This document shows positions 1-64,000 of a stretch of 64,000 nt of DNA, one piece after another (the first letter of the stretch is position 1; each line of letters opens with the position of its first letter). The notes below the pieces were generated by a model. The model was not told where the DNA came from and did no database searches. It saw only the letters and a list, made by a program, of their open reading frames with translations. A program made the position numbers and the translations under genes. The DNA is from Aurantiacibacter rhizosphaerae (GTDB lineage: Bacteria > Pseudomonadota > Alphaproteobacteria > Sphingomonadales > Sphingomonadaceae): the NCBI RefSeq assembly GCF_009807005.1, contig NZ_WUBR01000002.1, positions 434,001 through 498,000 of the forward strand. Direction: 5' to 3'.

Positions 1-1000
1 CGGCATCGGTGCGCATGGATCGCAGTTTCACCAGTTCGAACGTCTGCCCGTACAGGCCGATGCGCTTCTGGCGGAAAAAGGCCGGCCCCTTGCTGTCCAG
101 CTTCACGATAATGGCAAACAGCGCAATCACCGGGAAGGTGAGCAACAGCAGCAGGCCGCTGGCAAGGATATCGAACGCCCTTTTCGCCACCGATGAAATG
201 GCGCGGCCCGATGAAAATCCGTCGGAGAAGATCAGCCAGCTGGGGTTGAGCGTATCAAGGTCCACACGCCCCGTTTCGCGCTCCAGAAAACTGGAGAATT
301 CATTGACGTGGACACCCGCCGTCTTCACCCGCAACAGGTCTTTCAGCGGCAGAGCGTTGCGGCGCTCCTCCAAAGCCAGCACCACCTCGCTGGCGCGAAG
401 CCCGGCAACATGGGCGGAAAGATCGGGAATTTCTGACCGCTGCACGGCCTCCGGCACCTGCTCGCCTGCCCCGGTCATGCTGACAAAGCCAACGATGGAG
501 AAGCCACTGCCCTCTTTCAGCGAAAGATCCTTCAACCGCTGCGCGCGCATGCCCGCACCCAGCACCAGGATGCGGCGGCGAAAGGCCGATGTTCCCAGAA
601 TGCCGCCCACCAGCGCGCGGTTCAGCAGCAGCAAAACAAGGGCCAGCGCCGTGGAATATAGCAGGATGGATCGCCAATAGGTCTGCCCCGGCAGCAGGAA
701 ATCCACCACGGCCAGCGCAAGTATCGAAAGGCCCAGCGCCACCAGCAGCCGGGCCGCGGCAAAGCGCATTGATCGCAGCGATTCCGGGCCATATACACCC
801 ACCGCCACCATCGCTGCCAGCGTCGTCACCGCATATCCCAGCAGCGGCAGGGCGCGCTGTGACAGGCTGCCCGGATCGGTATCGATCTGGTTGGCGCGCA
901 ACGCCCAGGCCAAGTCTGCTGAAAGGATCAGCAGGATCAGGTCCAGGAAACCCAGGAACAGCACCGCATGGGGTATGTAATGCTTGAAAAGGCGGACCAT
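1..1000 (-). CDS. Sugar transferase, XrtA/PEP-CTERM-associated type (partial, 3' end outside window)
   Basis: Open from an ATG at 998-1000 to the window edge, so about 333 N-terminal residues are visible and the C-terminus is missing. Several hydrophobic segments occupy roughly residues 10-135, followed by a Rossmann-like region and, from about residue 270, the start of a bacterial sugar-transferase domain: a membrane-entering segment, then GPAFFRQKRIG and KLRSMRTDA, the signature of polyprenyl-phosphate glycosyl-1-phosphate transferases. The beginning MVRLFKHYIP resembles the TIGR03013 family tied to exosortase A/PEP-CTERM exopolysaccharide loci. By family, it transfers a sugar-1-phosphate to undecaprenyl phosphate in the inner membrane to start exopolysaccharide synthesis. 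The exact sugar cannot be told. Neighbouring EPS genes would lie to the left. Confidence 0.85.
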   Translation of the reverse strand, partial: MVRLFKHYIPHAVLFLGFLDLILLILSADLAWALRANQIDTDPGSLSQRALPLLGYAVTTLAAMVAVGVYGPESLRSMRFAAARLLVALGLSILALAVVDFLLPGQTYWRSILLYSTALALVLLLLNRALVGGILGTSAFRRRILVLGAGMRAQRLKDLSLKEGSGFSIVGFVSMTGAGEQVPEAVQRSEIPDLSAHVAGLRASEVVLALEERRNALPLKDLLRVKTAGVHVNEFSSFLERETGRVDLDTLNPSWLIFSDGFSSGRAISSVAKRAFDILASGLLLLLTFPVIALFAIIVKLDSKGPAFFRQKRIGLYGQTFELVKLRSMRTDA

Positions 1001-1188
1001 TGTTTAACCGTTCACTGCCGGAGGGATTTCCAGACAGTTCTCGGTTAACGGCGAGGTATGAAATGTCGGTAAACTTTACACTCAAATCCGCATGGATCGA
1101 TAAACTTTGCGAAAAACCGGCGTGATGGGCCGGGTTTTACGCAATTTGACGACGCGAAAATGCCGTCTCCCATGGCGGTAACTCGGTG

Positions 1189-1216
1189 TTAACCGCGAGT
1201 TCCTGCGGACGGTTAA
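1189..1216. repeat. Inverted repeat TTAACCG / CGGTTAA
   Basis: TTAACCG at 1189-1195 and CGGTTAA at 1210-1216 form perfect 7-base arms with a 14-base spacer, 25 bases upstream of the ATG at 1241. It could be a regulator site for the small membrane protein gene. No clear promoter elements could be assigned, and function is unproven. The rest of 1001-1240 shows nothing I can name. Confidence 0.3.
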
Positions 1217-1240
1217 CCCAACGCACCTATTGCGGCGCGC

Positions 1241-1744
1241 ATGGCAAAGATCTCCACGCCCCCGGTTCCGGCCAAGCTGTACAAGCATTTCGCAGCCGTC
1301 ACCATCACGCTGACGGCGGCGATTGCCATGTTCGCCGATGCTGACCAGCGCGCCGCCGCCAATACGCCTCCGCCAGACACAGTCGTTACGCGGCAGGTAG
1401 AGGAGATTCCACGTTACGGCAGGGCCATTCTGGAGCGTGCCGAAGGGGGAATGGAAGGATCCTTCGGCGGAGACAATACCGATGGCGGATATGGCCAGCC
1501 GATGATCGGCGCGGGCGGTGATAACCGATCTGCCATCGTGAAGCGCCCTGCCCATACAGGTCGCCAGCCGCTGCCCAACATGACGCCGGAGGAAGTTGCT
1601 GCCCTGTCGGTGGAGGAATACGAGCGTTTGCGGGCGCTGTATGTCAGGGCAGGCGTGATCGAAGACGTGGATCGCAGCGCGCAGATGAGCGAGATCGAGG
1701 CCGCATCCGCCCGCCGCGCCGGCCATAGCGGCAGCGACCGCTAG
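1241..1744 (+). CDS. Small single-pass membrane protein of unknown function
   Basis: A 167-residue protein from the ATG at 1241. Residues about 15-34 are hydrophobic (VTITLTAAIAMF) and look like a membrane anchor or uncleaved signal. The remainder is charged and Gly-rich in the middle (residues ~70-95) with a helical, acidic C-terminal third. No enzyme motif or known domain was recognised. It is convergent with the SLC13 permease gene, whose stop lies 6 bases downstream, and is separated from the sugar transferase by a 240-base divergent gap. Codon use matches the neighbours. The alternative long reading frame on the opposite strand (1082-1726) is rich in Arg/His and looks spurious. Confidence 0.6.
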   Translation: MAKISTPPVPAKLYKHFAAVTITLTAAIAMFADADQRAAANTPPPDTVVTRQVEEIPRYGRAILERAEGGMEGSFGGDNTDGGYGQPMIGAGGDNRSAIVKRPAHTGRQPLPNMTPEEVAALSVEEYERLRALYVRAGVIEDVDRSAQMSEIEAASARRAGHSGSDR

Positions 1745-1750
1745 ACCTCG

Positions 1751-3568
1751 CTACATGCCGTAGGTCATGGCCAGCAGGTAACTGAGCGTCACCACCATGA
1801 TCAGCACCAATGGTACGCCGGTGCGCATGTAATCGGGGAAGTTATAACTGCCCTCCGCCATGATCAGCATGTTCGTTTGATATGCGATGGGCGTGGCATA
1901 GCAGAGGTTGCAACCGAACAGCACGGCGAGAACCAGCGGCTCCTGCGGCAGGCCAAGCTCGGTCGCGATGCTGAAGGCGATGGGCGTGCCCACCGTTGCA
2001 GCCGTGGCGTTGGACGCGAAATTGGTGAGCACGGTGACGAAAATCATCACTGCGGCGATAACGCCCGCAGGCGGCAGATATTGCAGGCCAAGCGACAGGG
2101 TTTCACCCAGCCAGCCTGCCGCGCCGCTATCCAGCACGAAACGCCCGATGGCGATACTGGCGGCCACCAGCACGATAACCTGGCCGGACAGCGCCCTTCC
2201 CACCCGATCAAACTTCACGCAGCCGGTGAGGAACATCAGGATTGCACCGCCCAGCGAAGCAATGGCGATGGGCAGGATACCGAGGGAGGCCATGCCGACA
2301 GACACGCCCATGATGGTGGCTGCCAGCCATGCCTTTGCCCGGCGCGGAACCTCGCGCTCTCCTTCCAGCTGAAGCAGGCTGTCGCTCTGGATAAATTCGG
2401 ACAGGGCCTCGCTCAGCCCCATCACCAGAAGAACGTCCCCTTCGGCAAAGCGCAGATCTCCGGTGGACTGTTCCTGGTCGAACATCAGGGGGCGATCGGG
2501 CCGATGGATGCCCAGCACCGCCACGCCAAAGCGATCCGCAATGCCCGATGTCGCCAGCGTGCGCTCGATCAGGCGGGAATCGCTGGTGATCACCATCTCC
2601 ACCACCTTCATGTCCTGCCGCTTGCTGGCGGACTGGCGCTGGATCTGGTCCACCACCCAACCCGGCGCAATCTGCCCCTCCAGCACGCGCACGGCATCTT
2701 CCAGCGCATCATGCGTGCCGGAAATGCGCAATCGCTGACCCGATGCGAAGGGGCCGTCGGGCCGTTCCTCGAAACGGAAATCGTCGGGCAGCATGTCGAC
2801 CACCTCGTCGAAATGCTTGCCGATCAGGTTGCTGGAGGGCGGCACGCGCAGGCGGGTGTGGAACCAGCGATTGCCATGGCCGATTTCGGGCGTGTTATCG
2901 CGCAACATGCGCGGCATCACCAGCCAGATATAGGGCAGCGCCACCAGCGATGCCATCAGCACGATCGGCGTAAAATGGAACACGCCCATGCGCGGCATGC
3001 CAAGGTCAACCGCGATGGCCACCACCAGGATATTGGTGGACGTGCCGATCGTGGTGGCCAGACCGCCCAACAGGGAGGAGGCGTTGAGCGGCATCAGCGT
3101 TTTACTGGCCGGCATCGCCCCGCGTGCGGCCAGCGTCACGAAAATGGGGATCAGCAGCACCAGCACAGGCGTGTTGTTCACGCCCATGGAAAGCACGAAG
3201 GCCAGCACCAGCGATAGCAGTAGGCCGGTTTGCAGGTTGAATTTGAAAACCCGTTCCAGCATGCGGGCGGCAGGTTCAAGCGCGCCGGTAACCACCAGGC
3301 CGCGCCCCATCACCATCAGCGCGCAGATCGTGATCAGCGCGTAATGGCCAAAGCCCGCGAAGGCCAGTTGCAGCCCGTCGGTCGGCTGCGTGTGCGGCAT
3401 GGGATAGAAATACAGGCCAACGGCAATGATCGCGATCGCCAATAGCGATACGATCTCGATCGACATCTTTCCGCGTACGAATAAATAGAAAACTACGACC
3501 GTCAGGGCCATCGCCGCGAAGGCGTGCAAGGTGGGAGCTTCGATCACGGTCGCGTAGACAAATCCCAA
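1751..3568 (-). CDS. SLC13-family permease with TrkA-C (RCK_C) domains
   Basis: A 605-residue inner-membrane protein. Two hydrophobic blocks (about residues 10-220 and 415-605) flank a soluble insert with two TrkA-C/RCK_C-like segments (about 235-395). The motifs NNTPVLVLLIPI and, in the second half, NFASNATAATVGTPIA are the paired conserved loops of the SLC13/CitT-type ion transporter superfamily. Family members move dicarboxylates, sulfate or related anions, usually with Na+. The substrate cannot be read from sequence. The start used is a TTG with no clear ribosome site; a GTG at 3547 is an alternative, so the first few residues are uncertain. It appears monocistronic, between a convergent small gene and tRNA-Leu. 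Confidence 0.85.
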   Translation of the reverse strand: MGFVYATVIEAPTLHAFAAMALTVVVFYLFVRGKMSIEIVSLLAIAIIAVGLYFYPMPHTQPTDGLQLAFAGFGHYALITICALMVMGRGLVVTGALEPAARMLERVFKFNLQTGLLLSLVLAFVLSMGVNNTPVLVLLIPIFVTLAARGAMPASKTLMPLNASSLLGGLATTIGTSTNILVVAIAVDLGMPRMGVFHFTPIVLMASLVALPYIWLVMPRMLRDNTPEIGHGNRWFHTRLRVPPSSNLIGKHFDEVVDMLPDDFRFEERPDGPFASGQRLRISGTHDALEDAVRVLEGQIAPGWVVDQIQRQSASKRQDMKVVEMVITSDSRLIERTLATSGIADRFGVAVLGIHRPDRPLMFDQEQSTGDLRFAEGDVLLVMGLSEALSEFIQSDSLLQLEGEREVPRRAKAWLAATIMGVSVGMASLGILPIAIASLGGAILMFLTGCVKFDRVGRALSGQVIVLVAASIAIGRFVLDSGAAGWLGETLSLGLQYLPPAGVIAAVMIFVTVLTNFASNATAATVGTPIAFSIATELGLPQEPLVLAVLFGCNLCYATPIAYQTNMLIMAEGSYNFPDYMRTGVPLVLIMVVTLSYLLAMTYGM

Positions 3569-3644
3569 AGCGTAGCAGCAATATCAAGCGAATTCCGTCT
3601 GACAGCTGCCTGTATTGACGGATCGTATTAACTGATTGCCTGCC

Positions 3645-3729
3645 TGGTACCTCTGGCCGGACTCGAACCGGCACTTCCGAAGAAACTCGATTTTGAGTCG
3701 AGCGCGTCTACCAATTCCGCCACAGAGGC
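3645..3729 (-). tRNA. tRNA-Leu (anticodon CAA)
   Basis: An 85-base tRNA with encoded CCA at 3645-3647. The acceptor stem GCCTCTG/CAGAGGT closes with a G-U pair at the first position. The anticodon loop CTCAAAA gives CAA. A variable arm of class II size and the T-loop GGTTCGAGTCC are present. The long variable arm and 85-base length agree with leucine. Confidence 0.95.
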
Positions 3730-3737
3730 AGGCAGGA

Positions 3738-3765
3738 CAGCGCGCTTAGCGTTGATGGCGCGCTG
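3738..3765. other. Hairpin-forming inverted repeat between suhB and tRNA-Leu
   Basis: CAGCGCGC (3738-3745) and GCGCGCTG (3758-3765) form a perfect 8-base GC-rich stem with a 12-base loop. It lies 29 bases past the suhB stop and 9 bases before the tRNA-Leu 5' end. There is no T-run on either side, so it is not a textbook intrinsic terminator. It could slow or end suhB transcription or be processed with the tRNA leader. Confidence 0.35.
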
Positions 3766-3794
3766 CTGCAATTGCTTATTCCGCCAGCAGCCCC

Positions 3795-4613
3795 CTACTT
3801 AAGGGCAGCAGCGATCTGCTTGTGCAGGCGAGAATGCATCTGGTCGTTCCCGGCGATCACCTGGCTGTCGCAGATCGGCTGCGAACGGCCGCGATAATCG
3901 GAAACGAAGCCGCCGGCCTCTCTTACCAGCAGGCAGCCTGCGGCCGTATCCCAAGGCGCAAGATCGCTTTCCCAAAAGCCGTCGAAACGTCCGGCAGCCA
4001 CCCACGCAAGATCCAGCGAGGCAGCGCCAAAGCGGCGGATGCCCGCGACATTGGGGCCGACAGAGCCGAAAATGCGGCTCCACTCGGCAAAATTGCCATG
4101 GCCCTGAAAAGGCGTGCCCGTGGCGATCAGCGCCTCTGACAGCTGACGCCGGCCCGAAACGCGCAGGCGAGCATCGTGCAGCCATGCGCCGCGCGATTTC
4201 TCGGCCCAGAAGGTTTCATCGGTGATCGGCTGATAGACCATGCCGGCCACCACATCGCCCCAGCCACCGCCGCCCAGCTTTGGCTCCTGCACGGCGATGG
4301 AAATGGCGAAATGCGGAATACCGTGGAGGAAGTTGGTGGTGCCATCCAGCGGATCAATGATCCAGCGCGGCTGGTCTTCCTCGCCCTCGATCTCTCCGCC
4401 TTCTTCCAGCACGAAGCCCCAGCCGGGCCGCGCCGCCTTCAATTCATCCCACAGGATGCGCTCCGCCACCTGGTCCGCCTTGGACACAAAGTCGCTCGGC
4501 CCCTTGTGGCTGACCTGCAGATGCTCGACTTCGCCGAAATCACGGCGCAATCGGCCACCCGCCTTGCGGGCAGCCTTTTCCATCACGCGGATAAGACCTG
4601 AAATAGCAGCCAT
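3795..4613 (-). CDS. suhB: Inositol monophosphatase family protein
   Basis: A 272-residue protein of normal family length. The metal-binding motifs are all present: acidic pair E70-E71 (LEEGG), DPLDGTTNF at residues 87-95, and WDTAAG at 221-226. These mark a Mg2+-dependent, Li+-sensitive phosphatase that removes phosphate from inositol-1-phosphate or related sugar phosphates in the cytoplasm. In enterobacteria the SuhB homologue also aids rRNA antitermination; whether that holds here is unknown. The start ATG sits 6 bases after the efp stop codon, so efp and suhB are probably one transcript. Other IMPase-fold activities, such as bisphosphate nucleotidase, cannot be excluded. Confidence 0.92.
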   Translation of the reverse strand: MAAISGLIRVMEKAARKAGGRLRRDFGEVEHLQVSHKGPSDFVSKADQVAERILWDELKAARPGWGFVLEEGGEIEGEEDQPRWIIDPLDGTTNFLHGIPHFAISIAVQEPKLGGGGWGDVVAGMVYQPITDETFWAEKSRGAWLHDARLRVSGRRQLSEALIATGTPFQGHGNFAEWSRIFGSVGPNVAGIRRFGAASLDLAWVAAGRFDGFWESDLAPWDTAAGCLLVREAGGFVSDYRGRSQPICDSQVIAGNDQMHSRLHKQIAAALK

Positions 4614-4619
4614 TACAGT

Positions 4620-5183
4620 TTAGCCAGCCTTCCCGACGTAACTTTGTTCATAGACATCCACGATGATGCGGGTGCCGCTTTCGATATGCGGCGGCACCAT
4701 GATGCGCACGCCATTGTCCAGCACGGCAGGCTTGTAGCTGGAGGATGCCGTCTGCCCCTTGATCACGGCGTCGGCCTCGACGATCTCCGCCTCGATCTGG
4801 TTGGGCAGTTGCACGCTGATGGGGCGTTCTTCCCACAGTTCCAGCTGCACCTGCATGCCATCCTGCAGGAACGGGCGCGCATCGCCCAGCAGATCGCTGG
4901 GCAGGCTGATCTGTTCGAAAGTGTCGCCGTCCATGAAAACCAGCATGTCGCCATCTTCATACAGGAACTGATATTCCTGCGTTTCGAGACGAACCTTTTC
5001 CACCGTATCCGCGCTGCGGAAGCGGACGTTGGTCTTGCGGCCATCGATGAGATTCTTCATCTCGACCTGCATATAGGCACCGCCCTTGCCGGGCTGGGTG
5101 TGCTGAATCTTGGCGACTTTCCAGATACCGCCTTCATATTCGATGATGTTGCCGGGACGGATGTCCACGCCGCTGATTTTCAT
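4620..5183 (-). CDS. efp: Translation elongation factor P
   Basis: A 187-residue protein in three beta-barrel domains, the usual EF-P length. It begins [12 protein letters not shown] and carries the conserved tip loop PGKGGA with the modifiable lysine at residue 33, followed by the OB-fold domains ending in [16 protein letters not shown] binds the ribosomal E site and relieves stalling at proline runs. The ATG at 5181-5183 was chosen because it gives the standard N-terminus; the reading frame stays open 26 codons upstream with unlikely sequence. No EpmA/EpmB lysylation genes are visible nearby. It is followed by suhB 6 bases on. Confidence 0.96.
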
Positions 5184-5315
5184 TGCTACGCGCCTCGAGT
5201 GTTTTCGGGATTGGCCGCGCCCTACCCCAGCGCCCGCCCTGCGGCAAGATAAGAGGGGCATCGGCGCAACACTTATTCATGACGGGCTAAGCGTGGGCTG
5301 CTATGGCGCGGGGCC

Positions 5316-5666
5316 ATGACAAGGCTTTTCCTCACCTGCGCCATTGCCGCTGCCGCGATTGGTACCCCTGCCCATGCCCAGAAGCAGCCGGACACGATCG
5401 AACGCGGTACATATGTTTGCGAACTGCCCGGCAATGCCGCCGGTTCGGCAGGCATTGCGCAGCCTGATGAGAGCTTCTCCATCGAAAGCGCATCGCGTTA
5501 TGTCTCTGCGCAAGGCAGCGGAATTTACCTGCGCCGTGGAGACCGGATGACCATGACAAGCGGACCGCGCAATGGCGATAGCTATGTGATCGTAAGCCGC
5601 GGTTTCCTGCGAAAGCTGGTGGACGGCGCGCCCAGCCGGCTGCGCTGCGTCAGGCGGGCGCGTTAA
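5316..5666 (+). CDS. Small secreted protein of unknown function
   Basis: A 116-residue protein with a classical signal peptide (MTRLFLTCAIAAAAIG, cleavage after AHA about residue 21). The mature part is about 95 residues with two cysteines (in YVCELP and LRCVRR) that could form a disulfide in the periplasm, and a basic C-terminus. No known domain was recognised. It runs divergently from efp and converges with the M23 peptidase gene, whose stop is 6 bases away. Similar small envelope proteins are common and uncharacterised in Sphingomonadales; that statement is from general knowledge only. Confidence 0.6.
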   Translation: MTRLFLTCAIAAAAIGTPAHAQKQPDTIERGTYVCELPGNAAGSAGIAQPDESFSIESASRYVSAQGSGIYLRRGDRMTMTSGPRNGDSYVIVSRGFLRKLVDGAPSRLRCVRRAR

Positions 5667-5672
5667 GCCGTC

Positions 5673-6392
5673 TTACTGCTGTTGCTGTTGCTGTTGCACC
5701 AGCAGCGGATAGGGATTTACCGAATTGGCAGGCTCCCACCATTCGGCGGTGGGCGTAGTGCGCATCACCTCGAAATGGAGATGCGGCGCTGAAGGATCGG
5801 CATTGCCGCTGGAGCCTACCGTGCCCAGCCTTTGCCCACGCCGCACCTGCTGCCCTTCGTTCAGGCCCTGCGCATAATCCTGCAGATGCGCGTAATAATA
5901 GATGGTCTTCCTGTCGTCAGAGCGGACATAGATGGTGTTGCCGCCCGCATCGGAGCGGAACAGCCGTTCAATCGTACCGGGCGCTGCCGCCACGACCGAA
6001 CTGCCCGCATCCGCCATGATATCGATGCCCTGATGCAATCTTGTGCCGCCGCCACGTTCATCGGCAAAGGAATCGGTCAGATCCGTCGCCGCGGTGTTGA
6101 GGACGGGGATCACCAGCTTCGCCGTCTCCGTCTGCGGCGGCATGGTGACGGTTTCGCGGTTCTGCTGGGGAACAGGCATCGCCTCGCCATCATCATCCGC
6201 ACCTGGTGCCGTCTGCGGATCGGCGTTTTCCCTGGAGGCTTGCCTTGTAGCCTGCTTGGTGGCGATTTCCTGCTCGATCTGCGCGGTTTCCGCACGATCG
6301 AGCAGGAATGCGCCTGCAACGATCCACCCCGCTGAAACGAGTGTGGCGGTTACCGCTGCGACTTGCGCCTTTTCTGCAAATGAAGATGCCAT
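5673..6392 (-). CDS. Membrane-anchored M23 (LytM) peptidoglycan endopeptidase
   Basis: A 239-residue protein. A membrane anchor spans about residues 11-31, a Gln/Glu-rich stalk runs to about 95, then a LytM domain. Zinc ligands H120 and D124 (HQGID) and H206 (HLHFEV), with H169 and H204, indicate an active metallo-endopeptidase rather than a degenerate EnvC/NlpD-like activator. It would cut peptide cross-links in the periplasm. The ATG overlaps the stop of the upstream L,D-transpeptidase gene by one base (TGATG), so the two are translationally coupled, which argues for this start over the longer frame. The C-terminus ends in seven glutamines from alternating CAA/CAG codons. Confidence 0.88.
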   Translation of the reverse strand: MASSFAEKAQVAAVTATLVSAGWIVAGAFLLDRAETAQIEQEIATKQATRQASRENADPQTAPGADDDGEAMPVPQQNRETVTMPPQTETAKLVIPVLNTAATDLTDSFADERGGGTRLHQGIDIMADAGSSVVAAAPGTIERLFRSDAGGNTIYVRSDDRKTIYYYAHLQDYAQGLNEGQQVRRGQRLGTVGSSGNADPSAPHLHFEVMRTTPTAEWWEPANSVNPYPLLVQQQQQQQ

Positions 6393-7717
6393 CAGGCCTG
6401 GAATATAACGACTGTATTCGTGCTGACCATCCCTGCCAGCCGCGCCGCGTCCCAATTCGTCAGGCGGACGCAGCCGTGGCTTTGCACGCGGCCGATGGTT
6501 TCGGGCGCGCTGGTGCCGTGGATGCCGTAATGTTCCTTGGTCAGATCGATCCACACCACGCCAACGGGGCCGTTGGGTCCGGGGGGAAGCTGCTGCTCCT
6601 CCTCATCATCGGGAACGTCCCAGAAAAGATCGGGCTGGTATGAGAACGGCGGATTGCGGCCAACGCCGGTAATGCCCCACTCGCCCACCGGCAGCGGATC
6701 GTTCGTGGAACCCGTGGTGACGGTAAACATCGCCACCAGATTATCATCGGCGTCATAGCCCTTCAGCCAGCCTTCCGATTCATCGACCACGATGCGCGCC
6801 ACCTTGGGCTGTTCCGTCCCGACGCCCAGCGAGGCGAGCGTCTGCTGCCATCCCTTGTCCTGAATGGAGCCGGGCTTGATCATGTCAGCGCCGATATTGG
6901 GAACGCGGATCTGCTGTCCTGCGGTGAAGAAGCTGTCAGAAGCCTTTGAAGCGGAGGCCGACGCGGATGCCGTTCCGGTTGGCGTAGGTGTGGGCGTGGG
7001 TGTTGCAGAAGCGGACGCACTGGGCGTTGCGCTGCTGCTGGCCATCGCGCCCGTCGCTCCGGCGGGTTTGCCATTGGGGTTAAGTTCTTTCAGAACCGCT
7101 GCCGTGGTGTGGAAGCGTTCAGCGATCTTCTCGTCCAGGCTTTCATAGCCCATCCGTTCCATCTCGGCCTGTTTTGCCGGATCATCGGGAATATCGCGGA
7201 AGGCCATTTCCCCCCAGCTTGCCGGGATGGTGACGACGCGCGTTGCAGGAATGTTGGACCATTCGTCTAGGGCCTGCTTGGTTTCCTCGTCCAGCTCTCC
7301 GGTCACTTCAAGATCGTTCGCTTCCTGGAAGCCTTCCAGCGCGTTGCGCGTGGATGCGCCCATCTTGCCGTCGATCACGCCGGGGCCAAAGCCCTGCCTG
7401 TCCAGCACCACCTGCGCCTGCATGATGGGGCGCTCCTTAGCATCGGCGATCTCAGTGCCGCGGGTGGAGGTGCCATCCATCGCCCCTTCTGAGCCATCGT
7501 CCATCGCGGCACCATCGCGGGAGGCGGACATGTATTGCGCATCGTTGGACGCCATGGAATCGGCGAAGTTATCCTCGCCCATCGGCTGATAGCCAAGCTC
7601 CGAATTCCAGTCGCGCTCTGCCACTTGCGTGGTTTCGGTCTGCGGCGCATCGGTATCGCGAACATCGCAGGCGACAAGCGGGAGAGCGGCGAGAATTGCC
7701 AGATATTTGGGAGACAT
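6392..7717 (-). CDS. Lipoprotein L,D-transpeptidase with peptidoglycan-binding domain
   Basis: A 441-residue protein with a lipoprotein signal (LPLVAC, Cys17). A PG_binding_1 repeat covers about residues 97-150 (QAQVVLDRQGFGPGVIDG), a LysM-like segment about 195-275, and the YkuD catalytic domain about 305-441 with H400-G and SHGCVR (H414, C416, R418). It forms 3-3 cross-links or attaches proteins to peptidoglycan in the periplasm. The LysM-like segment is split by a Ser/Ala/Thr/Pro linker of about 45 residues. It is coupled to the downstream M23 endopeptidase, so synthesis and cleavage of cross-links are co-expressed. It is probably outer-membrane anchored, since no +2 Asp is present (Cys-Asp is the inner-membrane rule in enterics, and here +2 is Asp, so location is open). 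Confidence 0.88.
   Translation of the reverse strand: MSPKYLAILAALPLVACDVRDTDAPQTETTQVAERDWNSELGYQPMGEDNFADSMASNDAQYMSASRDGAAMDDGSEGAMDGTSTRGTEIADAKERPIMQAQVVLDRQGFGPGVIDGKMGASTRNALEGFQEANDLEVTGELDEETKQALDEWSNIPATRVVTIPASWGEMAFRDIPDDPAKQAEMERMGYESLDEKIAERFHTTAAVLKELNPNGKPAGATGAMASSSATPSASASATPTPTPTPTGTASASASASKASDSFFTAGQQIRVPNIGADMIKPGSIQDKGWQQTLASLGVGTEQPKVARIVVDESEGWLKGYDADDNLVAMFTVTTGSTNDPLPVGEWGITGVGRNPPFSYQPDLFWDVPDDEEEQQLPPGPNGPVGVVWIDLTKEHYGIHGTSAPETIGRVQSHGCVRLTNWDAARLAGMVSTNTVVIFQA
6932..7069 (-). repeat. Low-complexity Ser/Ala/Thr/Pro-coding tract inside the L,D-transpeptidase gene
   Basis: Codons for residues about 217-262 give an irregular repeat of Ser-Ala and Thr-Pro dipeptides, including TPTPTPTPTG and ASASASAS. 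The DNA is a near-repeat of short GC-rich units and is a likely site of length variation by slippage. The encoded segment is predicted to be disordered and falls within a LysM-like fold. Confidence 0.7.
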
Positions 7718-7814
7718 AGCGGAACCTTCTTCAGGAAAGGGGCATCAAAACGGCGGGCGTGATGCCCTCACCCCCTTTAACCCGCGAACGCCGCTTTATT
7801 TCCGCACTATGCCG

Positions 7815-8441
7815 CTATTTCTGCATTGCCTTGGCAAAGGCCTTCACCGCCTCAACCTCGTCCGCGCCCCAGATGGCGTGCGATACGGCCAGGAAATCCG
7901 CGCCCGCCTTTACCAGCGGCAGGCAGTTTTCAGGCGTGATGCCGCCTATTGCCACGCAGGGGATTTCGAACAGCGCGCTCCAGTTTTGCAGGATTTCAGG
8001 CTCTGGCCGATGTTCGCTGGATTTGGTGGAGCTGGGAAAAAAGGCGCCAAAGGCCACGTAATCCGCGCCAGCTTCGCCGGCCTCCATCGCCAAATGGCGG
8101 CTGGCATGGCAGGTCACGCCGATCTGCACCTCGCGGCCCAGTTCCTCCCGCGCATCGGCAATCGTCCCGTCGGACTGGCCAAGATGCACGCCGTCCGCCT
8201 TCAGCCGCTTGGCGAGCGGCACGCTGTCATTCACGATGAAGCCCACATCGCGCGCGGCGCAGATTTCCTGCAAGGGCGCGGCGAGGCGCGCGGCCTCGTG
8301 CTGGTCCTTGTCCTTCACGCGGAATTGGAAAGCGGTGGCCAGCCCCTCCCCCGCGGCAAGCGCCCTGTCGAGGCGATCGGGAAAGTCTCCGCCCACGTCG
8401 AGCGGGGAGATCAGGTAAAGCTGGCAATCATCGGTGTTCAT
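7815..8441 (-). CDS. thiE: Thiamine-phosphate synthase
   Basis: A 208-residue TIM-barrel protein of normal ThiE length. Conserved pieces include QFRVKDKD (the R/K pair that binds pyrophosphate), VNDSVPLAKRLKADGVHLGQ, the Ser/Thr-rich phosphate loop SSTKSS, and AIGGITPEN near the C-terminus. The enzyme joins HMP-pyrophosphate and thiazole phosphate to form thiamine phosphate in the cytoplasm. The first motif is usually QLR.K; here it is QFRVK, a mild change. No TPP riboswitch was seen upstream, and the gene is divergent from a small lipoprotein gene 35 bases away. No other thiamine genes are in the window. Confidence 0.9.
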   Translation of the reverse strand: MNTDDCQLYLISPLDVGGDFPDRLDRALAAGEGLATAFQFRVKDKDQHEAARLAAPLQEICAARDVGFIVNDSVPLAKRLKADGVHLGQSDGTIADAREELGREVQIGVTCHASRHLAMEAGEAGADYVAFGAFFPSSTKSSEHRPEPEILQNWSALFEIPCVAIGGITPENCLPLVKAGADFLAVSHAIWGADEVEAVKAFAKAMQK

Positions 8442-8476
8442 CGTGGGGCCAATAGCAACCCGCTACTCAAGCTCAA

Positions 8477-8887
8477 ATGATTATCCGCCTCACCCTTGCC
8501 GCCAGCCTGGCGCTGGCAATCGCCGCCTGCGTTACCCCGCAGGCCACTGCCACCGATTGCGGCGGCGAAAGCTGCGTGGCCATCGGCGATGCCTTCGACA
8601 CGGGCAGCGCGACGATCACTCCGCTGGAAGTTCTGGAGGACAGCCGCTGCCCCACAGATGCACAATGCGTCTGGGCCGGACAGCTCCGCATCCGCGCGCT
8701 GGTGGAGCGTGACGGACGGGAGCGGGAGATGGAGCTTACCCACGGCACGCCCACCCCTGCCCTGTCCGGCAATGTGGTACTGACGCAGGTCTGGCCGGTG
8801 CAAAAGGCCGAAGCGGCCACGATCACGCCGGAGGCCTATCGCTTCGCCTTCAGCTGGACGCCGATAATGCTCGACGTCCAGCGATGA
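8477..8887 (+). CDS. Small putative lipoprotein
   Basis: A 136-residue protein with a lipobox (AIAAC, Cys18). The mature part contains four more cysteines, arranged as DCGGESC and DSRCPTDAQCVWAG, and is otherwise beta-rich. The RCP-x4-CVWAG element recurs in many small secreted proteins of unknown role, which suggests a conserved disulfide-stabilised fold, but I cannot name a function. It is divergent from thiE and ends 6 bases before the convergent aldolase gene. Confidence 0.65.
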   Translation: MIIRLTLAASLALAIAACVTPQATATDCGGESCVAIGDAFDTGSATITPLEVLEDSRCPTDAQCVWAGQLRIRALVERDGREREMELTHGTPTPALSGNVVLTQVWPVQKAEAATITPEAYRFAFSWTPIMLDVQR

Positions 8888-8893
8888 TGGCGA

Positions 8894-9781
8894 TCAGGTG
8901 GACGATGCCGCGCAGATCGAATTGATGGCATTGCCCAGCGTTGCGTCGAATTCCTCGTCGCTCTGCTGCGCGCGCAGATCCTGCAGCATGGCGCGGCTGA
9001 AGCTGGCGATCATGCCGTTGTTCTTTTCCAGTTCGGCGCAAGCCTCATCGGTCAGATAACCGCCGGAGAGTGCGACGACGGAAAGCACCTTGGGGTGATC
9101 CACCAGTTCCTTGTAAAGATTGGCCTTCTTGGGGATTGAAAGCTTCAGCATGACTTGGCGATCGTCGGGCAGATTATCGAGGTTCTTGAGGATTTCCGCC
9201 TTCAGAATTTCCTCACCCTCTGCACGGTCATCCGCAGTGATATCGTATTCGGGTTCTAGGATCGGCATCAGGCCTGCATCGATCACGCGATTGCCGACTT
9301 CGAATTGCTGCGCCACCACGGCGGCGATGCCTTCTGCATTGGCGGACTTGATGACGGAGCGTTCCTTCGTGCCGAACATGCCCTGCGCCACGGATTTTTC
9401 CAGCAGCGCATCCAGCTTCGTCAGCGGGTTCATCAGCTGAACGCCGTTTTCCTCGTCCGCCAGGCCCTGGTCGATCTTGATGAAGGGCACCACGCCGCGC
9501 TCTTTCAGCGCCTCAGCCGTGGGCTTGCCGTCAACCTGGCCATCCATCGTCCGCTCGAACAGGATTGCACCGATGACCTTGCCGTTCGAAAAGCTGGGCG
9601 AGGTGATCACGCGGCTGCGCATCTCGTGAATCTTGCCAAACATCTCGTCATCGCCGGACCATTCGCTGTCTTCCACGCCGTATCCGCGCAGGGCCTTGGG
9701 CGTGGAACCGCCCGACTGGTCCAGCGCGGCGATGAAGCCTTTGCCTTTGGCGATTTTTGCGGTCATTTCCTCGGTATTCAT
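8894..9781 (-). CDS. Fructose-bisphosphate aldolase, class I
   Basis: A 295-residue protein matching the short bacterial class I aldolase (Fda-type) family. Recognisable elements are KGKGFIAALDQSGGSTPKAL near the N-terminus, PFIKIDQGL at about residue 120, EPEYDI in the middle, and the MLKLSIPKK strand that normally presents the Schiff-base lysine region. It cleaves fructose-1,6-bisphosphate to two triose phosphates without metal. It lies near pgk, gap and tkt on the same strand but is separated from them by two other genes, so it is likely its own unit. Activity in gluconeogenesis or glycolysis cannot be told apart. Confidence 0.92.
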   Translation of the reverse strand: MNTEEMTAKIAKGKGFIAALDQSGGSTPKALRGYGVEDSEWSGDDEMFGKIHEMRSRVITSPSFSNGKVIGAILFERTMDGQVDGKPTAEALKERGVVPFIKIDQGLADEENGVQLMNPLTKLDALLEKSVAQGMFGTKERSVIKSANAEGIAAVVAQQFEVGNRVIDAGLMPILEPEYDITADDRAEGEEILKAEILKNLDNLPDDRQVMLKLSIPKKANLYKELVDHPKVLSVVALSGGYLTDEACAELEKNNGMIASFSRAMLQDLRAQQSDEEFDATLGNAINSICAASST

Positions 9782-10003
9782 GCGGAAGCTCCTCAGTTCC
9801 GGATTGATTTGCCTGAGGCTCTTATGGTGCGGATTGCATCAGCGCAACAGGCGGGCGGAGGCGCATTGGTATGGTGGGTGAAATCATGCGGGTAAGCCCC
9901 GTTGCGGGACTCCGCGCAGCCCCCTCCCCGCGTGCAGCCCGGCAAAATCGGAACGCTTCATCGCCTGGCGCCGTTGCCCAGTACCACCAATGGAGACTGG
10001 CGC

Positions 10004-10762
10004 ATGGCTCTCAGCCACAAACAAGACAGCATCACGACCGGATGCGATATCGACTTTTCGGACCTGAAGGCCGTGTTTTTCAATGCCACGCTGAAGCACC
10101 CCTCGCAGGATTCGCATACAGACACCCTGCTGGACGTGGTGGCCGAAATCTTCGCCAGCCAGGGCGTAGGCGTCACCCGGCACCGCCTGTCTGAATATAC
10201 CCTCGCGCCCGGTGTCTATCCTGACATGACGGAGCATGGATGGGACCGCGACGACTGGCCCAAACTGTCACCCGACGTGTTCGATGCTGATATCATCGTC
10301 CTTGGCACACCCATCTGGCTGGGCGAAAAATCATCCATCGCGCAAAGCTTTATCGAAAAGCTCTACGCCCATTCAGCCGAAACCAACGAACAGGGCCAAT
10401 ATGCTTTTTACGGCAAGGTTGGCGGCTGCGTGGTGACGGGGAATGAGGACGGGATAAAGCACGTGGCGGCAGGCGTTCTTTATGCCATGAGCCACGTCGG
10501 CCTGACCATACCGCCGCAGGCCGATTGCGGCTGGATCGGGGAAGCCGGCCCCGGCCCATCCTACGGAGACGAACAGGACGACGGCAGCCGCGCCGGGTTC
10601 GACAATGAATTCACGCAGCGCAACACCACTTTCATGGCGTTCAACCTGCTGCACGCCGCGCGCATGCTGAAGGATAATGGCGGCTATCCCGCCGTGGGTA
10701 ACGTCAAAACCGATTGGGGTGACGGCAACAAGCCCGGCTGGCCCAACCCGGAACACCGCTGA
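10004..10762 (+). CDS. Flavodoxin-fold NAD(P)H-dependent oxidoreductase family protein
   Basis: A 252-residue protein. The N-terminal part has the beta-strand/loop pattern of FMN-binding flavodoxin-like reductases (LKAVFFNATLKHPSQDSHTDTLL), followed by DIIVLGTPIWLGEKSS, the usual second flavin loop, and GKVGGCVVTGNEDG. It probably binds FMN and reduces a quinone or other acceptor in the cytoplasm; the substrate is unknown. The ATG at 10004 has TGGAGA 8 bases upstream, which I prefer to the longer frame starting at 9902, whose extra residues are Pro/Arg-rich and unconvincing. It is convergent with the 2OG oxygenase gene. Confidence 0.8.
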   Translation: MALSHKQDSITTGCDIDFSDLKAVFFNATLKHPSQDSHTDTLLDVVAEIFASQGVGVTRHRLSEYTLAPGVYPDMTEHGWDRDDWPKLSPDVFDADIIVLGTPIWLGEKSSIAQSFIEKLYAHSAETNEQGQYAFYGKVGGCVVTGNEDGIKHVAAGVLYAMSHVGLTIPPQADCGWIGEAGPGPSYGDEQDDGSRAGFDNEFTQRNTTFMAFNLLHAARMLKDNGGYPAVGNVKTDWGDGNKPGWPNPEHR

Positions 10763-10778
10763 ACGATAGGCGCAGGTG

Positions 10779-11420
10779 TTACGCCGGGCGCTTCATCGCT
10801 GCTGTCAGATTGATGGCGATGGAGATGCGTGTCCCCTCCCCCTGAAACGGGCGCACGGCGTGTTGCAGCCAGCTGGGAAACAACACCATCATGCCGGTGC
10901 GCGGGCGCAGGGTTATTTCGGGCGATAGCGGCTTTCCGGCATCGTCCAGCAGCCGTAAATCCGGCGCGGCCATCTGCGTTAGCGGAGCGCGCGGGTCCAG
11001 CAATTGCAGCTCTCCGCCCAGCTGCGGATCATCATTCCCCGCATATCCATCGTCAATATAGGCAACGGCAGACCAATAGCTGCCCGGATGGGTATGGTAC
11101 TGGTTGGCGTTGCCCTTGCTGCTGACATTGGCCCACATTTCGGGGATCCAGCCAAAGCGGCTTTCCTGCGGACTTTTTGTATCCAGCGTGCGCTGATCCG
11201 CCAGCGTCATGGCCTTGAACACCAGCGCCTTCGCCGCTTCGCCGCCCCATTCCATCATCTGGGTGTTGGAATGCCAGCCGCCGATATTGCTGATGGAAAC
11301 GCCGCCCGCATCGCGCGCCATCTCTGCCTCGATCGCTTCGCGCAGGATCTGCATGCCCGTCGCGCTTTGCAGCTGGTCGATAACGAACGGCGTTGCAAAG
11401 AGGTTGCGGGTTTCGGCCAT
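10779..11420 (-). CDS. 2-oxoglutarate/Fe(II)-dependent oxygenase family protein (TIGR02466-like)
   Basis: A 213-residue protein. It begins MAETRNLFATPFVI and contains NQYHTHPGSYWSAVAYID, GGELQLLDPR and LFPSWLQHAVRPFQGEGTRISIAINL. These supply the H-x-D/E...H iron ligands and the Arg that binds the 2-oxoglutarate carboxylate, as in the TIGR02466 / 2OG-FeII_Oxy_5 family. The physiological substrate is not known for this group. The ATG is 4 bases after the pgk stop, so it is likely the last gene of the tkt-gap-pgk transcript. Confidence 0.82.
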   Translation of the reverse strand: MAETRNLFATPFVIDQLQSATGMQILREAIEAEMARDAGGVSISNIGGWHSNTQMMEWGGEAAKALVFKAMTLADQRTLDTKSPQESRFGWIPEMWANVSSKGNANQYHTHPGSYWSAVAYIDDGYAGNDDPQLGGELQLLDPRAPLTQMAAPDLRLLDDAGKPLSPEITLRPRTGMMVLFPSWLQHAVRPFQGEGTRISIAINLTAAMKRPA

Positions 11421-11424
11421 GGCC

Positions 11425-12627
11425 TCAGCTCGTAAGCGCGGCGACGCCGGGCAGTTCCTTGCCTTCCATCCATTCGAGGAAAGCCCCGCCAGCCGTTGAG
11501 ATATAAGTAATATCGTCGGCAACGCCCGCATGCACCATGGCGGCCACGGTATCGCCGCCACCAGCGACGGATACCAGCGAACCGTCCTGCGTCAGCGCCG
11601 CAGCCGTCTTGGCCAGCGCCACGGTCGCCTCGTCAAAAGGCGGCGTTTCGAACGCGCCCAGAGGGCCGTTCCACACCAGCGTGGCGCAGGTTTTCAGCAC
11701 ATCGCCCAGCGCCTCTGCCGCCTGCGGGCCGACGTCCAGGATCATCTCGTCCGCTGCCACTTCGTGCACGTTGCAGGTGCGCAGGGATGGCGGATTGGCG
11801 GCAAATTCCTTTGCCACCACCACGTCATACGGCAGGTGGACGGTGCAGCCAGCCTCGTCCGCGGCGGCGAGGATATCCTTCACCGTGTCTGTCAGATCAT
11901 GCTCGCACAGGCTCTTGCCCACATCCACGCCATTGGCGGCAAGGAAGGTGTTGGCCATGCCGCCGCCGATGATCAGGTGCTGCACCTTGCGGCTGAGGTT
12001 CTCCAGAACCGCCAGCTTGGTGGAAACCTTTGCCCCGCCCACGACGGCGGCAACCGGCGGCGTGGGATTGCCCAGCGCGGCGTCCAGCGCCTTCAGTTCC
12101 TTTTCCATGGAGCGGCCGGCATAGGCGGGCAGCAGCTTTGCCAGCCCTACCGTGGTGGCATGCGCGCGGTGGGAGGCGGAGAAGGCATCGTTGACGTAGA
12201 AATCGCCATTGGCCGCGATGGCCTTGGCAAATTCGGGATCGTTCGCCTCTTCACCCGGCCAGAAGCGGGTGTTCTCCAGAATGCCGATATCACCGGGGCC
12301 GAGGATATCGATGGCCTGCGCGCACACGGGGCCGTGAATTTCGGAGATGAACATGATCTCCTTGTCCAGCACGCCTTCCATCTCGCCCAGCACTTCACTG
12401 AGCGAGAGGGTGGAGTGCCGTTCACCCTTGGGACGCCCGAAATGGGCCAGCAGCAGCACTTTCGCGCCGCGCTGGCTCAATTCGAGTATCGTCGGGGCGA
12501 CGGCACGAGCGCGCGTCAGATCTGTCGCCCTGCCATCCTTCATCGGGAGGTTCAGATCCACGCGGACCAGCGCACGCTGGCCGGTGAGATCCTGGGGCAG
12601 GTCGTCGAGTGTCTTGAACGCGCTCAT
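11425..12627 (-). CDS. pgk: Phosphoglycerate kinase
   Basis: A 400-residue monomeric kinase of standard length. It shows RVDLNLPMKDG and the substrate-binding AHFGRPKGE in the N-terminal domain, AVVGGAKVSTKL in the nucleotide domain, WNGPLGAFE, and the C-terminal ATP loop AGGGDTVAA. It transfers phosphate from 1,3-bisphosphoglycerate to ADP in glycolysis, reversibly. It follows gap after 10 bases on the same strand in a tkt-gap-pgk-oxygenase order, a compact central-carbon operon typical of sphingomonads. Confidence 0.97.
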   Translation of the reverse strand: MSAFKTLDDLPQDLTGQRALVRVDLNLPMKDGRATDLTRARAVAPTILELSQRGAKVLLLAHFGRPKGERHSTLSLSEVLGEMEGVLDKEIMFISEIHGPVCAQAIDILGPGDIGILENTRFWPGEEANDPEFAKAIAANGDFYVNDAFSASHRAHATTVGLAKLLPAYAGRSMEKELKALDAALGNPTPPVAAVVGGAKVSTKLAVLENLSRKVQHLIIGGGMANTFLAANGVDVGKSLCEHDLTDTVKDILAAADEAGCTVHLPYDVVVAKEFAANPPSLRTCNVHEVAADEMILDVGPQAAEALGDVLKTCATLVWNGPLGAFETPPFDEATVALAKTAAALTQDGSLVSVAGGGDTVAAMVHAGVADDITYISTAGGAFLEWMEGKELPGVAALTS

Positions 12628-12637
12628 GCCAGTTTCC

Positions 12638-13645
12638 TTACAGGAATTTCGCCATCACACCGGCGGTATCGATCATCCGGTTGGAGAAGCCCCACTCGTT
12701 GTCATACCAGCTGACGACGCGCGCCAGCTTGCCTTCCAGCACGGCGGTTTCCAGCGAATCCACGGTGGAGCTGGCGGGGTGGTGGTTGAAGTCCTGCGAA
12801 ACGAGGGGCTTCTCGGTATAGTCGAGAACGCCCTTCATCGGACCGGTTGCCGCCGCCATCAGCGCCTTGTTCAGCTCTTCTGCGCTGGTGTCACGGCCCG
12901 GCGTGAACACCAGGTCGATCAGCGAGACGTTGGGCGTGGGAACGCGAACGGAGGATCCATCCAGCTTGCCGGAAAGTTCCGGCAGCACCAGGCCCACCGC
13001 GCGGGCAGCGCCGGTGGTGGTGGGGATCATGTTTTGCGCACCGCCACGGGCACGGCGCATGTCGCTGTGCATCTGGTCCAGCATGCGCTGATCATTGGTG
13101 TAGCTGTGGATCGTGGTCATGAAGCCACGCTCGATACCCACGGCATCGTTCAGCACCTTGGCGACGGGCGCCAGGCAGTTGGTGGTGCAGCTGGCGTTGG
13201 AGACGATCAGGTCGTCCGCCGTCAGCACATCGTGGTTCACGCCGTAAACGACAGTGGCGGAAACTTCCTTGGCGGGCGCAGAAATCAGCACGCGCTTTGC
13301 GCCTGCATCCAGGTGCGGCTTGGCGGCATCATGGCTCTGGAAGAAGCCCGTGCATTCCAGCACGATGTCCACGCCCATTTCCTTGTGCGGCAGATTGCCG
13401 GGATCACGCTCGCTGGTGACGGCGATGCTCTTGCCGTTCACCACCAGATTGTTGCCGTCAACTTCCACCGTGCCGGGGAAGCGGCCGTGGGTGGAATCGA
13501 AGCCGAACAGCAGCGCGTTGGCATCGGTGTCGGCCAGATCGTTGATCGCCACCAGTTCCAGGTCGTGGTCGTCGCGCTCCAGAATGGCGCGTGCAACAAG
13601 TCGCCCGATACGTCCAAAACCGTTGATCGAAACCTTGGTCGCCAT
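12638..13645 (-). CDS. gap: Type I glyceraldehyde-3-phosphate dehydrogenase
   Basis: A 335-residue protein with an N-terminal Rossmann fold ([13 protein letters not shown]), AINDLAD at the adenosine-binding strand (Asp fits NAD preference), and the active-site [12 protein letters not shown] with nucleophile C153. The C-terminal [13 protein letters not shown] is intact. It oxidises glyceraldehyde-3-phosphate to 1,3-bisphosphoglycerate with NAD+ and phosphate. It sits between tkt (15-base gap) and pgk (10-base gap) and is almost certainly co-transcribed with them. Confidence 0.97.
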
Positions 13646-13660
13646 AGTAAAAACTCCTGC

Positions 13661-15655
13661 TTAGTCGTTCAAATTGTTCTTGATTTTAGGGACGATGGCC
13701 TCTGCGGTCAGGCCGAATTTCTCAAACAGCTCGTTCGCCGGGGCGGATGCGCCGAAGCGATCGATGCCGAAGTTCAGGCCATTTGCCATTGTGTAGCGTT
13801 CCCAGCCGAACGTCGTGCCGGCCTCGATCGAGACGCGCATAATTTCACCGGGGGGCACGTTGGGAAGGATGTCTTCCTTATAGGCGGCATCCTGCTCGTC
13901 AAAAAGTTCCGTGCAGACCATGGAAACAACGTCGCAACCGATGCCGTCCTTCTCCAGCGCCTCGGCACATTCCAGCGCCAGATGCACTTCGGAACCGGTG
14001 GCGATGAAGATAACGCGGCGCTTGTTGCCCGCGCGTTTCAGGCGGTACGCACCCTTGGAGCACATGTCTGTTTCATCAGGCGAATTGCGCACCTGCGGCA
14101 GGCCCTGACGGCTGAGCGCGATAACAGAAGGACGATCCTTCTGCGCCAGCGCAATCTGCCAGCATTCCGCGGTTTCCACCCGGTCTGCCGGACGCATGAC
14201 CAGAACATTGGGCATGGCGCGCAGGCTTTGCAGATGCTCGATCGGCTGGTGGGTGGGTCCATCCTCGCCAAGGCCGATGCTGTCATGCGTCATCACGTAA
14301 ATCACGCGGGTCTGCTGCAATGCGGACAGGCGGATTGCACCGCGGGCATAGTCGGTGAAGATCAGGAAGGTGCCGCCATAGGGGATGATGCCCCCGTGCA
14401 GCGCCATGCCGTTCATCGCCGCCGACATGCCGAATTCGCGAATGCCATAATAGACATAGCGGCCCGAGTAATCCTCCGCCGTCAGCGGCCCGATGCCGCC
14501 TGCCTTGGTGTTGTTCGATCCCGTAAGGTCGGCGCTGCCGCCGATCATTTCAGGGTAGAGCGGGTTCAGCACTTCCAGCGCGTTTTCGCTGGCCTTGCGG
14601 GTGGCAACCTTCTCCGCGCTTTCCAGCCATTTGCCGAACGCGCGCGCTGCCTTGTCTCCAGACGGAAGTTCGCCAGCCATACGGCGGGTGAATTCGGCCT
14701 TGTCGCCCGATGCATCTAGGCGCTTTGCCCATTCCGCATGGGCTGCCTTGCCGCGTTCGCCCGTGGCAAGCCAGTTGTCCCGAACATCGTCAGGCACCAC
14801 GAACGGGCCGTGATCCCAGCCCAGTTCCTTGCGCGCAGCGGCGATTTCATCATCGCCCAGCGGCGCGCCGTGGGTGGCGCTGGTGCCCTGCTTGTTGGGC
14901 GAACCCTTGCCGATCACGGTGGTGCATTTCACCAGCGAGGGGCGCGTTTCGTCGGCCAGCGCTTCATCGATAGCGCGGCGGATATCGGCGGGATCGTGCC
15001 CATCGCAGGATACCACCTGCCAGCCAGTGGCGGCATAGCGCGCCGGAATATCTTCTGAAGAGGACAGCGAGACCTTGCCATCGATGGTGATGTTGTTGTC
15101 ATCCCACAGCACGATCAGGCGGCCCAGCTTCAGGTGCCCGGCAATGCCGATGGCCTCGTGGTTGATGCCTTCCATCAGGCAGCCATCGCCAGCGATGGTC
15201 CAGGTGCGGTGATCCACCAGATCGTCACCGAAAACGCTGTTCAGATGCCGCTCTGCCATGGCCATGCCCACGGCCATTGCCAGGCCCTGGCCCAGCGGGC
15301 CGGTGGTGGCTTCAACGCCGTCCAGCAGGAAGTTCTCCGGGTGTCCGGCGCAGGGGCTGCCCAGCTGGCGGAAATTCTTGATATCTTCCAGAGTGGGCGC
15401 TTCATAGCCCGACAGGTGCAACAGCGAATAGATAAGCATGGAGCCGTGGCCCGCGCTTAGCACGAAACGATCGCGGTCAGCCCAGCCGGGCGCCGTGGGA
15501 TCGAACTTCAGATAATCGGACCACAGAACGGTGGCGACATCGGCCATGCCCATCGGCATGCCGGGGTGGCCGGAATTGGCAGCCTGCACCGCGTCCATCG
15601 ACAGGGCGCGAATGGCGTTGGCCATATTGGTAAAACGGGCGGTATCGTCGCTCAT
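13661..15655 (-). CDS. tkt: Transketolase
   Basis: A 664-residue thiamine-diphosphate enzyme of normal length. Visible elements are ANSGHPGMPMGMAD, the ThDP/Mg motif GDGCLMEG...N, YGIREFGM with the catalytic Glu, and THDSIGLGEDGPTHQPIEHL. It moves two-carbon units between sugar phosphates in the pentose phosphate pathway. The start ATG (15653-15655) has a strong AGGAGG about 8 bases upstream and gives the usual N-terminus MSDDTARFTNMANAIR; the frame extends 30 codons further without a site. It is first in the tkt-gap-pgk operon. Confidence 0.97.
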   Translation of the reverse strand: MSDDTARFTNMANAIRALSMDAVQAANSGHPGMPMGMADVATVLWSDYLKFDPTAPGWADRDRFVLSAGHGSMLIYSLLHLSGYEAPTLEDIKNFRQLGSPCAGHPENFLLDGVEATTGPLGQGLAMAVGMAMAERHLNSVFGDDLVDHRTWTIAGDGCLMEGINHEAIGIAGHLKLGRLIVLWDDNNITIDGKVSLSSSEDIPARYAATGWQVVSCDGHDPADIRRAIDEALADETRPSLVKCTTVIGKGSPNKQGTSATHGAPLGDDEIAAARKELGWDHGPFVVPDDVRDNWLATGERGKAAHAEWAKRLDASGDKAEFTRRMAGELPSGDKAARAFGKWLESAEKVATRKASENALEVLNPLYPEMIGGSADLTGSNNTKAGGIGPLTAEDYSGRYVYYGIREFGMSAAMNGMALHGGIIPYGGTFLIFTDYARGAIRLSALQQTRVIYVMTHDSIGLGEDGPTHQPIEHLQSLRAMPNVLVMRPADRVETAECWQIALAQKDRPSVIALSRQGLPQVRNSPDETDMCSKGAYRLKRAGNKRRVIFIATGSEVHLALECAEALEKDGIGCDVVSMVCTELFDEQDAAYKEDILPNVPPGEIMRVSIEAGTTFGWERYTMANGLNFGIDRFGASAPANELFEKFGLTAEAIVPKIKNNLND

Positions 15656-15782
15656 GAAAGAGCCTCCTCGCGGGTGCTGCGTATAATGCAGCGATTCGGT
15701 TGGAGGCTGTGTGATGGGGGGAGGCAGGAAGGTCAAGCAAGACACCCTTTTCTTGCCGAAAGGGCAATTCGTTCATCGAGAG

Positions 15783-15791
15783 TTATTCACA
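15783..15791 (+). promoter_or_regulatory. DnaA-box-like 9-mer TTATTCACA
   Basis: TTATTCACA matches the consensus TTATNCACA exactly, in the divergent gap between tkt and the small gene before zapA. Only one copy was seen, so it is not an origin. It may be chance or a DnaA-responsive element near a cell-division gene. Confidence 0.25.
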
Positions 15792-15844
15792 GCTTGCCGA
15801 TGCATCCCTTTGCCGCCGCGCGATTAGGGAGTAATTCGCCGCAG

Positions 15845-16042
15845 ATGGAAGATGATCGCCTCGAAAAGGCACTGGCCCGGATCGAAGCGGCTTCGACACG
15901 GATCGAGGCCGCCGCAACGCGTGCTCCCGTTGCCGACGAAAGCGCGGACCCTGCCCTGCAAGCCCGTTATGACCGGCTGCGGGAAGAGGCCGCTGGCGCA
16001 GTGGCACAGATCGATGCGCTGATAGAAACCCTGTCATCATGA
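15845..16042 (+). CDS. Small coiled-coil protein encoded just upstream of zapA
   Basis: A 65-residue, strongly helical protein (MEDDRLEKALARIEAASTR...) with heptad-like Ala/Glu/Arg/Ile spacing in two helices, residues about 1-32 and 43-63, without membrane segments. Its stop overlaps the zapA start (ATGA), so the two are translationally coupled. A role with ZapA at the division ring is a context inference only; it recalls ZapB in size and coiled-coil nature but is not recognisably homologous. An ATG at 15798 would add a 16-residue N-terminus. Confidence 0.65.
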   Translation: MEDDRLEKALARIEAASTRIEAAATRAPVADESADPALQARYDRLREEAAGAVAQIDALIETLSS

Positions 16043-16404
16043 GCAGCAGCAATGTGACACTGGAGATCGCCGGTCGGCGCTACACCATTGCCTGCGCACC
16101 GGGCGAGGAAGCGCATGTCGAGGGGCTTGGCACCTCCATCAGCGAAAAGCTGGCGCAGATAGACAGCCTGAAAAGCCAGTCGGCAGAGCGTGTGCTGCTG
16201 TATGCCTCCCTGCTGCTGGCCGATGAATTGCACGAGGCGAAGCTCGCCAACGAGACGGCGGCGCCGGATACGGATGCGGGGACAGTTTCGCATACCGCTG
16301 CGAATGATGCCCAGGCCGATGCCCACGCCGAAAATCTGGAAAAAATGGCCGATCGGCTCGAAGCATTGGCAAACCAGCTTGAGAGTGGTGGCACGAACTC
16401 CTAA
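16039..16404 (+). CDS. zapA: Cell division protein ZapA
   Basis: A 121-residue protein. The N-terminal globular part (VTLEIAGRRYTIACAPGEEAHVEGLG) and the following helix are typical ZapA, and the C-terminal part is a coiled coil (about residues 90-117). ZapA binds FtsZ and bundles protofilaments at midcell. It overlaps the preceding small coiled-coil gene by 4 bases. Its stop codon coincides with the proposed -10 element of the 6S RNA promoter. The zapA-ssrS-fau order is widespread in proteobacteria. Confidence 0.92.
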   Translation: MSSSNVTLEIAGRRYTIACAPGEEAHVEGLGTSISEKLAQIDSLKSQSAERVLLYASLLLADELHEAKLANETAAPDTDAGTVSHTAANDAQADAHAENLEKMADRLEALANQLESGGTNS

Positions 16405-16407
16405 ATA
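16379..16407 (+). promoter_or_regulatory. Putative promoter of 6S RNA overlapping the zapA stop
   Basis: TTGAGA (16379-16384) and TAAATA (16402-16407) are separated by 17 bases. The -35 matches the consensus in five of six positions, while the -10 is weak. A start about 7 bases downstream would fit the 6S RNA 5' end near 16411-16414. The -10 contains the zapA TAA stop. Confidence 0.4.
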
Positions 16408-16410
16408 GGT

Positions 16411-16590
16411 GTTGGCGGGACTGCCCGGCACGAGCCGTTCGAACATCCCTGAGGCTATAAGCAATCCAAGGGAGCTGTCCCTGCCCGGCCCACCAGTTCG
16501 GCTGTGGGGCCGGTGCATACGGCGCCCACCTGACGTTTTCGCGTCAGAGGATTTCCCGGAAAACGACCCATGGTGGTTCCGCCACTTTCC
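16411..16590 (+). ncRNA. ssrS: 6S RNA
   Basis: About 180 bases between zapA and the 5-FCL gene, the conserved site of ssrS. The 5' TGGCGGGACTGCCCGGCACG and the central CTGAGGCTATAAGCAA are the familiar alphaproteobacterial 6S elements. The ends pair through TGGCGG (about 16413-16418) and CCGCCA (16579-16584). 6S RNA folds into an open-promoter mimic and sequesters sigma70 holoenzyme in stationary phase. Exact ends are estimated. An open frame through this RNA joined to the 5-FCL gene should not be taken as protein. Confidence 0.85.
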
Positions 16591-16606
16591 ACCTAGAGCG
16601 AGCGTG

Positions 16607-17191
16607 ATGTCCGATATTACCCAGCAGAAAGCCGCCCTGCGCAAACAATTGCGCAAGGCCCGCCGCGATCACGCCGCCGCTTTGCCGCCAGAGGTGAGCG
16701 CGCTGGTGTTCCGTCAGCCGCCAGCGCCGGTGCGCGAACTGGTGCCGGAAGATGCCGTCATCGGCCTCTACCGTGCCGACACCGGAGAAGCGCCCGCCGG
16801 CAGCTATGCCCGCCATTTCATGGAAAGCGGCCACACCATCGCCCTGCCCCGCATCACAACGCTGGACGCTGGGATGACCTTTCACGTCCACACCGATCCC
16901 TATGGCGAAAGCGATCTGGAAGAAGGCCCGATGAAGCTGATGCAGCCCGCGGGCGACGCGCAACGCGTGGTGCCGGACGTGCTGTTCATGCCGCTGGTGG
17001 GTTTCACAGAGGATGGCGCCCGGATCGGCCAGGGCGGCGGCTTTTATGACAGCTGGCTGGCAGCCCATCCCGATACGCTGGCCATCGGCATGGCGTGGGA
17101 CGTGCAGAAGTGCGACACGCTGCCGGTAGAGGAGCACGACATGCCGCTTTCCGCGATCATCACCCCGACCCGCATTTACGGGCCGTTCTGA
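16607..17191 (+). CDS. 5-formyltetrahydrofolate cyclo-ligase
   Basis: A 194-residue protein of standard length. The N-terminal helix has the QKAALRKQLRKARR basic motif and the C-terminal half has the nucleotide loop GARIGQGGGFYDSWL and GMAWDVQ. It converts 5-formyl-THF to 5,10-methenyl-THF with ATP. The ATG at 16607 lies just after the 6S RNA. The E. coli counterpart (ygfA/fau) is likewise downstream of ssrS. The stop overlaps the DUF2842 start by one base (TGATG). Confidence 0.93.
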   Translation: MSDITQQKAALRKQLRKARRDHAAALPPEVSALVFRQPPAPVRELVPEDAVIGLYRADTGEAPAGSYARHFMESGHTIALPRITTLDAGMTFHVHTDPYGESDLEEGPMKLMQPAGDAQRVVPDVLFMPLVGFTEDGARIGQGGGFYDSWLAAHPDTLAIGMAWDVQKCDTLPVEEHDMPLSAIITPTRIYGPF

Positions 17192-17406
17192 TGCGCACCG
17201 AACCCACCTGGCGCATCCCTGTCGGCATCCTGGCGCTGGTCGCCGGGCTGATCGTCTATGCCGTGGTGATCGCGCGTTATGCACCCTCCCTGATCGGCGG
17301 ATGGCCGGTGTGGGCGCAGACGCTGGTGTATATCGTGCTGGGCGTAATTTGGATCAGGCCGCTGCGGCGCTTTTTGATCTGGATGGAAACGGGCCGCTGG
17401 GGCTGA
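17191..17406 (+). CDS. DUF2842 small membrane protein
   Basis: A 71-residue protein with two membrane segments (about residues 10-29 and 38-58) and a conserved end RPLRRFLIWMETGRW, which matches my memory of DUF2842. Function is unknown. The start overlaps the previous stop by one base, so it is coupled to the cyclo-ligase gene, a common arrangement in alphaproteobacteria. An upstream extended frame is ignored because it lies inside the previous gene. Confidence 0.82.
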   Translation: MRTEPTWRIPVGILALVAGLIVYAVVIARYAPSLIGGWPVWAQTLVYIVLGVIWIRPLRRFLIWMETGRWG

Positions 17407-17443
17407 GCCGGAACCGCGACGGCGCGGCAGGTGTTTCACCGCC

Positions 17444-18229
17444 ATGCCAGAACTTCCCGAAGCCGAAGCCAATCGCCGCCGTATCGAAGACCAGTGCCTG
17501 AACCGCACGATCGAAGAGGCAGTGCCGGGCGACAACGTCACCTACATAGATCTTCCCGGCGATAACGAGGCAAAGCGGCTGGTGGGCCGCCGGTTCACCG
17601 AAACGCATCGCCATGGGAAGCTGATCTTCGCAGGATCGAAAACCGGCCCGTGGATCTGCGTGCACCTTGGCATGACGGGAAGCCTTATCCCTTTTGACGA
17701 GGGGGAGGACGAACAGCCCGGCGCCACCAAGTTCCTGATCCGATTCGAAGGCAGCCGTGCCCTCGCCTTTCGCTGCCCGCGCAAGCTGGGGTGGCTGCGG
17801 GTTGTCGATTCGCCGGAGGAGGAGATCGAACGCATCGGCTTTGGCCCGGATGCCATGGCCATTTCACGGGATGATTTCGTGGAGGTGATCGGCGGCACCA
17901 ATGGCGCGGTGAAATCGGCGCTGATCGAGCAGAAGAAAATCGCCGGCGTCGGCAATCTGTGGTCTGACGAAATCCTGTTCGCCATGGGCATCATGCCGGG
18001 CCGCAAGGCCAGCGAGCTGGACGAAAAGACGCTGCGCAAGATGCACGGCGTGATGCAGGATACGCTTGCCGCTGTGATGGATACCAATGCCGATTATTCG
18101 CAGCTTCCCGACAGCTGGCTGATCAGCCATCGCAAGGTGGGCGCCGAATGCCGAAAGTGCGGCGGCACGATTGCGAAAAAGACCGTTGGCGGCCGCAGTG
18201 CGTATCACTGCGACAGCCATCAATCATAA
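17444..18229 (+). CDS. Fpg/Nei-family DNA glycosylase with a C3H-type zinc finger
   Basis: A 261-residue protein starting MPELPEAE, with catalytic Pro2/Glu3, the conserved Lys59 (RHGKLIF), the helix-two-turn-helix segment around GVGNLWSDEILF, and a C-terminal zinc finger. The finger ligands are C236, C239, C256 and H259, where the family normally has a fourth cysteine. It excises oxidised bases and nicks the abasic site. The GVGNLWSDEIL form leans toward Nei/actinobacterial Fpg2-like members rather than classic MutM (which has NIYxSE), so substrate preference is open. It follows DUF2842 by 37 bases. Confidence 0.87.
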   Translation: MPELPEAEANRRRIEDQCLNRTIEEAVPGDNVTYIDLPGDNEAKRLVGRRFTETHRHGKLIFAGSKTGPWICVHLGMTGSLIPFDEGEDEQPGATKFLIRFEGSRALAFRCPRKLGWLRVVDSPEEEIERIGFGPDAMAISRDDFVEVIGGTNGAVKSALIEQKKIAGVGNLWSDEILFAMGIMPGRKASELDEKTLRKMHGVMQDTLAAVMDTNADYSQLPDSWLISHRKVGAECRKCGGTIAKKTVGGRSAYHCDSHQS

Positions 18230-18249
18230 GGCAATAAAAAGGTCCCAAG

Positions 18250-18326
18250 TGGCGCGAGTGACGGGACTTGAACCCGCGACCTTCGGCGTGACAGGCCGAC
18301 ACTCTAACCAACTGAGCTACACCCGC
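18250..18326 (-). tRNA. tRNA-Asp (anticodon GTC)
   Basis: A 77-base tRNA with encoded CCA. Acceptor stem GCGGGTG/CACTCGC (one G-U pair), D-loop AGTTGGTTAGA, anticodon loop CTGTCAC giving GTC, and T-loop GGTTCAAGTCC are all present. It converges on the glycosylase gene. Confidence 0.96.
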
Positions 18327-18360
18327 GCATTTAAGCGGCTAGCGCCTCTTGGGAGCCGCG

Positions 18361-18389
18361 CATCTAGTAGAGGGTCATCACCCTGTCAA
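18361..18389 (-). promoter_or_regulatory. Sigma70-type promoter of tRNA-Asp
   Basis: On the minus strand TTGACA (18389-18384) is followed after 17 bases by TAGATG (18366-18361). The -35 is perfect and the -10 matches the key T, A and one more position. The predicted start is about 28 bases before the tRNA 5' end, a normal leader. The spacer carries a short AGGGT/ACCCT inverted repeat. Confidence 0.6.
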
Positions 18390-18432
18390 CACACCAGAAG
18401 CGGCTTTTTGAACTATCTTCAAATTAGGCTGA

Positions 18433-19752
18433 TCAACCGGCCAGAATCGTGGCTGGAGCTTCCAGCATTTTCTTCAATTCCTGCACGAATGCGGCGGCAT
18501 CATATCCATCCACCACGCGGTGATCGCAGCTGATCGAGATATTCATCAGCTTGCGCTTCTCGATACGCTCCTGCCCATCGCTGCCGGTCACGAACATCGG
18601 CCTTTCGATGATGCGATTCGGGCCGATGATGGCAACTTCGGGCCGGTTGATGACAGGAGTGGTGGCAACGCCGCCCAGCGGGCCGAGAGAAGTGATCGTG
18701 AGGGTGGAGCCTGACAGTTCCCCGGACGTTGCCGTCCCATCCCTGGCCGCCTCTGCCAGCCGCGTGATTTCACGCGCCAGCTGCCACAGGTTCATCCCCT
18801 GCGCATCGCGAATTACGGGCACCATCAGGCCGTTGTCGGTCATGGTGGCCATGCCCAGGTGCACGCTGCCATGGCGCGTCACCACGCGTGCCTCGTCATC
18901 GAAGCGGGCGTTGATCATGGGGAAATCGGGCAGCGTCCTGCAGATTGCCGCGATCATCAGCGGCAGCATGGTAAGCTTGGGCCGGTCCCCCCGGTTGGCA
19001 TTCAGCTGCGCGCGGGTTTCCTCCAGCGCGGTAACGTCGGTTTCCTCGACATAGGTGAAATGCGGGATGTTGCGCTTGGCGGCAGCCATGTTCTCGGCAA
19101 TCCGCTTGCGCAGACCGATGACCTTGATCTCCTCGTCCGCGCGCGCTGCGCCGGAACCGGAATAACCGCCGGAATAGGCAATGAACGAATCGAGATCGGC
19201 GTGGCGGACACGCCCGTCCTCGTGCGGTTTCACGTGTGACAGATCGATGCCAAGGTCCTTGGCACGCTTGCGCACGGCGGGACTGGCCAGCACCTTCGCA
19301 TCATGGCTCGCCGGTTGCGGCGCAGCTGTTGGGGATTGCGCAGGCGCGGCCTTCTCCTCAACCGCCGCCGCGGCATCTTCCTGATCGGAGGCGTCGGGGT
19401 TCTCCACCTCGATACGCGTTTCCACCTCTTCGGACTTTGGCGCCGGTGCTGTCTCTGGCGCAGCTTCGGCAGCAGCCTCGTTTTCCTCGGCAACATCGTC
19501 GGGCACTTCGCCCTCTACCTCGATCACCGCCAGCATGCCGCCGATGGCCACCACGTCGCCAACTTCGCCGGCGACTTCCACCACCGTGCCGGTGACGGGG
19601 CTTTCCATTTCGACGGTCGCCTTGTCGGTCATCATGTCGGCTAGCTGGCCATCTTCCTCGATCCGGTCGCCGACCTGGACGTGCCAGGCGACGATCTCGG
19701 CCTCTGCGATGCCTTCACCGATATCGGGCAGATTAAATGTGAACTTTGCCAT
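18433..19752 (-). CDS. Branched-chain 2-oxoacid dehydrogenase E2 (dihydrolipoyl acyltransferase)
   Basis: A 439-residue protein. One lipoyl domain (residues ~1-80, lipoylated K44 in TDKATVEM), an acidic Ala/Glu/Pro linker to about 150, a peripheral subunit-binding domain (~157-195, ASPAVRKRAKDLGIDL), and the trimeric catalytic domain with the C-terminal HRVVDG (H411, D415). It moves acyl groups from E1-bound ThDP to CoA. It is the third gene of E1alpha-E1beta-E2, 6 bases after E1beta. No lpd (E3) gene follows, so a shared E3 elsewhere is expected. Assignment to branched-chain rather than pyruvate complex rests on the E1 sequences. Confidence 0.93.
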   Translation of the reverse strand: MAKFTFNLPDIGEGIAEAEIVAWHVQVGDRIEEDGQLADMMTDKATVEMESPVTGTVVEVAGEVGDVVAIGGMLAVIEVEGEVPDDVAEENEAAAEAAPETAPAPKSEEVETRIEVENPDASDQEDAAAAVEEKAAPAQSPTAAPQPASHDAKVLASPAVRKRAKDLGIDLSHVKPHEDGRVRHADLDSFIAYSGGYSGSGAARADEEIKVIGLRKRIAENMAAAKRNIPHFTYVEETDVTALEETRAQLNANRGDRPKLTMLPLMIAAICRTLPDFPMINARFDDEARVVTRHGSVHLGMATMTDNGLMVPVIRDAQGMNLWQLAREITRLAEAARDGTATSGELSGSTLTITSLGPLGGVATTPVINRPEVAIIGPNRIIERPMFVTGSDGQERIEKRKLMNISISCDHRVVDGYDAAAFVQELKKMLEAPATILAG

Positions 19753-19758
19753 GGGGCC

Positions 19759-20835
19759 TTACTCGCTCAAAAGCTTGTCGATGGCCTCGCCGATGCGGAC
19801 GGGACCGGGGAAATACGCCCATTCGAGGCTGTGGGGATAGGGTGTGTCGAAACCGGTGACGCGCTCGATAGGCGCTTCAAGGTGGTAGAAGCAGCGTTCC
19901 TGCACCATCGCGGAAAGCTCTGCGCCAAAGCCGGAGGTGCGCGTTGCCTCATGCACGATCAGGCAGCGGCCGGTCTTTTCCACCGAAGCCTCGATCGCTT
20001 CGATATCCAGCGGCACCAACGTGCGCAGATCGAGGATTTCGGCATTCACGCCCTTGGCGCGCGTCACGCTCTCCACCACGTGCACCATGGTGCCATAGGC
20101 GAGGATCGTCAGCGCATCGCCTTCTGTCACGGTGCGCGCCTTGCCGAGCGGGATCTTGTAATAATCCTCCGGCACCTGCGCCTCGTCAAAGCCCTTCCAG
20201 CTCTTGGCGGGCTTGTCGTAGAAACCGTCGAACGGGCCATTATAAATACGCTTCGGCTCGAAGAAGATGACCGGGTCATTATCCTCGATGCAGGAAATCA
20301 GCAGACCCTTCGCATCATAGGGCGTGGAGGGGATGACGGTCTTCAAACCCGAAACGTGGGTGAAGATCGATTCGGGGCTCTGCGAGTGCGTCTGCCCGCC
20401 GAAGATGCCGCCGCCAAAGGGGCTGCGAACCGTCATCGGCGCGATGAATTCCGCAGCGGAGCGATAGCGCAGGCGCGCTGCTTCCGAGACGAGCTGATCT
20501 AGGCCGGGATAGATGTAATCGGCAAACTGGATTTCGGGCACGGGGCGCAGGCCATAGGCGCCCATCCCCACTGCAACACCGATAATGCCGCATTCCGAAA
20601 TCGGTGTGTCGAACACGCGGGTCTTGCCGTATTTTTCCTGCAGGCCTGCGGTGCAGCGGAACACGCCGCCGAAATAGCCGATATCCTCGCCCAGCAGGAT
20701 AACGTCGTCATCGCGTTCCAGCATATTGTCGAGCGCGGAATTGATCGCCTCGATCATGTTCATGTGCTTGACGTTGCCGGTGGCTTTGCCAGCCTCAGGC
20801 GTCTTGGCAGCGGTGTCTGTAGTCATGTCGGTCAT
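19759..20835 (-). CDS. Branched-chain 2-oxoacid dehydrogenase E1 subunit beta
   Basis: A 358-residue transketolase-like C-terminal-half protein. Visible elements are LGEDIGYFGGVFR, TPISECGIIGVAVGMG (with the ThDP-activating Glu) and SVEKTGRCLIVHEATRTSGFGAEL. It pairs with E1alpha to decarboxylate 2-oxoacids of Leu, Ile and Val. The start overlaps the E1alpha stop (ATGA), giving coupled 1:1 synthesis. The first 20 or so residues are a Thr/Ala/Lys-rich tail, longer than usual. Confidence 0.94.
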   Translation of the reverse strand: MTDMTTDTAAKTPEAGKATGNVKHMNMIEAINSALDNMLERDDDVILLGEDIGYFGGVFRCTAGLQEKYGKTRVFDTPISECGIIGVAVGMGAYGLRPVPEIQFADYIYPGLDQLVSEAARLRYRSAAEFIAPMTVRSPFGGGIFGGQTHSQSPESIFTHVSGLKTVIPSTPYDAKGLLISCIEDNDPVIFFEPKRIYNGPFDGFYDKPAKSWKGFDEAQVPEDYYKIPLGKARTVTEGDALTILAYGTMVHVVESVTRAKGVNAEILDLRTLVPLDIEAIEASVEKTGRCLIVHEATRTSGFGAELSAMVQERCFYHLEAPIERVTGFDTPYPHSLEWAYFPGPVRIGEAIDKLLSE

Positions 20836-22139
20836 TCCGCCGGATCCTCGGGAAACTTGATCTGCCTCTCACGGATCGCCTGCGCGGCCTGTTCTTCCAG
20901 GTGCCAGGGCAGTTCCTCGAAAACATCTTCGAACATGGTGTGGAAGGGATGGTGCAGGCCATGGCCAAGGATGCCGTTCTTCTCGGCCTCCTTCATCGCC
21001 TTGCGAACTTCGGCATCCAGCTCTGCATCCATCGCTTCCTGCTGGTCTTCAGACCATTCGCCAAGCGCGATAAGATGCTTCTTCAAACGGTTCACAGGAT
21101 CGCCGAGCGGCCATTCGTTTTGCTCCTCGGCAGAACGATAGGCGCTGGGATCGTCGGACGTGGAATGCCCTTCCGCCCGATATGTAAAATGTTCGATCAG
21201 CGTCGGCCCGCCATTGGCACGGGCGCGGTCTGCGGCCCAGCGTTCGGCGGCGAACACGGCAAGCGGATCGTTGCCGTCCACCCGCAGGCCCGCAATGCCA
21301 TAGCCAATGGCGCGCGCTGCGAAGGTGGCCCGCTCTGCCCCGGCGAAACCGGAGAAGGACGAGATCGCCCACTGATTGTTGATGATATTGAAGATGACCG
21401 GCGCGTTATAGACCGTGGCGAACGTCATCGCGGAGTGGAAATCACCCTCTGCCGTGCTGCCCTCGCCCACCCATGTGGCGGCGATGCGGGAATCGCCCTT
21501 GCTGGCGCTGGCCATGGCAAAACCCGTCGCCTGCGGCAGCTGCGTGGCAAGATTGCCGCTGATTGAGAAGAAGCTCAGACGCTTCGAGCAATACATGATC
21601 GGCAGCTGGCGGCCCTTCAGCTTGTCAGCCTTGTTCGAATAGATCTGGTTGATCATCTCGGTCAGCGCGTAACCGCGTGCGATCAGGCAACCCTGCTGGC
21701 GATAGCTGGGAAAGATCATGTCATCCCCGGCCAGAGCATGGGTGGCGCAGACGCTTGTCGCCTCTTCGCCCGTGCACTTCATGTAAAAGCTGGTCTTGCC
21801 CTGCCTTTGCGCGCGGTACATGCGATTATCGAACGCGCGCACCAGCGCCATTTCACGCAGCATGGCGCGCAAGGTATCGGCATCAAGGCGCGGGTCCCAC
21901 GGGCCGTGGGCCTTGTCGTCATCGCCCAGAACGCGAATCAGATCATTGCAAAGCGGATAGGTTTCACTGGCCTCGGCCGTTTCGTCCGGGCGCGGCTGAT
22001 CGCCTGCCTTGCTGATCTGAAGATCGCTGAAATCTACCGTGTCACCGGGGCGATAGCGCGGTTCCGGAACATGCAATGCGAGCTTGGGTCGATTGCTGCC
22101 CGCCTGATTATCGGCATTCTCGTCCCTTGGTTTGGACAC
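20832..22139 (-). CDS. Branched-chain 2-oxoacid dehydrogenase E1 subunit alpha
   Basis: A 435-residue ThDP enzyme. The N-terminal ~75 residues form an extension with RPKLALHVPEPRYRPGD, as in bacterial branched-chain E1alpha. Then come SFYMKCTGEEA, the ThDP/Mg motif GEGSTAEGDFH..N, and EHFTYRAEGHSTSDDPSAYR, the loop that is phosphorylated in mitochondrial BCKDH. The start is a GTG preceded by GGGAGCAGG. A near-consensus promoter and palindrome lie immediately upstream. The next gene overlaps by 4 bases. The YRAEGHSTSDD loop favours branched-chain over pyruvate substrates. Confidence 0.94.
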   Translation of the reverse strand: MSKPRDENADNQAGSNRPKLALHVPEPRYRPGDTVDFSDLQISKAGDQPRPDETAEASETYPLCNDLIRVLGDDDKAHGPWDPRLDADTLRAMLREMALVRAFDNRMYRAQRQGKTSFYMKCTGEEATSVCATHALAGDDMIFPSYRQQGCLIARGYALTEMINQIYSNKADKLKGRQLPIMYCSKRLSFFSISGNLATQLPQATGFAMASASKGDSRIAATWVGEGSTAEGDFHSAMTFATVYNAPVIFNIINNQWAISSFSGFAGAERATFAARAIGYGIAGLRVDGNDPLAVFAAERWAADRARANGGPTLIEHFTYRAEGHSTSDDPSAYRSAEEQNEWPLGDPVNRLKKHLIALGEWSEDQQEAMDAELDAEVRKAMKEAEKNGILGHGLHHPFHTMFEDVFEELPWHLEEQAAQAIRERQIKFPEDPAE

Positions 22140-22158
22140 GACCTGCTCCCATAAGATT

Positions 22159-22176
22159 ATTCCAATTGATTGGAAT
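22159..22176. promoter_or_regulatory. 18-bp palindrome (candidate operator) overlapping the bkd promoter
   Basis: ATTCCAAT-TG-ATTGGAAT is a perfect inverted repeat with 8-base arms and a 2-base centre. It overlaps the last two bases of the -10 element and covers the expected transcription start of the E1alpha-E1beta-E2 operon, a position typical of a repressor site. The binding protein is not identifiable here; no regulator gene is adjacent. Confidence 0.6.
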
Positions 22177-22203
22177 TATATTAGTCACAAAGGTAACCGT
22201 CAA
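22175..22203 (-). promoter_or_regulatory. Near-consensus sigma70 promoter of the bkd operon
   Basis: On the minus strand TTGACG (22203-22198) and a perfect TATAAT (22180-22175) are spaced by 17 bases. Predicted transcription begins near 22168, leaving a leader of about 29 bases to the GTG at 22139. Such a strong core promoter is unusual in this genome style and suggests tight repression through the overlapping palindrome. Confidence 0.7.
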
Positions 22204-22224
22204 TCCGATCTATCACAGGAATAA

Positions 22225-23172
22225 TCAAACAGCTACAGGTGCGCGCAGGGCTCCTTGCGGTTCGTAATCAACCACCTCAAAATCGTCGAAACAGTAGTCG
22301 AATATTGTCGGCGGCACCCTTTTCAGAACAAGTTTCGGTGCGCCCGCTGGTTCACGCTGTAGCTGCGCTTCCACCAATTCGGTGTGATTGAGGTACAGAT
22401 GCGTATCACCGCCGCTCCACACCAGCTCACCCGGCTGCAGGCCCGCCTGCGCTGCAATCATGCGCGCCAGCAGCGCCGCACCGAACAGATTGAAGGGTAG
22501 CCCAAGCGCCACATCGCAGCTGCGCTGATACAGCAGGCAGTTGAGGCGCGCGTCCTCCCCTTCCCCCGCCACGTGGAACTGATAAGTCTTGTGGCACGGT
22601 GGCAGCGCCATCCGGTCCAGCTCCGCCACGTTCCACCCTTCGATGATGTGGCGGCGGCTGCCAGGATTGGTCTTCAGGCTTTCCACCACCTGCGCCACCT
22701 GGTTGATGCCGGGGCCTTTCTGATACCTGCCATCCGGCCCGTAATCATAGGTGGGCCAGTCCACCCATTGCTTGCCATACACCGGGCCCAGATCGCCCCA
22801 GTTGGCGGCGAATGCCTCATCCGCCACGATCCGCGCTTCGAAATCCTTCTGGCTGATATCCTCGCCACTCGCCTGCCGGTACTTCGCCAGCGGCCAATCG
22901 CTCCAGATCGTAACGCCCTGCTGCAACAGCGGGCGGATATTGGTGTCGCCCGTCAGGAACCACAGCATCTCCTTGGCGGCGGCTTTCCAGTAGACGCGCT
23001 TCGTCGTCAGCAGCGGAACATGGCCGCCACCAAGATTGAAGCGCAGCATGGTGCCGAACACTGAACGGGTGCCCACCCTGGTGCGATCCATGCGCTGATC
23101 CCCATGCTCCCAGATATGGCGCATGAGATCGAGATATTGCCATTCGGGGTGGCGGTCTTGGGTGGTGCTCAT
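22225..23172 (-). CDS. thyA: Thymidylate synthase
   Basis: A 315-residue classical ThyA. It has RTRVGTRSVFG, the nucleophile C193 in MALPPCHKTYQF, LYQRSCDVALGLPFN and HLYLNHTELV. It methylates dUMP to dTMP using methylene-THF. It is longer than the 264-residue E. coli enzyme because of an insertion at about residues 90-150, as seen in the Lactobacillus-type long form. It lies downstream of a 39-base gap after the epimerase gene's start side. No folA is adjacent. Confidence 0.96.
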   Translation of the reverse strand: MSTTQDRHPEWQYLDLMRHIWEHGDQRMDRTRVGTRSVFGTMLRFNLGGGHVPLLTTKRVYWKAAAKEMLWFLTGDTNIRPLLQQGVTIWSDWPLAKYRQASGEDISQKDFEARIVADEAFAANWGDLGPVYGKQWVDWPTYDYGPDGRYQKGPGINQVAQVVESLKTNPGSRRHIIEGWNVAELDRMALPPCHKTYQFHVAGEGEDARLNCLLYQRSCDVALGLPFNLFGAALLARMIAAQAGLQPGELVWSGGDTHLYLNHTELVEAQLQREPAGAPKLVLKRVPPTIFDYCFDDFEVVDYEPQGALRAPVAV

Positions 23173-23211
23173 GGCAACCTCGCTACCACCGGCACCGCCC
23201 TGTCGCCAAGA

Positions 23212-24207
23212 TCACATGCCGTGATATTCCCGATACCAGTTCACAAAGCTGGGAATGCCTTCCTCGATAGAGGTGGTGGGTGCATAGCCAAGATTGCTGC
23301 TGATCGCATCGATATCGGCATAGGTGCGCACCACGTCACCCTTCTGCATGGGCTGCCAGTCGATCTTCACCTCGCGCCCGCATGCCTCGCCCAGCAACTC
23401 GATAGCCTTGGTCAGCTTCTCACTGCGATGGTTGCCGATGTTGTAGATCGCATGCGGTTTTACCGATCCGCCGGGCTTCGCCGCGCCATCATCCGCCGGA
23501 GGATTGTCCAGCACGGCAGTGACGCCTGCAATGATATCGTCGATGAAAGTGAAATCGCGCCACATCTCACCCTTGTTGAAAACAGGGATAGGCTCGCCCG
23601 CCAAGATCTTGCTGGTGAAGATCCACATGGCCATGTCCGGCCTGCCCCACGGACCGTAAACGGTAAAGAAGCGCAGACCCGTTTGCGGAATACGATAGAG
23701 GTGGGCGTAGCTTTCGCTCAACATCTCATCCGCGCGCTTCGTGGCGGCATAGAGCGAAACGGGGTGATCGGCGCGGTCGTCCACGCTGAATGGCACCTTG
23801 TCATTGCCGCCGTAAACGCTGGACGAACTGGCGTAGACCAAGTGCTCCACCTCTCTGTGCCGGGCGATCTCCAGCATGTTGGCATGGCCCACCAGGTTGG
23901 ACTGGATATAGGCAGCCGGGTTCTCCAGCGAATAGCGCACGCCAGCCTGCGCACCCAAATGCACGATGCGATCCAGCTTCACGCCGTCCAGCGCCGCCTC
24001 AAGTGCGCCCATGTCGGCAAAATCGAGCGGAGCAAAGGTGAAATCGCCGCCCAGCTTTTCCAGCCGGGCAAGGCGTGCCTGTTTCAGCGAAGGATCGTAG
24101 TAATCGTTCAGATTATCGATGCCGAATACGGTATCGCCGCGCGCCAGCAAGCGCTCGGCCAAAGCCGCGCCGATGAAACCCGCCACACCTGTGACCAGTA
24201 CTCGCAT
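23212..24207 (-). CDS. NAD-dependent nucleotide-sugar epimerase (UDP-glucuronate 4-epimerase-like)
   Basis: A 331-residue extended SDR. It has TGVAGFIG at residues 6-13, GIDNLNDYYDPSLK (the LNDYYD form typical of UDP-glucuronate epimerases), HLGAQAGVRYS, and catalytic Y153/K157 (YAATK). The product would be UDP-galacturonate for surface polysaccharide. GDP-mannose- or UDP-glucose-type epimerases of the same fold cannot be fully excluded. It is placed apart from other polysaccharide genes except the partial sugar transferase at the far left. Confidence 0.87.
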   Translation of the reverse strand: MRVLVTGVAGFIGAALAERLLARGDTVFGIDNLNDYYDPSLKQARLARLEKLGGDFTFAPLDFADMGALEAALDGVKLDRIVHLGAQAGVRYSLENPAAYIQSNLVGHANMLEIARHREVEHLVYASSSSVYGGNDKVPFSVDDRADHPVSLYAATKRADEMLSESYAHLYRIPQTGLRFFTVYGPWGRPDMAMWIFTSKILAGEPIPVFNKGEMWRDFTFIDDIIAGVTAVLDNPPADDGAAKPGGSVKPHAIYNIGNHRSEKLTKAIELLGEACGREVKIDWQPMQKGDVVRTYADIDAISSNLGYAPTTSIEEGIPSFVNWYREYHGM

Positions 24208-24421
24208 TCGTATATTCCCTTCGATCAGATACTATTCGTCGGCTGCCTAGTGGCATCGCATCCACTGCTTCGCAACGTGTTACCCCCTCATTCCAGACTA
24301 TCCCCCATCTGCGCCAGGGCCGGCTCATTATTGGCGCGCACGGCAGGCTTGCCAGCGCCAGACACTATGCCTATAGGGCCGCCTCTGCCTCGCGGAGGGT
24401 TCACCCTTCGCAAGCACCGGT

Positions 24422-24498
24422 CGGGGAGTAGCTCAGCCTGGTAGAGCACTGTCTTCGGGAGGCAGGGGCCGGAGGTTCGAATCCTCTCTCCCCGACCA
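24422..24498 (+). tRNA. tRNA-Pro (anticodon CGG)
   Basis: A 77-base tRNA. Acceptor stem CGGGGAG/CTCCCCG, anticodon stem CTGTC/GGCAG with loop TTCGGGA giving CGG, T-loop GGTTCGAATCC, and encoded CCA at 24496-24498. It stands at the left edge of the accessory gene block, though no integrase or repeated tRNA 3' end was noticed. The 214 bases after it (24499-24712) show no gene I can support. Confidence 0.95.
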
Positions 24499-24712
24499 AC
24501 TTTCGTCGTTTCCGACAATAAGCCGCAGAATTCCGCCGTTTTCCTTCAACCGAGGAAATCGGTCTGGAGTCCTGCTCGCCGCTTTTGTCGCACGGCCCTT
24601 TCGCTTGTTAACAATCCGAGCGTAGTCCCGGCTGAGCGCGGCGCAGGCGGAGATGATGACTGCGCACCCTCCAAGTGTCTCGATTGCGTGCTGGAGTAGC
24701 CTAACCGTGCCC

Positions 24713-25525
24713 CTACCGCGGTGCGGACACCAGCAGCTCTGCCCGGCGGCTCTGCCAATCGTTCCGGCCAGTTGGTTCCGGCGCTTCGCTGAAAACCTCG
24801 AGGTGGATCGATCCTTCCGGTGCGCCCAGCCCTTCAAGGATGCCGACGATCTTCTCCCCTCTCTGACGGGCCATCTCTTCTCGCTCTACAAGAACTTCGC
24901 CGTTGTCGAGCAGGTTCGCGCCGCGAAACGCACGGACCGATATCTGCACGCCGGGCGTGGCTTCGGCCAGGCGGGCAAGTTCCAGCATGACCATGGCATC
25001 TGGGCCGGAAGCGCGATCTCGCTCGAAGGGGAAGTAGATGGTTTCCGTCTGTCCCAGCGCCACTTCCGGCACGGGCAACGCGCGCAATCGCATGATCTGA
25101 AGGGAGGTTGACGGATCGGCGAGGATCATTGCGCGCTGTTCCTCTGTGATGTCGGGCCGACGTCCAAGTTTCAGCGCGATAATTTCCGGTGTGGCAGGCG
25201 CGATCTCGTCACATTCGAGGGAGAGTTCGGGCAGGACCGAGGCGCGTCCCTCGATCTTCACCCCGCCGCATTCCTGCCCCTCATCGCTCACGTTGCCTTC
25301 CACCAACAGCTTGTGACCAAGCTGCGGCCGGCCCCAATCGGGAGGAATGGACACGCCGTACCGCTCACCATTGTGCCGCACGAAGAAGCAAACGTCGCTG
25401 CGCTCCCCGGTGTCCTGCGCCACGGGGCATGCGACAAAATTCAGATACTCCTGAGCCGAGGCCGGAACGGCGACCGTCATGGCGCATAAGGCGAGGATGG
25501 GAGCCAGTTTTCCGGGCATTCTCAT
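24713..25525 (-). CDS. Secreted protein with a C-terminal OmpA-like domain
   Basis: A 270-residue protein. A signal peptide covers about residues 1-25 (cleavage after ASA). The N-terminal half (~27-115) contains several cysteines (in VACPVA, SDVCFF, QECGGV, SLECDE) and is beta-rich. The C-terminal part (~165-270), starting TETIYFPFERDRA, has the OmpA/MotB-like peptidoglycan-binding pattern: an acidic middle, then REEMARQRGEKIVGILEGLG and the terminal SRRAELLV. Its ATG overlaps the stop of the di-haem cytochrome gene, so the two are coupled and probably act together in the periplasm. Function unknown. Confidence 0.7.
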   Translation of the reverse strand: MRMPGKLAPILALCAMTVAVPASAQEYLNFVACPVAQDTGERSDVCFFVRHNGERYGVSIPPDWGRPQLGHKLLVEGNVSDEGQECGGVKIEGRASVLPELSLECDEIAPATPEIIALKLGRRPDITEEQRAMILADPSTSLQIMRLRALPVPEVALGQTETIYFPFERDRASGPDAMVMLELARLAEATPGVQISVRAFRGANLLDNGEVLVEREEMARQRGEKIVGILEGLGAPEGSIHLEVFSEAPEPTGRNDWQSRRAELLVSAPR

Positions 25526-27066
25526 AGCACGCTCATGAAATTGATCAGATCCTGCTTTTCCTGATCGGTGTAGCGGATGTTGAAGCGGCGATCGTAGAAG
25601 TCCACCATCTCGCGCAATGTGTCGGCCTCTCCGCCCATGAAATAGGGTGCGCGGGCAGCAAGGCCACGCATCTGCTGAGTCATGCTGGCACCGATGTCGC
25701 TGCACCTGCCCGTCACCAGAGCGCGGCCCGGATCGTGGGTGTAGATAACTCTGCCGAGATAGGACTGCGGCACAGCATCATCGTGACAGGTCGCCTTGAA
25801 CAGCGGCAGGTCCTCGCGCCGGTTCCACGGCCAGTTGTTCAGCCCCAGGTCCATGAAGCCGGGTGCAAGGTCCATGCCCGCCAGAACGGTGTTGTGACAG
25901 CCCGATGCGCAGCTGCGCTTGAAGGGATTGCCCAGACCCTTGTCGTTATAAACGCCCACGTCCTGGATGAAGAAGCGCTTGTCGAAAAAGACATTCGCAC
26001 CGCGGGCGACGGATGCCTGGAATTCCTCCTGCGGGGTCAATTCCTCGCCTTCGCTGCGCTGGTTTAGCCACATGTTGAAGGTGCCAAACACCCGGTTGAC
26101 CGGATTGTTGCCAAGTTCGCCGGGAGGGCCATCGCGCATGGCTTCGGGGCCAAGGCCCGGCGGCGTGCCGAAACCGCCCAGTTCGCCTGCCTGGTTGCTG
26201 AAGCCTTGCGCGACGTAGATCGCGCGCTCGAACTCCTCGATCTGGCGAAGCTCTTCCTCGCTCAGCTTGGCAATCATTTCCAAGTGGGTGGAGCTTGCAT
26301 CGCCCGCCTGCCCGCGCAGGGTGGGCAGCCTGCCGTCCGACATCAGCTGCACGGATACGAACTCGCCGGTTTCCGGGTCGGTCGGCAGCAGGCTCTTGTC
26401 ATTGTACATGAAATATTCGTGCGGGGTCACGCCGTTGGGCAGCGTGAGCATGTACTTCATGTTCGCCACCGGGCGCGGCCTGCGAAAAACGGACACAGCG
26501 GGATCGTCGCTGAACATGCCCCATTCGGGATCGAGGTTGCAGCCCGTGGGATCGCTGACGACTTCCAGGTCAAATTCCGGTTCGATCACCGTGCCGTCTG
26601 CCGCGCGAGGAGGCCACGGGCGCGGAATGCGGAACAGGCCCTTCGTCAACAGCAGCGAATGGGATGCCTCCTCACCTTGCGGCAGGCTGGGGCAATTGGA
26701 ACCATCGACCGCCGCGAACAGCGGGTCTTTGCCACCCGTCGCATCCCACTGCGCCTGGATCGTCTTGGCCGAAAGGCTCATCGCGTCGGACGGCTGGTGG
26801 CAGGTGACGCAGGCGCGCCCGTTCTCGCCCAGTGGCTCGAAGAAGGGGTGGCCTGCCGTGTTGATGGACTCGCCCGTGTTGATGAGGCGAAGGCGGCCTT
26901 CCTCGTTGGGAAATTCCAGCGTTTCGCCGATCACGTGTTCTTCGCCCGGCCCCCACCACTGGCTTCGAGGCTCCTCGGCACCCTGGCTCATGGCGGCAAC
27001 GCCGAACGTCAGCGATGCGCCCACCAGCAGGGCGGCTGAGATACGGTTGAGAGAAAGCTGGGTCAT
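25522..27066 (-). CDS. Di-haem cytochrome c, cytochrome-c-peroxidase-like, with one CX3CH haem motif
   Basis: A 514-residue exported protein (signal peptide ~1-29). The first haem site is a normal CVTCH (C86-H90). The second is CASGCH (C386-H391), with three residues between the cysteines. The C-terminal stretch RGLAARAPYFMGGEADTLREMVDFYDRRF is typical of the MauG/CcpA di-haem peroxidase superfamily, although the size is larger than the usual 330-380 residues. It may be a peroxidase or an oxidase of an organic substrate. Its ATG overlaps the TAA of the amidohydrolase remnant (TAATG) and its stop overlaps the OmpA-like gene's start. It belongs to the hydrolase operon. Confidence 0.78.
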   Translation of the reverse strand: MTQLSLNRISAALLVGASLTFGVAAMSQGAEEPRSQWWGPGEEHVIGETLEFPNEEGRLRLINTGESINTAGHPFFEPLGENGRACVTCHQPSDAMSLSAKTIQAQWDATGGKDPLFAAVDGSNCPSLPQGEEASHSLLLTKGLFRIPRPWPPRAADGTVIEPEFDLEVVSDPTGCNLDPEWGMFSDDPAVSVFRRPRPVANMKYMLTLPNGVTPHEYFMYNDKSLLPTDPETGEFVSVQLMSDGRLPTLRGQAGDASSTHLEMIAKLSEEELRQIEEFERAIYVAQGFSNQAGELGGFGTPPGLGPEAMRDGPPGELGNNPVNRVFGTFNMWLNQRSEGEELTPQEEFQASVARGANVFFDKRFFIQDVGVYNDKGLGNPFKRSCASGCHNTVLAGMDLAPGFMDLGLNNWPWNRREDLPLFKATCHDDAVPQSYLGRVIYTHDPGRALVTGRCSDIGASMTQQMRGLAARAPYFMGGEADTLREMVDFYDRRFNIRYTDQEKQDLINFMSVL

Positions 27067-27254
27067 TACCTGTCTCCGCGCGTCGGTTGATGGCGGTAAA
27101 CTGTCCCGTCTTTCATCACGAACCGCACGTCTTTCACATTCGTTATGTCGTCAACAAGATTGCCGCCCACCGCCACGATGTCGGCAGCCACGTCCACCGC
27201 GATCGTACATCGCTTGCGCAAGGCCAGCCCGAGGGTCGTTGCGAAAACATTCAT
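27066..27254 (-). pseudogene. C-terminal remnant of an amidohydrolase
   Basis: A 62-codon frame. Beyond the first seven residues it reads LGLALRKRCTIAVDVAADIV and then AVGGN-LVDDI-VKDVRFVMKDGTVYR, the standard end of imidazolonepropionase-like amidohydrolases (LGL-x-GTIAxGxxADIVAVDGxPLxDI...VMKDGxVYR). All metal-binding parts, normally about 350 residues upstream, are absent. The ATG still overlaps the preceding hydrolase stop (ATGA) and the stop overlaps the cytochrome start. That suggests an internal in-frame deletion of a once complete operon gene. A short functional peptide is possible but less likely. Confidence 0.7.
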
Positions 27255-28177
27255 TCGGGCGCGCGGTCCAGCAACTCGCGTTCCTTCATCCATTCCAGCA
27301 AACGTCCGCCCCACAGATCCGGCGTCATGGTGAAGTTGGGAACGTCATAGACGTGCAGCTCCGCATGCTCGCGCTCCGCGATCCACATCTGGAACAGCGC
27401 GACGAGGCCGTCCGTCACCGGGCCGTGCCAGGCCTCCGTAATCAGGAACAGGGGCGGCGCGTCCTCGGGCACGGCGATATCCTGCAGGGCAGGACCGAAG
27501 TTCGAGATGATGAAATCGGGGGTCGCCCCCTCCTCGCCTGCCATCATGGTGCCGAAAGCAACGCCGCCACCTGCTGAAGTGCCGAACATGCCCACGCGGG
27601 CTGGATCGATGTTCCACTCTTCGGCGCGACTGCGCACGAGGCGGAGCGCGGCCTGTCCATCATTCACCGCCAGGCGCAGCACCTCGTTCATCGCCGGGTC
27701 GTCTGGCGACGGATTGGCATTGGCGTTGCGGATTTCCATTTTGGGAAATTCGGTTGGTCCCGATGCAGCCGGACGCGGTGCTGTCGCCTGAGCGATTTCT
27801 TCCGGCGTGCGCTGCAACGTGCGATATTCCAGCACGATCACGGCCACGCCCCTATCGTTCATCATCTTTGCTGTTTGCTGGATATACGCACCCATGCCCA
27901 GCACGCGAAGTCCGCCGCCCGGCAGCATGACGATGGCCGCGCCGTCTGCCTTGTCGGGCTCTGGCAGGAAGACCTGCAAGCGCGGTTCTGTGGTGTTGTA
28001 ACGCTCCTCTCCTCCATCGGCGGAGTGCACCACCAGCGGCTCCGACCAGTTCTGCGAACCAGGAGCAGGCCCATCATAGAGGTTCAGCATCTGCTGCTGC
28101 GCCGTGGCCGCGCAGGAGGGGAGAAAGGCGAGACAGGCCGCGCCAAGGGCAGTAAGTATGGTCTTGCGGCAAATCAC
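27251..28177 (-). CDS. Exported alpha/beta hydrolase (esterase), BD-FAE/xylan-esterase-like
   Basis: A 308-residue lipoprotein-like hydrolase using a GTG start at 28177, one base after the stop of the upstream gene, with AAAGGG 8-12 bases before it. An ATG at 28213 would add 12 residues but overlaps the previous gene. Lipobox FLPSC (Cys22), oxyanion loop MLPGGGL, nucleophile GTSAGGG (Ser201), and a C-terminal PNFTMTPDLWGG-like region are visible. It resembles esterases that remove acetyl or feruloyl groups from plant polymers. Part of the coupled operon with the next genes. Confidence 0.8.
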   Translation of the reverse strand: MICRKTILTALGAACLAFLPSCAATAQQQMLNLYDGPAPGSQNWSEPLVVHSADGGEERYNTTEPRLQVFLPEPDKADGAAIVMLPGGGLRVLGMGAYIQQTAKMMNDRGVAVIVLEYRTLQRTPEEIAQATAPRPAASGPTEFPKMEIRNANANPSPDDPAMNEVLRLAVNDGQAALRLVRSRAEEWNIDPARVGMFGTSAGGGVAFGTMMAGEEGATPDFIISNFGPALQDIAVPEDAPPLFLITEAWHGPVTDGLVALFQMWIAEREHAELHVYDVPNFTMTPDLWGGRLLEWMKERELLDRAPE

Positions 28178-28178
28178 C

Positions 28179-29156
28179 TCAGAAGCCCTTTGTTTCGTAA
28201 GTCCATTCCGCATTATCGCACAGGCCGCAGTTCTCGCCGATGAACCAGCGCGAAGCGGCCTCGTCCCCGCGCAGCTGCCACTCCAGCCATTGCACCGCTA
28301 CAGGAGCGACCGCGCCGCCATTCGGCTGCCGGAAGGTGCCGCCGTGGCCCACATCCAGATTGGCAACGGCCACCGGCACGTTATTGATGCGCTGAAAATC
28401 GTCCATGCCATTGGCGAAGGCGATGTCACTCTCGCCGCCTAGGATATAGAGAACCGGCTCATGAAAATTGCGCAGCTCCTCCTTCGCGACGGAGAAGCCG
28501 GTGATGGGATTGAAGGCGTCCGGGTCCAGCACGCCGCTGTTGTGAACGATGGCGGTGGCGATGCGCGGATCGGCGGCAAGCCTGATCGCCTGCAGGCCGC
28601 CACAGCTATGCCCGGCGACTGCGACCATCTCCGGATCGATCAGGCCGTGAAAAGGGCTCTCGGCACGGTCGTTCTCTGCCAGGATCCAGTCGAGCCCGGC
28701 AAGCAAATCTGCGGGCAGCGTCTGCACTGGCGGGAATGATCCATCGCTATGGGGTTCACGCGGCGGAGCGGTAAGCGCGCCCGGACCGCTATACGCCTTG
28801 CCCGGTGCAATCGCGATATAGCCGTGGGAGGCGATTTCCAGCAGGTGGAAACGGGCGGATGTGGCATCGGCGGAACAGCCGCCATTGCCCCACAATACTA
28901 CGCCAAGCTTACCATCGTCCACAGCGCCCAGGTCTTGCGGACGATAGACGATGTGATCGGGCAAGTCTGGCCGCACGTCGCGGATTGCGGGATATGGCCC
29001 GGTGCCCGGCATATCTGGCGCCGCGGCAAAGGCTGCATCGGATGCCGCGCGCGCTGCGGTTTCGTCAGAGTGCGTGACTGCCTCATCAACAGTTGCGCAG
29101 CCCGCCAGCACGACGGCAATGGCAAGAATGGCCGGGCGCGGTTGGGCAAATTTCAT
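28179..29156 (-). CDS. Exported alpha/beta hydrolase, paralogue A
   Basis: A 325-residue lipoprotein (lipobox LAGC, Cys20) with signal peptide and GGAGAG before the ATG. It has LPGTGPYPA, LWGNGGC (oxyanion), and nucleophile GHSCGG (Ser184), followed by NGMDDFQRI and a terminal IGENCGLC. The arrangement is that of small PETase/chlorophyllase-like periplasmic esterases. It shares many motifs with the hydrolase at 38593-39564, so the two are paralogues flanking the locus. It heads the coupled hydrolase-cytochrome operon and lies just past the TonB receptor terminator. Confidence 0.82.
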   Translation of the reverse strand: MKFAQPRPAILAIAVVLAGCATVDEAVTHSDETAARAASDAAFAAAPDMPGTGPYPAIRDVRPDLPDHIVYRPQDLGAVDDGKLGVVLWGNGGCSADATSARFHLLEIASHGYIAIAPGKAYSGPGALTAPPREPHSDGSFPPVQTLPADLLAGLDWILAENDRAESPFHGLIDPEMVAVAGHSCGGLQAIRLAADPRIATAIVHNSGVLDPDAFNPITGFSVAKEELRNFHEPVLYILGGESDIAFANGMDDFQRINNVPVAVANLDVGHGGTFRQPNGGAVAPVAVQWLEWQLRGDEAASRWFIGENCGLCDNAEWTYETKGF

Positions 29157-29179
29157 AATTCTCTCCGAACGTCTGATGG

Positions 29180-29213
29180 AAAAACGGCCGGCAAGCGTAA
29201 CGCTTGCCGGCCG
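29180..29213 (-). terminator. Intrinsic terminator of the TonB receptor gene
   Basis: CGGCCGGCAAGCG (29185-29197) and its exact complement (29201-29213) form a 13-base perfect stem with a 3-base loop. On the minus strand it is followed by TTTTT (29184-29180). It starts 7 bases after the receptor stop codon. It separates the receptor transcript from the hydrolase-cytochrome operon. Confidence 0.9.
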
Positions 29214-29219
29214 CCTTGC

Positions 29220-31829
29220 CTAGAAACCGGCGCGCAGGCCGATTGCGATAGTGCGACCTATCGGGCTGTGGGCATTGGGATCGAACGCCAGATTGCCGTT
29301 CTGCACATAAGGCGGATCATTGTCGAAAATGTCCTGCACATCCAGCGTGAAGGTGACGCTTTGCGTGAAGGCAACCGGCTGTTCCAGCGTGTAGCGCAGA
29401 GCGAGATCGAACTCGGTATGCGACGGCACATCCTGGATCGGCGTGACGGAATCATTGTCATAGCTGCCATAGTGATTGACGAACACGGTTCCTGACAGGC
29501 CGCCGACTTCCGCCCCGGCATAAGCGCGGGCGATGAAGGATGCCGGGTTGTTGATCGTATCCAGCACATCACGCAGCGGCGTGCCGGTGATGATCGAGCG
29601 ATCGAAGGACAGGATCTTGGTGGCATTCACGCCCACGCGCCATGAACCCCAATCGGCGAAGCTTTCGTAGCTGCCGATGAATTCAAGGCCGTCGGTCTTG
29701 TTCGCACCAAGGTTCACCTTGCGACCGTCGACAATCGCCTCGACATCGGCGGGGGATGCCGGCGGCGGGCTGAACAATCCGCCCGCGATGATGGCGTTCA
29801 CCAGATCGATGGGCGGATTGAAGGTGACAATCGGTGCAAGTTCCGGCTTCTGCAGCGCCAGCAGGTCATTACCCGGCGTGGCGATACGGTTGGTGTAGTC
29901 CACGTTATAATAGGTGACGGACAGGCTGAGGCCGTCAATCGCGTCTGGCTGCCAATCTGCACCCAGAGACCAGGTGGTGGCTTCTTCCGGCTGCAGATCA
30001 GGATTGCCGCCGCGAATAAACAGCACGTTGCGAAGGTTGTTGTTGCTGTCCACCAGCGGTCGATACTGGTTGAAGGGCAGGCCCGTGTCGGACAGCGTCG
30101 GCGCGCGGAAAGACGTGCCATAGCTGCCGCGCAGGGTCAGCGATTCCACCGGGCGGAAGGTGACGCCGAACTTCGGGTTCACCGTATCGCCCACGTCGTT
30201 GTAATCATCGTAGCGAACGGCTGCCGACAGGTTGAGTTCGGGGCCGTTGCCGCCGATGACGGGCACGAAGACTTCACCGAAGACAGAGTTGATCTTGCGA
30301 TCGAAATCGGTCTGGAAGGGCGCGAGATCCTTGAAGTTGATCTCCTGCCTTGCAGCACCCAGAGCCACGCGAACTTCGCCAGCCGGCATTTCAAACAGCG
30401 GGCCGTCGACCGAAGCGCCGTATTCATGAATGCCGTAATCGGTATCCACGCGGAAGGAGCCCACGAACGAGTTGATCGTATCGGGGTTGTTGTTGCCGGT
30501 GGAGCTGAAGGGATTGAAAGCGGTGGCAGGGTTCGGATCGGCCAGCGCGGCGGCCAGCACTCCGCCCAGCGGACCGGAGCCCAGGTTGCGCGTCAGCGAC
30601 CGTTCCTTGTCATGGCCATAGGCGTAAAACACATTGGCAGACCAGTCTGCGCCCAGCTGCGCGTTCAGGCCGCCCGTGATGTGATAGGCCTGCTGGGAAG
30701 ACGGGCTGCGCTCTGTGCCCAGTTCGTTGATGAACGAATATGCCACTGTCACGCGTTCACCCGGTGCGCCGGGATTTACGTAGAAGGGATTGGATGGCGG
30801 CACGTCGAACTGCGCGGCCAGTGCGGGGCCGGCCAGCACGCCGTCACGCTCTGCATAAAAGCCCTGCGCATAGAATTCGATGTTGGGCGTAATTTCCTGC
30901 TCGAAAGTTGCGGCAACGCTGTAGCGTTCCTGTTCCGGCAGGACGCCGGCACCCAGATAAGCGCTTTGCAGATTGCGCGTGCCAGCGGTAAAATCGCCGG
31001 GCGTCAGGTTCTCTCCATCGCCATCGGGGATGGCATAGCTGACACCGCCCACGGTGATATTGCCGGGCGCGGAGTTGGTGGAACGAAGGTCCGGCCCGCC
31101 GAAGGGGGTGAGATCGTCGGTGTAGAAATCGCGTTCCGACGCGAAAAGCGTGCCGCGCTTGTTGTATTCACCAGCCACCATGACAGATCCGGTAGCCCAG
31201 CTTTTGCCCAGGGCTAGACCAGCCTGATATTCCTCGAACCCGTCAGCAAACTTGACGCGGCCCATTGCTTCGGCACCGTCAAAATTCTTGCGCAGCAGGA
31301 TGTTCACCACACCGCCCACAGCGTCAGAACCGTAGATGCCGGAGCTGCCATCGGCCAGCACTTCGAGGCGCGCGATTGCCATCGTCGGGATGACAGAGGG
31401 ATCGAAGAACTGGCTCTGCGTGCCCGCAGCGGGCAGGCGGCGGCCGTCAAGCAGCGTCAGCGTGGATTCCGTGCCTAGGCCGCGCAGGTTGATGCCGGTG
31501 CCGAACGTGCGGTTGGCGTTCTGGTTGTTGGCGGAGGTGAACGATGCGTCAGTCGCGCCGAAGTTGAAGACCTGCGGCAGTTCTGAAAGCAGTTCGGTCG
31601 TGGTCGACGCGGAACTTGCCTCGATATCCTCGCGGCCAAGGCCGATCACCGGCGAACCAGTCGGCTCAATACCGCGAATGCGGCTGCCGGTCACGACGAT
31701 TGCGGGCACAACTTCTTCCTCGATCCCGGCACCGGCATCCTGCGCCAGCGCTGCACCGGGAAGGCACAGGGCAATCAGGGAGCCACTGCCAAGCAGGGCC
31801 GCGAAGTTCGAATTCAGGGACTTTCTCAT
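29220..31829 (-). CDS. TonB-dependent outer-membrane receptor
   Basis: An 869-residue protein. Signal peptide about residues 1-30 (cleavage after ALA), then the TonB-box/plug region with VPAIVVTGSRIRG and the plug domain (~45-170: LLSELPQVFNFG, INLRGLGTESTLTLLDGRRL, GSSGIYGSDAVGGVVNILLRKNF). The rest is beta-barrel ending GRTIAIGLRAGF with terminal Phe. The form is typical of sphingomonad receptors for organic ligands rather than siderophores. The ATG at 31827-31829 has GAGAGAGGA upstream. It lies 111 bases after quiC and is probably expressed with the phenolic/shikimate genes. Ligand unknown. Confidence 0.92.
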   Translation of the reverse strand: MRKSLNSNFAALLGSGSLIALCLPGAALAQDAGAGIEEEVVPAIVVTGSRIRGIEPTGSPVIGLGREDIEASSASTTTELLSELPQVFNFGATDASFTSANNQNANRTFGTGINLRGLGTESTLTLLDGRRLPAAGTQSQFFDPSVIPTMAIARLEVLADGSSGIYGSDAVGGVVNILLRKNFDGAEAMGRVKFADGFEEYQAGLALGKSWATGSVMVAGEYNKRGTLFASERDFYTDDLTPFGGPDLRSTNSAPGNITVGGVSYAIPDGDGENLTPGDFTAGTRNLQSAYLGAGVLPEQERYSVAATFEQEITPNIEFYAQGFYAERDGVLAGPALAAQFDVPPSNPFYVNPGAPGERVTVAYSFINELGTERSPSSQQAYHITGGLNAQLGADWSANVFYAYGHDKERSLTRNLGSGPLGGVLAAALADPNPATAFNPFSSTGNNNPDTINSFVGSFRVDTDYGIHEYGASVDGPLFEMPAGEVRVALGAARQEINFKDLAPFQTDFDRKINSVFGEVFVPVIGGNGPELNLSAAVRYDDYNDVGDTVNPKFGVTFRPVESLTLRGSYGTSFRAPTLSDTGLPFNQYRPLVDSNNNLRNVLFIRGGNPDLQPEEATTWSLGADWQPDAIDGLSLSVTYYNVDYTNRIATPGNDLLALQKPELAPIVTFNPPIDLVNAIIAGGLFSPPPASPADVEAIVDGRKVNLGANKTDGLEFIGSYESFADWGSWRVGVNATKILSFDRSIITGTPLRDVLDTINNPASFIARAYAGAEVGGLSGTVFVNHYGSYDNDSVTPIQDVPSHTEFDLALRYTLEQPVAFTQSVTFTLDVQDIFDNDPPYVQNGNLAFDPNAHSPIGRTIAIGLRAGF

Positions 31830-31940
31830 GGTAATCCTCTCTCTTGCGTCCGGCATTTCGCCGGTTGGCTTTCTGGCATTATCAACTGGGTTAAAATCGG
31901 TGTAGGCTTTGGGTGGGTTGGGTTCTTTGCAGGCCATGGT

Positions 31941-33803
31941 TCACATCCATTCCGGCTCTCTGTGGCTGGCTTGCGCGCTCAGGCGGATGGCGGCGTTTGC
32001 CGCGCCGAAGGCATCGTAATCGCGGCGTTGCACCACTTCGAAGAACACCCGCTTGGCAACCGCGCGGCTGTAGAACTGGAAATATTCGCCCTGCTCGTCG
32101 CGGTCGTAGAGGATGTTGCCTGCGCGCAGCCGTTCGAGCAGTTTAGGCTCCAGCCCGAAGCGCGCTTCGATATCGTCGTAGTAGTTCGGGCCGATCTCGA
32201 GCAGCGGCAGACCGGCTTCGGTCGCAGATTGTGCCGCCTTGAAGATGTCGTCGGTCGCCAGCGCAATGTGCTGCACGCCAGCGCCGAAGTAGTTGCGGAT
32301 GAAGCGCGAGCTCAGCGACTGATGGGCCAGCGATCCGTTGAGGGTAAAGCGCACGCTGCGATCGGCGTTCTGCACGGCCTGGCTGTAGATCAGGCCCATC
32401 GGATCGGCGATTTCCAGTTGCGCCGTCGTATCCATATCGAACAGCGAGTGGTAGAACAGCAGCCAGCTGAGGAATTCGCCCTGCTGCATGGTTTGGGCCA
32501 CGTGGTCGATCCGGGTCAGAAGCGGAGCGGTGCCTTCTTCCTCTTGCTGGTGCGGAAATTCCTCCGCCCACATCGCTTCGCTTTTCGCCGCGTCGACAAG
32601 GTAGAGAACGCTGCCGCCCATGCCGCGAACACCGGCGATATCCCATTCGTCGGGGGCCACGGCCTGCTCGAACCGCTGGATGCCCAGCGCCTTCGCGCGT
32701 TCCATGGCTGCATCTGGGTCGGTTACGCCAAGGCCGATGGCACAAACGGAGCCGCCGTGAACCACCTCATGGCTGTGCGCATGGCCGTCGGGCTCAGAAT
32801 TGATGACGAAGTTGATCTCGCCCTGCTTCCACCGGGTCACATCCTTGCTGCGATGCTTTGCGACGGGCGTGAAGCCGAGCGCGCGGAAATATTGCGCGAA
32901 TTCTTCCGCCTCTTCGTCGCTGGCGGCAAATTCGATGAACTCAGTGCTGGTCGCGGCTACGCGGTCGGGCAGCACCGGTTGGCGACCGGAAACACGCACC
33001 GCCTCGTCCTCCAGAAAGCGAAGGGAGCGATGGCCGTCTACCGCCAGCTGGCTGGCGGCGCCTGCACGGAACTGATCATTGAAAATCTCCAGACTGAACC
33101 ACCCGTCGTAACCTGTGCGCTGAATGGCGGCGACATATTCGGCCACGGGCCAGTCGCCCTGCCCCGGCAGTACGCGGAAATGGCGGCTCCAGCTGAGGGC
33201 GTCCATGGAGAGGCGCGGCGCATCGGCGAGCTGCACGAAAAACAGCTTGTCACTGCGAATATCGCCGATGCTGCTGCTGGGAATGTCGCGCGCCAGCGAG
33301 TGGAAGGAATCCAGCACCAGCCCGACAGAAGGATGATCCACGTCGCGGACCAGCGACCACGCATCGCGATGATCGTTGACGTGCCGACCCCACGCCAGCG
33401 CCTCGTACCCGATGCGCTTGCCATGCCGCGCCGCCAGTTCGCCCAATTCACCCAGGTCATCCAGCATGCGCTGGCGGTCCGGCAGGGCGGCGGGAGAGCA
33501 GTTGGAGCACAGGAGCACTAGATCGGTGCCGAGCGCGTCCATGATTTCGAACTTGCGCTCCATGCGTGCAAAGGCTGCGCTGCGCTGAGGCTCGGGCATG
33601 CCTTCAAGATCGCGGAACGGCTGGAACATGGTGCATTCCAGGCCCAGGTCGCGCATCATCTGCGCAATCGCCTTGGCATCCTGCGGCGCGCCGATCAGGT
33701 CGTTCTCGAAAATCTCGACTCCGCCAAAACCGGCGTTCGCTGCAGATTGCAGCTTGTCGGCCAGCGGGCCGCTGAGGCAGACGGAGGCGATGGACGTCTT
33801 CAT
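31941..33803 (-). CDS. quiC: Two-domain 3-dehydroshikimate dehydratase (QuiC type)
   Basis: A 620-residue fusion. The N-terminal sugar-phosphate-isomerase-like TIM barrel (~1-275) carries the metal set E134, D165, Q191, E239 plus H168 (LDSFH), as in bacterial 3-dehydroshikimate dehydratases. The C-terminal half (~285-610) is a vicinal-oxygen-chelate/HPPD-like domain with RIDHVAQTM, GVQHIALAT and FFEVVQRRDYDAFG. It converts 3-dehydroshikimate to protocatechuate. The same architecture is known in Pseudomonas putida QuiC1. The start overlaps the shikimate dehydrogenase stop (ATGA). The role of the HPPD-like half is less clear in general. Confidence 0.9.
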   Translation of the reverse strand: MKTSIASVCLSGPLADKLQSAANAGFGGVEIFENDLIGAPQDAKAIAQMMRDLGLECTMFQPFRDLEGMPEPQRSAAFARMERKFEIMDALGTDLVLLCSNCSPAALPDRQRMLDDLGELGELAARHGKRIGYEALAWGRHVNDHRDAWSLVRDVDHPSVGLVLDSFHSLARDIPSSSIGDIRSDKLFFVQLADAPRLSMDALSWSRHFRVLPGQGDWPVAEYVAAIQRTGYDGWFSLEIFNDQFRAGAASQLAVDGHRSLRFLEDEAVRVSGRQPVLPDRVAATSTEFIEFAASDEEAEEFAQYFRALGFTPVAKHRSKDVTRWKQGEINFVINSEPDGHAHSHEVVHGGSVCAIGLGVTDPDAAMERAKALGIQRFEQAVAPDEWDIAGVRGMGGSVLYLVDAAKSEAMWAEEFPHQQEEEGTAPLLTRIDHVAQTMQQGEFLSWLLFYHSLFDMDTTAQLEIADPMGLIYSQAVQNADRSVRFTLNGSLAHQSLSSRFIRNYFGAGVQHIALATDDIFKAAQSATEAGLPLLEIGPNYYDDIEARFGLEPKLLERLRAGNILYDRDEQGEYFQFYSRAVAKRVFFEVVQRRDYDAFGAANAAIRLSAQASHREPEWM

Positions 33804-34666
33804 GCCGCGCTCCGCTGCTGGCCAGTCAGCGCGGCCAGCATACGGTCGCGATCGGGCTCTACCCCGGTAAACTGACGGAACGCTTCTGCCGCCTGGCCAA
33901 CCACCATCGGCGCGCCATCGGCAGTGGCCATGCCGCGTTGCCGTGCAGCCTTCAGCAATTCGGTTTCACGGGGAAAATAGATCACGTCCGCCAGCCATTG
34001 GTCTTCGTCAAGCAGAGCAGGGTCAAACGGCATTCCGGGATGCTGAGCCATACCCACCGGTGTGGACTGCACCACGCCGCACGCACCATCAATCGCACCT
34101 GCGGCAGATGCACAGGCGATGATCGTGGCTTCCGGGAAGGCCGAGCGAAGGCGCTGTTCAAGCGCCTCGATCCGCGTGGCGGAAGCATCGTGAATGCGCA
34201 GTTCGCGCGTGCCCGAAGCGAGCAGCGCAAACGCTGTAGCCGAGCCTGCTCCACCGGAGCCGATCTGCGCAACGATATCGCGCGGCTCATCCGGCAAGGC
34301 CACGTCGAGCATGAACTGGAAGCCGATCCAGTCCGTATTGCTGCCGATCATGCGCCCGTCACGGAAGGTTACGGTGTTGACCGCGCCGAGCGAGGCAGCG
34401 GTGGGATCAATGTCGTCAAGCAGGGGTATGACGGCCTGCTTGAAGGGATGGGTGATATTGACCCCGCTGAAACCGCCATCCAGCAGTTGGTTCAGCTTGC
34501 CGGACAGGGCATCGTCAGCCAGCCCCAGCAGATCGAAATCGAACAGCTGGTAGGTAAGCGCAAGGTCAAGGCAGGCAGCTTCGGTCTCGTGAATTGCCGG
34601 GGAGGAGGATGCAGCGATCCCTCGGCCCAAAAGCCCTACCTTCAGCGGAGAATTAGTGCCCGTCAT
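33800..34666 (-). CDS. Shikimate dehydrogenase-like protein (shikimate/quinate family)
   Basis: A 288-residue protein. The N-terminal GLLGRGIAASSSPAIHE resembles catabolic shikimate/quinate dehydrogenases, NITHPFK carries catalytic Lys76, and NTDWIGF carries Asp112. The nucleotide loop is QIGSGGAGSA and STPVGMAQHPGMP follows. It probably oxidises shikimate (or quinate) to the 3-dehydro form in the cytoplasm. Being fused by ATGA overlaps to the MFS transporter upstream and QuiC downstream, it is better explained as catabolic than as the biosynthetic AroE. Cofactor preference (NAD or NADP) is not read with certainty. Confidence 0.85.
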   Translation of the reverse strand: MTGTNSPLKVGLLGRGIAASSSPAIHETEAACLDLALTYQLFDFDLLGLADDALSGKLNQLLDGGFSGVNITHPFKQAVIPLLDDIDPTAASLGAVNTVTFRDGRMIGSNTDWIGFQFMLDVALPDEPRDIVAQIGSGGAGSATAFALLASGTRELRIHDASATRIEALEQRLRSAFPEATIIACASAAGAIDGACGVVQSTPVGMAQHPGMPFDPALLDEDQWLADVIYFPRETELLKAARQRGMATADGAPMVVGQAAEAFRQFTGVEPDRDRMLAALTGQQRSAA

Positions 34667-35973
34667 GCTCGCCGCTCCGGAACGGCGACAAGCAGCACCA
34701 GCAGGCCGGCAAGGACGGCGGGCACGGCATAAATGGCAAAGATCGTTCCAACCGGAAGATCGGCACCGACGAGATAGCCACCAACCAGCGGCCCCAGTAC
34801 CGCCCCGATGCGGCCCACGCCCATCGACCAGCCGATGCCGGTGCTGCGGATATCGGTGGGATAGAACCGCGCGGAAAGCGCCCAGAAGCCATTGAAGCCG
34901 CCCTGCACACTCACACCAACGAACATTGCCGAAAGCAGCGTCAGCGCCAGTGGCATCGATACATTGCCAAAGATCAGCATGGCCACGGCAGAGGCGAAGA
35001 AGAACAGCGATATCACACGCGGCAGCGCGAACCGCACAGCTAACCAGCCCATCGCGCTTGTGCCGAGAAAGGCACCAAGGTTATAGGTCGCCCCGGCGTA
35101 GATCGCCTGATCAACCGGCAAACCAGCGCGGGTGGTGAGTTCAGGGATCCAGTTAATCACGAAATAGAGGACGAAATATCCCAGCGCCACGGCGAGCCAA
35201 AGGATGATGCCGGACCGCATCCGGCCATCGTCAAACAGGCGCAGCAAGCCGATCTTGTTCGCAGTGTCTGGCTTCGGCGGCAGCGCGTCAAGCGGCTCAT
35301 GCCCCAGTCGCGCACCAAGCTTGTTAGCGCGTTCCAGCGCATTCTTCGGCTGGCGACGCAGCAGGAAATCGAGCGATTCCGGCATGACGATCAGTGCGAT
35401 GACCAGCAGGCCGAGGCTGAGGAGCCCGATCATCAGCAGGACCATGCGCCAGCCATATTCGGGCAGCAGCGCCACTGTGAGAAACGCGGTGATGATAGAC
35501 CCGAAGGGCCAGCCCGCCTGGACGAAGCCGACAGCAAAGTCGCGATAGCGGGCGGGCGCGAATTCAGATGCCATGGCCGTCATCGTGACGCCGATCGTTC
35601 CAACACCAAGGCCAATCACGAAGCGAGCGAGCACCATCGCCTGAACCGAGTGCACTTGCGATGAAATCACCATCGCCACGGCGACGACGGCCAGCGCACA
35701 AATGATGAGCGGGCGGCGACCGAAACGGTCTGCCAGCGGCGCGATGAGCAGACAGCCACCGGCCATGCCGGCAAGACTGGCGCTGAAGATGATGCCGAGA
35801 TCTGCGGGCGCGATCGACCATTCATCGGACAGCACCGGCGCCACGAAGGACATCACCAGAAGGTCTGCACCGTCAAGCATGTTGAGCAGGAAGCACAGGC
35901 CCACAGCAATAATCTGCACCGGCTTCCACTCGGTAGAATCGGCAGTTTCAGGGATGGCAGCGGCCGCGTTCAT
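34663..35973 (-). CDS. MFS transporter, aromatic acid:H+ symporter (AAHS) type
   Basis: A 436-residue, 12-helix protein. NMLDGADLLVMSFVAPVLS in helix 1 fits the DG-x-D motif of AAHS transporters such as PcaK, and ADRFGRRPLI is the MFS loop 2-3 motif. C-terminal RSTGIGWSMGVGRIGAVLGP is typical of the family. Likely substrate is shikimate, quinate or a hydroxybenzoate, inferred from the next two genes. The ATG at 35971-35973 is preferred over the TTG one codon upstream. It is divergent from the TetR gene and overlaps the dehydrogenase by 4 bases. Confidence 0.88.
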   Translation of the reverse strand: MNAAAAIPETADSTEWKPVQIIAVGLCFLLNMLDGADLLVMSFVAPVLSDEWSIAPADLGIIFSASLAGMAGGCLLIAPLADRFGRRPLIICALAVVAVAMVISSQVHSVQAMVLARFVIGLGVGTIGVTMTAMASEFAPARYRDFAVGFVQAGWPFGSIITAFLTVALLPEYGWRMVLLMIGLLSLGLLVIALIVMPESLDFLLRRQPKNALERANKLGARLGHEPLDALPPKPDTANKIGLLRLFDDGRMRSGIILWLAVALGYFVLYFVINWIPELTTRAGLPVDQAIYAGATYNLGAFLGTSAMGWLAVRFALPRVISLFFFASAVAMLIFGNVSMPLALTLLSAMFVGVSVQGGFNGFWALSARFYPTDIRSTGIGWSMGVGRIGAVLGPLVGGYLVGADLPVGTIFAIYAVPAVLAGLLVLLVAVPERRA

Positions 35974-36073
35974 CAAACGACTCGCGCCGCGCTGTTGGTG
36001 CTGATTGCAATCATGACGTCCTCTCGCTTCGCCCCCGTTATCCGGGAAGGTCGAATGGAGCGCATCTAAACAT

Positions 36074-36088
36074 ACCGTCCGGTACGGT
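36074..36088. promoter_or_regulatory. Candidate TetR operator, inverted repeat ACCGT-N5-ACGGT
   Basis: ACCGT (36074-36078) and ACGGT (36084-36088) form perfect arms around CCGGT in the divergent MFS/TetR region (35974-36185). Its place and symmetry suit a TetR-family dimer. Binding is not shown. Confidence 0.45.
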
Positions 36089-36096
36089 CAACAACA

Positions 36097-36116
36097 AACA
36101 TACAGGTTGGAATGTT
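36097..36116. promoter_or_regulatory. Second inverted repeat AACAT-N10-ATGTT in the divergent region
   Basis: Five-base perfect arms with 10-base spacing lie 8 bases after the first candidate operator and about 70 bases before the TetR start. It could be a second site or part of the same regulator's contact region. Confidence 0.3.
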
Positions 36117-36185
36117 ATTGCATCAGGCCATTGCCCTTGGCTATGACACGCCGCAAGAACATATAAGACGAGAGAGTGGAGAGTT

Positions 36186-36824
36186 TTGGCAGAGGCAGCG
36201 GTCAAGGAGCGGCGCAAGCGGAACGCATCGGCAACACGTGCCGAACTTGTGGCCGTGGCGACCGAAGAGTTTGCCGAAAAAGGGTTGGCAGGCGCAAGGG
36301 TAGAGGAAATCGCTTCGCGCACTGCCACCAGCAAGCACATGATCTACTACCATTTCGGCAGCAAGGACGGGCTGTATCGCGCCGTGCTGGAACAGGCCTA
36401 TGACGAATTTCGGATCGCCGAAGGATCGCTCGATTACGACGATCTGCCGGCGCTCGATGCGCTAACCGCGCTTGTCGGTGCGACGTTCGACGTGCACGCC
36501 CGGCGTCCGCAGATTGTTCGCATCATCATGGCCGAGAACATAAATTGCGGCGAGCAGATCCATTCGATCGACAGCTTTCAGCAGCGTGAGCTGGCGCTGG
36601 ATACCATGCGCCGAATTCTGGATCGCGGCGCGGCGGACGGCACCTTGCGAAGCGGGCTGGACCCCTTGCAGGTGCACCTTACCGTCAGCGCGCTCTGCTT
36701 CCACTACATCGCCAATGTCCACACCTTCGGCCACGTATTCGAAATCGATGCCCACTCCTCCACCGAGATGGAAACCCGCCGTGAGGAGATCATCGCAACC
36801 ATAGTCAATCGCTGTGCGAAGTGA
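36186..36824 (+). CDS. TetR-family transcriptional regulator
   Basis: A 212-residue protein with a TTG start preceded by GGAGAG. The N-terminal helix-turn-helix is clear: TRAELVAVATEEFAEKG, then VEEIASRTATSKHMIYYHFGSKDGLYRAV. The C-terminal ligand/dimer domain spans ~80-210. The divergent position next to the transporter-dehydrogenase-dehydratase set, with inverted repeats between, suggests it represses that operon and possibly its own, with a pathway compound as inducer. The tannase gene follows 16 bases after the stop, so regulator and esterase may be co-transcribed. Confidence 0.9.
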   Translation: MAEAAVKERRKRNASATRAELVAVATEEFAEKGLAGARVEEIASRTATSKHMIYYHFGSKDGLYRAVLEQAYDEFRIAEGSLDYDDLPALDALTALVGATFDVHARRPQIVRIIMAENINCGEQIHSIDSFQQRELALDTMRRILDRGAADGTLRSGLDPLQVHLTVSALCFHYIANVHTFGHVFEIDAHSSTEMETRREEIIATIVNRCAK

Positions 36825-36840
36825 CGGGAAAGGAATGAAA

Positions 36841-38571
36841 ATGATTAACAGCAAAGCCGTTGCACCCATGTGCCTGGCGGCCCTACTCGCGTCATGCACC
36901 GGCATGGGTTCGACACCGCCTGCCAGCGCCGGTGCAGACGCGACCGCATTTTCCGACAGGTGCGCCGCACTGGGCGCACAGCTGATGTCGCAGGCGCCGG
37001 TGCGCGATCTCGTTATCCAGACCAGTGCGTGGCAAGAGAACCTGGTCCTCGAAGGCGAAGGCTCCGATGTGCAGGCCCCGCTGCCCGCACATTGCCTTGT
37101 CGAGGGTTACTATGGCGAGCACGAGGGCCAAATCGGCGGATCATACCGTACAGCTTTCCGCATGCGCTTGCCGCTGGACTGGAACGGGCGCTTCCTGTTC
37201 GAAGGCGGCGGCGGTTCCAACGGCGTGATCCGCGAAGCGACCGGCATAAACGGCCCCGGAAACACCACGGCGCTGGATCGCGGCTATGCAGTGATCGCGC
37301 AGGACAGCGGACACGACAATGATCGCAACAATGTGCCCAGCCACGGCGGAGTGATGGCATTCGGCCACGATCCGCAGGCCCGCGCAGACTATGGCCATTC
37401 CAGCCTGAAACCGACTTACGATCTTGGCCAGCACATCGTCTCCACGCTTTATGGCCGCGACAGCGAAACCAATCTTTTCTGGGGCTGCTCCAAGGGCGGG
37501 CAAGAGGGGATGGCCTTCGCGCAGCGCTATCCCGATGCCTTTGACGGGATCGTGGCCGTGGCCCCCGGCATGGCGCTGCCCCGCGCCGCGGTGGCACAGG
37601 CATGGGACACGCAGGCACTGGCGGGCGTCCTTACCGCGCGCGGCGAGAAGCCTTCGGTCGAGGGCCTGCGCACGCTGTTCTCCGATCAGCAATTCGCGCT
37701 GGTGAGCGATGCCACACTGGAAGCCTGCGACGCCATCGACGGCGCGCAGGACGGCATCGTCGCGGCAATCGGGCAATGCACCACCGCTCGCGTGGAGCCG
37801 GAACTTCGTGCGCGCCAATGCACCGCGCAAGGGGCAAGCGATTGCCTTGAGAGCGCGCAGGTGGATGCAATCCTGAAAATCATGGACGGCCCGCGCGATG
37901 CAGATGGCAAAGCGCTTTACTCCGACTGGGCCTGGGACGGGGGTGTTGGCGCAACGGGCTGGCAGGTCTGGAAGACTGGCCTGGTAAACGGTCCGCCGTC
38001 GCTGAACGTCGTATTGGGCGGCAATGCGCTGGCTTCCGCCTTTACCACTCCGCCCACGCCAATCGCGCCCGATCCGGAGCAATTGCTCGCCTGGCAGCTG
38101 GCGTTCGATTTCGATAAGGATGCTCCGGCCATCTATGCGGTGCAAGCTCCGTACAAAACCAGCGCCTGGCAGGATGTCGGCATGCGCTCCACCGACCTAT
38201 CCGCCTTTCGCGCGAATGGCGGAAAGCTGATTGTGCCCCACGGCAGCAGCGATCCCGTCTTCTCGGTCCTCGATACGATCAACTGGTGGAACGAGGTCAA
38301 TACCAAGACCGGCGGAGACGCAGCCAGCTTCGCAAGGGTGTTCCCGGTTCCCGGCATGAACCACTGCCGCGGCGGACCATCGACCGACCAGTTCGATTCC
38401 CTGTCTGCGCTGGAAAGCTGGGTCATCGACGGGAAAGCGCCAACCTCCATTTCTGCGACTGCTAGCGACGAAACGCCATGGCCGGGTCGCGAAATGCCGC
38501 TTTGCCCATACCCGCAAATCCCGCTGGCAAACGGTGCGGACGGCTATCGCTGCGCTCGGCCCCAGATCTGA
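36841..38571 (+). CDS. Tannase/feruloyl-esterase family protein
   Basis: A 576-residue exported protein with a lipobox (LLASC, Cys19). The catalytic set reads Ser217 in WGCSKGGQEG, Asp471 in HGSSDPVF, and His508 in GMNHCRGG. Cys216 and Cys509 flank Ser and His, the CS-D-HC disulfide pattern established for tannases and FaeB-type esterases. It hydrolyses phenolic esters such as gallates, ferulates or chlorogenate outside the cytoplasm. The ATG at 36841 has AAAGGA at the better distance; the ATG at 36835 is an alternative. The next hydrolase gene begins 21 bases after its stop. Confidence 0.88.
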   Translation: MINSKAVAPMCLAALLASCTGMGSTPPASAGADATAFSDRCAALGAQLMSQAPVRDLVIQTSAWQENLVLEGEGSDVQAPLPAHCLVEGYYGEHEGQIGGSYRTAFRMRLPLDWNGRFLFEGGGGSNGVIREATGINGPGNTTALDRGYAVIAQDSGHDNDRNNVPSHGGVMAFGHDPQARADYGHSSLKPTYDLGQHIVSTLYGRDSETNLFWGCSKGGQEGMAFAQRYPDAFDGIVAVAPGMALPRAAVAQAWDTQALAGVLTARGEKPSVEGLRTLFSDQQFALVSDATLEACDAIDGAQDGIVAAIGQCTTARVEPELRARQCTAQGASDCLESAQVDAILKIMDGPRDADGKALYSDWAWDGGVGATGWQVWKTGLVNGPPSLNVVLGGNALASAFTTPPTPIAPDPEQLLAWQLAFDFDKDAPAIYAVQAPYKTSAWQDVGMRSTDLSAFRANGGKLIVPHGSSDPVFSVLDTINWWNEVNTKTGGDAASFARVFPVPGMNHCRGGPSTDQFDSLSALESWVIDGKAPTSISATASDETPWPGREMPLCPYPQIPLANGADGYRCARPQI

Positions 38572-38592
38572 CAATTGAACGGAGTTTCTACC

Positions 38593-39564
38593 ATGCGGGC
38601 AATTTTCATCGCGGCAACATGCCTGGCGTTGTGTTCAGGCCATGCTGCCTCTGCGCAGCAGGAAATCACCATACAGGAGGCGCGCACCATTGCCTCTGAA
38701 GCGCGCGATGCCGCGACGGCAATGATACCGGACCTGCCCGGAACAGGCCCCTACCCCGCCACCTATGAAATCCTCCCCGATTTCCCGGATCACGTTATCT
38801 TCCGGCCAGCTGATATGGATGGCCTTGGCGACGAGAAGCTGCCGCTCATCGTCTGGGGGAATGGCGGTTGCCAGGACGATGTAGGCAAGTATCGCCTGGC
38901 GTTGCTGGAAGTAGCTTCACACGGCTATGTCATCGTCGCGCCCGGCGGGATTTACTCCGGGCCACGGGCCGATATTTCGAACCGGCGCACGCAAGAGGAA
39001 GATGGGGTCGCTCCCGGAAAAACCAGTGCAAGCCAAATTGCTGAAGGTATCGACTGGGGCATTGCCGCCTCGCGCGATGAAGGCAGCGCCTATTTCAACC
39101 GGCTGGATACAGACGCGATCGGGGTTTCGGGGCGCAGTTGCGGCGGCGGCCAGGCGATCAGGGTGGCGGCAGACCCTCGCGTCAAGGCAGCCGTGTTCCA
39201 CAACACCGGCATCATCATCGAAGGCGAGTTCGTGATCGACGGAAAGGTGATGCAGAAGTCCGAACTGGACGCACTGCACACGCCGGTGCTGTACATCATG
39301 GGCGGCCCCTCCGACGTTGCCTATCCCAACGGCACGGACGATTTCTATCGCATCGATCACGTTCCCGTGATGCTTGTCGACGTGGATACCGGCCACCTGG
39401 GCACTTACCGAGATCTGTTCGGCGGTCGTAACACCCAGATGGAGCTTGATTGGCTCGACTGGCAGTTGAAGGGCGATCAGACAGCCGCCAGAACCTTCGT
39501 CGGTCCGGCATGCCGGCTCTGCCTGCAACCGGATTTGCGCGTGATGAAGAAGGGTATCGACTAA
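38593..39564 (+). CDS. Exported alpha/beta hydrolase, paralogue B
   Basis: A 323-residue secreted protein (signal peptide ~1-21, cleavage after ASA) with GGAG 8-12 bases before the ATG. It has LPGTGPYPATY, VWGNGGC, nucleophile GRSCGG (Ser182), NGTDDFYRI and GPACRLC near the end, closely paralleling the hydrolase at 28179-29156. It is not a lipoprotein, unlike its paralogue. It follows the tannase gene and is the last gene of the accessory block before purF. Likely an esterase in the periplasm; substrate unknown. Confidence 0.82.
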   Translation: MRAIFIAATCLALCSGHAASAQQEITIQEARTIASEARDAATAMIPDLPGTGPYPATYEILPDFPDHVIFRPADMDGLGDEKLPLIVWGNGGCQDDVGKYRLALLEVASHGYVIVAPGGIYSGPRADISNRRTQEEDGVAPGKTSASQIAEGIDWGIAASRDEGSAYFNRLDTDAIGVSGRSCGGGQAIRVAADPRVKAAVFHNTGIIIEGEFVIDGKVMQKSELDALHTPVLYIMGGPSDVAYPNGTDDFYRIDHVPVMLVDVDTGHLGTYRDLFGGRNTQMELDWLDWQLKGDQTAARTFVGPACRLCLQPDLRVMKKGID

Positions 39565-39720
39565 GGCTTGCTGCATCTCAGGTTGCGGAGTGGTGTGCCG
39601 TCCGATAGCCAAGGCTTTGCATAATTCGATCGTCGCAATTGGCCAAAACCGTGCCGCGCCCCTTGTAATCGATCTGCAACATCGCCATTGGGTCTGCGCT
39701 GCTGTTACAAACGGAAATCG

Positions 39721-41196
39721 ATGAACTTCACCCATCCCTATTTGAACGGTGACGGTGACGACAAGCTGCGCGAAGAGTGCGGCGTGTTCGGCATCATCGG
39801 CGGGACTGACGCCGCTGCCGCTTGCGCATTGGGCCTTCACGCCCTGCAACATCGCGGGCAGGAAGCCGTGGGCATAACCAGCTTCGACGGGGCAGAATTC
39901 TATACCCGTCGCGGGCTTGGCCATGTGGCCGACAATTTCTCGTCCGAAGATTCGATTGCGGAACTGCCCGGACATATGGCTGGCGGCCACGTGCGCTATT
40001 CCACCACGGGTGGATCGGGCATGCGCAATATTCAGCCGCTCTATGCAGATCTGGCCAGCGGCGGCTTTGCCGTGGCCCATAACGGCAATATCTCCAACGC
40101 GATGAAGCTGCGGCAGGAACTGGTCAGCAAGGGCGCGATCTTCCAGTCCACCTCCGATACCGAAGTCATCATCCACCTGGTGGCGACCAGCCGCTATCCC
40201 ACCATGCGAGAAAAGCTGGTGGACGCGCTGCGCCTCGTGGAAGGCGCCTATGCGCTGATCGTGATGACACCGCGCGGCATGGCCGCCTGCCGCGATCCGA
40301 TGGGCATTCGCCCGCTGGTGATGGGCAAGCTGGGCGATGCCGTGGTGTTCGCCAGCGAAACCGTGGCGCTGGACGTGGTTGGCGCGGAATTTACCCGGCA
40401 GGTCGATCCCGGCGAATTCGTCGAGGTGGATTTTGACGGCAATGTGCAATCGCACCGGCCCTTTGGCGAAACCCGCCCTCGCCCCTGCATTTTCGAACAT
40501 GTGTATTTCAGCCGGCCCGATTCCATCTTCAACAAGCGCAGCGTTTACGAGAGCCGCAAGAACATCGGCGCGGAACTGGCGCGCGAAATGCCCTGCGATG
40601 CCGATCTGGTGGTGCCCGTGCCGGACAGCGGCGTGCCCGCTGCCATCGGCTATGCGCAGGAGAGCGGCATCCCGTTCGAACTGGGCATCATCCGCTCCCA
40701 CTATGTGGGCCGCACATTCATTCAGCCTTCGGATGGCGCACGCCACGCCGGGGTAAAGCGCAAGCACAACGCCAACCGCCTGCTGGTGGAAGGCAAGCGC
40801 ATCGTGTTGATCGACGATTCCATCGTGCGCGGCACCACCAGCCTGAAGATCGTGCAGATGATGCGCGATGCGGGCGCGGCGGAGGTGCATTTCCGCGTGG
40901 CCAGCCCGCCCACCGGCCATGGCTGCTATTACGGCGTGGATACGCCAGAGCGATCAAAGCTGCTGGCAGGCCGCATGGATCTGGCCGCAATGCAGGAATT
41001 CATCCAGGCAGACAGTCTGGCATTCGTCTCTATCGACGGGCTTTACCGCGCGGTGGGCCTGACAGGGCGCGACAATGCCTGTCCGCAATATTGCGATGCC
41101 TGCTTTACTGGCGAATATCCCACTCCGCTCACCGATTTGACGGGGAAGCAGGACAAGGACGCGCAGCTTTCACTTCCAGTCAACAAGGTCGCCTGA
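39721..41196 (+). CDS. purF: Amidophosphoribosyltransferase
   Basis: A 491-residue protein. A 19-residue leader precedes Cys20 in REECGVFGIIGG, the N-terminal glutaminase nucleophile exposed after processing, as in Bacillus-type PurF. The PRPP site reads VLIDDSIVRGTT. Cysteines in DNACPQYCDACF near the C-terminus suggest the [4Fe-4S]-containing form. It makes phosphoribosylamine, the first step of purine synthesis. The ATG at 39721 is the natural start. The SDR gene begins directly after its TGA with no gap. Confidence 0.96.
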   Translation: MNFTHPYLNGDGDDKLREECGVFGIIGGTDAAAACALGLHALQHRGQEAVGITSFDGAEFYTRRGLGHVADNFSSEDSIAELPGHMAGGHVRYSTTGGSGMRNIQPLYADLASGGFAVAHNGNISNAMKLRQELVSKGAIFQSTSDTEVIIHLVATSRYPTMREKLVDALRLVEGAYALIVMTPRGMAACRDPMGIRPLVMGKLGDAVVFASETVALDVVGAEFTRQVDPGEFVEVDFDGNVQSHRPFGETRPRPCIFEHVYFSRPDSIFNKRSVYESRKNIGAELAREMPCDADLVVPVPDSGVPAAIGYAQESGIPFELGIIRSHYVGRTFIQPSDGARHAGVKRKHNANRLLVEGKRIVLIDDSIVRGTTSLKIVQMMRDAGAAEVHFRVASPPTGHGCYYGVDTPERSKLLAGRMDLAAMQEFIQADSLAFVSIDGLYRAVGLTGRDNACPQYCDACFTGEYPTPLTDLTGKQDKDAQLSLPVNKVA

Positions 41197-41928
41197 ATGA
41201 CTGATAATCAAGAGCAAAAGCCACTTGCGGGCAAGATCGCGCTCGTCACCGGGGCAAGCCGCGGCATTGGCGCGGCAACGGCAAAAGCGCTGGCCGCCAA
41301 GGGCGCGCATGTCATCCTCACCGCGCGCAAGGTGAAGGGGCTGGAAGGCGTGGAAGACGAAATCCACGCGGCCGGCGGAACCTCCACCATCGCGCCGCTA
41401 GACCTGACAGATGGCGAAAGCATCGGCAGGCTGGCGCAGGCGGTGGCAGAGCGCTGGAACAAGCTGGATATCATGGTGATCTGTGCGGCGCAGCTGCCAA
41501 CCCTGACGCCGGTCACCCAGATTGACGGGCAACAGTTCAACCAGGCTCTTACCCTGAACGTGCTTTCCACGCAGGCGTTGCTCGCGCATTTCGACGCCTT
41601 GCTGAAGCGGGCCGACGCTGGCCGGATCATCGGCCTCACCAGCTCCGTTGGTGCTCAGCCACGGCCCTTCTGGGGTGCTTATGGCGCCAGCAAGGCCGCG
41701 TTTGAAAACCTGCTGGAATCGCACGCGAAGGAGATCGAACGGATTTCCGAAATTCGCGTCGCCATCCTGGATCCGGGCGCGACTCGCACGGATATGCGCG
41801 CGCGTGCCTATCCGGGCGAAGATCCCGATTCGGTGAGGCCGCCAGAGGTGGTGGGCAATCGCATCGCGGAAATGCTGACGGAAGATTTCCCCAATCTCCA
41901 CCGTATGCGAGTGGAAACGCCGCGTTAA
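41197..41928 (+). CDS. SDR-family NAD(P)-dependent oxidoreductase
   Basis: A 243-residue classical SDR. VTGASRGIG in the nucleotide fold, and Y-GAS-K in the active site (YGASKAAF) preceded by LTSSVGAQ with the catalytic Ser. The CAAQLP stretch replaces the usual NNAG, a mild deviation. Substrate unknown. The start abuts the purF stop codon, so it is co-translated with purF; this pairing recurs in sphingomonads by general recollection, but a purine-related role is not established. Confidence 0.87.
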   Translation: MTDNQEQKPLAGKIALVTGASRGIGAATAKALAAKGAHVILTARKVKGLEGVEDEIHAAGGTSTIAPLDLTDGESIGRLAQAVAERWNKLDIMVICAAQLPTLTPVTQIDGQQFNQALTLNVLSTQALLAHFDALLKRADAGRIIGLTSSVGAQPRPFWGAYGASKAAFENLLESHAKEIERISEIRVAILDPGATRTDMRARAYPGEDPDSVRPPEVVGNRIAEMLTEDFPNLHRMRVETPR

Positions 41929-42034
41929 CCACTTCGCTTAGCGTCCTGTTAGGCAGCCTCCGACATTCTGTGCAAAGCAAGGCCGCACCTGCGGGCTTGC
42001 CGGATGAAACCACAGAAAACGGGAAACGCGCGCG

Positions 42035-42382
42035 ATGAGCATGCAAAACACCATGGGCCGCTATGATATTGCTGCACAGGAAGATCGCAGTGCTCCTCGC
42101 ACGAAGATCATGATTCCTGCCCAGTTGCGCGGATCGGGCATGCGCGCGTTTCAGACGGTGGTGAACGATCTTTCCCTGTCCGGATTTTCTGCAACGGCAC
42201 TGAACCGGATGCATCCCGGATCGATTTGCTGGCTGACCCTGCCCGGCCTTGAATCCCTGCAATCCGAAGTGGTGTGGTGGGAAAACGGGCAGTGCGGCTG
42301 CGCCTTCACCAACCTGCTGTCACCCATCGTGCATGACAATGTCCTGGCCCGCTTCCGCGGCGATGGCAGCTATCGCGGCTGA
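42035..42382 (+). CDS. PilZ-domain protein
   Basis: A 115-residue protein that is essentially one PilZ domain. EDRSAPR gives the R-x3-R element (R18, R22) and NDLSLSGFS gives D-x-S-x2-G (D45, S47, G50), the two c-di-GMP-binding motifs. The remainder is the beta-barrel, with WWENGQCGCAF. It probably binds cyclic di-GMP and signals to an unknown partner in motility, polysaccharide or cell-cycle control. It stands alone, convergent with the next gene. Confidence 0.88.
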   Translation: MSMQNTMGRYDIAAQEDRSAPRTKIMIPAQLRGSGMRAFQTVVNDLSLSGFSATALNRMHPGSICWLTLPGLESLQSEVVWWENGQCGCAFTNLLSPIVHDNVLARFRGDGSYRG

Positions 42383-42383
42383 T

Positions 42384-43187
42384 CTAGCCCAGCCAGTGCT
42401 TCCGATTGGCGGCATGGCGCAATTTCATCAAAACGCTGCCCAGCACCAGTAATCCCGCTGCAATCGTCGCGAATTCCAGGGAAGGCGCAGTCTGTCCCCC
42501 CGCCGCATAGATGGCAATGAGGGCCCACAGGAAAACGCCTGCATAAACGGGATTGCCCCGCCCTCGCCATACGGCGACCGCCGCGATCAGGCCGCCAAGC
42601 CCGATGACGCCTGACGCCAGCATCACCTTGTCGCTGTTCGCGCCCACGCCGTAATACACCAGCGTGGCCGAGATATTCACGATGCTCGCCGCCGTCAGCC
42701 ACGCGGCAAGCGCGCTGAGCGTAAGGACGACGATCCAGCGTTCCACTGTCGTAAAATCCCGGTCCAGGTGAACCAGGGTGCGGTACACCATCAGAATGCA
42801 CACCAGCGAGAACAGGATGATCACGACGGATGCGAACGTCAGCGCGTAAACCTGCGTGTAAAGCGCCCACAGTCCATTAAGGGCAAAGGCACCTGCCGCA
42901 GGCCAGGCCACGCGGTTCAGCAATGCGCTGTGCCGTTGCGACGGCAGAGCCTGATAAAGCGCGAAGACTACGGAGCCGAAGAACAGCGGCCCCCAGATGG
43001 CAAAGGCCCACCCGGCAGGCGTGATCAGCGTGCGTGTGGCATCTGAACGGCTGCCGATATCTTCCCCGATGCCGAAACTTGGCAGAAAGGTTGCGCCCAC
43101 CTGCAATATCACGGCGAGAATAACCGCGAAGCGCTGAAGCGGGCTGCGCGGATAGGGTGTGCGTCTTGGAGAAGTACCGATTGCCAT
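42384..43187 (-). CDS. TspO/MBR-like (tryptophan-rich sensory) membrane protein
   Basis: A 267-residue integral membrane protein with about eight hydrophobic segments. ITPAGWAFAIWGPLFFGSVVFALYQ near residue 55-80 matches the conserved PAGWAFAIWGP start of the extended tryptophan-rich sensory protein family; LNGLWALYTQ and VNISATLVYYGVG follow. TspO relatives bind porphyrins and influence tetrapyrrole or stress responses, but this longer group is uncharacterised. It is convergent with the PilZ gene, whose stop lies one base away. Confidence 0.6.
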   Translation of the reverse strand: MAIGTSPRRTPYPRSPLQRFAVILAVILQVGATFLPSFGIGEDIGSRSDATRTLITPAGWAFAIWGPLFFGSVVFALYQALPSQRHSALLNRVAWPAAGAFALNGLWALYTQVYALTFASVVIILFSLVCILMVYRTLVHLDRDFTTVERWIVVLTLSALAAWLTAASIVNISATLVYYGVGANSDKVMLASGVIGLGGLIAAVAVWRGRGNPVYAGVFLWALIAIYAAGGQTAPSLEFATIAAGLLVLGSVLMKLRHAANRKHWLG

Positions 43188-43250
43188 GGGTGGATCGTTA
43201 GGGAATTGGCCGAGTTACTGCCAGTTATATTCTTGCGCAGCCTGCAACAT

Positions 43251-44492
43251 TTATTCTCTCACCATCGGTTCTGCCGGGCCGCCTACGCGAATGCCGGTTT
43301 CGCCGCGCCGCGCATCTATTGCCGCCTGCACGGCAGCGTAAAAACGGTTACGATCTTCGCCCGCGCCATCATTGCCGGTGGACTGGCGCCAATTGGAATT
43401 GGTGGCGATCACCAGATCGCGGCTCGGATCGATCAGGATGCCCTGACCGTACAAACCGCTGGCGGCATAAACCCCGCCCGGATAGGTCCACCACTGATAG
43501 CCGTAGCCACGCCCGAAGCGGCCTGTCTCAAACGCTGGCTGCGCCGCCTCTGCAAACCAGCCTTCGGGCACCACGCGTTTGCCGCCCGCCATCCCTCCGC
43601 CAAGGGCAAACAAGCCAAAGCGCGCCATGTCGCGGGTGCTGGCCTGAATGCAGCAGCCTGAAATCTCGCTGCCACTGCGGGACAGGATCCATGTTGCATC
43701 CTGTTCCATGCCAAAGGGCGCCCACACCTTTTCGGAAAGATAATCGGCCAGGTTCTTGCCCGTGGCCTCCCTCACCAGAACGCCGATCAGATTGGTCTCG
43801 CCGGTGTTATATTGCCAGCGCGTGCCCGGCTCCGCATCGCGGGGAAGCTGGCGCATATAGTCCACCAGCGCATCGACGTTTTCGTCCTCCGGCTCATGCT
43901 CGGCGAACAGCGCCACGTCCGATTGCGGGTCGCTGTAATCCTCGTTCCATTTGACCCCGCTGCTCATGGTCAAAAGCTGGCGGATGGTGACATCGTCATA
44001 GGCAGAGCCGCGCATGTCCGGCAGATATTTGCTCACATTGTCGTCAAGACTTTCAATATCGCCATCGGCCAGTGCCGCGCCCACAAGGGTTGATGTCAGA
44101 CTTTTGGCGACAGAGAAGCTGGTCCATTTACCGTTGGCGCTGAAATCCAGTCCGTAGCGCTCCATCACCACCTTGCCATCATGCACCACCACCACGGCGG
44201 CGGCATTCTGGCGCTGCATGAAGGCGCCCATGTCGAATTCGCCAAGGTCCAGAGGCTGCCCCTCTGGCAGTGGATAGGTAGCGTCACCCGCCTCTATCAC
44301 GCGCGCATCCGCAAGGGCGGGAAAGGCATCCAGCGCGCGGAATGCAGCGGTGCGGGTATCCTCCGGCCAGAACAGCACATCGCGGTCTGTCGGCATGTTG
44401 GCGATCAGCCCGCGCTGATCATCATCGAGGGAAAGCCAGAAGCCACCGGCGCCCAGCGCCAGCACGGCGAAGATACCCAGGATCCACTTCAT
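43251..44492 (-). CDS. Beta-lactamase-fold serine hydrolase (NylB/EstB-like)
   Basis: A 413-residue protein with an N-terminal membrane anchor or signal (MKWILGIFAVLALGAGGFWL). The active site has S127-V-A-K130 in SFSVAKS, a YNTGETN element at the Tyr position, and ASGLYGQGILIDP near the C-terminus, as in class C-like esterases and 6-aminohexanoate-dimer hydrolase relatives. ISGCCIQASTRDMARFG fits that branch too. It could be an esterase or peptidase in the periplasm. The ATG overlaps the cfa TAA by one base, so it is coupled to cfa. Confidence 0.85.
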   Translation of the reverse strand: MKWILGIFAVLALGAGGFWLSLDDDQRGLIANMPTDRDVLFWPEDTRTAAFRALDAFPALADARVIEAGDATYPLPEGQPLDLGEFDMGAFMQRQNAAAVVVVHDGKVVMERYGLDFSANGKWTSFSVAKSLTSTLVGAALADGDIESLDDNVSKYLPDMRGSAYDDVTIRQLLTMSSGVKWNEDYSDPQSDVALFAEHEPEDENVDALVDYMRQLPRDAEPGTRWQYNTGETNLIGVLVREATGKNLADYLSEKVWAPFGMEQDATWILSRSGSEISGCCIQASTRDMARFGLFALGGGMAGGKRVVPEGWFAEAAQPAFETGRFGRGYGYQWWTYPGGVYAASGLYGQGILIDPSRDLVIATNSNWRQSTGNDGAGEDRNRFYAAVQAAIDARRGETGIRVGGPAEPMVRE

Positions 44493-45790
44493 TATGACAC
44501 GTCTTTCACCAGGGTGACCTGGTGCACATCGATGCCACCGCCGCGAAAACCGCCTTCGCAATACATGAGGTAAAACCGCCAGAGATCGCGGAAGCGCTGG
44601 TCAAAATCGCTGGGCAGGCGGCCGTCATGATAGGCCTCGTCAAACCGCGCGCGCCAGCATGCCAGCGTTTCGGCATAATCGATGCCGAAATCTTTCTGAT
44701 TGGTCCAGCGCAGGCCGCGTTGCTCCGCAAGGCGGCGAAATTCGCTGGTGCGGATCAGCATTCCGCCGGGGAAAACATAGGCCTGGATGAAATCGGCGCT
44801 GGCGGCATAATCATCGAAAATGGCATCGGCGATGGAGATATACTGGATCGCCGCACGCCCGCCCGGTTTCAGGTTGCGGGCGACACAATCCATGAATGTG
44901 GGCCAGTATTCCCGGCCCAAAGCCTCCACCATTTCAACGCTGACGATGGCATCGAACTGGCCTGCCATGTCGCGGTAATCGCATTTCAGAAATTCCGGAC
45001 CGGGAAAGCGGGTGCGTGCCCATTCCAGCTGGCGATCCGAGATGCTGATCGCGGTAACGTCACGCCACTGCCCCGCCAGATGACCCGCCAGCGAACCCCA
45101 TCCGCAACCGATTTCCAGCACGCTGCGGGCATCGCCAATGCGGCCGCTCAATTCGTCCCACTTGCGGTGCTGCGCAGCCAGCAATCCATCGCCCGCATAA
45201 TCCAGCGCGCTGGAATAGGTCATCGTGGGATCAAGCCAGCTGGCGTAGAAATCATTGCCGAGGTCGTAATGCGCGTGGATGTTCTTTTCCGCGCCTTCGC
45301 GCGTATTGCGCTTCAATGCGTGCATGGCCCTGGCCGCCCAGCGCCACGGCCCCTTGGCGCGCGCGGCATCGCCCAAGGATACGGCGTTGGCCATAAACAG
45401 GGCAAACAGTTGCACCGGATCGGGGCTGGACCATTCGCCCGCTTCCCAGGCCTGATACCATCCCACGGAACCGCCCGTTGCCAGGCGCAGCAGGGCCCGC
45501 CAATCGTGCAGCGCCACCTCGCATTCGAAGCCCGGTGCATTGCCGCCCAGCGTTCTCTTGGTGCCATCGGGCAAGGTGCCGTGGATGGTGCCGCTGGCAA
45601 GGCCTCCATCGATGGAATCGAGGATCCGGGAAACGGCCGGCACAAACAGGCGCGCAAGCAAGCCAGGCTTCACTCCAAAGCGCTCGCCGCTGTCCAGCAG
45701 CACCCCTCCCCTTGCATGTCCCGCATTCATGGCGCGCGTTATGGCGGCGTTGTGCCGCCATCTCAAGATGTTCTCAGCCCTTGTGCTCAC
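44492..45790 (-). CDS. cfa: Cyclopropane-fatty-acyl-phospholipid synthase family methyltransferase
   Basis: A 432-residue protein. The N-terminal lipid-binding half leads to HYDLGNDFYASWLDPTMTYSSA, the family hallmark, then SAM-binding VLEIGCGWGSLAG, and YFPGG-like AYVFPGGMLIR. It adds a methylene bridge from SAM to unsaturated acyl chains of membrane phospholipids. The GTG start overlaps the photolyase 3' end by 17 bases; an ATG about 20 codons in (MNAGHARGG) is a possible alternative. Photolyase, Cfa and the serine hydrolase form an overlapping set, perhaps stress-related. Confidence 0.9.
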   Translation of the reverse strand: MSTRAENILRWRHNAAITRAMNAGHARGGVLLDSGERFGVKPGLLARLFVPAVSRILDSIDGGLASGTIHGTLPDGTKRTLGGNAPGFECEVALHDWRALLRLATGGSVGWYQAWEAGEWSSPDPVQLFALFMANAVSLGDAARAKGPWRWAARAMHALKRNTREGAEKNIHAHYDLGNDFYASWLDPTMTYSSALDYAGDGLLAAQHRKWDELSGRIGDARSVLEIGCGWGSLAGHLAGQWRDVTAISISDRQLEWARTRFPGPEFLKCDYRDMAGQFDAIVSVEMVEALGREYWPTFMDCVARNLKPGGRAAIQYISIADAIFDDYAASADFIQAYVFPGGMLIRTSEFRRLAEQRGLRWTNQKDFGIDYAETLACWRARFDEAYHDGRLPSDFDQRFRDLWRFYLMYCEGGFRGGGIDVHQVTLVKDVS

Positions 45791-47165
45791 GGTAGTTTGA
45801 AAGCGCCCGTTCGCGCGCTTCCTTGTGACCGATCAGCTTGGCGGGATAATCATCGGGCCTGCATCCGTTCGCCTCCGGATCATGGATCCTGTCATCGCCC
45901 AAATCGGCCAGCTCAGGCACCCACTCGCGGATATAATCGCCGGCATCGAACTTCTCGCTCTGGCTGAGCGGAGCCATGATGCGCACGAACATATTGCTGT
46001 CCACACCGCTGCCGCTGACCCATTGCCAGTTCGTGCCATTGCTGGCGTAATCGGCATCCACCAGCGTATCCCAAAACCAGTTTTCGCCGTGCTTCCAGTC
46101 AATCAGCAGGTGTTTGACGAGGAAGCTGGCGGCAATCATTCGCACGCGATTGTGCATCCAGCCGGTGGCCCACAATTGGCGCATCCCGGCATCGACGATC
46201 GGGTAACCGGTGCGGCCCATCTGCCAGGCCTCCAGCTCTTCCTCTATCACATGACCGCGATTGGGATTGCGCCAGAAATTGCCAGTGTAGAGATCGCGGT
46301 AGGATTCCTCGCCATATTTGGGGAACTGGCAGATGATATTCTGCGCATAGTCGCGCCAGATCAATTCCGCGCGGAACATGCGTGCACCATCGCTGGTGTA
46401 ACGGCTCATCGCGTCCCACAACATGCGCGGGCTGACTTCGCCGTGATGAAGATGGGGTGACATACAGCTGGTGGCATCCTCGCTCGGCAGATTGCGATCG
46501 TCGGTGTAATCCTTGCTGACCTCGAGGAATTTATCGAACCGCTCCATCGCGGCGGCAGTGCCGTGCTGGTCACCCCAGAAATCACGCATGCCGCCTGCCC
46601 AGTCCGGCTTTGTCGGCAGCAGGTCCAGATCGTCCAGACTATCGCTGGCTGGCCAGCTATCCGGGTTCGACAGGCTCGGTTCCGGCAGGATGTCGAACCC
46701 GTCTATGGCGGAGAACATCGAATCCTTGAACGGCGTGAAGATCTTGTACGGCGTGCCCCCGCCCGTGGTGACGGTGCCGGGGGGCAGCAGGTAATTGCCG
46801 TCGTGCAATTCCAGGTCCAGTTCATCCTGCAGCTTGCCCTGCGCGCGCCTCCACCATGGTTCGTAATGCCGGATGGCGTGGACGGTCTTGGCGCCGGTTT
46901 CTTCCAGCAGTTTGGGCAGCACATCGCACACACTGCCGCGTCGCAGGATCAGCTTTGTACCATGCCGACCAAGATCCTTCTCCAGCGACGCCAGCGCGTG
47001 ATGCAGCCACCAGCGGCTGGCCCCGCCCAGCTTGCGATCACCGGGTGTGTCATCATCCAGAATATAGACAGGTATTACCGGCCCTGCCTGGGCGGCGGCG
47101 GTGAAGGCGGCGTGGTCGCACAGGCGCAGGTCACGGCGCAGCCAGACAATTTGCGGTTCGGACAA
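45774..47165 (-). CDS. phrB: Deoxyribodipyrimidine photolyase
   Basis: A 463-residue class I photolyase. The N-terminal antenna domain begins IVWLRRDLRLCDH. The FAD domain shows SPHLHHGEVSPR, AELIWRDYAQNI and the signature GYPIVDAGMRQLWATGWMHNR, then DYASNGTNWQWVSGSG. It repairs cyclobutane pyrimidine dimers with blue light. The TTG start has AAGGGG 7 bases upstream. It overlaps the cfa start; light-damage repair alongside membrane cyclopropanation fits an exposed aquatic lifestyle, an inference. Confidence 0.94.
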   Translation of the reverse strand: MSEPQIVWLRRDLRLCDHAAFTAAAQAGPVIPVYILDDDTPGDRKLGGASRWWLHHALASLEKDLGRHGTKLILRRGSVCDVLPKLLEETGAKTVHAIRHYEPWWRRAQGKLQDELDLELHDGNYLLPPGTVTTGGGTPYKIFTPFKDSMFSAIDGFDILPEPSLSNPDSWPASDSLDDLDLLPTKPDWAGGMRDFWGDQHGTAAAMERFDKFLEVSKDYTDDRNLPSEDATSCMSPHLHHGEVSPRMLWDAMSRYTSDGARMFRAELIWRDYAQNIICQFPKYGEESYRDLYTGNFWRNPNRGHVIEEELEAWQMGRTGYPIVDAGMRQLWATGWMHNRVRMIAASFLVKHLLIDWKHGENWFWDTLVDADYASNGTNWQWVSGSGVDSNMFVRIMAPLSQSEKFDAGDYIREWVPELADLGDDRIHDPEANGCRPDDYPAKLIGHKEARERALSNYREHKG

Positions 47166-47194
47166 TCGTAATCCCCTTTAGCAGGGCAACGCTA

Positions 47195-48103
47195 TCAGCT
47201 TCCGCCCGGTTCCGAACACAGACCATCGGGCAGGGTAACGCTGAAGCGCCCTTCTTCCACGCCGTAATAGCGGGCATCGCCCAGCAAGAAGCTGCCGTCC
47301 TCCTGCCGCGTGATGACAGGCGCCCTGCTCCAGAACAGGAACGCCGCTACCTGCTTATCACGCGCCTTCGCCGTCTCCAGATCGCAGGCTGAAAGCGGTG
47401 TGTTTCCGATCCGCTCTCCATCAACGAAGAAGCTGCCGCTGCCGCTTACGCCAATGCTTTCCCTTTGCCAGAAGGCCAGTGGCGGCGGCGAGGAGATCGT
47501 CTCTACGAAGGAGGCATTCGCCATGCGATCGAATTGCGAAATGGCGAAATTGGCGACAAGGTAGATGCCGCAAATCCCCAGTGCGGTACGCGCCGTACCG
47601 CGCCAATCCATCCCGCGTTTTTCACGCCGGCGCGAAAGCCACATCCCGCCGATCAGCAAGGCCCACAGCCACACGTCGATGATGAACAGCACATCGCCAT
47701 AGAACCAGCGGCTGGAAAATGGCTCCAGCAAGCGAATGCCATAGACATTCATCCAGTCGAGCGCAGGGTGGGTGAGGCAGCCGATCAGCGACAGGCCATA
47801 AAGCCAGCCGAAATGCACCGGCGGCCGCCCTTCAGGCCGTTTGCCCCGCCGTGTTTGCCAGCGGTCCCACCCATACAGCAGGCCTGCCAGGATCAGCGGC
47901 AGCAGCAGCAGCGCGATCGGCCCATGCGTTATCCCGCGCCTGAAGGCGAGAGGCTCCACACCCTCCAGCCAGAAAAAGCATGCCGCATCCACATCGGGCA
48001 GGTTTGCGCCGATGATCAGCGCGGGCATGGCAAGGCCGGTTTTCTTCTTCAGCCCCGCCTGTCCGATCAGGGCACCTGTCAGCGAGTGGGTAAGGTTATC
48101 CAT
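47195..48103 (-). CDS. YdjM-family (metal-dependent hydrolase-like) membrane protein
   Basis: A 302-residue protein. MDNLTHSLTGALIGQAG, ANLPDVDAACFF, RRGITHGPIALL and CLTHPALDWMNVYG place conserved His and Asp residues like the LexA-regulated YdjM / DUF457 family. About five membrane segments fill the first 200 residues; the last ~100 are periplasmic or cytoplasmic and soluble. Members are annotated as metal-dependent hydrolases, but the activity is not firmly known. The gene lies 29 bases upstream of the photolyase start and 14 bases after korB. Confidence 0.8.
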   Translation of the reverse strand: MDNLTHSLTGALIGQAGLKKKTGLAMPALIIGANLPDVDAACFFWLEGVEPLAFRRGITHGPIALLLLPLILAGLLYGWDRWQTRRGKRPEGRPPVHFGWLYGLSLIGCLTHPALDWMNVYGIRLLEPFSSRWFYGDVLFIIDVWLWALLIGGMWLSRRREKRGMDWRGTARTALGICGIYLVANFAISQFDRMANASFVETISSPPPLAFWQRESIGVSGSGSFFVDGERIGNTPLSACDLETAKARDKQVAAFLFWSRAPVITRQEDGSFLLGDARYYGVEEGRFSVTLPDGLCSEPGGS

Positions 48104-48117
48104 CGCTGCCGAGGGGG

Positions 48118-49164
48118 CTAGATCGGGTCCGCAGCCGTTCCGCTGACAGTCCAGGTCTGGCCCTTTGCCAGCAGGTTGGCCAGGCTGGCGGTCTTGCCTT
48201 CACTCGCGCGGCGCTTCTCATCATGCACGACGGCCTCGTAAGTGGTGGCCGGATCATCATAGATCACGCCCAGCGGCATGGGGAATTCACCAAACGGCAG
48301 TTCCACCAGCATGTGCGCCAGCATCCGGTTGGTGGCATCATGCACCAGCACGCCCGCCGCTTCCGCATCGCCATCGGGCACGTCGACAACTTCGAAGGAA
48401 AGGGTCTGCGCGTTAAGCTTCAGCCCCTTTACGCCGCCGGTCTTCTCGCTGCCGAACAGCATCGGCTTGCCATGTTCCAGCCAGAGCTGCTGCTGGTCTG
48501 CGCCCTTGGGCTTGGCGAAATCGTCGAACACATCCTTGTTATAGACGATGCAGTTCTGGAAGATCTCGATGAAAGCGGCGCCCTGATGGGCATGCGCGGC
48601 CTTCAGCACATCGGGCAGGTTCTTCGAAACATCGATACCGCGCCCGACAAACCGCGCCCCGCTGCCCAGCGCAAAAGCGCAAGGGTTGGCCGGATGATCG
48701 ACAGAGCCGAGCGGCGTGGAAGGCGAGCGGGTATTCTCCCGACTGGTGGGCGAATATTGCCCCTTCGTCAGGCCGTAAATCTCGTTGTTGAACAGCATGA
48801 TCTGCATGTTCACATTGCGGCGCAGCACATGCATCAGATGGTTGCCGCCGATGGAAAGCCCGTCACCATCGCCGGTCACCATCCAGATATCCAGATCGGG
48901 ATTGGCCAGCTTTATGCCCGTGGCAAAGGCCGGTGCACGTCCGTGGATCGTATGGAAGCCGTATGTTTCCATGTAATAGGGGAACCGGCTGGAGCAGCCG
49001 ATGCCCGATACGAACACGGTGTTCTTGGGATCGCATCCCAGCTGCGGCAGGGTGCGCTGCACGGCCTTGAGAATGGCGTAATCGCCGCAACCTGGGCACC
49101 AGCGCACTTCCTGATCGGTTTCCCAATCCTTCAGCGTGGTTTCGATCTTGGTAAGTTCGTTCAT
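48118..49164 (-). CDS. korB: 2-oxoacid:ferredoxin oxidoreductase subunit beta
   Basis: A 348-residue ThDP subunit. It shows VRWCPGCGDYAIL, GIGCSSRFPYYM, HGRAPAFATGIKLANP, and the ThDP motif GDGDGLSIGGNH...NNEIYGLTKGQ. With KorA it decarboxylates 2-oxoglutarate or another 2-oxoacid to acyl-CoA, passing electrons to ferredoxin. The two-subunit form without a delta ferredoxin subunit is common in aerobes. The start overlaps the korA stop by 4 bases. Which 2-oxoacid is used is not certain; two-subunit KOR is the likeliest reading. Confidence 0.9.
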   Translation of the reverse strand: MNELTKIETTLKDWETDQEVRWCPGCGDYAILKAVQRTLPQLGCDPKNTVFVSGIGCSSRFPYYMETYGFHTIHGRAPAFATGIKLANPDLDIWMVTGDGDGLSIGGNHLMHVLRRNVNMQIMLFNNEIYGLTKGQYSPTSRENTRSPSTPLGSVDHPANPCAFALGSGARFVGRGIDVSKNLPDVLKAAHAHQGAAFIEIFQNCIVYNKDVFDDFAKPKGADQQQLWLEHGKPMLFGSEKTGGVKGLKLNAQTLSFEVVDVPDGDAEAAGVLVHDATNRMLAHMLVELPFGEFPMPLGVIYDDPATTYEAVVHDEKRRASEGKTASLANLLAKGQTWTVSGTAADPI

Positions 49165-51086
49165 TGTCCGGCCTCCGCCGTGTTGGGCAGCTGTTGATCA
49201 TTGGCCATGACCCTGCCCGCGCATTTCTCTTCCAGGCAGCGTCCAATCGCGTCTTCCAGTTCGGCGATCTGGAAAGGCTGGCCACTGGTCTTCGTCAGGC
49301 TTTCTGCATCGATCAGAAGCTGATCGCGCAGCAGGGTCTTGAACTGGCCCGTGTTCATTTCCGGCATCAGCACATGCTTGAAACCGGACAGCAAGGTGCC
49401 AAGGTTCTGCGGCAAGGGCCAGATATGGCGCACATGGACGTGAGAAACCTTTGCGCCCTTCTCTATCCAGCGGTTAACGGCCTGCTTGATCGGGCCATAT
49501 GTGCTGCCCCAACCAACAACCACCAGATCGCCGGTGTCCTCACCCCAGGAAACTTCCTGATCGGGCACATCGATACCCGTCACCTTGTCGCTGCGAAGCT
49601 GCGTCATGCGCTGGTGATTGTCCGGCGAATAATCGATATTGCCGGTTGTCTCGTGCTTTTCGATGCCGCCAACGCGGTGCATCAGTCCGGGCGTGCCGGG
49701 CTTCACCCAAGGGCGCGCGCCCTTGGCATCGCGCTTGTAAGGAAGGAATTCCTCACCATCGGGCAGGCTGTCCATGAATGTTACCGGGAAGGGTTCATAG
49801 CTCGCCGGGTCCGGCACTTTCCACGGTTCTGCCGCATTGGCGATATAGCCATCGGTCAGCAGCATCACGGGCGTCATATATTGCGTGGCGATACGGCACG
49901 CCTCGATAGCAACCTCGAACGCATCTGCCGGGCTGCGCGCGGCCACCACGGGCAGCGGCGCATCGCCGTTGCGGCCGTAAACGGCCTGGTAGAGGTCGCT
50001 CTGCTCCGTCTTGGTAGGCAGGCCGGTGGACGGGCCGCCGCGCTGGCTGTTCACAATCACCAGCGGCAGTTCCACCATGATGCCAAGGCCCATCGCCTCT
50101 GTTTTCAGGGCGATACCGGGACCGGAGGAACTGGTTACGCCAAGCTGACCCGCATAGCTTGCGCCAATGGCAGCACAGATGGCGGCGATCTCGTCTTCCG
50201 CCTGGAAGGTGGTGACGTCAAATTCCTTCAAACGGGCAAGGTGATGCAGGATCGCGCTGGCCGGCGTGATCGGATATCCGCCGAAGAACATCGGCAGCTT
50301 TGCCAGCTGCGCGCCAGCCACCAGACCCAGCGATACGCTTTCCGCGCCGGTGATGGTGCGATAGAGGCCGGGCTCGGCTGCCACCGGGTCCATCGCCACC
50401 TGTTTCAGCGGGCCGGAAAGCTCTGCCGTTTCGCCATAGGCATGGCCGGCATCCAACGCGGCGATATTGGCATCGGCAATATCCGGCTTGGACTTGAACT
50501 TGTCCTTCAGCCATTCGTGGATCGGCTCTCGCGGACGGTCGAACATCCACAGCGCCAGGCCCAAGGTCCACATGTTCTTCGACCGCAAGGCATCCTTATT
50601 GCCGAGGCCATAGGGCTTCACCGCCTCGATCGTGAGCTCGGAGATGTCGAAGGCCAGCAGGTCGAATTTGGCAAGGCTGCCATCTTCCAGCGGGTTGACC
50701 TCGTAATGCGCCTTTTCAAGGTTGCGCTTCGTGAAGGCGCCGCTGTCGGCGATGATCAGGCCGCCGGGGCTGATCGATGACAGGTTCACCTTCAGCGCGG
50801 CGGGGTTCATCGCCACCAGCACATCGGGCGCATCGCCCGCAGTGTTGATCTGGCGGCTGCCGAAATTGATCTGGAACGCGGACACGCCAAACAGCGTACC
50901 CTGCGGCGCGCGGATCTCTGCAGGGAAATCCGGGAAGGTCGCCAGGTCATTGCCCGCCAGCGCGGTGGACAGGGTGAACTGGCCACCCGTCAACTGCATG
51001 CCGTCGCCGCTATCGCCGGCGAAGCGGACCACCATGGAATCCAGTTTCTGTTTCTCGGCCTGCTTGTCAGCCGTCTGTGTCGCCAT
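49161..51086 (-). CDS. korA: 2-oxoacid:ferredoxin oxidoreductase subunit alpha (gamma-alpha fusion)
   Basis: A 641-residue protein. The N-terminal gamma domain (~20-200) starts VVRFAGDSGDGMQLTGGQ. The alpha domain follows with GYPITPASAILHHLA, QAEDEIAAICAAIGASYAG, TSSSGPGIALKTEAMG and QRGGPSTGLPTKTEQSDL. It forms the CoA/substrate part of the KorAB complex. The ATG at 51084-51086 gives MATQTADKQ; the frame runs 30 codons further without a good site. It overlaps korB by 4 bases. It coexists with the bkd 2-oxoacid dehydrogenase, so the cell has NAD- and ferredoxin-linked routes. Confidence 0.92.
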   Translation of the reverse strand: MATQTADKQAEKQKLDSMVVRFAGDSGDGMQLTGGQFTLSTALAGNDLATFPDFPAEIRAPQGTLFGVSAFQINFGSRQINTAGDAPDVLVAMNPAALKVNLSSISPGGLIIADSGAFTKRNLEKAHYEVNPLEDGSLAKFDLLAFDISELTIEAVKPYGLGNKDALRSKNMWTLGLALWMFDRPREPIHEWLKDKFKSKPDIADANIAALDAGHAYGETAELSGPLKQVAMDPVAAEPGLYRTITGAESVSLGLVAGAQLAKLPMFFGGYPITPASAILHHLARLKEFDVTTFQAEDEIAAICAAIGASYAGQLGVTSSSGPGIALKTEAMGLGIMVELPLVIVNSQRGGPSTGLPTKTEQSDLYQAVYGRNGDAPLPVVAARSPADAFEVAIEACRIATQYMTPVMLLTDGYIANAAEPWKVPDPASYEPFPVTFMDSLPDGEEFLPYKRDAKGARPWVKPGTPGLMHRVGGIEKHETTGNIDYSPDNHQRMTQLRSDKVTGIDVPDQEVSWGEDTGDLVVVGWGSTYGPIKQAVNRWIEKGAKVSHVHVRHIWPLPQNLGTLLSGFKHVLMPEMNTGQFKTLLRDQLLIDAESLTKTSGQPFQIAELEDAIGRCLEEKCAGRVMANDQQLPNTAEAGQ

Positions 51087-51234
51087 GTAAAACTCTCTCT
51101 GCCGCACGCCTTTGGCATTGGGGAATATCGTCCCAGCGTTAGCTGGCGACCTAGGTTCCTTGTTGGCCAAGGACAATCAAGTTTTTCTGTTTGCCCCGCA
51201 ATGGCTGGAATTCATATGTCCACCACACTAAGCG

Positions 51235-51723
51235 ATGCGAATGACCAGAACCGATCGCCTGCAATATCGCCCGTGCGTTGGCACGATGATTATCAACTCC
51301 GCCGGGGAAGCGTTTGTCGGCAAGCGGATTGACAACAAGGAGGGCGACTGGTGGCAAATGCCGCAAGGCGGGGTGGACGAAGGTGAGGACCTTGACGAAG
51401 CCATGCTGCGCGAGGTGGAAGAGGAAACGGGCGTTACGGCCAGCCACCTGCAAATCGTGCATCGGCTGGAGGATGAGCTTTATTATGATCTTCCCGCAGA
51501 ATTGCAGGGCAAGCTGTGGAAGGGCAAATACAAGGGTCAGCGACAGGTCTGGTACCTGGTGCGCTTTACCGGCGCGGACAGCAATATCGATCTGGAGGCG
51601 CACAAGCACCCCGAATTCTGCGAGTGGAAGTGGGTCGATCCAGACCTGCTTCCGGAATTGATCGTGCCCTTCAAACGCGAGATTTACGAAACGGTCGTCG
51701 CCGGGTTCAAGGGCAAGATCTGA
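51235..51723 (+). CDS. rppH: RNA pyrophosphohydrolase (Nudix)
   Basis: A 162-residue Nudix enzyme. The box G-x5-E-x7-REVEEETG runs from about residue 45 to 67 (GGVDEGEDLDEAMLREVEEE). YRPCVGTMIIN at the start and GQRQVWYLVRF and EFCEWKWVD later are typical of RppH/NudH. It removes pyrophosphate from 5'-triphosphorylated RNA, triggering decay, or hydrolyses Ap4A-type dinucleotides. The ATG at 51235 or the one at 51241 may be used. It is divergent from korA and converges with the TPR gene 6 bases on. Confidence 0.93.
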   Translation: MRMTRTDRLQYRPCVGTMIINSAGEAFVGKRIDNKEGDWWQMPQGGVDEGEDLDEAMLREVEEETGVTASHLQIVHRLEDELYYDLPAELQGKLWKGKYKGQRQVWYLVRFTGADSNIDLEAHKHPEFCEWKWVDPDLLPELIVPFKREIYETVVAGFKGKI

Positions 51724-51729
51724 ACCCGC

Positions 51730-52227
51730 TCAGTTCTGGGCCACATCCTCATCCGCCACGGGACCTTCTGCCGTCAGCACGGGCGGGCCGCGATCGATGG
51801 CGGCTGCTAGCTGCACGGTTTCAACGCAGGTTGCACCGCACAGGCTTTCCAGCCGGTCCAGGTTCTCACGTGCAGCGGTCAGCGCGCCTTTTTCCACCAG
51901 GGCTTCCCCCTCACCCGTGATGGCGGCGAGGTTATCGGGATCGCGTTCCTGCGCCTCCCTGTAGAAGTGGATCGCCTTGCCTTGCAGCCCCTGAGCGCGG
52001 GCGGAGTGGGCAAGGTCGATATAGACGCCGGTGTAACCCGGATCGACGGCCAAAGCCGCCTCGAACGCGTCGATGGCGCTTTGCGTATCGCCCATCTGCA
52101 AGGCAGTGCGGCCTTCTTCTACCAATGCCTGCGCACGCGGATTGACCTGGTAATCACTCGCGCTGCCGATGCTCGCCTGCAATGCCAGGGCGAGGGAAAG
52201 GGCGGCGGCGGCGGGTCCGAAACGCAT
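51730..52227 (-). CDS. Periplasmic TPR-repeat protein
   Basis: A 165-residue secreted protein. The signal peptide covers about residues 1-24 (MRFGPAAAALSLALALQASIG). Two to three tetratricopeptide repeats follow (~30-125: ALVEEGRTALQMGDTQSAIDAFEAAL, then DPGYTGVYIDLAHSARAQG, and AITGEGEALVEKG). Cysteines in SLCGATC near residue 130 could form a disulfide. A protein-protein scaffold role is likely but no partner is indicated. The ATG at 52225-52227 starts the signal peptide; the frame before it is not signal-like. Confidence 0.8.
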   Translation of the reverse strand: MRFGPAAAALSLALALQASIGSASDYQVNPRAQALVEEGRTALQMGDTQSAIDAFEAALAVDPGYTGVYIDLAHSARAQGLQGKAIHFYREAQERDPDNLAAITGEGEALVEKGALTAARENLDRLESLCGATCVETVQLAAAIDRGPPVLTAEGPVADEDVAQN

Positions 52228-52290
52228 GGCGTACTCCTTGAGCTTGGACGAAAAAGATGGGTTGTAAGCGTCCATTACCAAGGTTTGTTA

Positions 52291-53469
52291 TCACGCCTTA
52301 GATATACGTGCGATGAAAAACCCGTCCGTTCCGTCGTGGGACGGTGTGAGGCGAACGCCCGGCCCGCGCGCCGTTCCCAGCGGCAGGTCCAGCGCCTCTG
52401 CCTGCCAATCGGGGTGATCGGACAGGAACGCGGCGACTTGCCCTGCCCCTTCCTCATCCAGCAGCGAACAGGTGATGTAAGTGACAGAGCCACCCGGCTT
52501 CACCAGCTGCGCGGCGATATCCAGCAGCCGCGCCTGCAACTGCGTGAGCCGCGACAGCTCCGCTTCCGATAAGCGCCAGCGCGCCTCCGGATTGCGGCGC
52601 CATGTGCCTGTGCCGGAACACGGCGCATCCACCAGCACCCGGTCCGCCGTGCCTGCCCATGCGGCCAGAGCCTCCAGCTCCTTGCCCGGATCAAGCAGCA
52701 CGGTCTCTGCAACCTGCGCGCCTGCCCGCTCCGCCCGCGGTCCCAGCTGCGACAGACGGCGCTTGTCCGTGTCAGCCGCGATCAGCGTGCCGGCATTACC
52801 CATGGCAGCGGCCAGGGACAGGGTCTTGCCCCCTGCCCCGGCGCACAGGTCAATCACGGTGTCGCCGGGCAGCGCGCCAACGGCAGAGCAGGCGATCTGG
52901 CTGCCCAGATCCTGCACTTCGATCAACCCGGTTTCATAGGCTTCCCATTGCGAAACCTGCGTGCCGGAAGTGAAGCGGAGCGCATTCGGCAGGGCGAGCT
53001 TTTCGCCCTCCTCCGGCAGATCAGCCAGTTCGCCTTCCACTTTCAGCCGGTTGATCCGCACGTCCAGTGGTGCACGCGACAGCAGGGCCTCCGCCTCGCC
53101 CTGCCCGATGGCAGAGGCGATCAGGCGATCTTCCAGCCATTCGGGCGCCACGCCGCCTTCTGCCGGTTTCTCGTTCTTGCCGATCTTCGGCGGACCATAG
53201 CCTTCGCCGCTGAACAGTTCGCGCAAGGCAGGCTGTTCTTCCACCAGCCCCAGCATCGCGCGCCGCCCCGTCGCCGGGATCGGGCCGCAGGCGCGGATGG
53301 CGTCATACACATGCTCGCGAATGGCGCGCTTGTCCTTCGATCCGGCGAAACGGTGGTTCTTGAACCAGTCGGCCACCAGCCGGTCTGCCGGGGCGCCATT
53401 GGCCTTGGCGGCTTCGATGATGCCGTCGAGGATCTCGATAGCGGCCTGAATGCGGGCTGCGGGGGTCAT
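52291..53469 (-). CDS. RsmB/NOP-family rRNA (cytosine-C5) methyltransferase
   Basis: A 392-residue protein. An N-terminal NusB-like helical region (~1-130) leads to the SAM fold with DLCAGAGGKTLSLAA, DAPCSGTGTWRRNPEARW and YITCSLLDEEGAGQ. The two cysteines in the last two motifs are the general-base/release and nucleophile residues of RNA m5C methyltransferases. It likely modifies 16S rRNA. The start at 53467-53469 (MTPAARIQ) is preferred over an upstream frame of 13 residues. It lies 207 bases after the guaB stop region and is not coupled to it. Confidence 0.9.
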   Translation of the reverse strand: MTPAARIQAAIEILDGIIEAAKANGAPADRLVADWFKNHRFAGSKDKRAIREHVYDAIRACGPIPATGRRAMLGLVEEQPALRELFSGEGYGPPKIGKNEKPAEGGVAPEWLEDRLIASAIGQGEAEALLSRAPLDVRINRLKVEGELADLPEEGEKLALPNALRFTSGTQVSQWEAYETGLIEVQDLGSQIACSAVGALPGDTVIDLCAGAGGKTLSLAAAMGNAGTLIAADTDKRRLSQLGPRAERAGAQVAETVLLDPGKELEALAAWAGTADRVLVDAPCSGTGTWRRNPEARWRLSEAELSRLTQLQARLLDIAAQLVKPGGSVTYITCSLLDEEGAGQVAAFLSDHPDWQAEALDLPLGTARGPGVRLTPSHDGTDGFFIARISKA

Positions 53470-53633
53470 AATTGCTCCATCATGGAACGCTGATCGCCCC
53501 GTTTGCAAAAATTCGTTTTCGTCAATTCTGCCGATGTTCCAAAGGTTTGCAGTGCAATCCTGTTGGAAAAACTGTGACTTTCGGCAATCGCGAAAAGTCC
53601 GGGGTGCGTCTGTATCGGCATGACCGGAAAGCT

Positions 53634-53666
53634 GCGCGCGTTTCCGTGGGTAGGAAAGACGCGCGC
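53634..53666 (-). terminator. GC-rich hairpin, likely guaB terminator
   Basis: GCGCGCGT (53634-53641) pairs with ACGCGCGC (53659-53666), extended inward by TTCC/GGAA with a small bulge, around a loop GTGGGTA. It begins about 11 bases past the guaB TAG on the minus strand, but only a TTT run follows the stem. Terminator function is plausible, not certain. The rest of 53470-53676 shows nothing I can support. Confidence 0.45.
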
Positions 53667-53676
53667 CATTCCCGGC

Positions 53677-55194
<1,518 letters not shown>

Positions 55195-55418
55195 CTAGGG
55201 GGCGAGGCGGGAAAGAGGGGAATGGCGCAAAATTGGGAGCAAGGTGTGCGCACAACATCCTGATCAAGCGGTTGTTCTGAGCGGAAGAGTAGTCGCAGCG
55301 GGCCTGAAAGGCTGTTCTTCACAGAGGTGTGTACGGATCGCGCCACTCAATTCGCCAGTCGCACAAATAATTCGGCAATACCCTTGCGCAGGCAACCCTC
55401 AGACCGCATTATTGTGCG

Positions 55419-55745
55419 ATGCAGCATGAAACCACCCTGGAAAAGACCACGCTTGCGACAATTGCCGAGGCCATTCAGCTAAAGCGCGTGATTATGGTGA
55501 CCTATAATGGGGAGCGCCTACAGCTCAATCCGCACCAGTTGTTCGCCCGTCACCATTCGGTTTATCTTCGAGCGTTCAACCCAGCCAAGAGCCTGAGGCA
55601 CGATGAAGACCCCACGTTGGGGAATTTCAACATCGCCGGAATGTCCGATATCGACGTGACGACCGACGCGTTCGAGCCACTTGCCTCCTTCGACGCAGAA
55701 GTCGTGAAAGCTGGCGACAACGCCCTGGTGAGTGTGGACGATTAA
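55419..55745 (+). CDS. Small stand-alone WYL-like domain protein
   Basis: A 108-residue cytoplasmic protein. The segment AIQLKRVIMVTYNGERLQLNPHQLFARHHSVYLRAFNP, then GNFNIAGMSDIDVT, follows the pattern of WYL domains (AI...K..I...Y.G......P..L......YL.......F.L..I). No helix-turn-helix is attached, unlike the usual WYL regulators. WYL domains bind nucleic acid or ligands in regulators of CRISPR and DNA-damage responses; here the role is unknown. It lies in a 290-base divergent gap opposite guaB; that gap (55129-55418) showed no clear promoter to me. Confidence 0.6.
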   Translation: MQHETTLEKTTLATIAEAIQLKRVIMVTYNGERLQLNPHQLFARHHSVYLRAFNPAKSLRHDEDPTLGNFNIAGMSDIDVTTDAFEPLASFDAEVVKAGDNALVSVDD

Positions 55746-55747
55746 GT

Positions 55748-55768
55748 GTCCGCAATCGGGCTGCGGAC
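55748..55768. other. Hairpin between convergent genes
   Basis: GTCCGCA (55748-55754) and TGCGGAC (55762-55768) form a perfect 7-base stem with a 7-base loop, starting 3 bases after the WYL-like gene's TAA and 13 bases before the convergent 3-hydroxybutyrate dehydrogenase stop. There is no T-run. It may act as a bidirectional transcription end or mRNA 3' stabiliser. Confidence 0.35.
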
Positions 55769-55780
55769 GGACGTTGAACG

Positions 55781-56536
55781 CTACTGCGCTGTCCATCCCC
55801 CGTCGATTTCGTAATTCGCGCCGGTGATGTTCTGCGCCACGTCGCGGCACAGAAAAGCGGCGAGCGCGCCCACTTCCTCCACCTGCACGAATTTCTTTGT
55901 GGGCTGACGGGCCAGCAGCACGTCGTTCATCACTTCCTCACGCGTCATGCCTCGGCTTTTCATCGTGTCGGGGATCTGGCTTTCCACCAGCGGCGTCCAG
56001 ACATAGGCGGGGCTGATGCAGTTGGCCGTCACGTTATGCTCGGCCAGTTCCAGTGCCAGAGTCTTCGTCAGCCCGGCAATCCCGTGCTTCGCGGCGACAT
56101 AGGCCGCCTTGTATGGGCTGGCCGTCAGCGAATGGGCGCTGGCGGTGTTGATGATGCGGCCCCAGCCCGCCTGCTTCATATGCGGGACCGCAAGGCGCGC
56201 TGTGTGAAATGCGCTGGAGAGATTGAGCGCGATAATCGCGTTCCACTTGTCGACCGGGAATTCCTCGACAGGAGCAACGTGCTGCATGCCGGCGTTGTTC
56301 ACCAGCACATCCACCCCGCCCGCGCCTGCCATCAATTCCTCGGCACCTTCCACCGTGGTGAGGTCTGTGTTGATGTACTCGGCACCCAGCTCTTCGCGCA
56401 GCTTCGCGATCTCGTCCTCGTCGCCAAAACCGTTCAGCACGATCTCCGCACCCTCTGCCTGCAAGGCGCGGGCAATGGCCAGGCCAATGCCGGATGTGGA
56501 GCCCGTGATCAGCGCGCGCTTGCCTTTGAGGAACAT
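55781..56536 (-). CDS. 3-hydroxybutyrate dehydrogenase
   Basis: A 251-residue SDR using the ATG at 56534-56536 (MFLKGKRALITGSTSGIGLAIA), which has GGAG 7 bases before it; an ATG 12 bases upstream would add four residues. NNAGMQHVAPVEEFP, NTASAHSLTASPYKAAYVAAKHG with the Tyr/Lys pair, and the long loop TPLVESQIPD are hallmarks of D-3-hydroxybutyrate dehydrogenase. It interconverts 3-hydroxybutyrate and acetoacetate with NAD, in PHB turnover or ketone use. No PHB genes are adjacent. Confidence 0.9.
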   Translation of the reverse strand: MFLKGKRALITGSTSGIGLAIARALQAEGAEIVLNGFGDEDEIAKLREELGAEYINTDLTTVEGAEELMAGAGGVDVLVNNAGMQHVAPVEEFPVDKWNAIIALNLSSAFHTARLAVPHMKQAGWGRIINTASAHSLTASPYKAAYVAAKHGIAGLTKTLALELAEHNVTANCISPAYVWTPLVESQIPDTMKSRGMTREEVMNDVLLARQPTKKFVQVEEVGALAAFLCRDVAQNITGANYEIDGGWTAQ

Positions 56537-56631
56537 TCGTGTCTCCATACTGTTGATTTGCCTTGTGGTCGCCGTGTCGTAAACATGATGACCGGATCAT
56601 TACAACATGCTTCGCCTGGGGAGGGCACGCA

Positions 56632-57495
56632 ATGAGACTTAATCCGTTCGATACCAGCAAGATCGACGTGGGCACCACCGGTGGGCGCGGCGGCGTTGGC
56701 AAGGCTGGCGGGCTGGGCTGCGGCACCATCGTGATCGCGGCGATCGGCTATTTCGTGTTCGGGCTTGACCCTATGCAGACCGCCGCCACGGTGGAAGGCA
56801 TGCAGCAGGGCCAGGGCCAGATGCAATCCGCGCCCGCGAACGAGGACGAGGCCGCCGTCTGCAACTCCAACCAATATGCGCAGGAAAGCTGCAACGCGCT
56901 CACTTCTCTTAACGAGACATGGTCCGCGCGCTTTCAGGAAGAGGGGCTGGGAAGCGAGTTCCGTGGCCCTGGCCTGCGCTTTGCGACTGCACAGCAGTTC
57001 AACACCGGCTGCGGCACCGGCTCTGTCGGCATGGGACCGTTCTACTGCCCGGCGGATGAGCGGATGTATATCGATGTATCCTTCTTCGACCAGCTCAAGC
57101 AGATGTCCGGCGAAGGCGGCGATTTCGCGCGGCTTTACGTGGTGGCGCATGAATATGGCCATCACGTGCAGACCATCACCGGCGTTTCAGACCAGATCCG
57201 CAGTGCACAGCAGCAGAATCCGCGCATGAAGAACCAGCTACAGGTGCGCATGGAACTGCATGCCGATTGCTATGCCGGCGTCTGGGCGGGCCGCAATCGC
57301 AACCTCGTTGAACCCGGCGATTTCGAGGAAGGCATGAACGCCGCCGCCGCCATCGGCGACGATACGCTGACCAAGGGCCGCGTAAGTGCAGAGAACTTCA
57401 CCCACGGCACCAGCCGCCAGCGCATGGAAGCGTTGCAACTGGGCATGCGCACAGGGGATGATGAGCAATGCGATTCCACCTATCTGCAGATCTGA
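56632..57495 (+). CDS. YpfJ/KPN_02809-family neutral zinc metallopeptidase
   Basis: A 287-residue protein with one membrane segment (~32-55, GLGCGTIVIAAIGYFVFGLDP). The periplasmic part has VVAHEYGHHVQ (the HExxH zinc motif), ELHADCYAGVWA (third ligand and Asp) and DDTLTKGRVSAENFTHGTSRQR. The N-terminal 'MRLNPFDTSKID' with a Gly-rich stretch is family-typical. Substrate unknown. The ATG at 56632 follows GGGAGGG by about 6 bases. The next gene starts 2 bases after the stop and is likely co-transcribed. Confidence 0.9.
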   Translation: MRLNPFDTSKIDVGTTGGRGGVGKAGGLGCGTIVIAAIGYFVFGLDPMQTAATVEGMQQGQGQMQSAPANEDEAAVCNSNQYAQESCNALTSLNETWSARFQEEGLGSEFRGPGLRFATAQQFNTGCGTGSVGMGPFYCPADERMYIDVSFFDQLKQMSGEGGDFARLYVVAHEYGHHVQTITGVSDQIRSAQQQNPRMKNQLQVRMELHADCYAGVWAGRNRNLVEPGDFEEGMNAAAAIGDDTLTKGRVSAENFTHGTSRQRMEALQLGMRTGDDEQCDSTYLQI

Positions 57496-57496
57496 C

Positions 57497-58108
57497 ATGA
57501 ACCGCACACGATATCTCCTCGCCCTCCCCATCCTGGCGCTGGCCATGCCCGCCAGCGCGCAGGATGATGTGACGGACCGCAGGCCCAATGTGGCCGATGT
57601 CGCCATGACCCCGCTCAGCGATCTGAACCTGAAGCGCGATCCCATCCCCACGATCCTGATCTGGGCGCAGGAAAACCCCTACGCCAACGAAGGGCTGGAG
57701 AGTTGCAGCAACATCCTGCGCGGGATCGGCGATCTGGACGCGGTGCTGGGGGACGATGTCGACGCCCAGCCCGATGAGGAAGAGCGCCTGTCGATAACCG
57801 GCGTGGCGCAAAGCGCCTTGGGGTCCTTCATCCCGTTTCGCGGCATCATCCGCGAAATTTCGGGCGCAAACGACCACGAACACAAGTTTCGCCAGGCAAT
57901 TACCGCCGGGCTGATGCGCCGATCCTATCTGAAGGGTTTGGGAGAGGCGCGCGATTGCCCCTACCCCGCACGCCCCATGCCAAGCACAATGCTGGCGGCA
58001 ATGGAACAGGGCGAATCGATGGTGCCCGAACAGCAGCAAGTGGAAGAAACGGTGAGCGAAGACGGGACGCGTTTCGTATCGCGCCCCGTCGTTCAGCCCA
58101 TCGATTGA
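57497..58108 (+). CDS. Secreted protein of unknown function
   Basis: A 203-residue protein with a signal peptide (MNRTRYLLALPILALAMPASAQ, ~residue 20 cleavage). The mature part contains ILIWAQENPYANEG, SCSNILRGIGDLDAVLGDDVD, a more hydrophobic stretch SALGSFIPFRGIIREISGA, and a Gln/Glu-rich end. Two cysteines could pair. No domain was recognised. It starts 2 bases after the zinc peptidase stop, so a shared periplasmic role is possible. Confidence 0.65.
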   Translation: MNRTRYLLALPILALAMPASAQDDVTDRRPNVADVAMTPLSDLNLKRDPIPTILIWAQENPYANEGLESCSNILRGIGDLDAVLGDDVDAQPDEEERLSITGVAQSALGSFIPFRGIIREISGANDHEHKFRQAITAGLMRRSYLKGLGEARDCPYPARPMPSTMLAAMEQGESMVPEQQQVEETVSEDGTRFVSRPVVQPID

Positions 58109-58130
58109 TTAGCGCATAATCACCGTTTGG

Positions 58131-60026
58131 TCAGGCGCGGACGATTTCCACAACAGGCCGCGTCTCCTGCTCGCAATCCTCGTCCTGTACAGGAGAGGGA
58201 TCAGGCATAGTCATCCGCATGGGCGAAAGCACCTGAACAGGTGACACCATGCGTCCGCGCCAGCTCATGGCAACAGCGGTGCTGTGTGCATTTGGCTTGG
58301 CGTGCGACATGCTTGCGTGTTCGCGGCGCAGGCTGCGTGCCTCAGCCTGCAATTCATCCAGAGCCTCCTGCATTTCGCGGACTGCCTCCTCGCGATCCTT
58401 GGCCGGGATGCTGGAATTCCCCCTGATCGCCACCATCGCGCTGCGGATGCCGACCATGGCTGCTTCGATACCGGCGCGTGCCCCGCTGCGGGCCATGCTT
58501 TCATAGGCTTGCGTATCGCAGATCATCGTCGCCGTGCGGCCATTGCCAAGATCACGCTTTACTACGCCGTCGGGGCCAGCCTTGGCACAATCGGCCTCCC
58601 CAAAGCGGACAGCCACGGCGCGGGCATGCTGTGCCCTTTCGCGGGCGTGGACGGCGCGTTCCTGCGCCTGAACAGCCCGGTCTGCCGAACGATGGGCGCG
58701 TCGCTGCGCCTCTGCCATCGCCATCTCGATCTCAGCCTCATGAAGCTCCATCTCGGCTTCCGCCTGCTCCATTTCCGCCTGGATCTGCTCTTCGATTTGC
58801 TGTTCCATTTCCTCCTGGAACTGATCCCATTGGCGATCCTCCCCACCACGCGTGATCGTCTGGCGGATGACGTGGCGCTCTCCGGTGGCGTCGTCGTAAT
58901 GCACGATCACATGCTCGCCCTCCCCGTTGATCATCATGGCGGAGGGCGGTGCCGGTGGCTGCGGCGCCATCGGTGGCAAGGGTGCTTGCGGCGCCAGCGG
59001 TGCCTCCGGCGCAAGCGGCGCGGCAGGCGCGTCGGGCACCGGCGGCGCTTCGCTTTGCGCATAGGTGATTGATGCGGTCAGCGGCAAAGCCAGCGCGGTG
59101 GTGGTGATGGCGGCGATGCCGATACGGCGGCGGCCGGGCGATACTTCGGACATGGTGAGGCTCCTTAAACGGTGAATGATCGATTTCTCGCCAAGCACCG
59201 GACAAGCCATGGGTGCTGCCATTGCCAGATGTTCACCAGCGGCAAAGCTGGCAATTACCTCGGCATAGACAGCCCGTTCAGACCGCGCACGGCCAGCGAC
59301 AACGCGCGCATCGCACGCTGCCTCCTGATCCCTGCGCATCGCTCTCCAGCCCCACCAGGCGAGCGGATTGAACCAGTGCAAGGCCAACAGCGGCTGGGCC
59401 GCAATGTTCGCAACGAGATCGTGGCCGCGATGGTGCGCAAGTTCATGCGCAATCGCCAGATCGCGGGCCTTTATATCATAATGCGCCATGAAGGCGGGCG
59501 GCAGGGCCACCACCTTATCGGCAATGCCAAAGGCGACAGGGCCGGTGACTGCGGGCGTTTCCACCAGCCGCACCTTGCCCGCATCACCCACGGGAATGCT
59601 GCCTTCCAGCAAGTGGCGCCGCATCTGCACATATTCGCGAATGCGCCAGCCGATGAATATCAGCGCGCCGCCGATCCATAGCGGCAGCAGCAGATCGGTG
59701 ACCGTGATGCCCACCAGCGGCGCGGCACCAATTCCGGCAGCGGCGGAGCCAGCAACTTCAGCAGTGGCAGCGCTGTCCGCCGGATCGGAAATGATCACCA
59801 TCAGCGGGGCGGAGGGCGACAGTGCGGCCTCCTGCTGCGCCGGGGCCATCCACGCGGGCAGCACGATGGGCGGCATGACGAACCGCATGAAGGGCAGCGC
59901 CCACAGCGCATAGGCCACCTGCGGCCCGCACCAGCGAGACACCGGGCGGCGCAAAAGCAGCACCAGCGCAATCAGCAAAGAGGTGTAGATGAAAGTGTCG
60001 ACCAACCAGTCCCCAAAAGCGGTCAT
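58131..60026 (-). CDS. M56 (BlaR1-like) membrane metalloprotease with coiled-coil sensor region
   Basis: A 631-residue protein. Four membrane helices lie in about residues 1-310 with the cytoplasmic HELAHHRGHDLV zinc motif and a downstream acidic ligand (RDQEAACDARV), the BlaR1/MecR1 protease layout. The C-terminal ~300 residues are periplasmic but not a penicillin-binding domain. They begin with a Pro/Ala-rich linker (~335-370), then a Glu/Ala/Met/Gln-rich coiled coil (~405-490) and a second helical part. It would cleave the BlaI repressor encoded just upstream on sensing an unknown signal. Its ATG overlaps the blaI stop. Confidence 0.88.
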   Translation of the reverse strand: MTAFGDWLVDTFIYTSLLIALVLLLRRPVSRWCGPQVAYALWALPFMRFVMPPIVLPAWMAPAQQEAALSPSAPLMVIISDPADSAATAEVAGSAAAGIGAAPLVGITVTDLLLPLWIGGALIFIGWRIREYVQMRRHLLEGSIPVGDAGKVRLVETPAVTGPVAFGIADKVVALPPAFMAHYDIKARDLAIAHELAHHRGHDLVANIAAQPLLALHWFNPLAWWGWRAMRRDQEAACDARVVAGRARSERAVYAEVIASFAAGEHLAMAAPMACPVLGEKSIIHRLRSLTMSEVSPGRRRIGIAAITTTALALPLTASITYAQSEAPPVPDAPAAPLAPEAPLAPQAPLPPMAPQPPAPPSAMMINGEGEHVIVHYDDATGERHVIRQTITRGGEDRQWDQFQEEMEQQIEEQIQAEMEQAEAEMELHEAEIEMAMAEAQRRAHRSADRAVQAQERAVHARERAQHARAVAVRFGEADCAKAGPDGVVKRDLGNGRTATMICDTQAYESMARSGARAGIEAAMVGIRSAMVAIRGNSSIPAKDREEAVREMQEALDELQAEARSLRREHASMSHAKPNAHSTAVAMSWRGRMVSPVQVLSPMRMTMPDPSPVQDEDCEQETRPVVEIVRA

Positions 60027-60427
60027 TTCTTCAACTCCCGCAGGATGCTCTCGATCTCGGCGATGTCATCCTCGCTCAATGCCTCTGCCTGCGCCAGATG
60101 GGCAAACAGCGGCGCGGCGCGGCCACCGAACAGGCGATCTACCAAGCGGCGCGATTCGCCGCCGACATAGGCGGCACGGGCGATCAGCGGAGAATACAGG
60201 AAACGGCGGCCATCCGGCTGGGTTGCCAGCGCGCCTTTCTGCACCAGGCGGGACAGCAAGGTTTTTACGGTGGGCATGGACCAGCCGCGATCCTTGCACA
60301 CGGTTTCGCACACCTCGGCGGCGGTTTGCGGGCTGCGCGCCCACAGCGATTCCATCACCGCATGTTCGGCATCGCTGATGCGCTCCACCCCGGTGTCCTC
60401 TTGATCCTGATCGGTCTTTGCAACCAC
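60023..60427 (-). CDS. BlaI/MecI/CopY-family transcriptional repressor
   Basis: A 134-residue winged-helix protein. ISDAEHAVMESLWARSPQTAAEVCE and GWSMPTVKTLLSRLVQKGALATQPDGRRFLYSPL are the family DNA-binding parts; the C-terminal ~45 residues give the dimer helix. The GTG start has GGGAGG 5 bases before it. It should bind the paired sites just upstream and be cleaved or released through the M56 protease. CopY-type Cys motifs (CxC) are absent, so a metal-sensing role is unlikely. Confidence 0.92.
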   Translation of the reverse strand: MVAKTDQDQEDTGVERISDAEHAVMESLWARSPQTAAEVCETVCKDRGWSMPTVKTLLSRLVQKGALATQPDGRRFLYSPLIARAAYVGGESRRLVDRLFGGRAAPLFAHLAQAEALSEDDIAEIESILRELKK

Positions 60428-60445
60428 ATCGTCCTCCCTGAACGA

Positions 60446-60457
60446 TTACATCTGTAA
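60446..60457. promoter_or_regulatory. BlaI-type operator, box 1 (TTACATCTGTAA)
   Basis: TTACA-TC-TGTAA is a perfect dyad fitting the TACA...TGTA core of Bla/Mec operators, 19 bases before the blaI start codon. It pairs with box 2 at 60467-60478, centre-to-centre 21 bases (two helical turns). Confidence 0.7.
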
Positions 60458-60466
60458 GTGTTACGA

Positions 60467-60478
60467 CTACGCTTGTAA
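60467..60478. promoter_or_regulatory. BlaI-type operator, box 2 (CTACGCTTGTAA)
   Basis: CTACGCTTGTAA matches box 1 at eight of twelve positions and keeps the TGTAA half. It overlaps the proposed -10 element of the blaI promoter (60472-60477), so binding would block transcription. Confidence 0.6.
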
Positions 60479-60500
60479 TCTGAACTGCTGGTGAATGCAA
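60472..60500 (-). promoter_or_regulatory. Putative blaI promoter
   Basis: On the minus strand TTGCAT (60500-60495) and TACAAG (60477-60472) are spaced by 17 bases. The start would fall between the two operator boxes. Match to consensus is moderate; placement relative to the operators supports it. Confidence 0.45.
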
Positions 60501-60576
60501 GTTTCCATCGGTACTACCTTGCTCGGCTGGCGCGGGGGATGGGCCTTGCGCAAAATCCGTGTAACCTCACGCCCGA

Positions 60577-61125
60577 ATGGCACGAATGGGCAAACAGACA
60601 GATTTTTCGGGCGATACGCTGGACCAGTTGATGGCATCGGCGCGCGCCGGGGATTCTGCGGCCTATCGGCGCTTCCTGTCCGAGGCAGCGCAGCGCATCC
60701 GCGCCATGCTGGCGCGGAAAATCGGCGCGGACAGTGAACTGGAGGATGTGGTGCAGGAATGCCTGATAGCGATTCATGCCAAGCGCCACACGCTTGATCC
60801 GGGGCGTCCGGTGGCGCCGTGGATGTATGCCATCGCAAACTACAAGCTGATCGATCACTGGCGAAGGCGCGGCCGCAGCCCGATCGAATTCGATGATGCG
60901 GCGGATATGGCAGTTGCGGCAGATACGTTGGCGTCCACCGATATAGAAACGCTGCTGGAAAAGCTGCCGCGCGCACAGGCCGACGCCATTCGCATGACGC
61001 ATATAGAGGGGCTATCCAATCGGGAGGCGGGCGAACGCATCGGGGTGGGCGTTTCCGCCATGAAATTGCGCGTGCATCGCGGCATGGCCCAGCTGAAGAA
61101 GATCGCGGAAAAAGACCGGATATGA
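60577..61125 (+). CDS. ECF-type RNA polymerase sigma factor
   Basis: A 182-residue protein. Region 2 contains DSELEDVVQECLIAIHAKRHT and PWMYAIANYKLIDHWRRRGR; region 4 contains LPRAQADAIRMTHIEGLSNREAGERIGVG and AMKLRVHRGMAQLKK. There is no extra domain. It directs polymerase to a small stress regulon. The stop overlaps the NrsF-like gene's start (ATGA), the usual sigma/anti-sigma coupling. The region shared with blaI (60428-60576) may include an autoregulated promoter, not recognised here. A second ATG at 60586 is possible. Confidence 0.93.
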   Translation: MARMGKQTDFSGDTLDQLMASARAGDSAAYRRFLSEAAQRIRAMLARKIGADSELEDVVQECLIAIHAKRHTLDPGRPVAPWMYAIANYKLIDHWRRRGRSPIEFDDAADMAVAADTLASTDIETLLEKLPRAQADAIRMTHIEGLSNREAGERIGVGVSAMKLRVHRGMAQLKKIAEKDRI

Positions 61126-61748
61126 ACTCAACCGATAGCCTGATCGATCAACTGGCGCAGGACGGTGCGGCTCCGCGCCCCGCATCCCTTCCCCGATTCG
61201 TTGCGCCGCTGGCCCTTGCCATGGCGATCTGCGCGATTGGCATTGCCCTGGTGCTGGAGGCGCCCTTTATTGGCATGGCCATAAACGGGCCTGGCCCCAT
61301 GCTGGTGAAGTGGGGCTTTTCCATCGCCCTGCTCCTGCTCAGCGGATTTGCGCTGTGGTTTATCGGCAGGCCCGGCAAGGCCACCGGCGCAACCATGGCA
61401 ACGCTTGCCGTGCCCTTCATACTGCTGGCGGCCCTGCTGGGGGCGGACCTCGCAATCGGCCAGCGGGCTTTCCCCGGTGAGACATGGCAGCGCTGCCTGG
61501 CGGCGATGGCGGTGATGAGCCCGATTGCCTTTGGCGGCGCCATTCTGGCTGCGCGCTGGCTGGCGCCTACGAACCTGCACCGTGCCGGATTGGTGGCAGG
61601 AATGTTCGGGGGCGCTGCTGCGATGACGGCCTATTCTCCCCACTGTCCAGAGCATGGCATGGCCTATGTGGCGGTGTTCTATTGCCTGCCCATTCTGACG
61701 ATGGCCGCGCTTGGCTGGCTTCTCGGCCCGCGTCTTTTGCGCTGGTAA
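61122..61748 (+). CDS. NrsF-family (DUF1109) anti-sigma factor
   Basis: A 208-residue protein with six membrane segments across residues ~25-205 and a short cytoplasmic N-terminus (MNSTDSLIDQLAQDG) that would bind the sigma factor. SPHCPEHGMAYVAVFYCLP near the end matches the conserved CPE...F...WY-like region of NrsF/DUF1109. In Caulobacter relatives (NrsF with SigF) the conserved cysteines sense chromate or cadmium. Here Cys residues are in SPHCPE, in FYCLPI and in MAICAIG. It is coupled to the ECF gene by ATGA. Confidence 0.88.
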   Translation: MNSTDSLIDQLAQDGAAPRPASLPRFVAPLALAMAICAIGIALVLEAPFIGMAINGPGPMLVKWGFSIALLLLSGFALWFIGRPGKATGATMATLAVPFILLAALLGADLAIGQRAFPGETWQRCLAAMAVMSPIAFGGAILAARWLAPTNLHRAGLVAGMFGGAAAMTAYSPHCPEHGMAYVAVFYCLPILTMAALGWLLGPRLLRW

Positions 61749-61785
61749 TATTGGAACAGCCTTGCCGCGCACTGGTTGGCAGGGC

Positions 61786-62349
61786 ATGAACACGAAAACC
61801 GGAAGCCAGACCGTCCTCACCAGCCCGCAACTTCGCCTGATCGGCAGCGTTGACGAGGCGATGTACGCCGAATTTCGCGATCAGCTGAATGCCGCCCCGT
61901 CAGAAGGCCCGCTGGTAATCGCGATCACCACGCTGGGCGGCAATCCCGAAGTTGCGCGCACGATGGCGGACGATGTGCGCCTGATGCGTGAACCGGGGCG
62001 GGATATCTACTTCCTCGGCAAATCCGCCGTATATTCCGCAGGCGCTACCTTCATGGCGGGCTTTCCCGTCAGCCATCGCTACATGACGAAGAATTCCAGC
62101 CTGCTGATCCACGAACGCCAGATCACCCGGACGATCAACCTGTCCGGCCCACTGAAAAGCTGCACAGACCAGCTGCATGCCGCCCTGAACGAGATCGAGC
62201 ATTCCATCGAGATCGAGGAGGCAGGCTTTCGCGAGATCGTGGAGGGCAGCAATGTCACCTTTGAGGAGGTGCAGGATCGCGCGCCCGAAAACTGGTACAT
62301 CGGCTGTGAAAAGGCGAAGGAGCTGGGCCTGATCTGCGAAGTGATCTGA
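61786..62349 (+). CDS. ClpP-like serine protease fold protein
   Basis: A 187-residue protein. TTLGGNPEVARTMADDVRLM and FLGKSAVYSAGATFMAGF provide the oxyanion loop and likely nucleophile Ser, and NSSLLIHERQI the His, as in the ClpP/crotonase superfamily. It lacks a signal peptide. It is not the housekeeping ClpP, which is larger-motif (MHQP) and normally next to clpX. It may process a small set of substrates or act without an ATPase. It sits 37 bases after the NrsF gene on the same strand, so it may belong to the sigma-factor operon. Confidence 0.75.
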   Translation: MNTKTGSQTVLTSPQLRLIGSVDEAMYAEFRDQLNAAPSEGPLVIAITTLGGNPEVARTMADDVRLMREPGRDIYFLGKSAVYSAGATFMAGFPVSHRYMTKNSSLLIHERQITRTINLSGPLKSCTDQLHAALNEIEHSIEIEEAGFREIVEGSNVTFEEVQDRAPENWYIGCEKAKELGLICEVI

Positions 62350-62381
62350 CCCAGCCCCTTTTACCTGTCGCGGCTATCGCA

Positions 62382-63788
62382 TCATGCGATGGCCTCATCC
62401 TCACTGCGACCGACTGAAGACCAGTCCACATTGCGGGTGGCGAACATCACGCCTGCCAGTGCACCGAACAGCAGCAGCGAACCGATTATCAGCGAGTATG
62501 TCTCCTCGTTCAGCAGGACAAACAGCACACCGTAAAGCGCTGCCAGCATCACCCCGATGAAGCCTGCCCTGCGCCATGTGCCGAGGACAGCGGCGCTATA
62601 GGCCGTCAGCAGCCCGATGATCGCCGCAGCGGCCAGCAGGTAGGCGAGCGAGAAGCCGATCACCTCCGCAAAGGCCAGCAGCATCACGAAGAACAGGATC
62701 AGCCCAGCGCCTGTCAGCAGATATTCCGCCGCGGCCACGCGGGCGCCGCCAACAATGTCGAACATCAGCAGCGCGGCAAAGGTGAAGCCGATGAACAGGA
62801 AGCCATACTTCACCGCGCGATCCACCTGGCTGTAGAGGTCAACCGGTTCCACCAGACCGATGGTGGCAGGCTGCGCGCCTTCTGCATTGCTGGCGCGCGC
62901 GCGTTCCATCCGTGGGTCCATGGTGGTGGCCTCCTGCGGATAGCCGGCGCTGTGATCGGAAATGGACATTATGCCCTGCCCCAGAGCCAGATTGGTGATG
63001 CCCGGATAAACCGCCTTGAACCCATCGGCGGAGGTTTGCGTCTGCGATGGTTCCGGCAGATATCCCCCGGTGAAGCTGGGATGCGGCCATGGGGAGGTGA
63101 CGGTCCATTCCGTTTCACCCCCGCGCGGGATCAGCGATAGTGACTGCGTACCGCGCAGGCCATAGCTCCACCGAACGTCCAGCGCGCCTTCCCCGTCCCA
63201 TTTGGAAACGGGTGCGGAAAAGCCGGAACCGCCGGTGGCAAGCGGGCCATTGCCGGGGCTCAGTTCCAGCCGCTCTCCACCCGCCACCACGCTGGCGCCA
63301 TCGGAAAGGCCGCGCGTGTCGGCAATGCCGAAACGCAGCTCCGCCTCATCAAACATTAGCTGGTCACGCGTGATATCCAGCCGGTCCAGCTCACTGGTGA
63401 GAGTATAGCTTGCCGTGCCCTCCAATGCGCCGGAATAGACCACGCTTTGATAGATGGCATAGCCCTTGCGATCGGGATCGAGCCTGGTGTCGATTGCCTG
63501 CTGCATCGGGGAAACGAACAATTCGCGCCGCACCTGACGCCGTCGTTCCGTCACCACCCCGTCAACCGTTTCAGCCTCCACCGTCTGCGCCGTGAAGGGT
63601 ATTACCAGCACCGGCCCCGTGATCGTCTGCGGGCCGCCCCAACCGCGCGTGATCTGCGCCTGCGCCTGCTGCGACTGGTTTTCCCGGTCATACACCAGAG
63701 CATAAACCATCATCAGCGGCACGATCAGCACCACCGCCACCAACCCTGCCAGCATCAACCTTACGCCTGGGCTTCGCTCTCGTCTCAT
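62382..63788 (-). CDS. creD: CreD-family inner-membrane protein
   Basis: A 468-residue protein from the ATG at 63786-63788, which has AGGGAG 8-9 bases upstream; upstream ATGs at 63809 and 63971 lack sites. One N-terminal helix, a large periplasmic domain (~35-310: RGWGGPQTITGPVLVIPF, then DVRWSYGLRGTQSLSLIPRGG), and five to six C-terminal helices ending before SSVGRSEDEAIA. This is CreD (Cet) by order and motifs. In E. coli and Aeromonas it is a CreBC-regulated envelope/colicin-E2 tolerance protein. No creBC genes are adjacent; the ECF/BlaI neighbours may regulate instead. Confidence 0.88.
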   Translation of the reverse strand: MRRERSPGVRLMLAGLVAVVLIVPLMMVYALVYDRENQSQQAQAQITRGWGGPQTITGPVLVIPFTAQTVEAETVDGVVTERRRQVRRELFVSPMQQAIDTRLDPDRKGYAIYQSVVYSGALEGTASYTLTSELDRLDITRDQLMFDEAELRFGIADTRGLSDGASVVAGGERLELSPGNGPLATGGSGFSAPVSKWDGEGALDVRWSYGLRGTQSLSLIPRGGETEWTVTSPWPHPSFTGGYLPEPSQTQTSADGFKAVYPGITNLALGQGIMSISDHSAGYPQEATTMDPRMERARASNAEGAQPATIGLVEPVDLYSQVDRAVKYGFLFIGFTFAALLMFDIVGGARVAAAEYLLTGAGLILFFVMLLAFAEVIGFSLAYLLAAAAIIGLLTAYSAAVLGTWRRAGFIGVMLAALYGVLFVLLNEETYSLIIGSLLLFGALAGVMFATRNVDWSSVGRSEDEAIA

Positions 63789-63874
63789 CTTCTCTACTCC
63801 CTGTTGCATTGCGATGAACCGTGCTTTTAGAGCGACGAACTGAATACTTGGTGAATTCGCCCGCGCAGGGCAAG

Positions 63875-64000
63875 ATGGCGAACATGTTGAAACGATTCGC
63901 TTTCGCGCTTCCCTGCGCCATGCTCGCCGCCGCCACGCCCCTTTTCGCGCAGGAGACTGCAGAAGCGCCACCTGCCACTGAATATGAGACGACCAGCGTG
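63875..64000 (+). CDS. Start of a secreted protein (partial, cut by window end)
   Basis: About 42 codons are visible, from ATG 63875 (GCAGGG upstream) or the ATG at 63884. MLKRFAFALPCAMLAAATPLFAQ is a signal peptide with cleavage after FAQ or AFAQ-like site, followed by ETAEAPPATEYETTSV, an acidic Pro/Thr-rich start of a mature domain. It is divergent from creD with an 86-base gap. Nothing more can be said about function. Confidence 0.7.
   Translation, partial: MANMLKRFAFALPCAMLAAATPLFAQETAEAPPATEYETTSV

Follow-up and report, generated by a model that had tools for sequence, protein, structure and literature searches.

A candidate TetR-controlled island for the breakdown of shikimate phenolic esters in Aurantiacibacter rhizosphaerae

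The closest described systems each resemble part of the locus considered here. Chlorogenate and quinate feed protocatechuate in Acinetobacter baylyi ADP1, through its pca-qui and hca genes (PMC4213383); the quinate/shikimate operon qsuABCD of Corynebacterium glutamicum encodes a two-domain 3-dehydroshikimate dehydratase (DSD), QsuB (PMC7442255); and a TonB receptor of the sphingomonad Sphingobium SYK-6, DdvT, imports a lignin-derived aromatic compound (PMC6874591).

Here, we describe an accessory cassette of 11 closely packed genes, delineated by open reading frames (ORFs) and profile matches at positions 24713-39564 of the window, the 64,000-nucleotide stretch of A. rhizosphaerae DNA that was analysed. 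We lean towards reading it as an island, gained by horizontal transfer and controlled by TetR, for the breakdown of shikimate phenolic esters and possibly of the corresponding quinate esters. The enzyme families of the cassette are ordinary and their combination is rare; nothing describing this gene set as a system was seen in open-licence PubMed Central listings (titles and abstract starts).

Gene layout, insertion site and conservation

Gene content, operon layout and insertion site, like the catalytic residues and chromosomal sinks discussed below, can be read from the sequence itself. Eight co-oriented genes occupy the minus strand in the order AAHS-SDH-QuiC-TonB receptor-hydB-hydA-dihaem-OmpA-like, with tetR-tannase-hydC on the plus strand, in agreement with the divergent TetR gene of the earlier note; ORF and profile searches likewise recovered in place the TonB receptor, tannase, hydrolase, AAHS, SDH, QuiC and TetR genes that it had named. 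The overlapping starts it mentioned correspond to five measured ORF overlaps of 4-35 bp (4 bp each for AAHS/SDH, SDH/QuiC and dihaem/OmpA, 11 bp for tetR/tannase and 35 bp for hydB/hydA), and QuiC is separated from the TonB receptor gene by 3 bp. The base composition of the locus is not distinct.

The regulator (36186-36824, plus strand) belongs to the TetR family with a TetR_C_29 domain (PF17938, 109.3 bits). A 55-bp block in the divergent promoter region (36067-36121), identical at 46 of 55 positions in Croceicoccus, contains two imperfect inverted repeats and is a candidate for holding the TetR operator(s). In 12 of 16 loci, QuiC has a relative of this TetR close by, and no operator common to all QuiC loci was seen by eye in 13 upstream regions.

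On the left, the inserted segment is bounded by tRNA-Pro(cgg) (24422-24498, plus strand), where homology to locus-free relatives stops at the tRNA 3' end or within ~45 bp; it restarts at 39659-39690, just before purF (39688-41196). This site is variable, being nearly empty in three genomes of the same genus and filled with other DNA in three, which upholds the accessory status proposed for the locus. Because no integrase was found at the insertion and the 25-nt tRNA end is not repeated in the window (up to three mismatches allowed), site-specific integration is suggested by the homology end points only; the two edges have no common word of 9 bases or longer.

QuiC is present in 18 of 298 genomes of the family, the source genome included, and the gene set recurs in one of the 17 other QuiC surroundings, that of Croceicoccus sediminis. 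There, ten orthologues with 75-89% protein identity retain the same order and orientation, and the gene at the hydC position belongs to the hydB/hydC family (45% identity to hydC, 52% to hydB). Since ten ordered orthologues together with a hydC-family gene occur in another genus, the set is conserved beyond chance. The neighbourhood search that the earlier note had proposed thus yielded a second carrier, and the gene set is not confined to one strain.

Shikimate enzymes, hydrolases and chromosomal sinks

QuiC (31941-33803, minus strand) combines an N-terminal AP_endonuc_2 half (144.9 bits) with an HPPD-type half, the latter matching PF14696 above the cut-off (116 bits) and TIGR01263 below it (230.7 bits, cut-off 277). 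The TIM barrel keeps Glu134, Asp165, His168, Gln191 and Glu239, the five residues compared among the ten listed, with catalytic positions taken from PMC7442255 and the incomplete L032 and L035 left aside. Its score against NF042435, 637.9 bits, is under the model cut-off of 1200; membership of that equivalog is not claimed, and residues and architecture are the grounds for naming the protein a predicted two-domain dehydratase.

The shikimate dehydrogenase, SDH (33800-34666, minus strand), scores 340.3 bits against NF009201 (cut-off 235), and its closest PDB entry, at 218.6 bits, is 3jyo, a quinate/shikimate dehydrogenase that we take to be QsuD of C. glutamicum. It carries the motifs NITHPFKQ and NTDWIG, with the catalytic Lys and Asp, and LRIHDAS with an Asp at the end of beta-2, as in 3jyo, where the AroE of the same genome reads SGRDPEK; the Asp is found in all 12 locus-type SDHs compared. 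Presumably, Asp in place of an Arg motif at this position marks an NAD-type quinate/shikimate dehydrogenase, and the SDH is accordingly predicted to be NAD-type and catabolic. The retained catalytic residues of both proteins are consistent with the QuiC and catabolic SDH chemistry that had been predicted for them. The transporter (34663-35976, minus strand) has TIGR00895 as its top-scoring NCBIfam model over the full length, at 331.7 bits, below the cut-off of 418.55, and is therefore called an AAHS-type aromatic acid/H+ symporter, not a certified member.

Upstream of these steps would act the TonB-dependent outer-membrane receptor (29220-31937, minus strand; PF00593, 120.7 bits) and four hydrolases: the exported alpha/beta hydrolases hydA (27251-28213, minus strand; BD-FAE/Abhydrolase_3), hydB (28179-29156, minus strand; lipobox-like LAGC by eye) and hydC (38575-39564, plus strand), and a hydrolase of the tannase/feruloyl-esterase family (36814-38571, plus strand; PF07519, 332.7 bits; lipobox-like LASC by eye). 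Among PDB entries the tannase matches those of MHETase best (384 bits), and in the alignment its GCSKGG, GSSDP and NHC segments display the CS-D-HC pattern that the earlier note had recognized. The paralogues hydB and hydC (44% identity) both show weak PETase-type matches, the best PDB matches of hydC being PET-type hydrolases and one lipase (53-54 bits). Use of an aromatic polyester or plasticiser, in which hydB/hydC would play a PETase-like and the tannase an MHETase-like part, is nevertheless highly improbable: it leaves SDH and QuiC without a role, and is weakened because the tannase lacks the MHETase substrate residues, with V, G and N aligned to R411, F415 and S416, for which reason identity with MHETase was rejected. 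We take Arg411 to bind the carboxylate of the MHETase substrate, and Phe415 and Ser416 to line the same region. Among 13 relatives of the tannase (46-61% identity), 11 adjoin a TonB receptor gene, seven have LacI and seven a BD-FAE gene nearby, and none has QuiC nearby, so the tannase by itself is no pointer to shikimate. The families to which the esterases belong are broad, and phenolic esters are a predicted substrate.

Under the favoured reading, a plant-type ester would cross the outer membrane through the TonB receptor and be cleaved, there or in the periplasm, by the tannase-family enzyme together with hydA-hydC, and the AAHS symporter would take up the released acid. The NAD-type SDH would then oxidize shikimate to 3-dehydroshikimate, to be dehydrated by QuiC to protocatechuate, which would enter the chromosomal ligAB cluster; the freed hydroxycinnamate or gallate would pass to a chromosomal hydroxycinnamoyl-CoA hydratase/lyase (HCHL) cluster or to gallate dioxygenase. 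The substrate, the direction of flow, the regulation and the role of the di-haem pair are the parts of this scheme to be taken as predictions from gene content.

The genome appears able to finish such a pathway, with predicted sinks for protocatechuate, gallate and hydroxycinnamates: LigA (208.5 bits, cut-off 108.6), LigK and 4-oxalomesaconate tautomerase (both above cut-off), gallate dioxygenase (657.6 bits, cut-off 412) and HCHL (412.3 bits, cut-off 276). These sinks are non-specific, as LigB-family genes are present in 6/6 genomes and HCHL exceeds the cut-off in 5/6, locus-free genomes included. As had been noted from the ORFs, the window itself holds no ring-cleavage gene (LigB and intradiol families match five times, all elsewhere in the genome) and no PQQ quinate dehydrogenase gene, none exceeding the TIGR03074 cut-off genome-wide (best score 409.1 bits, cut-off 832.65), and a PQQ quinate route finds no support on that ground. 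Type I 3-dehydroquinate (DHQ) dehydratase gave no match at E<=0.001, and the sole AroQ-type DHQ dehydratase gene is unlinked to the locus.

Shikimate esters seem to fit better than quinate esters, quinate being less likely because no PQQ dehydrogenase passes the cut-off, AroQ is unlinked and AroQ is found in 6 of the 16 other QuiC loci. A variant in which quinate or chlorogenate takes the place of shikimate esters, the SDH also oxidizes quinate and the housekeeping AroQ supplies dehydroshikimate has in its favour the quinate/shikimate activity of the closest solved relative, 3jyo, the one AroQ in the genome and the presence there of PQQ dehydrogenases of other types, among which a distant quinate enzyme is possible; set against the missing TIGR03074 enzyme and the lack of AroQ in the locus, it appears rather unlikely. 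Of the proposed sequence of import, extracytoplasmic cleavage and conversion to protocatechuate, the gene layout, QuiC/SDH and sinks hold up, and of the two acids shikimate is the likelier.

A DSD can also serve iron capture, by forming the petrobactin catechol (PMC7442255), and a QuiC that diverts biosynthetic dehydroshikimate to a catechol, with the TonB receptor of the operon importing the iron complex, would share this logic. The NAD-type SDH, the AAHS importer and four ester hydrolases suit breakdown instead, no siderophore-synthetase-type gene is among the 11 annotated and the genome has a ligAB sink, making this explanation far-fetched.

The di-haem/OmpA pair and the modularity of QuiC loci

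The exported c-type protein (25522-27066, minus strand) possesses two haem motifs, as the earlier note had seen, of which the first is CVTCH and the second the unusual CASGCH (CX3CH), not CXXCH; the protein falls below the PF03150 cut-off (23.5 bits, cut-off 25.6). A profile of alignment A2, comprising 55 of the di-haem proteins found, matched cytochrome c551 peroxidase 3o5c (E 3.9e-5) and the 'di-heme enzyme' 6e1c (E 6.9e-5), mainly in the C-terminal part, and the protein is predicted to be only distant kin of the bacterial CCP/MauG family. In that alignment, CX3CH as the second motif is confined to one clade (11/55 proteins), whose loci include HCHL-type genes in 3/11, ALDH in 5/11 and AAHS in 6/11, counts that depend on the gene caller.

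Of 84 di-haem ORFs, 78 are followed directly by an OmpA-family gene. In the window, the corresponding ORF, 24713-25705, is too long, and 24713-25525 (minus strand) was adopted; its divergent product has no Pfam match even at E<=5, and the OmpA-like assignment made earlier is tentative, 12 of 41 relatives of this exported protein matching PF00691 (E<=0.01). The gene pair is found in Pseudomonadota, Bacteroidota and Acidobacteriota and recurs near aromatic catabolic genes. Tentatively, and with clear doubt, it may represent an undescribed extracytoplasmic redox pair acting on phenolics at the outer membrane, one clade having a CX3CH-bound second haem. Under the favoured reading the pair would add a redox step outside the cytoplasm, which may, with the same doubt, consist in oxidizing or shielding the phenolic part of the ester ahead of its uptake. 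The 78/84 adjacency and the CX3CH clade are new, and the previously unnamed pair is now open to testing.

Genes for uptake and ester cleavage also accompany QuiC elsewhere. Across 16 QuiC loci of relatives, esterases occur in 13, TonB receptors in 12, SDH in 12, TetR in 12 and MFS transporters in 15, against 1, 1, 0, 0 and 0, respectively, in 16 control stretches of 17-20 kb, a contrast flattered by reference proteins drawn partly from QuiC loci and by 11 of the 16 controls representing one genomic site. The esterases counted are the types searched for, and the single control esterase, of BD-FAE type (34%), lies in the ring-cleavage stretch of the genome itself (L076). The loci span ~20 kb, shorter at contig ends, where absences carry little weight; L035 (a 5.5-kb contig) was omitted and L032 (9.2 kb) retained, and of the controls L126, L129 and L130 were too short, with L075 and L076 included. 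Genes were called by codon usage, and hydB and OmpA were missed in some loci. The family loci L020-L034 share QuiC, mostly SDH, a related TetR, an MFS transporter, a TonB receptor and esterases with the cassette, but differ in that the esterases belong to the BD-FAE and carboxylesterase types and the TonB receptors show ~24-32% likeness; the tannase and di-haem genes are absent from all 15.

The cassette appears to be a composite of two separable modules. TonB-hydB-hydA-dihaem-OmpA occurs without QuiC in G459 (L080, 80-91% identity) and in Aurantiacibacter sp. 219JJ12-13 (L132, 77-91%), in different genomic places with no common flanking DNA. In G459 its surroundings, as recognized by eye, include a tRNA fragment and a tyrosine-recombinase-like gene. 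The single system envisaged by the earlier note is thus backed by the same arrangement in Croceicoccus and qualified by the separability of one half. Neither of these two places has high-identity QuiC, SDH or AAHS neighbours, as expected if the locus were two unrelated neighbouring pathways, an operon turning shikimate into protocatechuate and an extracytoplasmic module for another ester or polymer; that explanation is improbable in view of the eight genes on one strand with a 3-bp QuiC-TonB gap, the identical Croceicoccus arrangement and an independent neighbourhood in Novosphingobium sp. SG707 and SG751A that brings together QuiC, a carboxylesterase, a TonB receptor, a di-haem gene and a hydB relative.

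Comparison with known systems

If the phenolic-ester reading is right, sphingomonads would treat phenolic esters of alicyclic acids by receptor-plus-hydrolase islands, gained and lost at tRNA-linked sites, as other bacteria treat polysaccharides. With C. glutamicum qsuABCD the locus shares a two-domain DSD, and its SDH has a quinate/shikimate dehydrogenase as best PDB match; to our knowledge, that operon includes neither esterases nor an outer-membrane receptor. DdvT is a precedent for TonB receptors in aromatic uptake by sphingomonads and differs in its substrate, a biphenyl compound; we know of no link to QuiC or tannase. The chlorogenate esterase gene of ADP1 we take to be hcaG. In ADP1, as in the locus, phenolic-ester products and quinate would reach protocatechuate via QuiC, and the catabolic genes are clustered (PMC4213383). 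ADP1, however, employs periplasmic QuiA and QuiB, whereas the window locus has an NAD-type SDH and no AroQ or PQQ gene, and is further set apart by its TonB receptor, tannase-family and PETase-like hydrolases, TetR regulator, di-haem/OmpA pair and a predicted 4,5-cleavage sink.

Locus layout and insertion at tRNA-Pro(cgg)

All the genes named in the earlier note were verified in the window sequence (C2:434001–498000, from a 3.42-Mb genome), where the locus (24713–39564) is split into two units read in opposite directions: the plus strand carries tetR-tannase-hydC, the minus strand carries AAHS-SDH-QuiC-TonB-hydB-hydA-dihaem-OmpA, and neighbouring genes overlap by 4 bp in several places. The divergent spacer contains a 55-bp block, 46/55 identical to Croceicoccus, that encompasses two imperfect inverted repeats. 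A short ORF, MIAISTNSAARVV (35973–36014, minus strand), terminates with a stop codon overlapping the second (ATG) start of AAHS and possibly represents a leader peptide or a means of translational coupling; a similar beginning, read by eye, seems to be present in Croceicoccus.

The locus is an inserted accessory segment, and the interval between tRNA-Pro(cgg) and purF varies within the genus. Among 13 other same-genus genomes, these genes are ~0.15–0.5 kb apart in three (G459, G014, and G494) and separated by ~6–11 kb of other DNA in three (G103, G285, and G486); a complete tRNA-Pro was not found in the ~14–16 kb upstream of purF in four (G561, G213, G251, and G502), and the stretches from G508, G545, and G165 were too short to judge. 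In four comparisons (G459, G014, G494, and G103), the left homology runs up to the tRNA 3′ end and no further; in two (G285 and G486), it extends 6 or 43 bp past this end. The right-hand homology picks up again at ~39659. A search for a repeated tRNA end at the locus found none, no integrase was present among the annotated genes between the two edges, and base composition gave no hint of foreign origin; the route by which the segment arrived can only be inferred.

The counterpart of window 24499–39659 holds a TonB-receptor-like and pilus-assembly-like set in G285; in G486, tRNA-Pro(cgg) is followed by PqqD-like and asparagine-synthase-like genes that may form a lasso-peptide cluster (all assigned by eye, from N-termini). 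In G251, a 35-nt segment (L124:13612–13646) located ~2.4 kb before purF matches the tRNA-Pro 3′ end plus 15 bp beyond it at 97%, with no whole tRNA anywhere in the L124 stretch, and resembles an attachment-site remnant.

Distribution and composite make-up of the cassette

QuiC was detected in 18 of 298 family genomes (own genome counted); the six genomes of the same genus within this sample yielded no QuiC. Among the 17 other QuiC surroundings fetched, two of them short (5.5 and 9.2 kb), the full set was found in G119 alone, where ten orthologues with 75–89% identity follow the order in the window, with a hydB/hydC-family gene in the hydC position; this locus is 100% identical to that of Croceicoccus sediminis S2-4-2 over 14.2 kb, which identifies G119 as that strain. 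The search for the same gene set in relatives, proposed in the earlier note, thus revealed conservation in a second genus. Across 16 loci (L019–L034), QuiC was accompanied by an MFS transporter (15), an esterase of the searched types (13), a TonB receptor, SDH, and TetR (12 each), AroQ (6), and a PQQ enzyme (3), vs one esterase, one TonB receptor, and none of the other five in 16 control stretches. This contrast is overstated, since QuiC loci supplied part of the reference proteins and the purF site accounts for 11 of the 16 controls.

The earlier note overlooked the composite nature of the cassette: the five-gene module TonB-hydB-hydA-dihaem-OmpA occurs without QuiC in two relatives. In G459, the module (80–91% identity) lies at another place, and the remaining six genes do not accompany it; a tRNA 3′ fragment and a tyrosine-recombinase-like gene, each recognized by eye, are close by. 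Aurantiacibacter sp. 219JJ12-13 carries the same five genes (77–91% identity), with no QuiC found in the 21.5 kb fetched around them, and the two modules share no flanking DNA. Relatives of the tannase were identified in 15 of 397 genomes (E ≤ 1e-90, own genome counted); window and Croceicoccus aside, 11 of 13 directly adjoin a TonB receptor and none is near QuiC, so that the tannase/TonB pair is common without QuiC. LacI and BD-FAE-type esterase genes are each nearby in 7 of these 13. Independently of the window cassette, Novosphingobium sp. SG707 and SG751A combine QuiC (69%), a carboxylesterase, a di-haem gene, a TonB receptor of another type, and a hydB relative (54–55%) in one neighbourhood.

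Enzymes, substrates, and sinks

The window QuiC has a two-domain architecture and, by alignment, retains Glu134, Asp165, His168, Gln191, and Glu239, five of the ten residues that PMC7442255 assigns to the active site of QuiC1/QsuB. All five are invariant in an alignment of 16 QuiC proteins, the one from the window and 15 others. In the QuiC of L026 (G199), Tyr replaces an aligned His, a presumed iron ligand, in the HPPD-like half. The window SDH possesses both the catalytic Lys and Asp; after beta-2, a position tied to NAD vs NADP use, Asp is present in 12/12 locus-type SDHs, and the genome's own AroE has SGRDPEK instead. The tannase keeps the CS-D-HC pattern, and its closest solved structures are MHETase entries; in the alignment, the MHETase substrate residues are substituted. 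HydB shares 44% identity with its paralogue HydC, and both give weak PETase-type matches.

As previously claimed for ring cleavage in general, no gene of the LigB or intradiol families lies in the window: all LigB-family (four sites) and intradiol (one site) matches in the genome lie outside it. One LigB belongs to a protocatechuate 4,5-cleavage cluster with LigA, LigK, and 4-oxalomesaconate tautomerase above their cut-offs. A second LigB scores as a gallate dioxygenase, at 657.6 bits against a cut-off of 412. The intradiol match is nearest to catechol 1,2-dioxygenase, yet below the cut-off of that model. A p-hydroxycinnamoyl-CoA hydratase/lyase (HCHL; 412.3 bits, cut-off 276) adjoins an ADP-forming acyl-CoA-ligase-like gene, LigB, and aldehyde dehydrogenase. 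By gene content, the genome is predicted to be able to finish protocatechuate, gallate, and hydroxycinnamates; with LigB-family genes in 6/6 genomes tested and HCHL above cut-off in 5/6, these sinks are not specific to locus-bearing genomes. The proposed pathway, from ester import and cleavage to protocatechuate, stands in outline, with too much room left for quinate: given two SDH genes, one AroQ, and no TIGR03074 PQQ dehydrogenase over cut-off in the profile search of this genome (two in G119), shikimate is the better-supported alicyclic substrate, and quinate would be used only if SDH accepts it and AroQ helps. In two relatives (L024 and L031), QuiC lies within ~10 kb of genes clustering with the lig genes of the window's genome (LigA in both, LigB in L024), and these neighbourhoods link dehydroshikimate dehydration to 4,5-cleavage.

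The di-haem/OmpA pair

The window di-haem protein (25522–27066) is 91% identical to that of Aurantiacibacter sp. 219JJ12-13 and 83% to that of Croceicoccus sediminis; through this mobile module, these named relatives suggest Erythrobacteraceae, and probably Aurantiacibacter, as the host. In 79 named loci, drawn from the 80 top-ranking of 98 confirmed candidates, 84 di-haem ORFs were identified (fragments counted), 78 of which are followed by a same-strand OmpA-family ORF ending 0.4–1.3 kb further, as detected with a profile built from such di-haem neighbours; three others end near a contig edge and three lack OmpA, one being a fragment. One uncultured Erythrobacter (L167) carries three di-haem genes within a 21-kb stretch.

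The second haem motif is CX3CH in 11 of 55 aligned di-haem proteins, which a branch supported at 100/100 sets apart from the others in a tree whose alignment kept the motif column. These 11 are the window protein and ten of the 11 named CX3CH loci (L132–L139, L201, L202, and L208), which span Alpha- and Gammaproteobacteria, including Parahaliea, Alteromonas, a Caulobacter MAG, and Novosphingobium rosa, and all 11 of which encode an OmpA-family protein. In raw, cluster-based counts, CX3CH loci vs the other 68 contain HCHL-type genes in 3/11 vs 3/68, aldehyde dehydrogenase in 5/11 vs 9/68, and AAHS in 6/11 vs 4/68; the L135 HCHL, the only one of these scored against the family model, reached 465.1 bits (cut-off 276). 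A phenolic context for the pair is plausible. In sequence-profile comparisons, the kinship of the di-haem protein with di-haem peroxidases lies chiefly in its C-terminal part. The locus as a whole is a genuine catabolic cassette that is rare, inserted, and also conserved outside its own genus, in one other; its enzymes belong to known families, and the di-haem/OmpA pair is the part most worth following.
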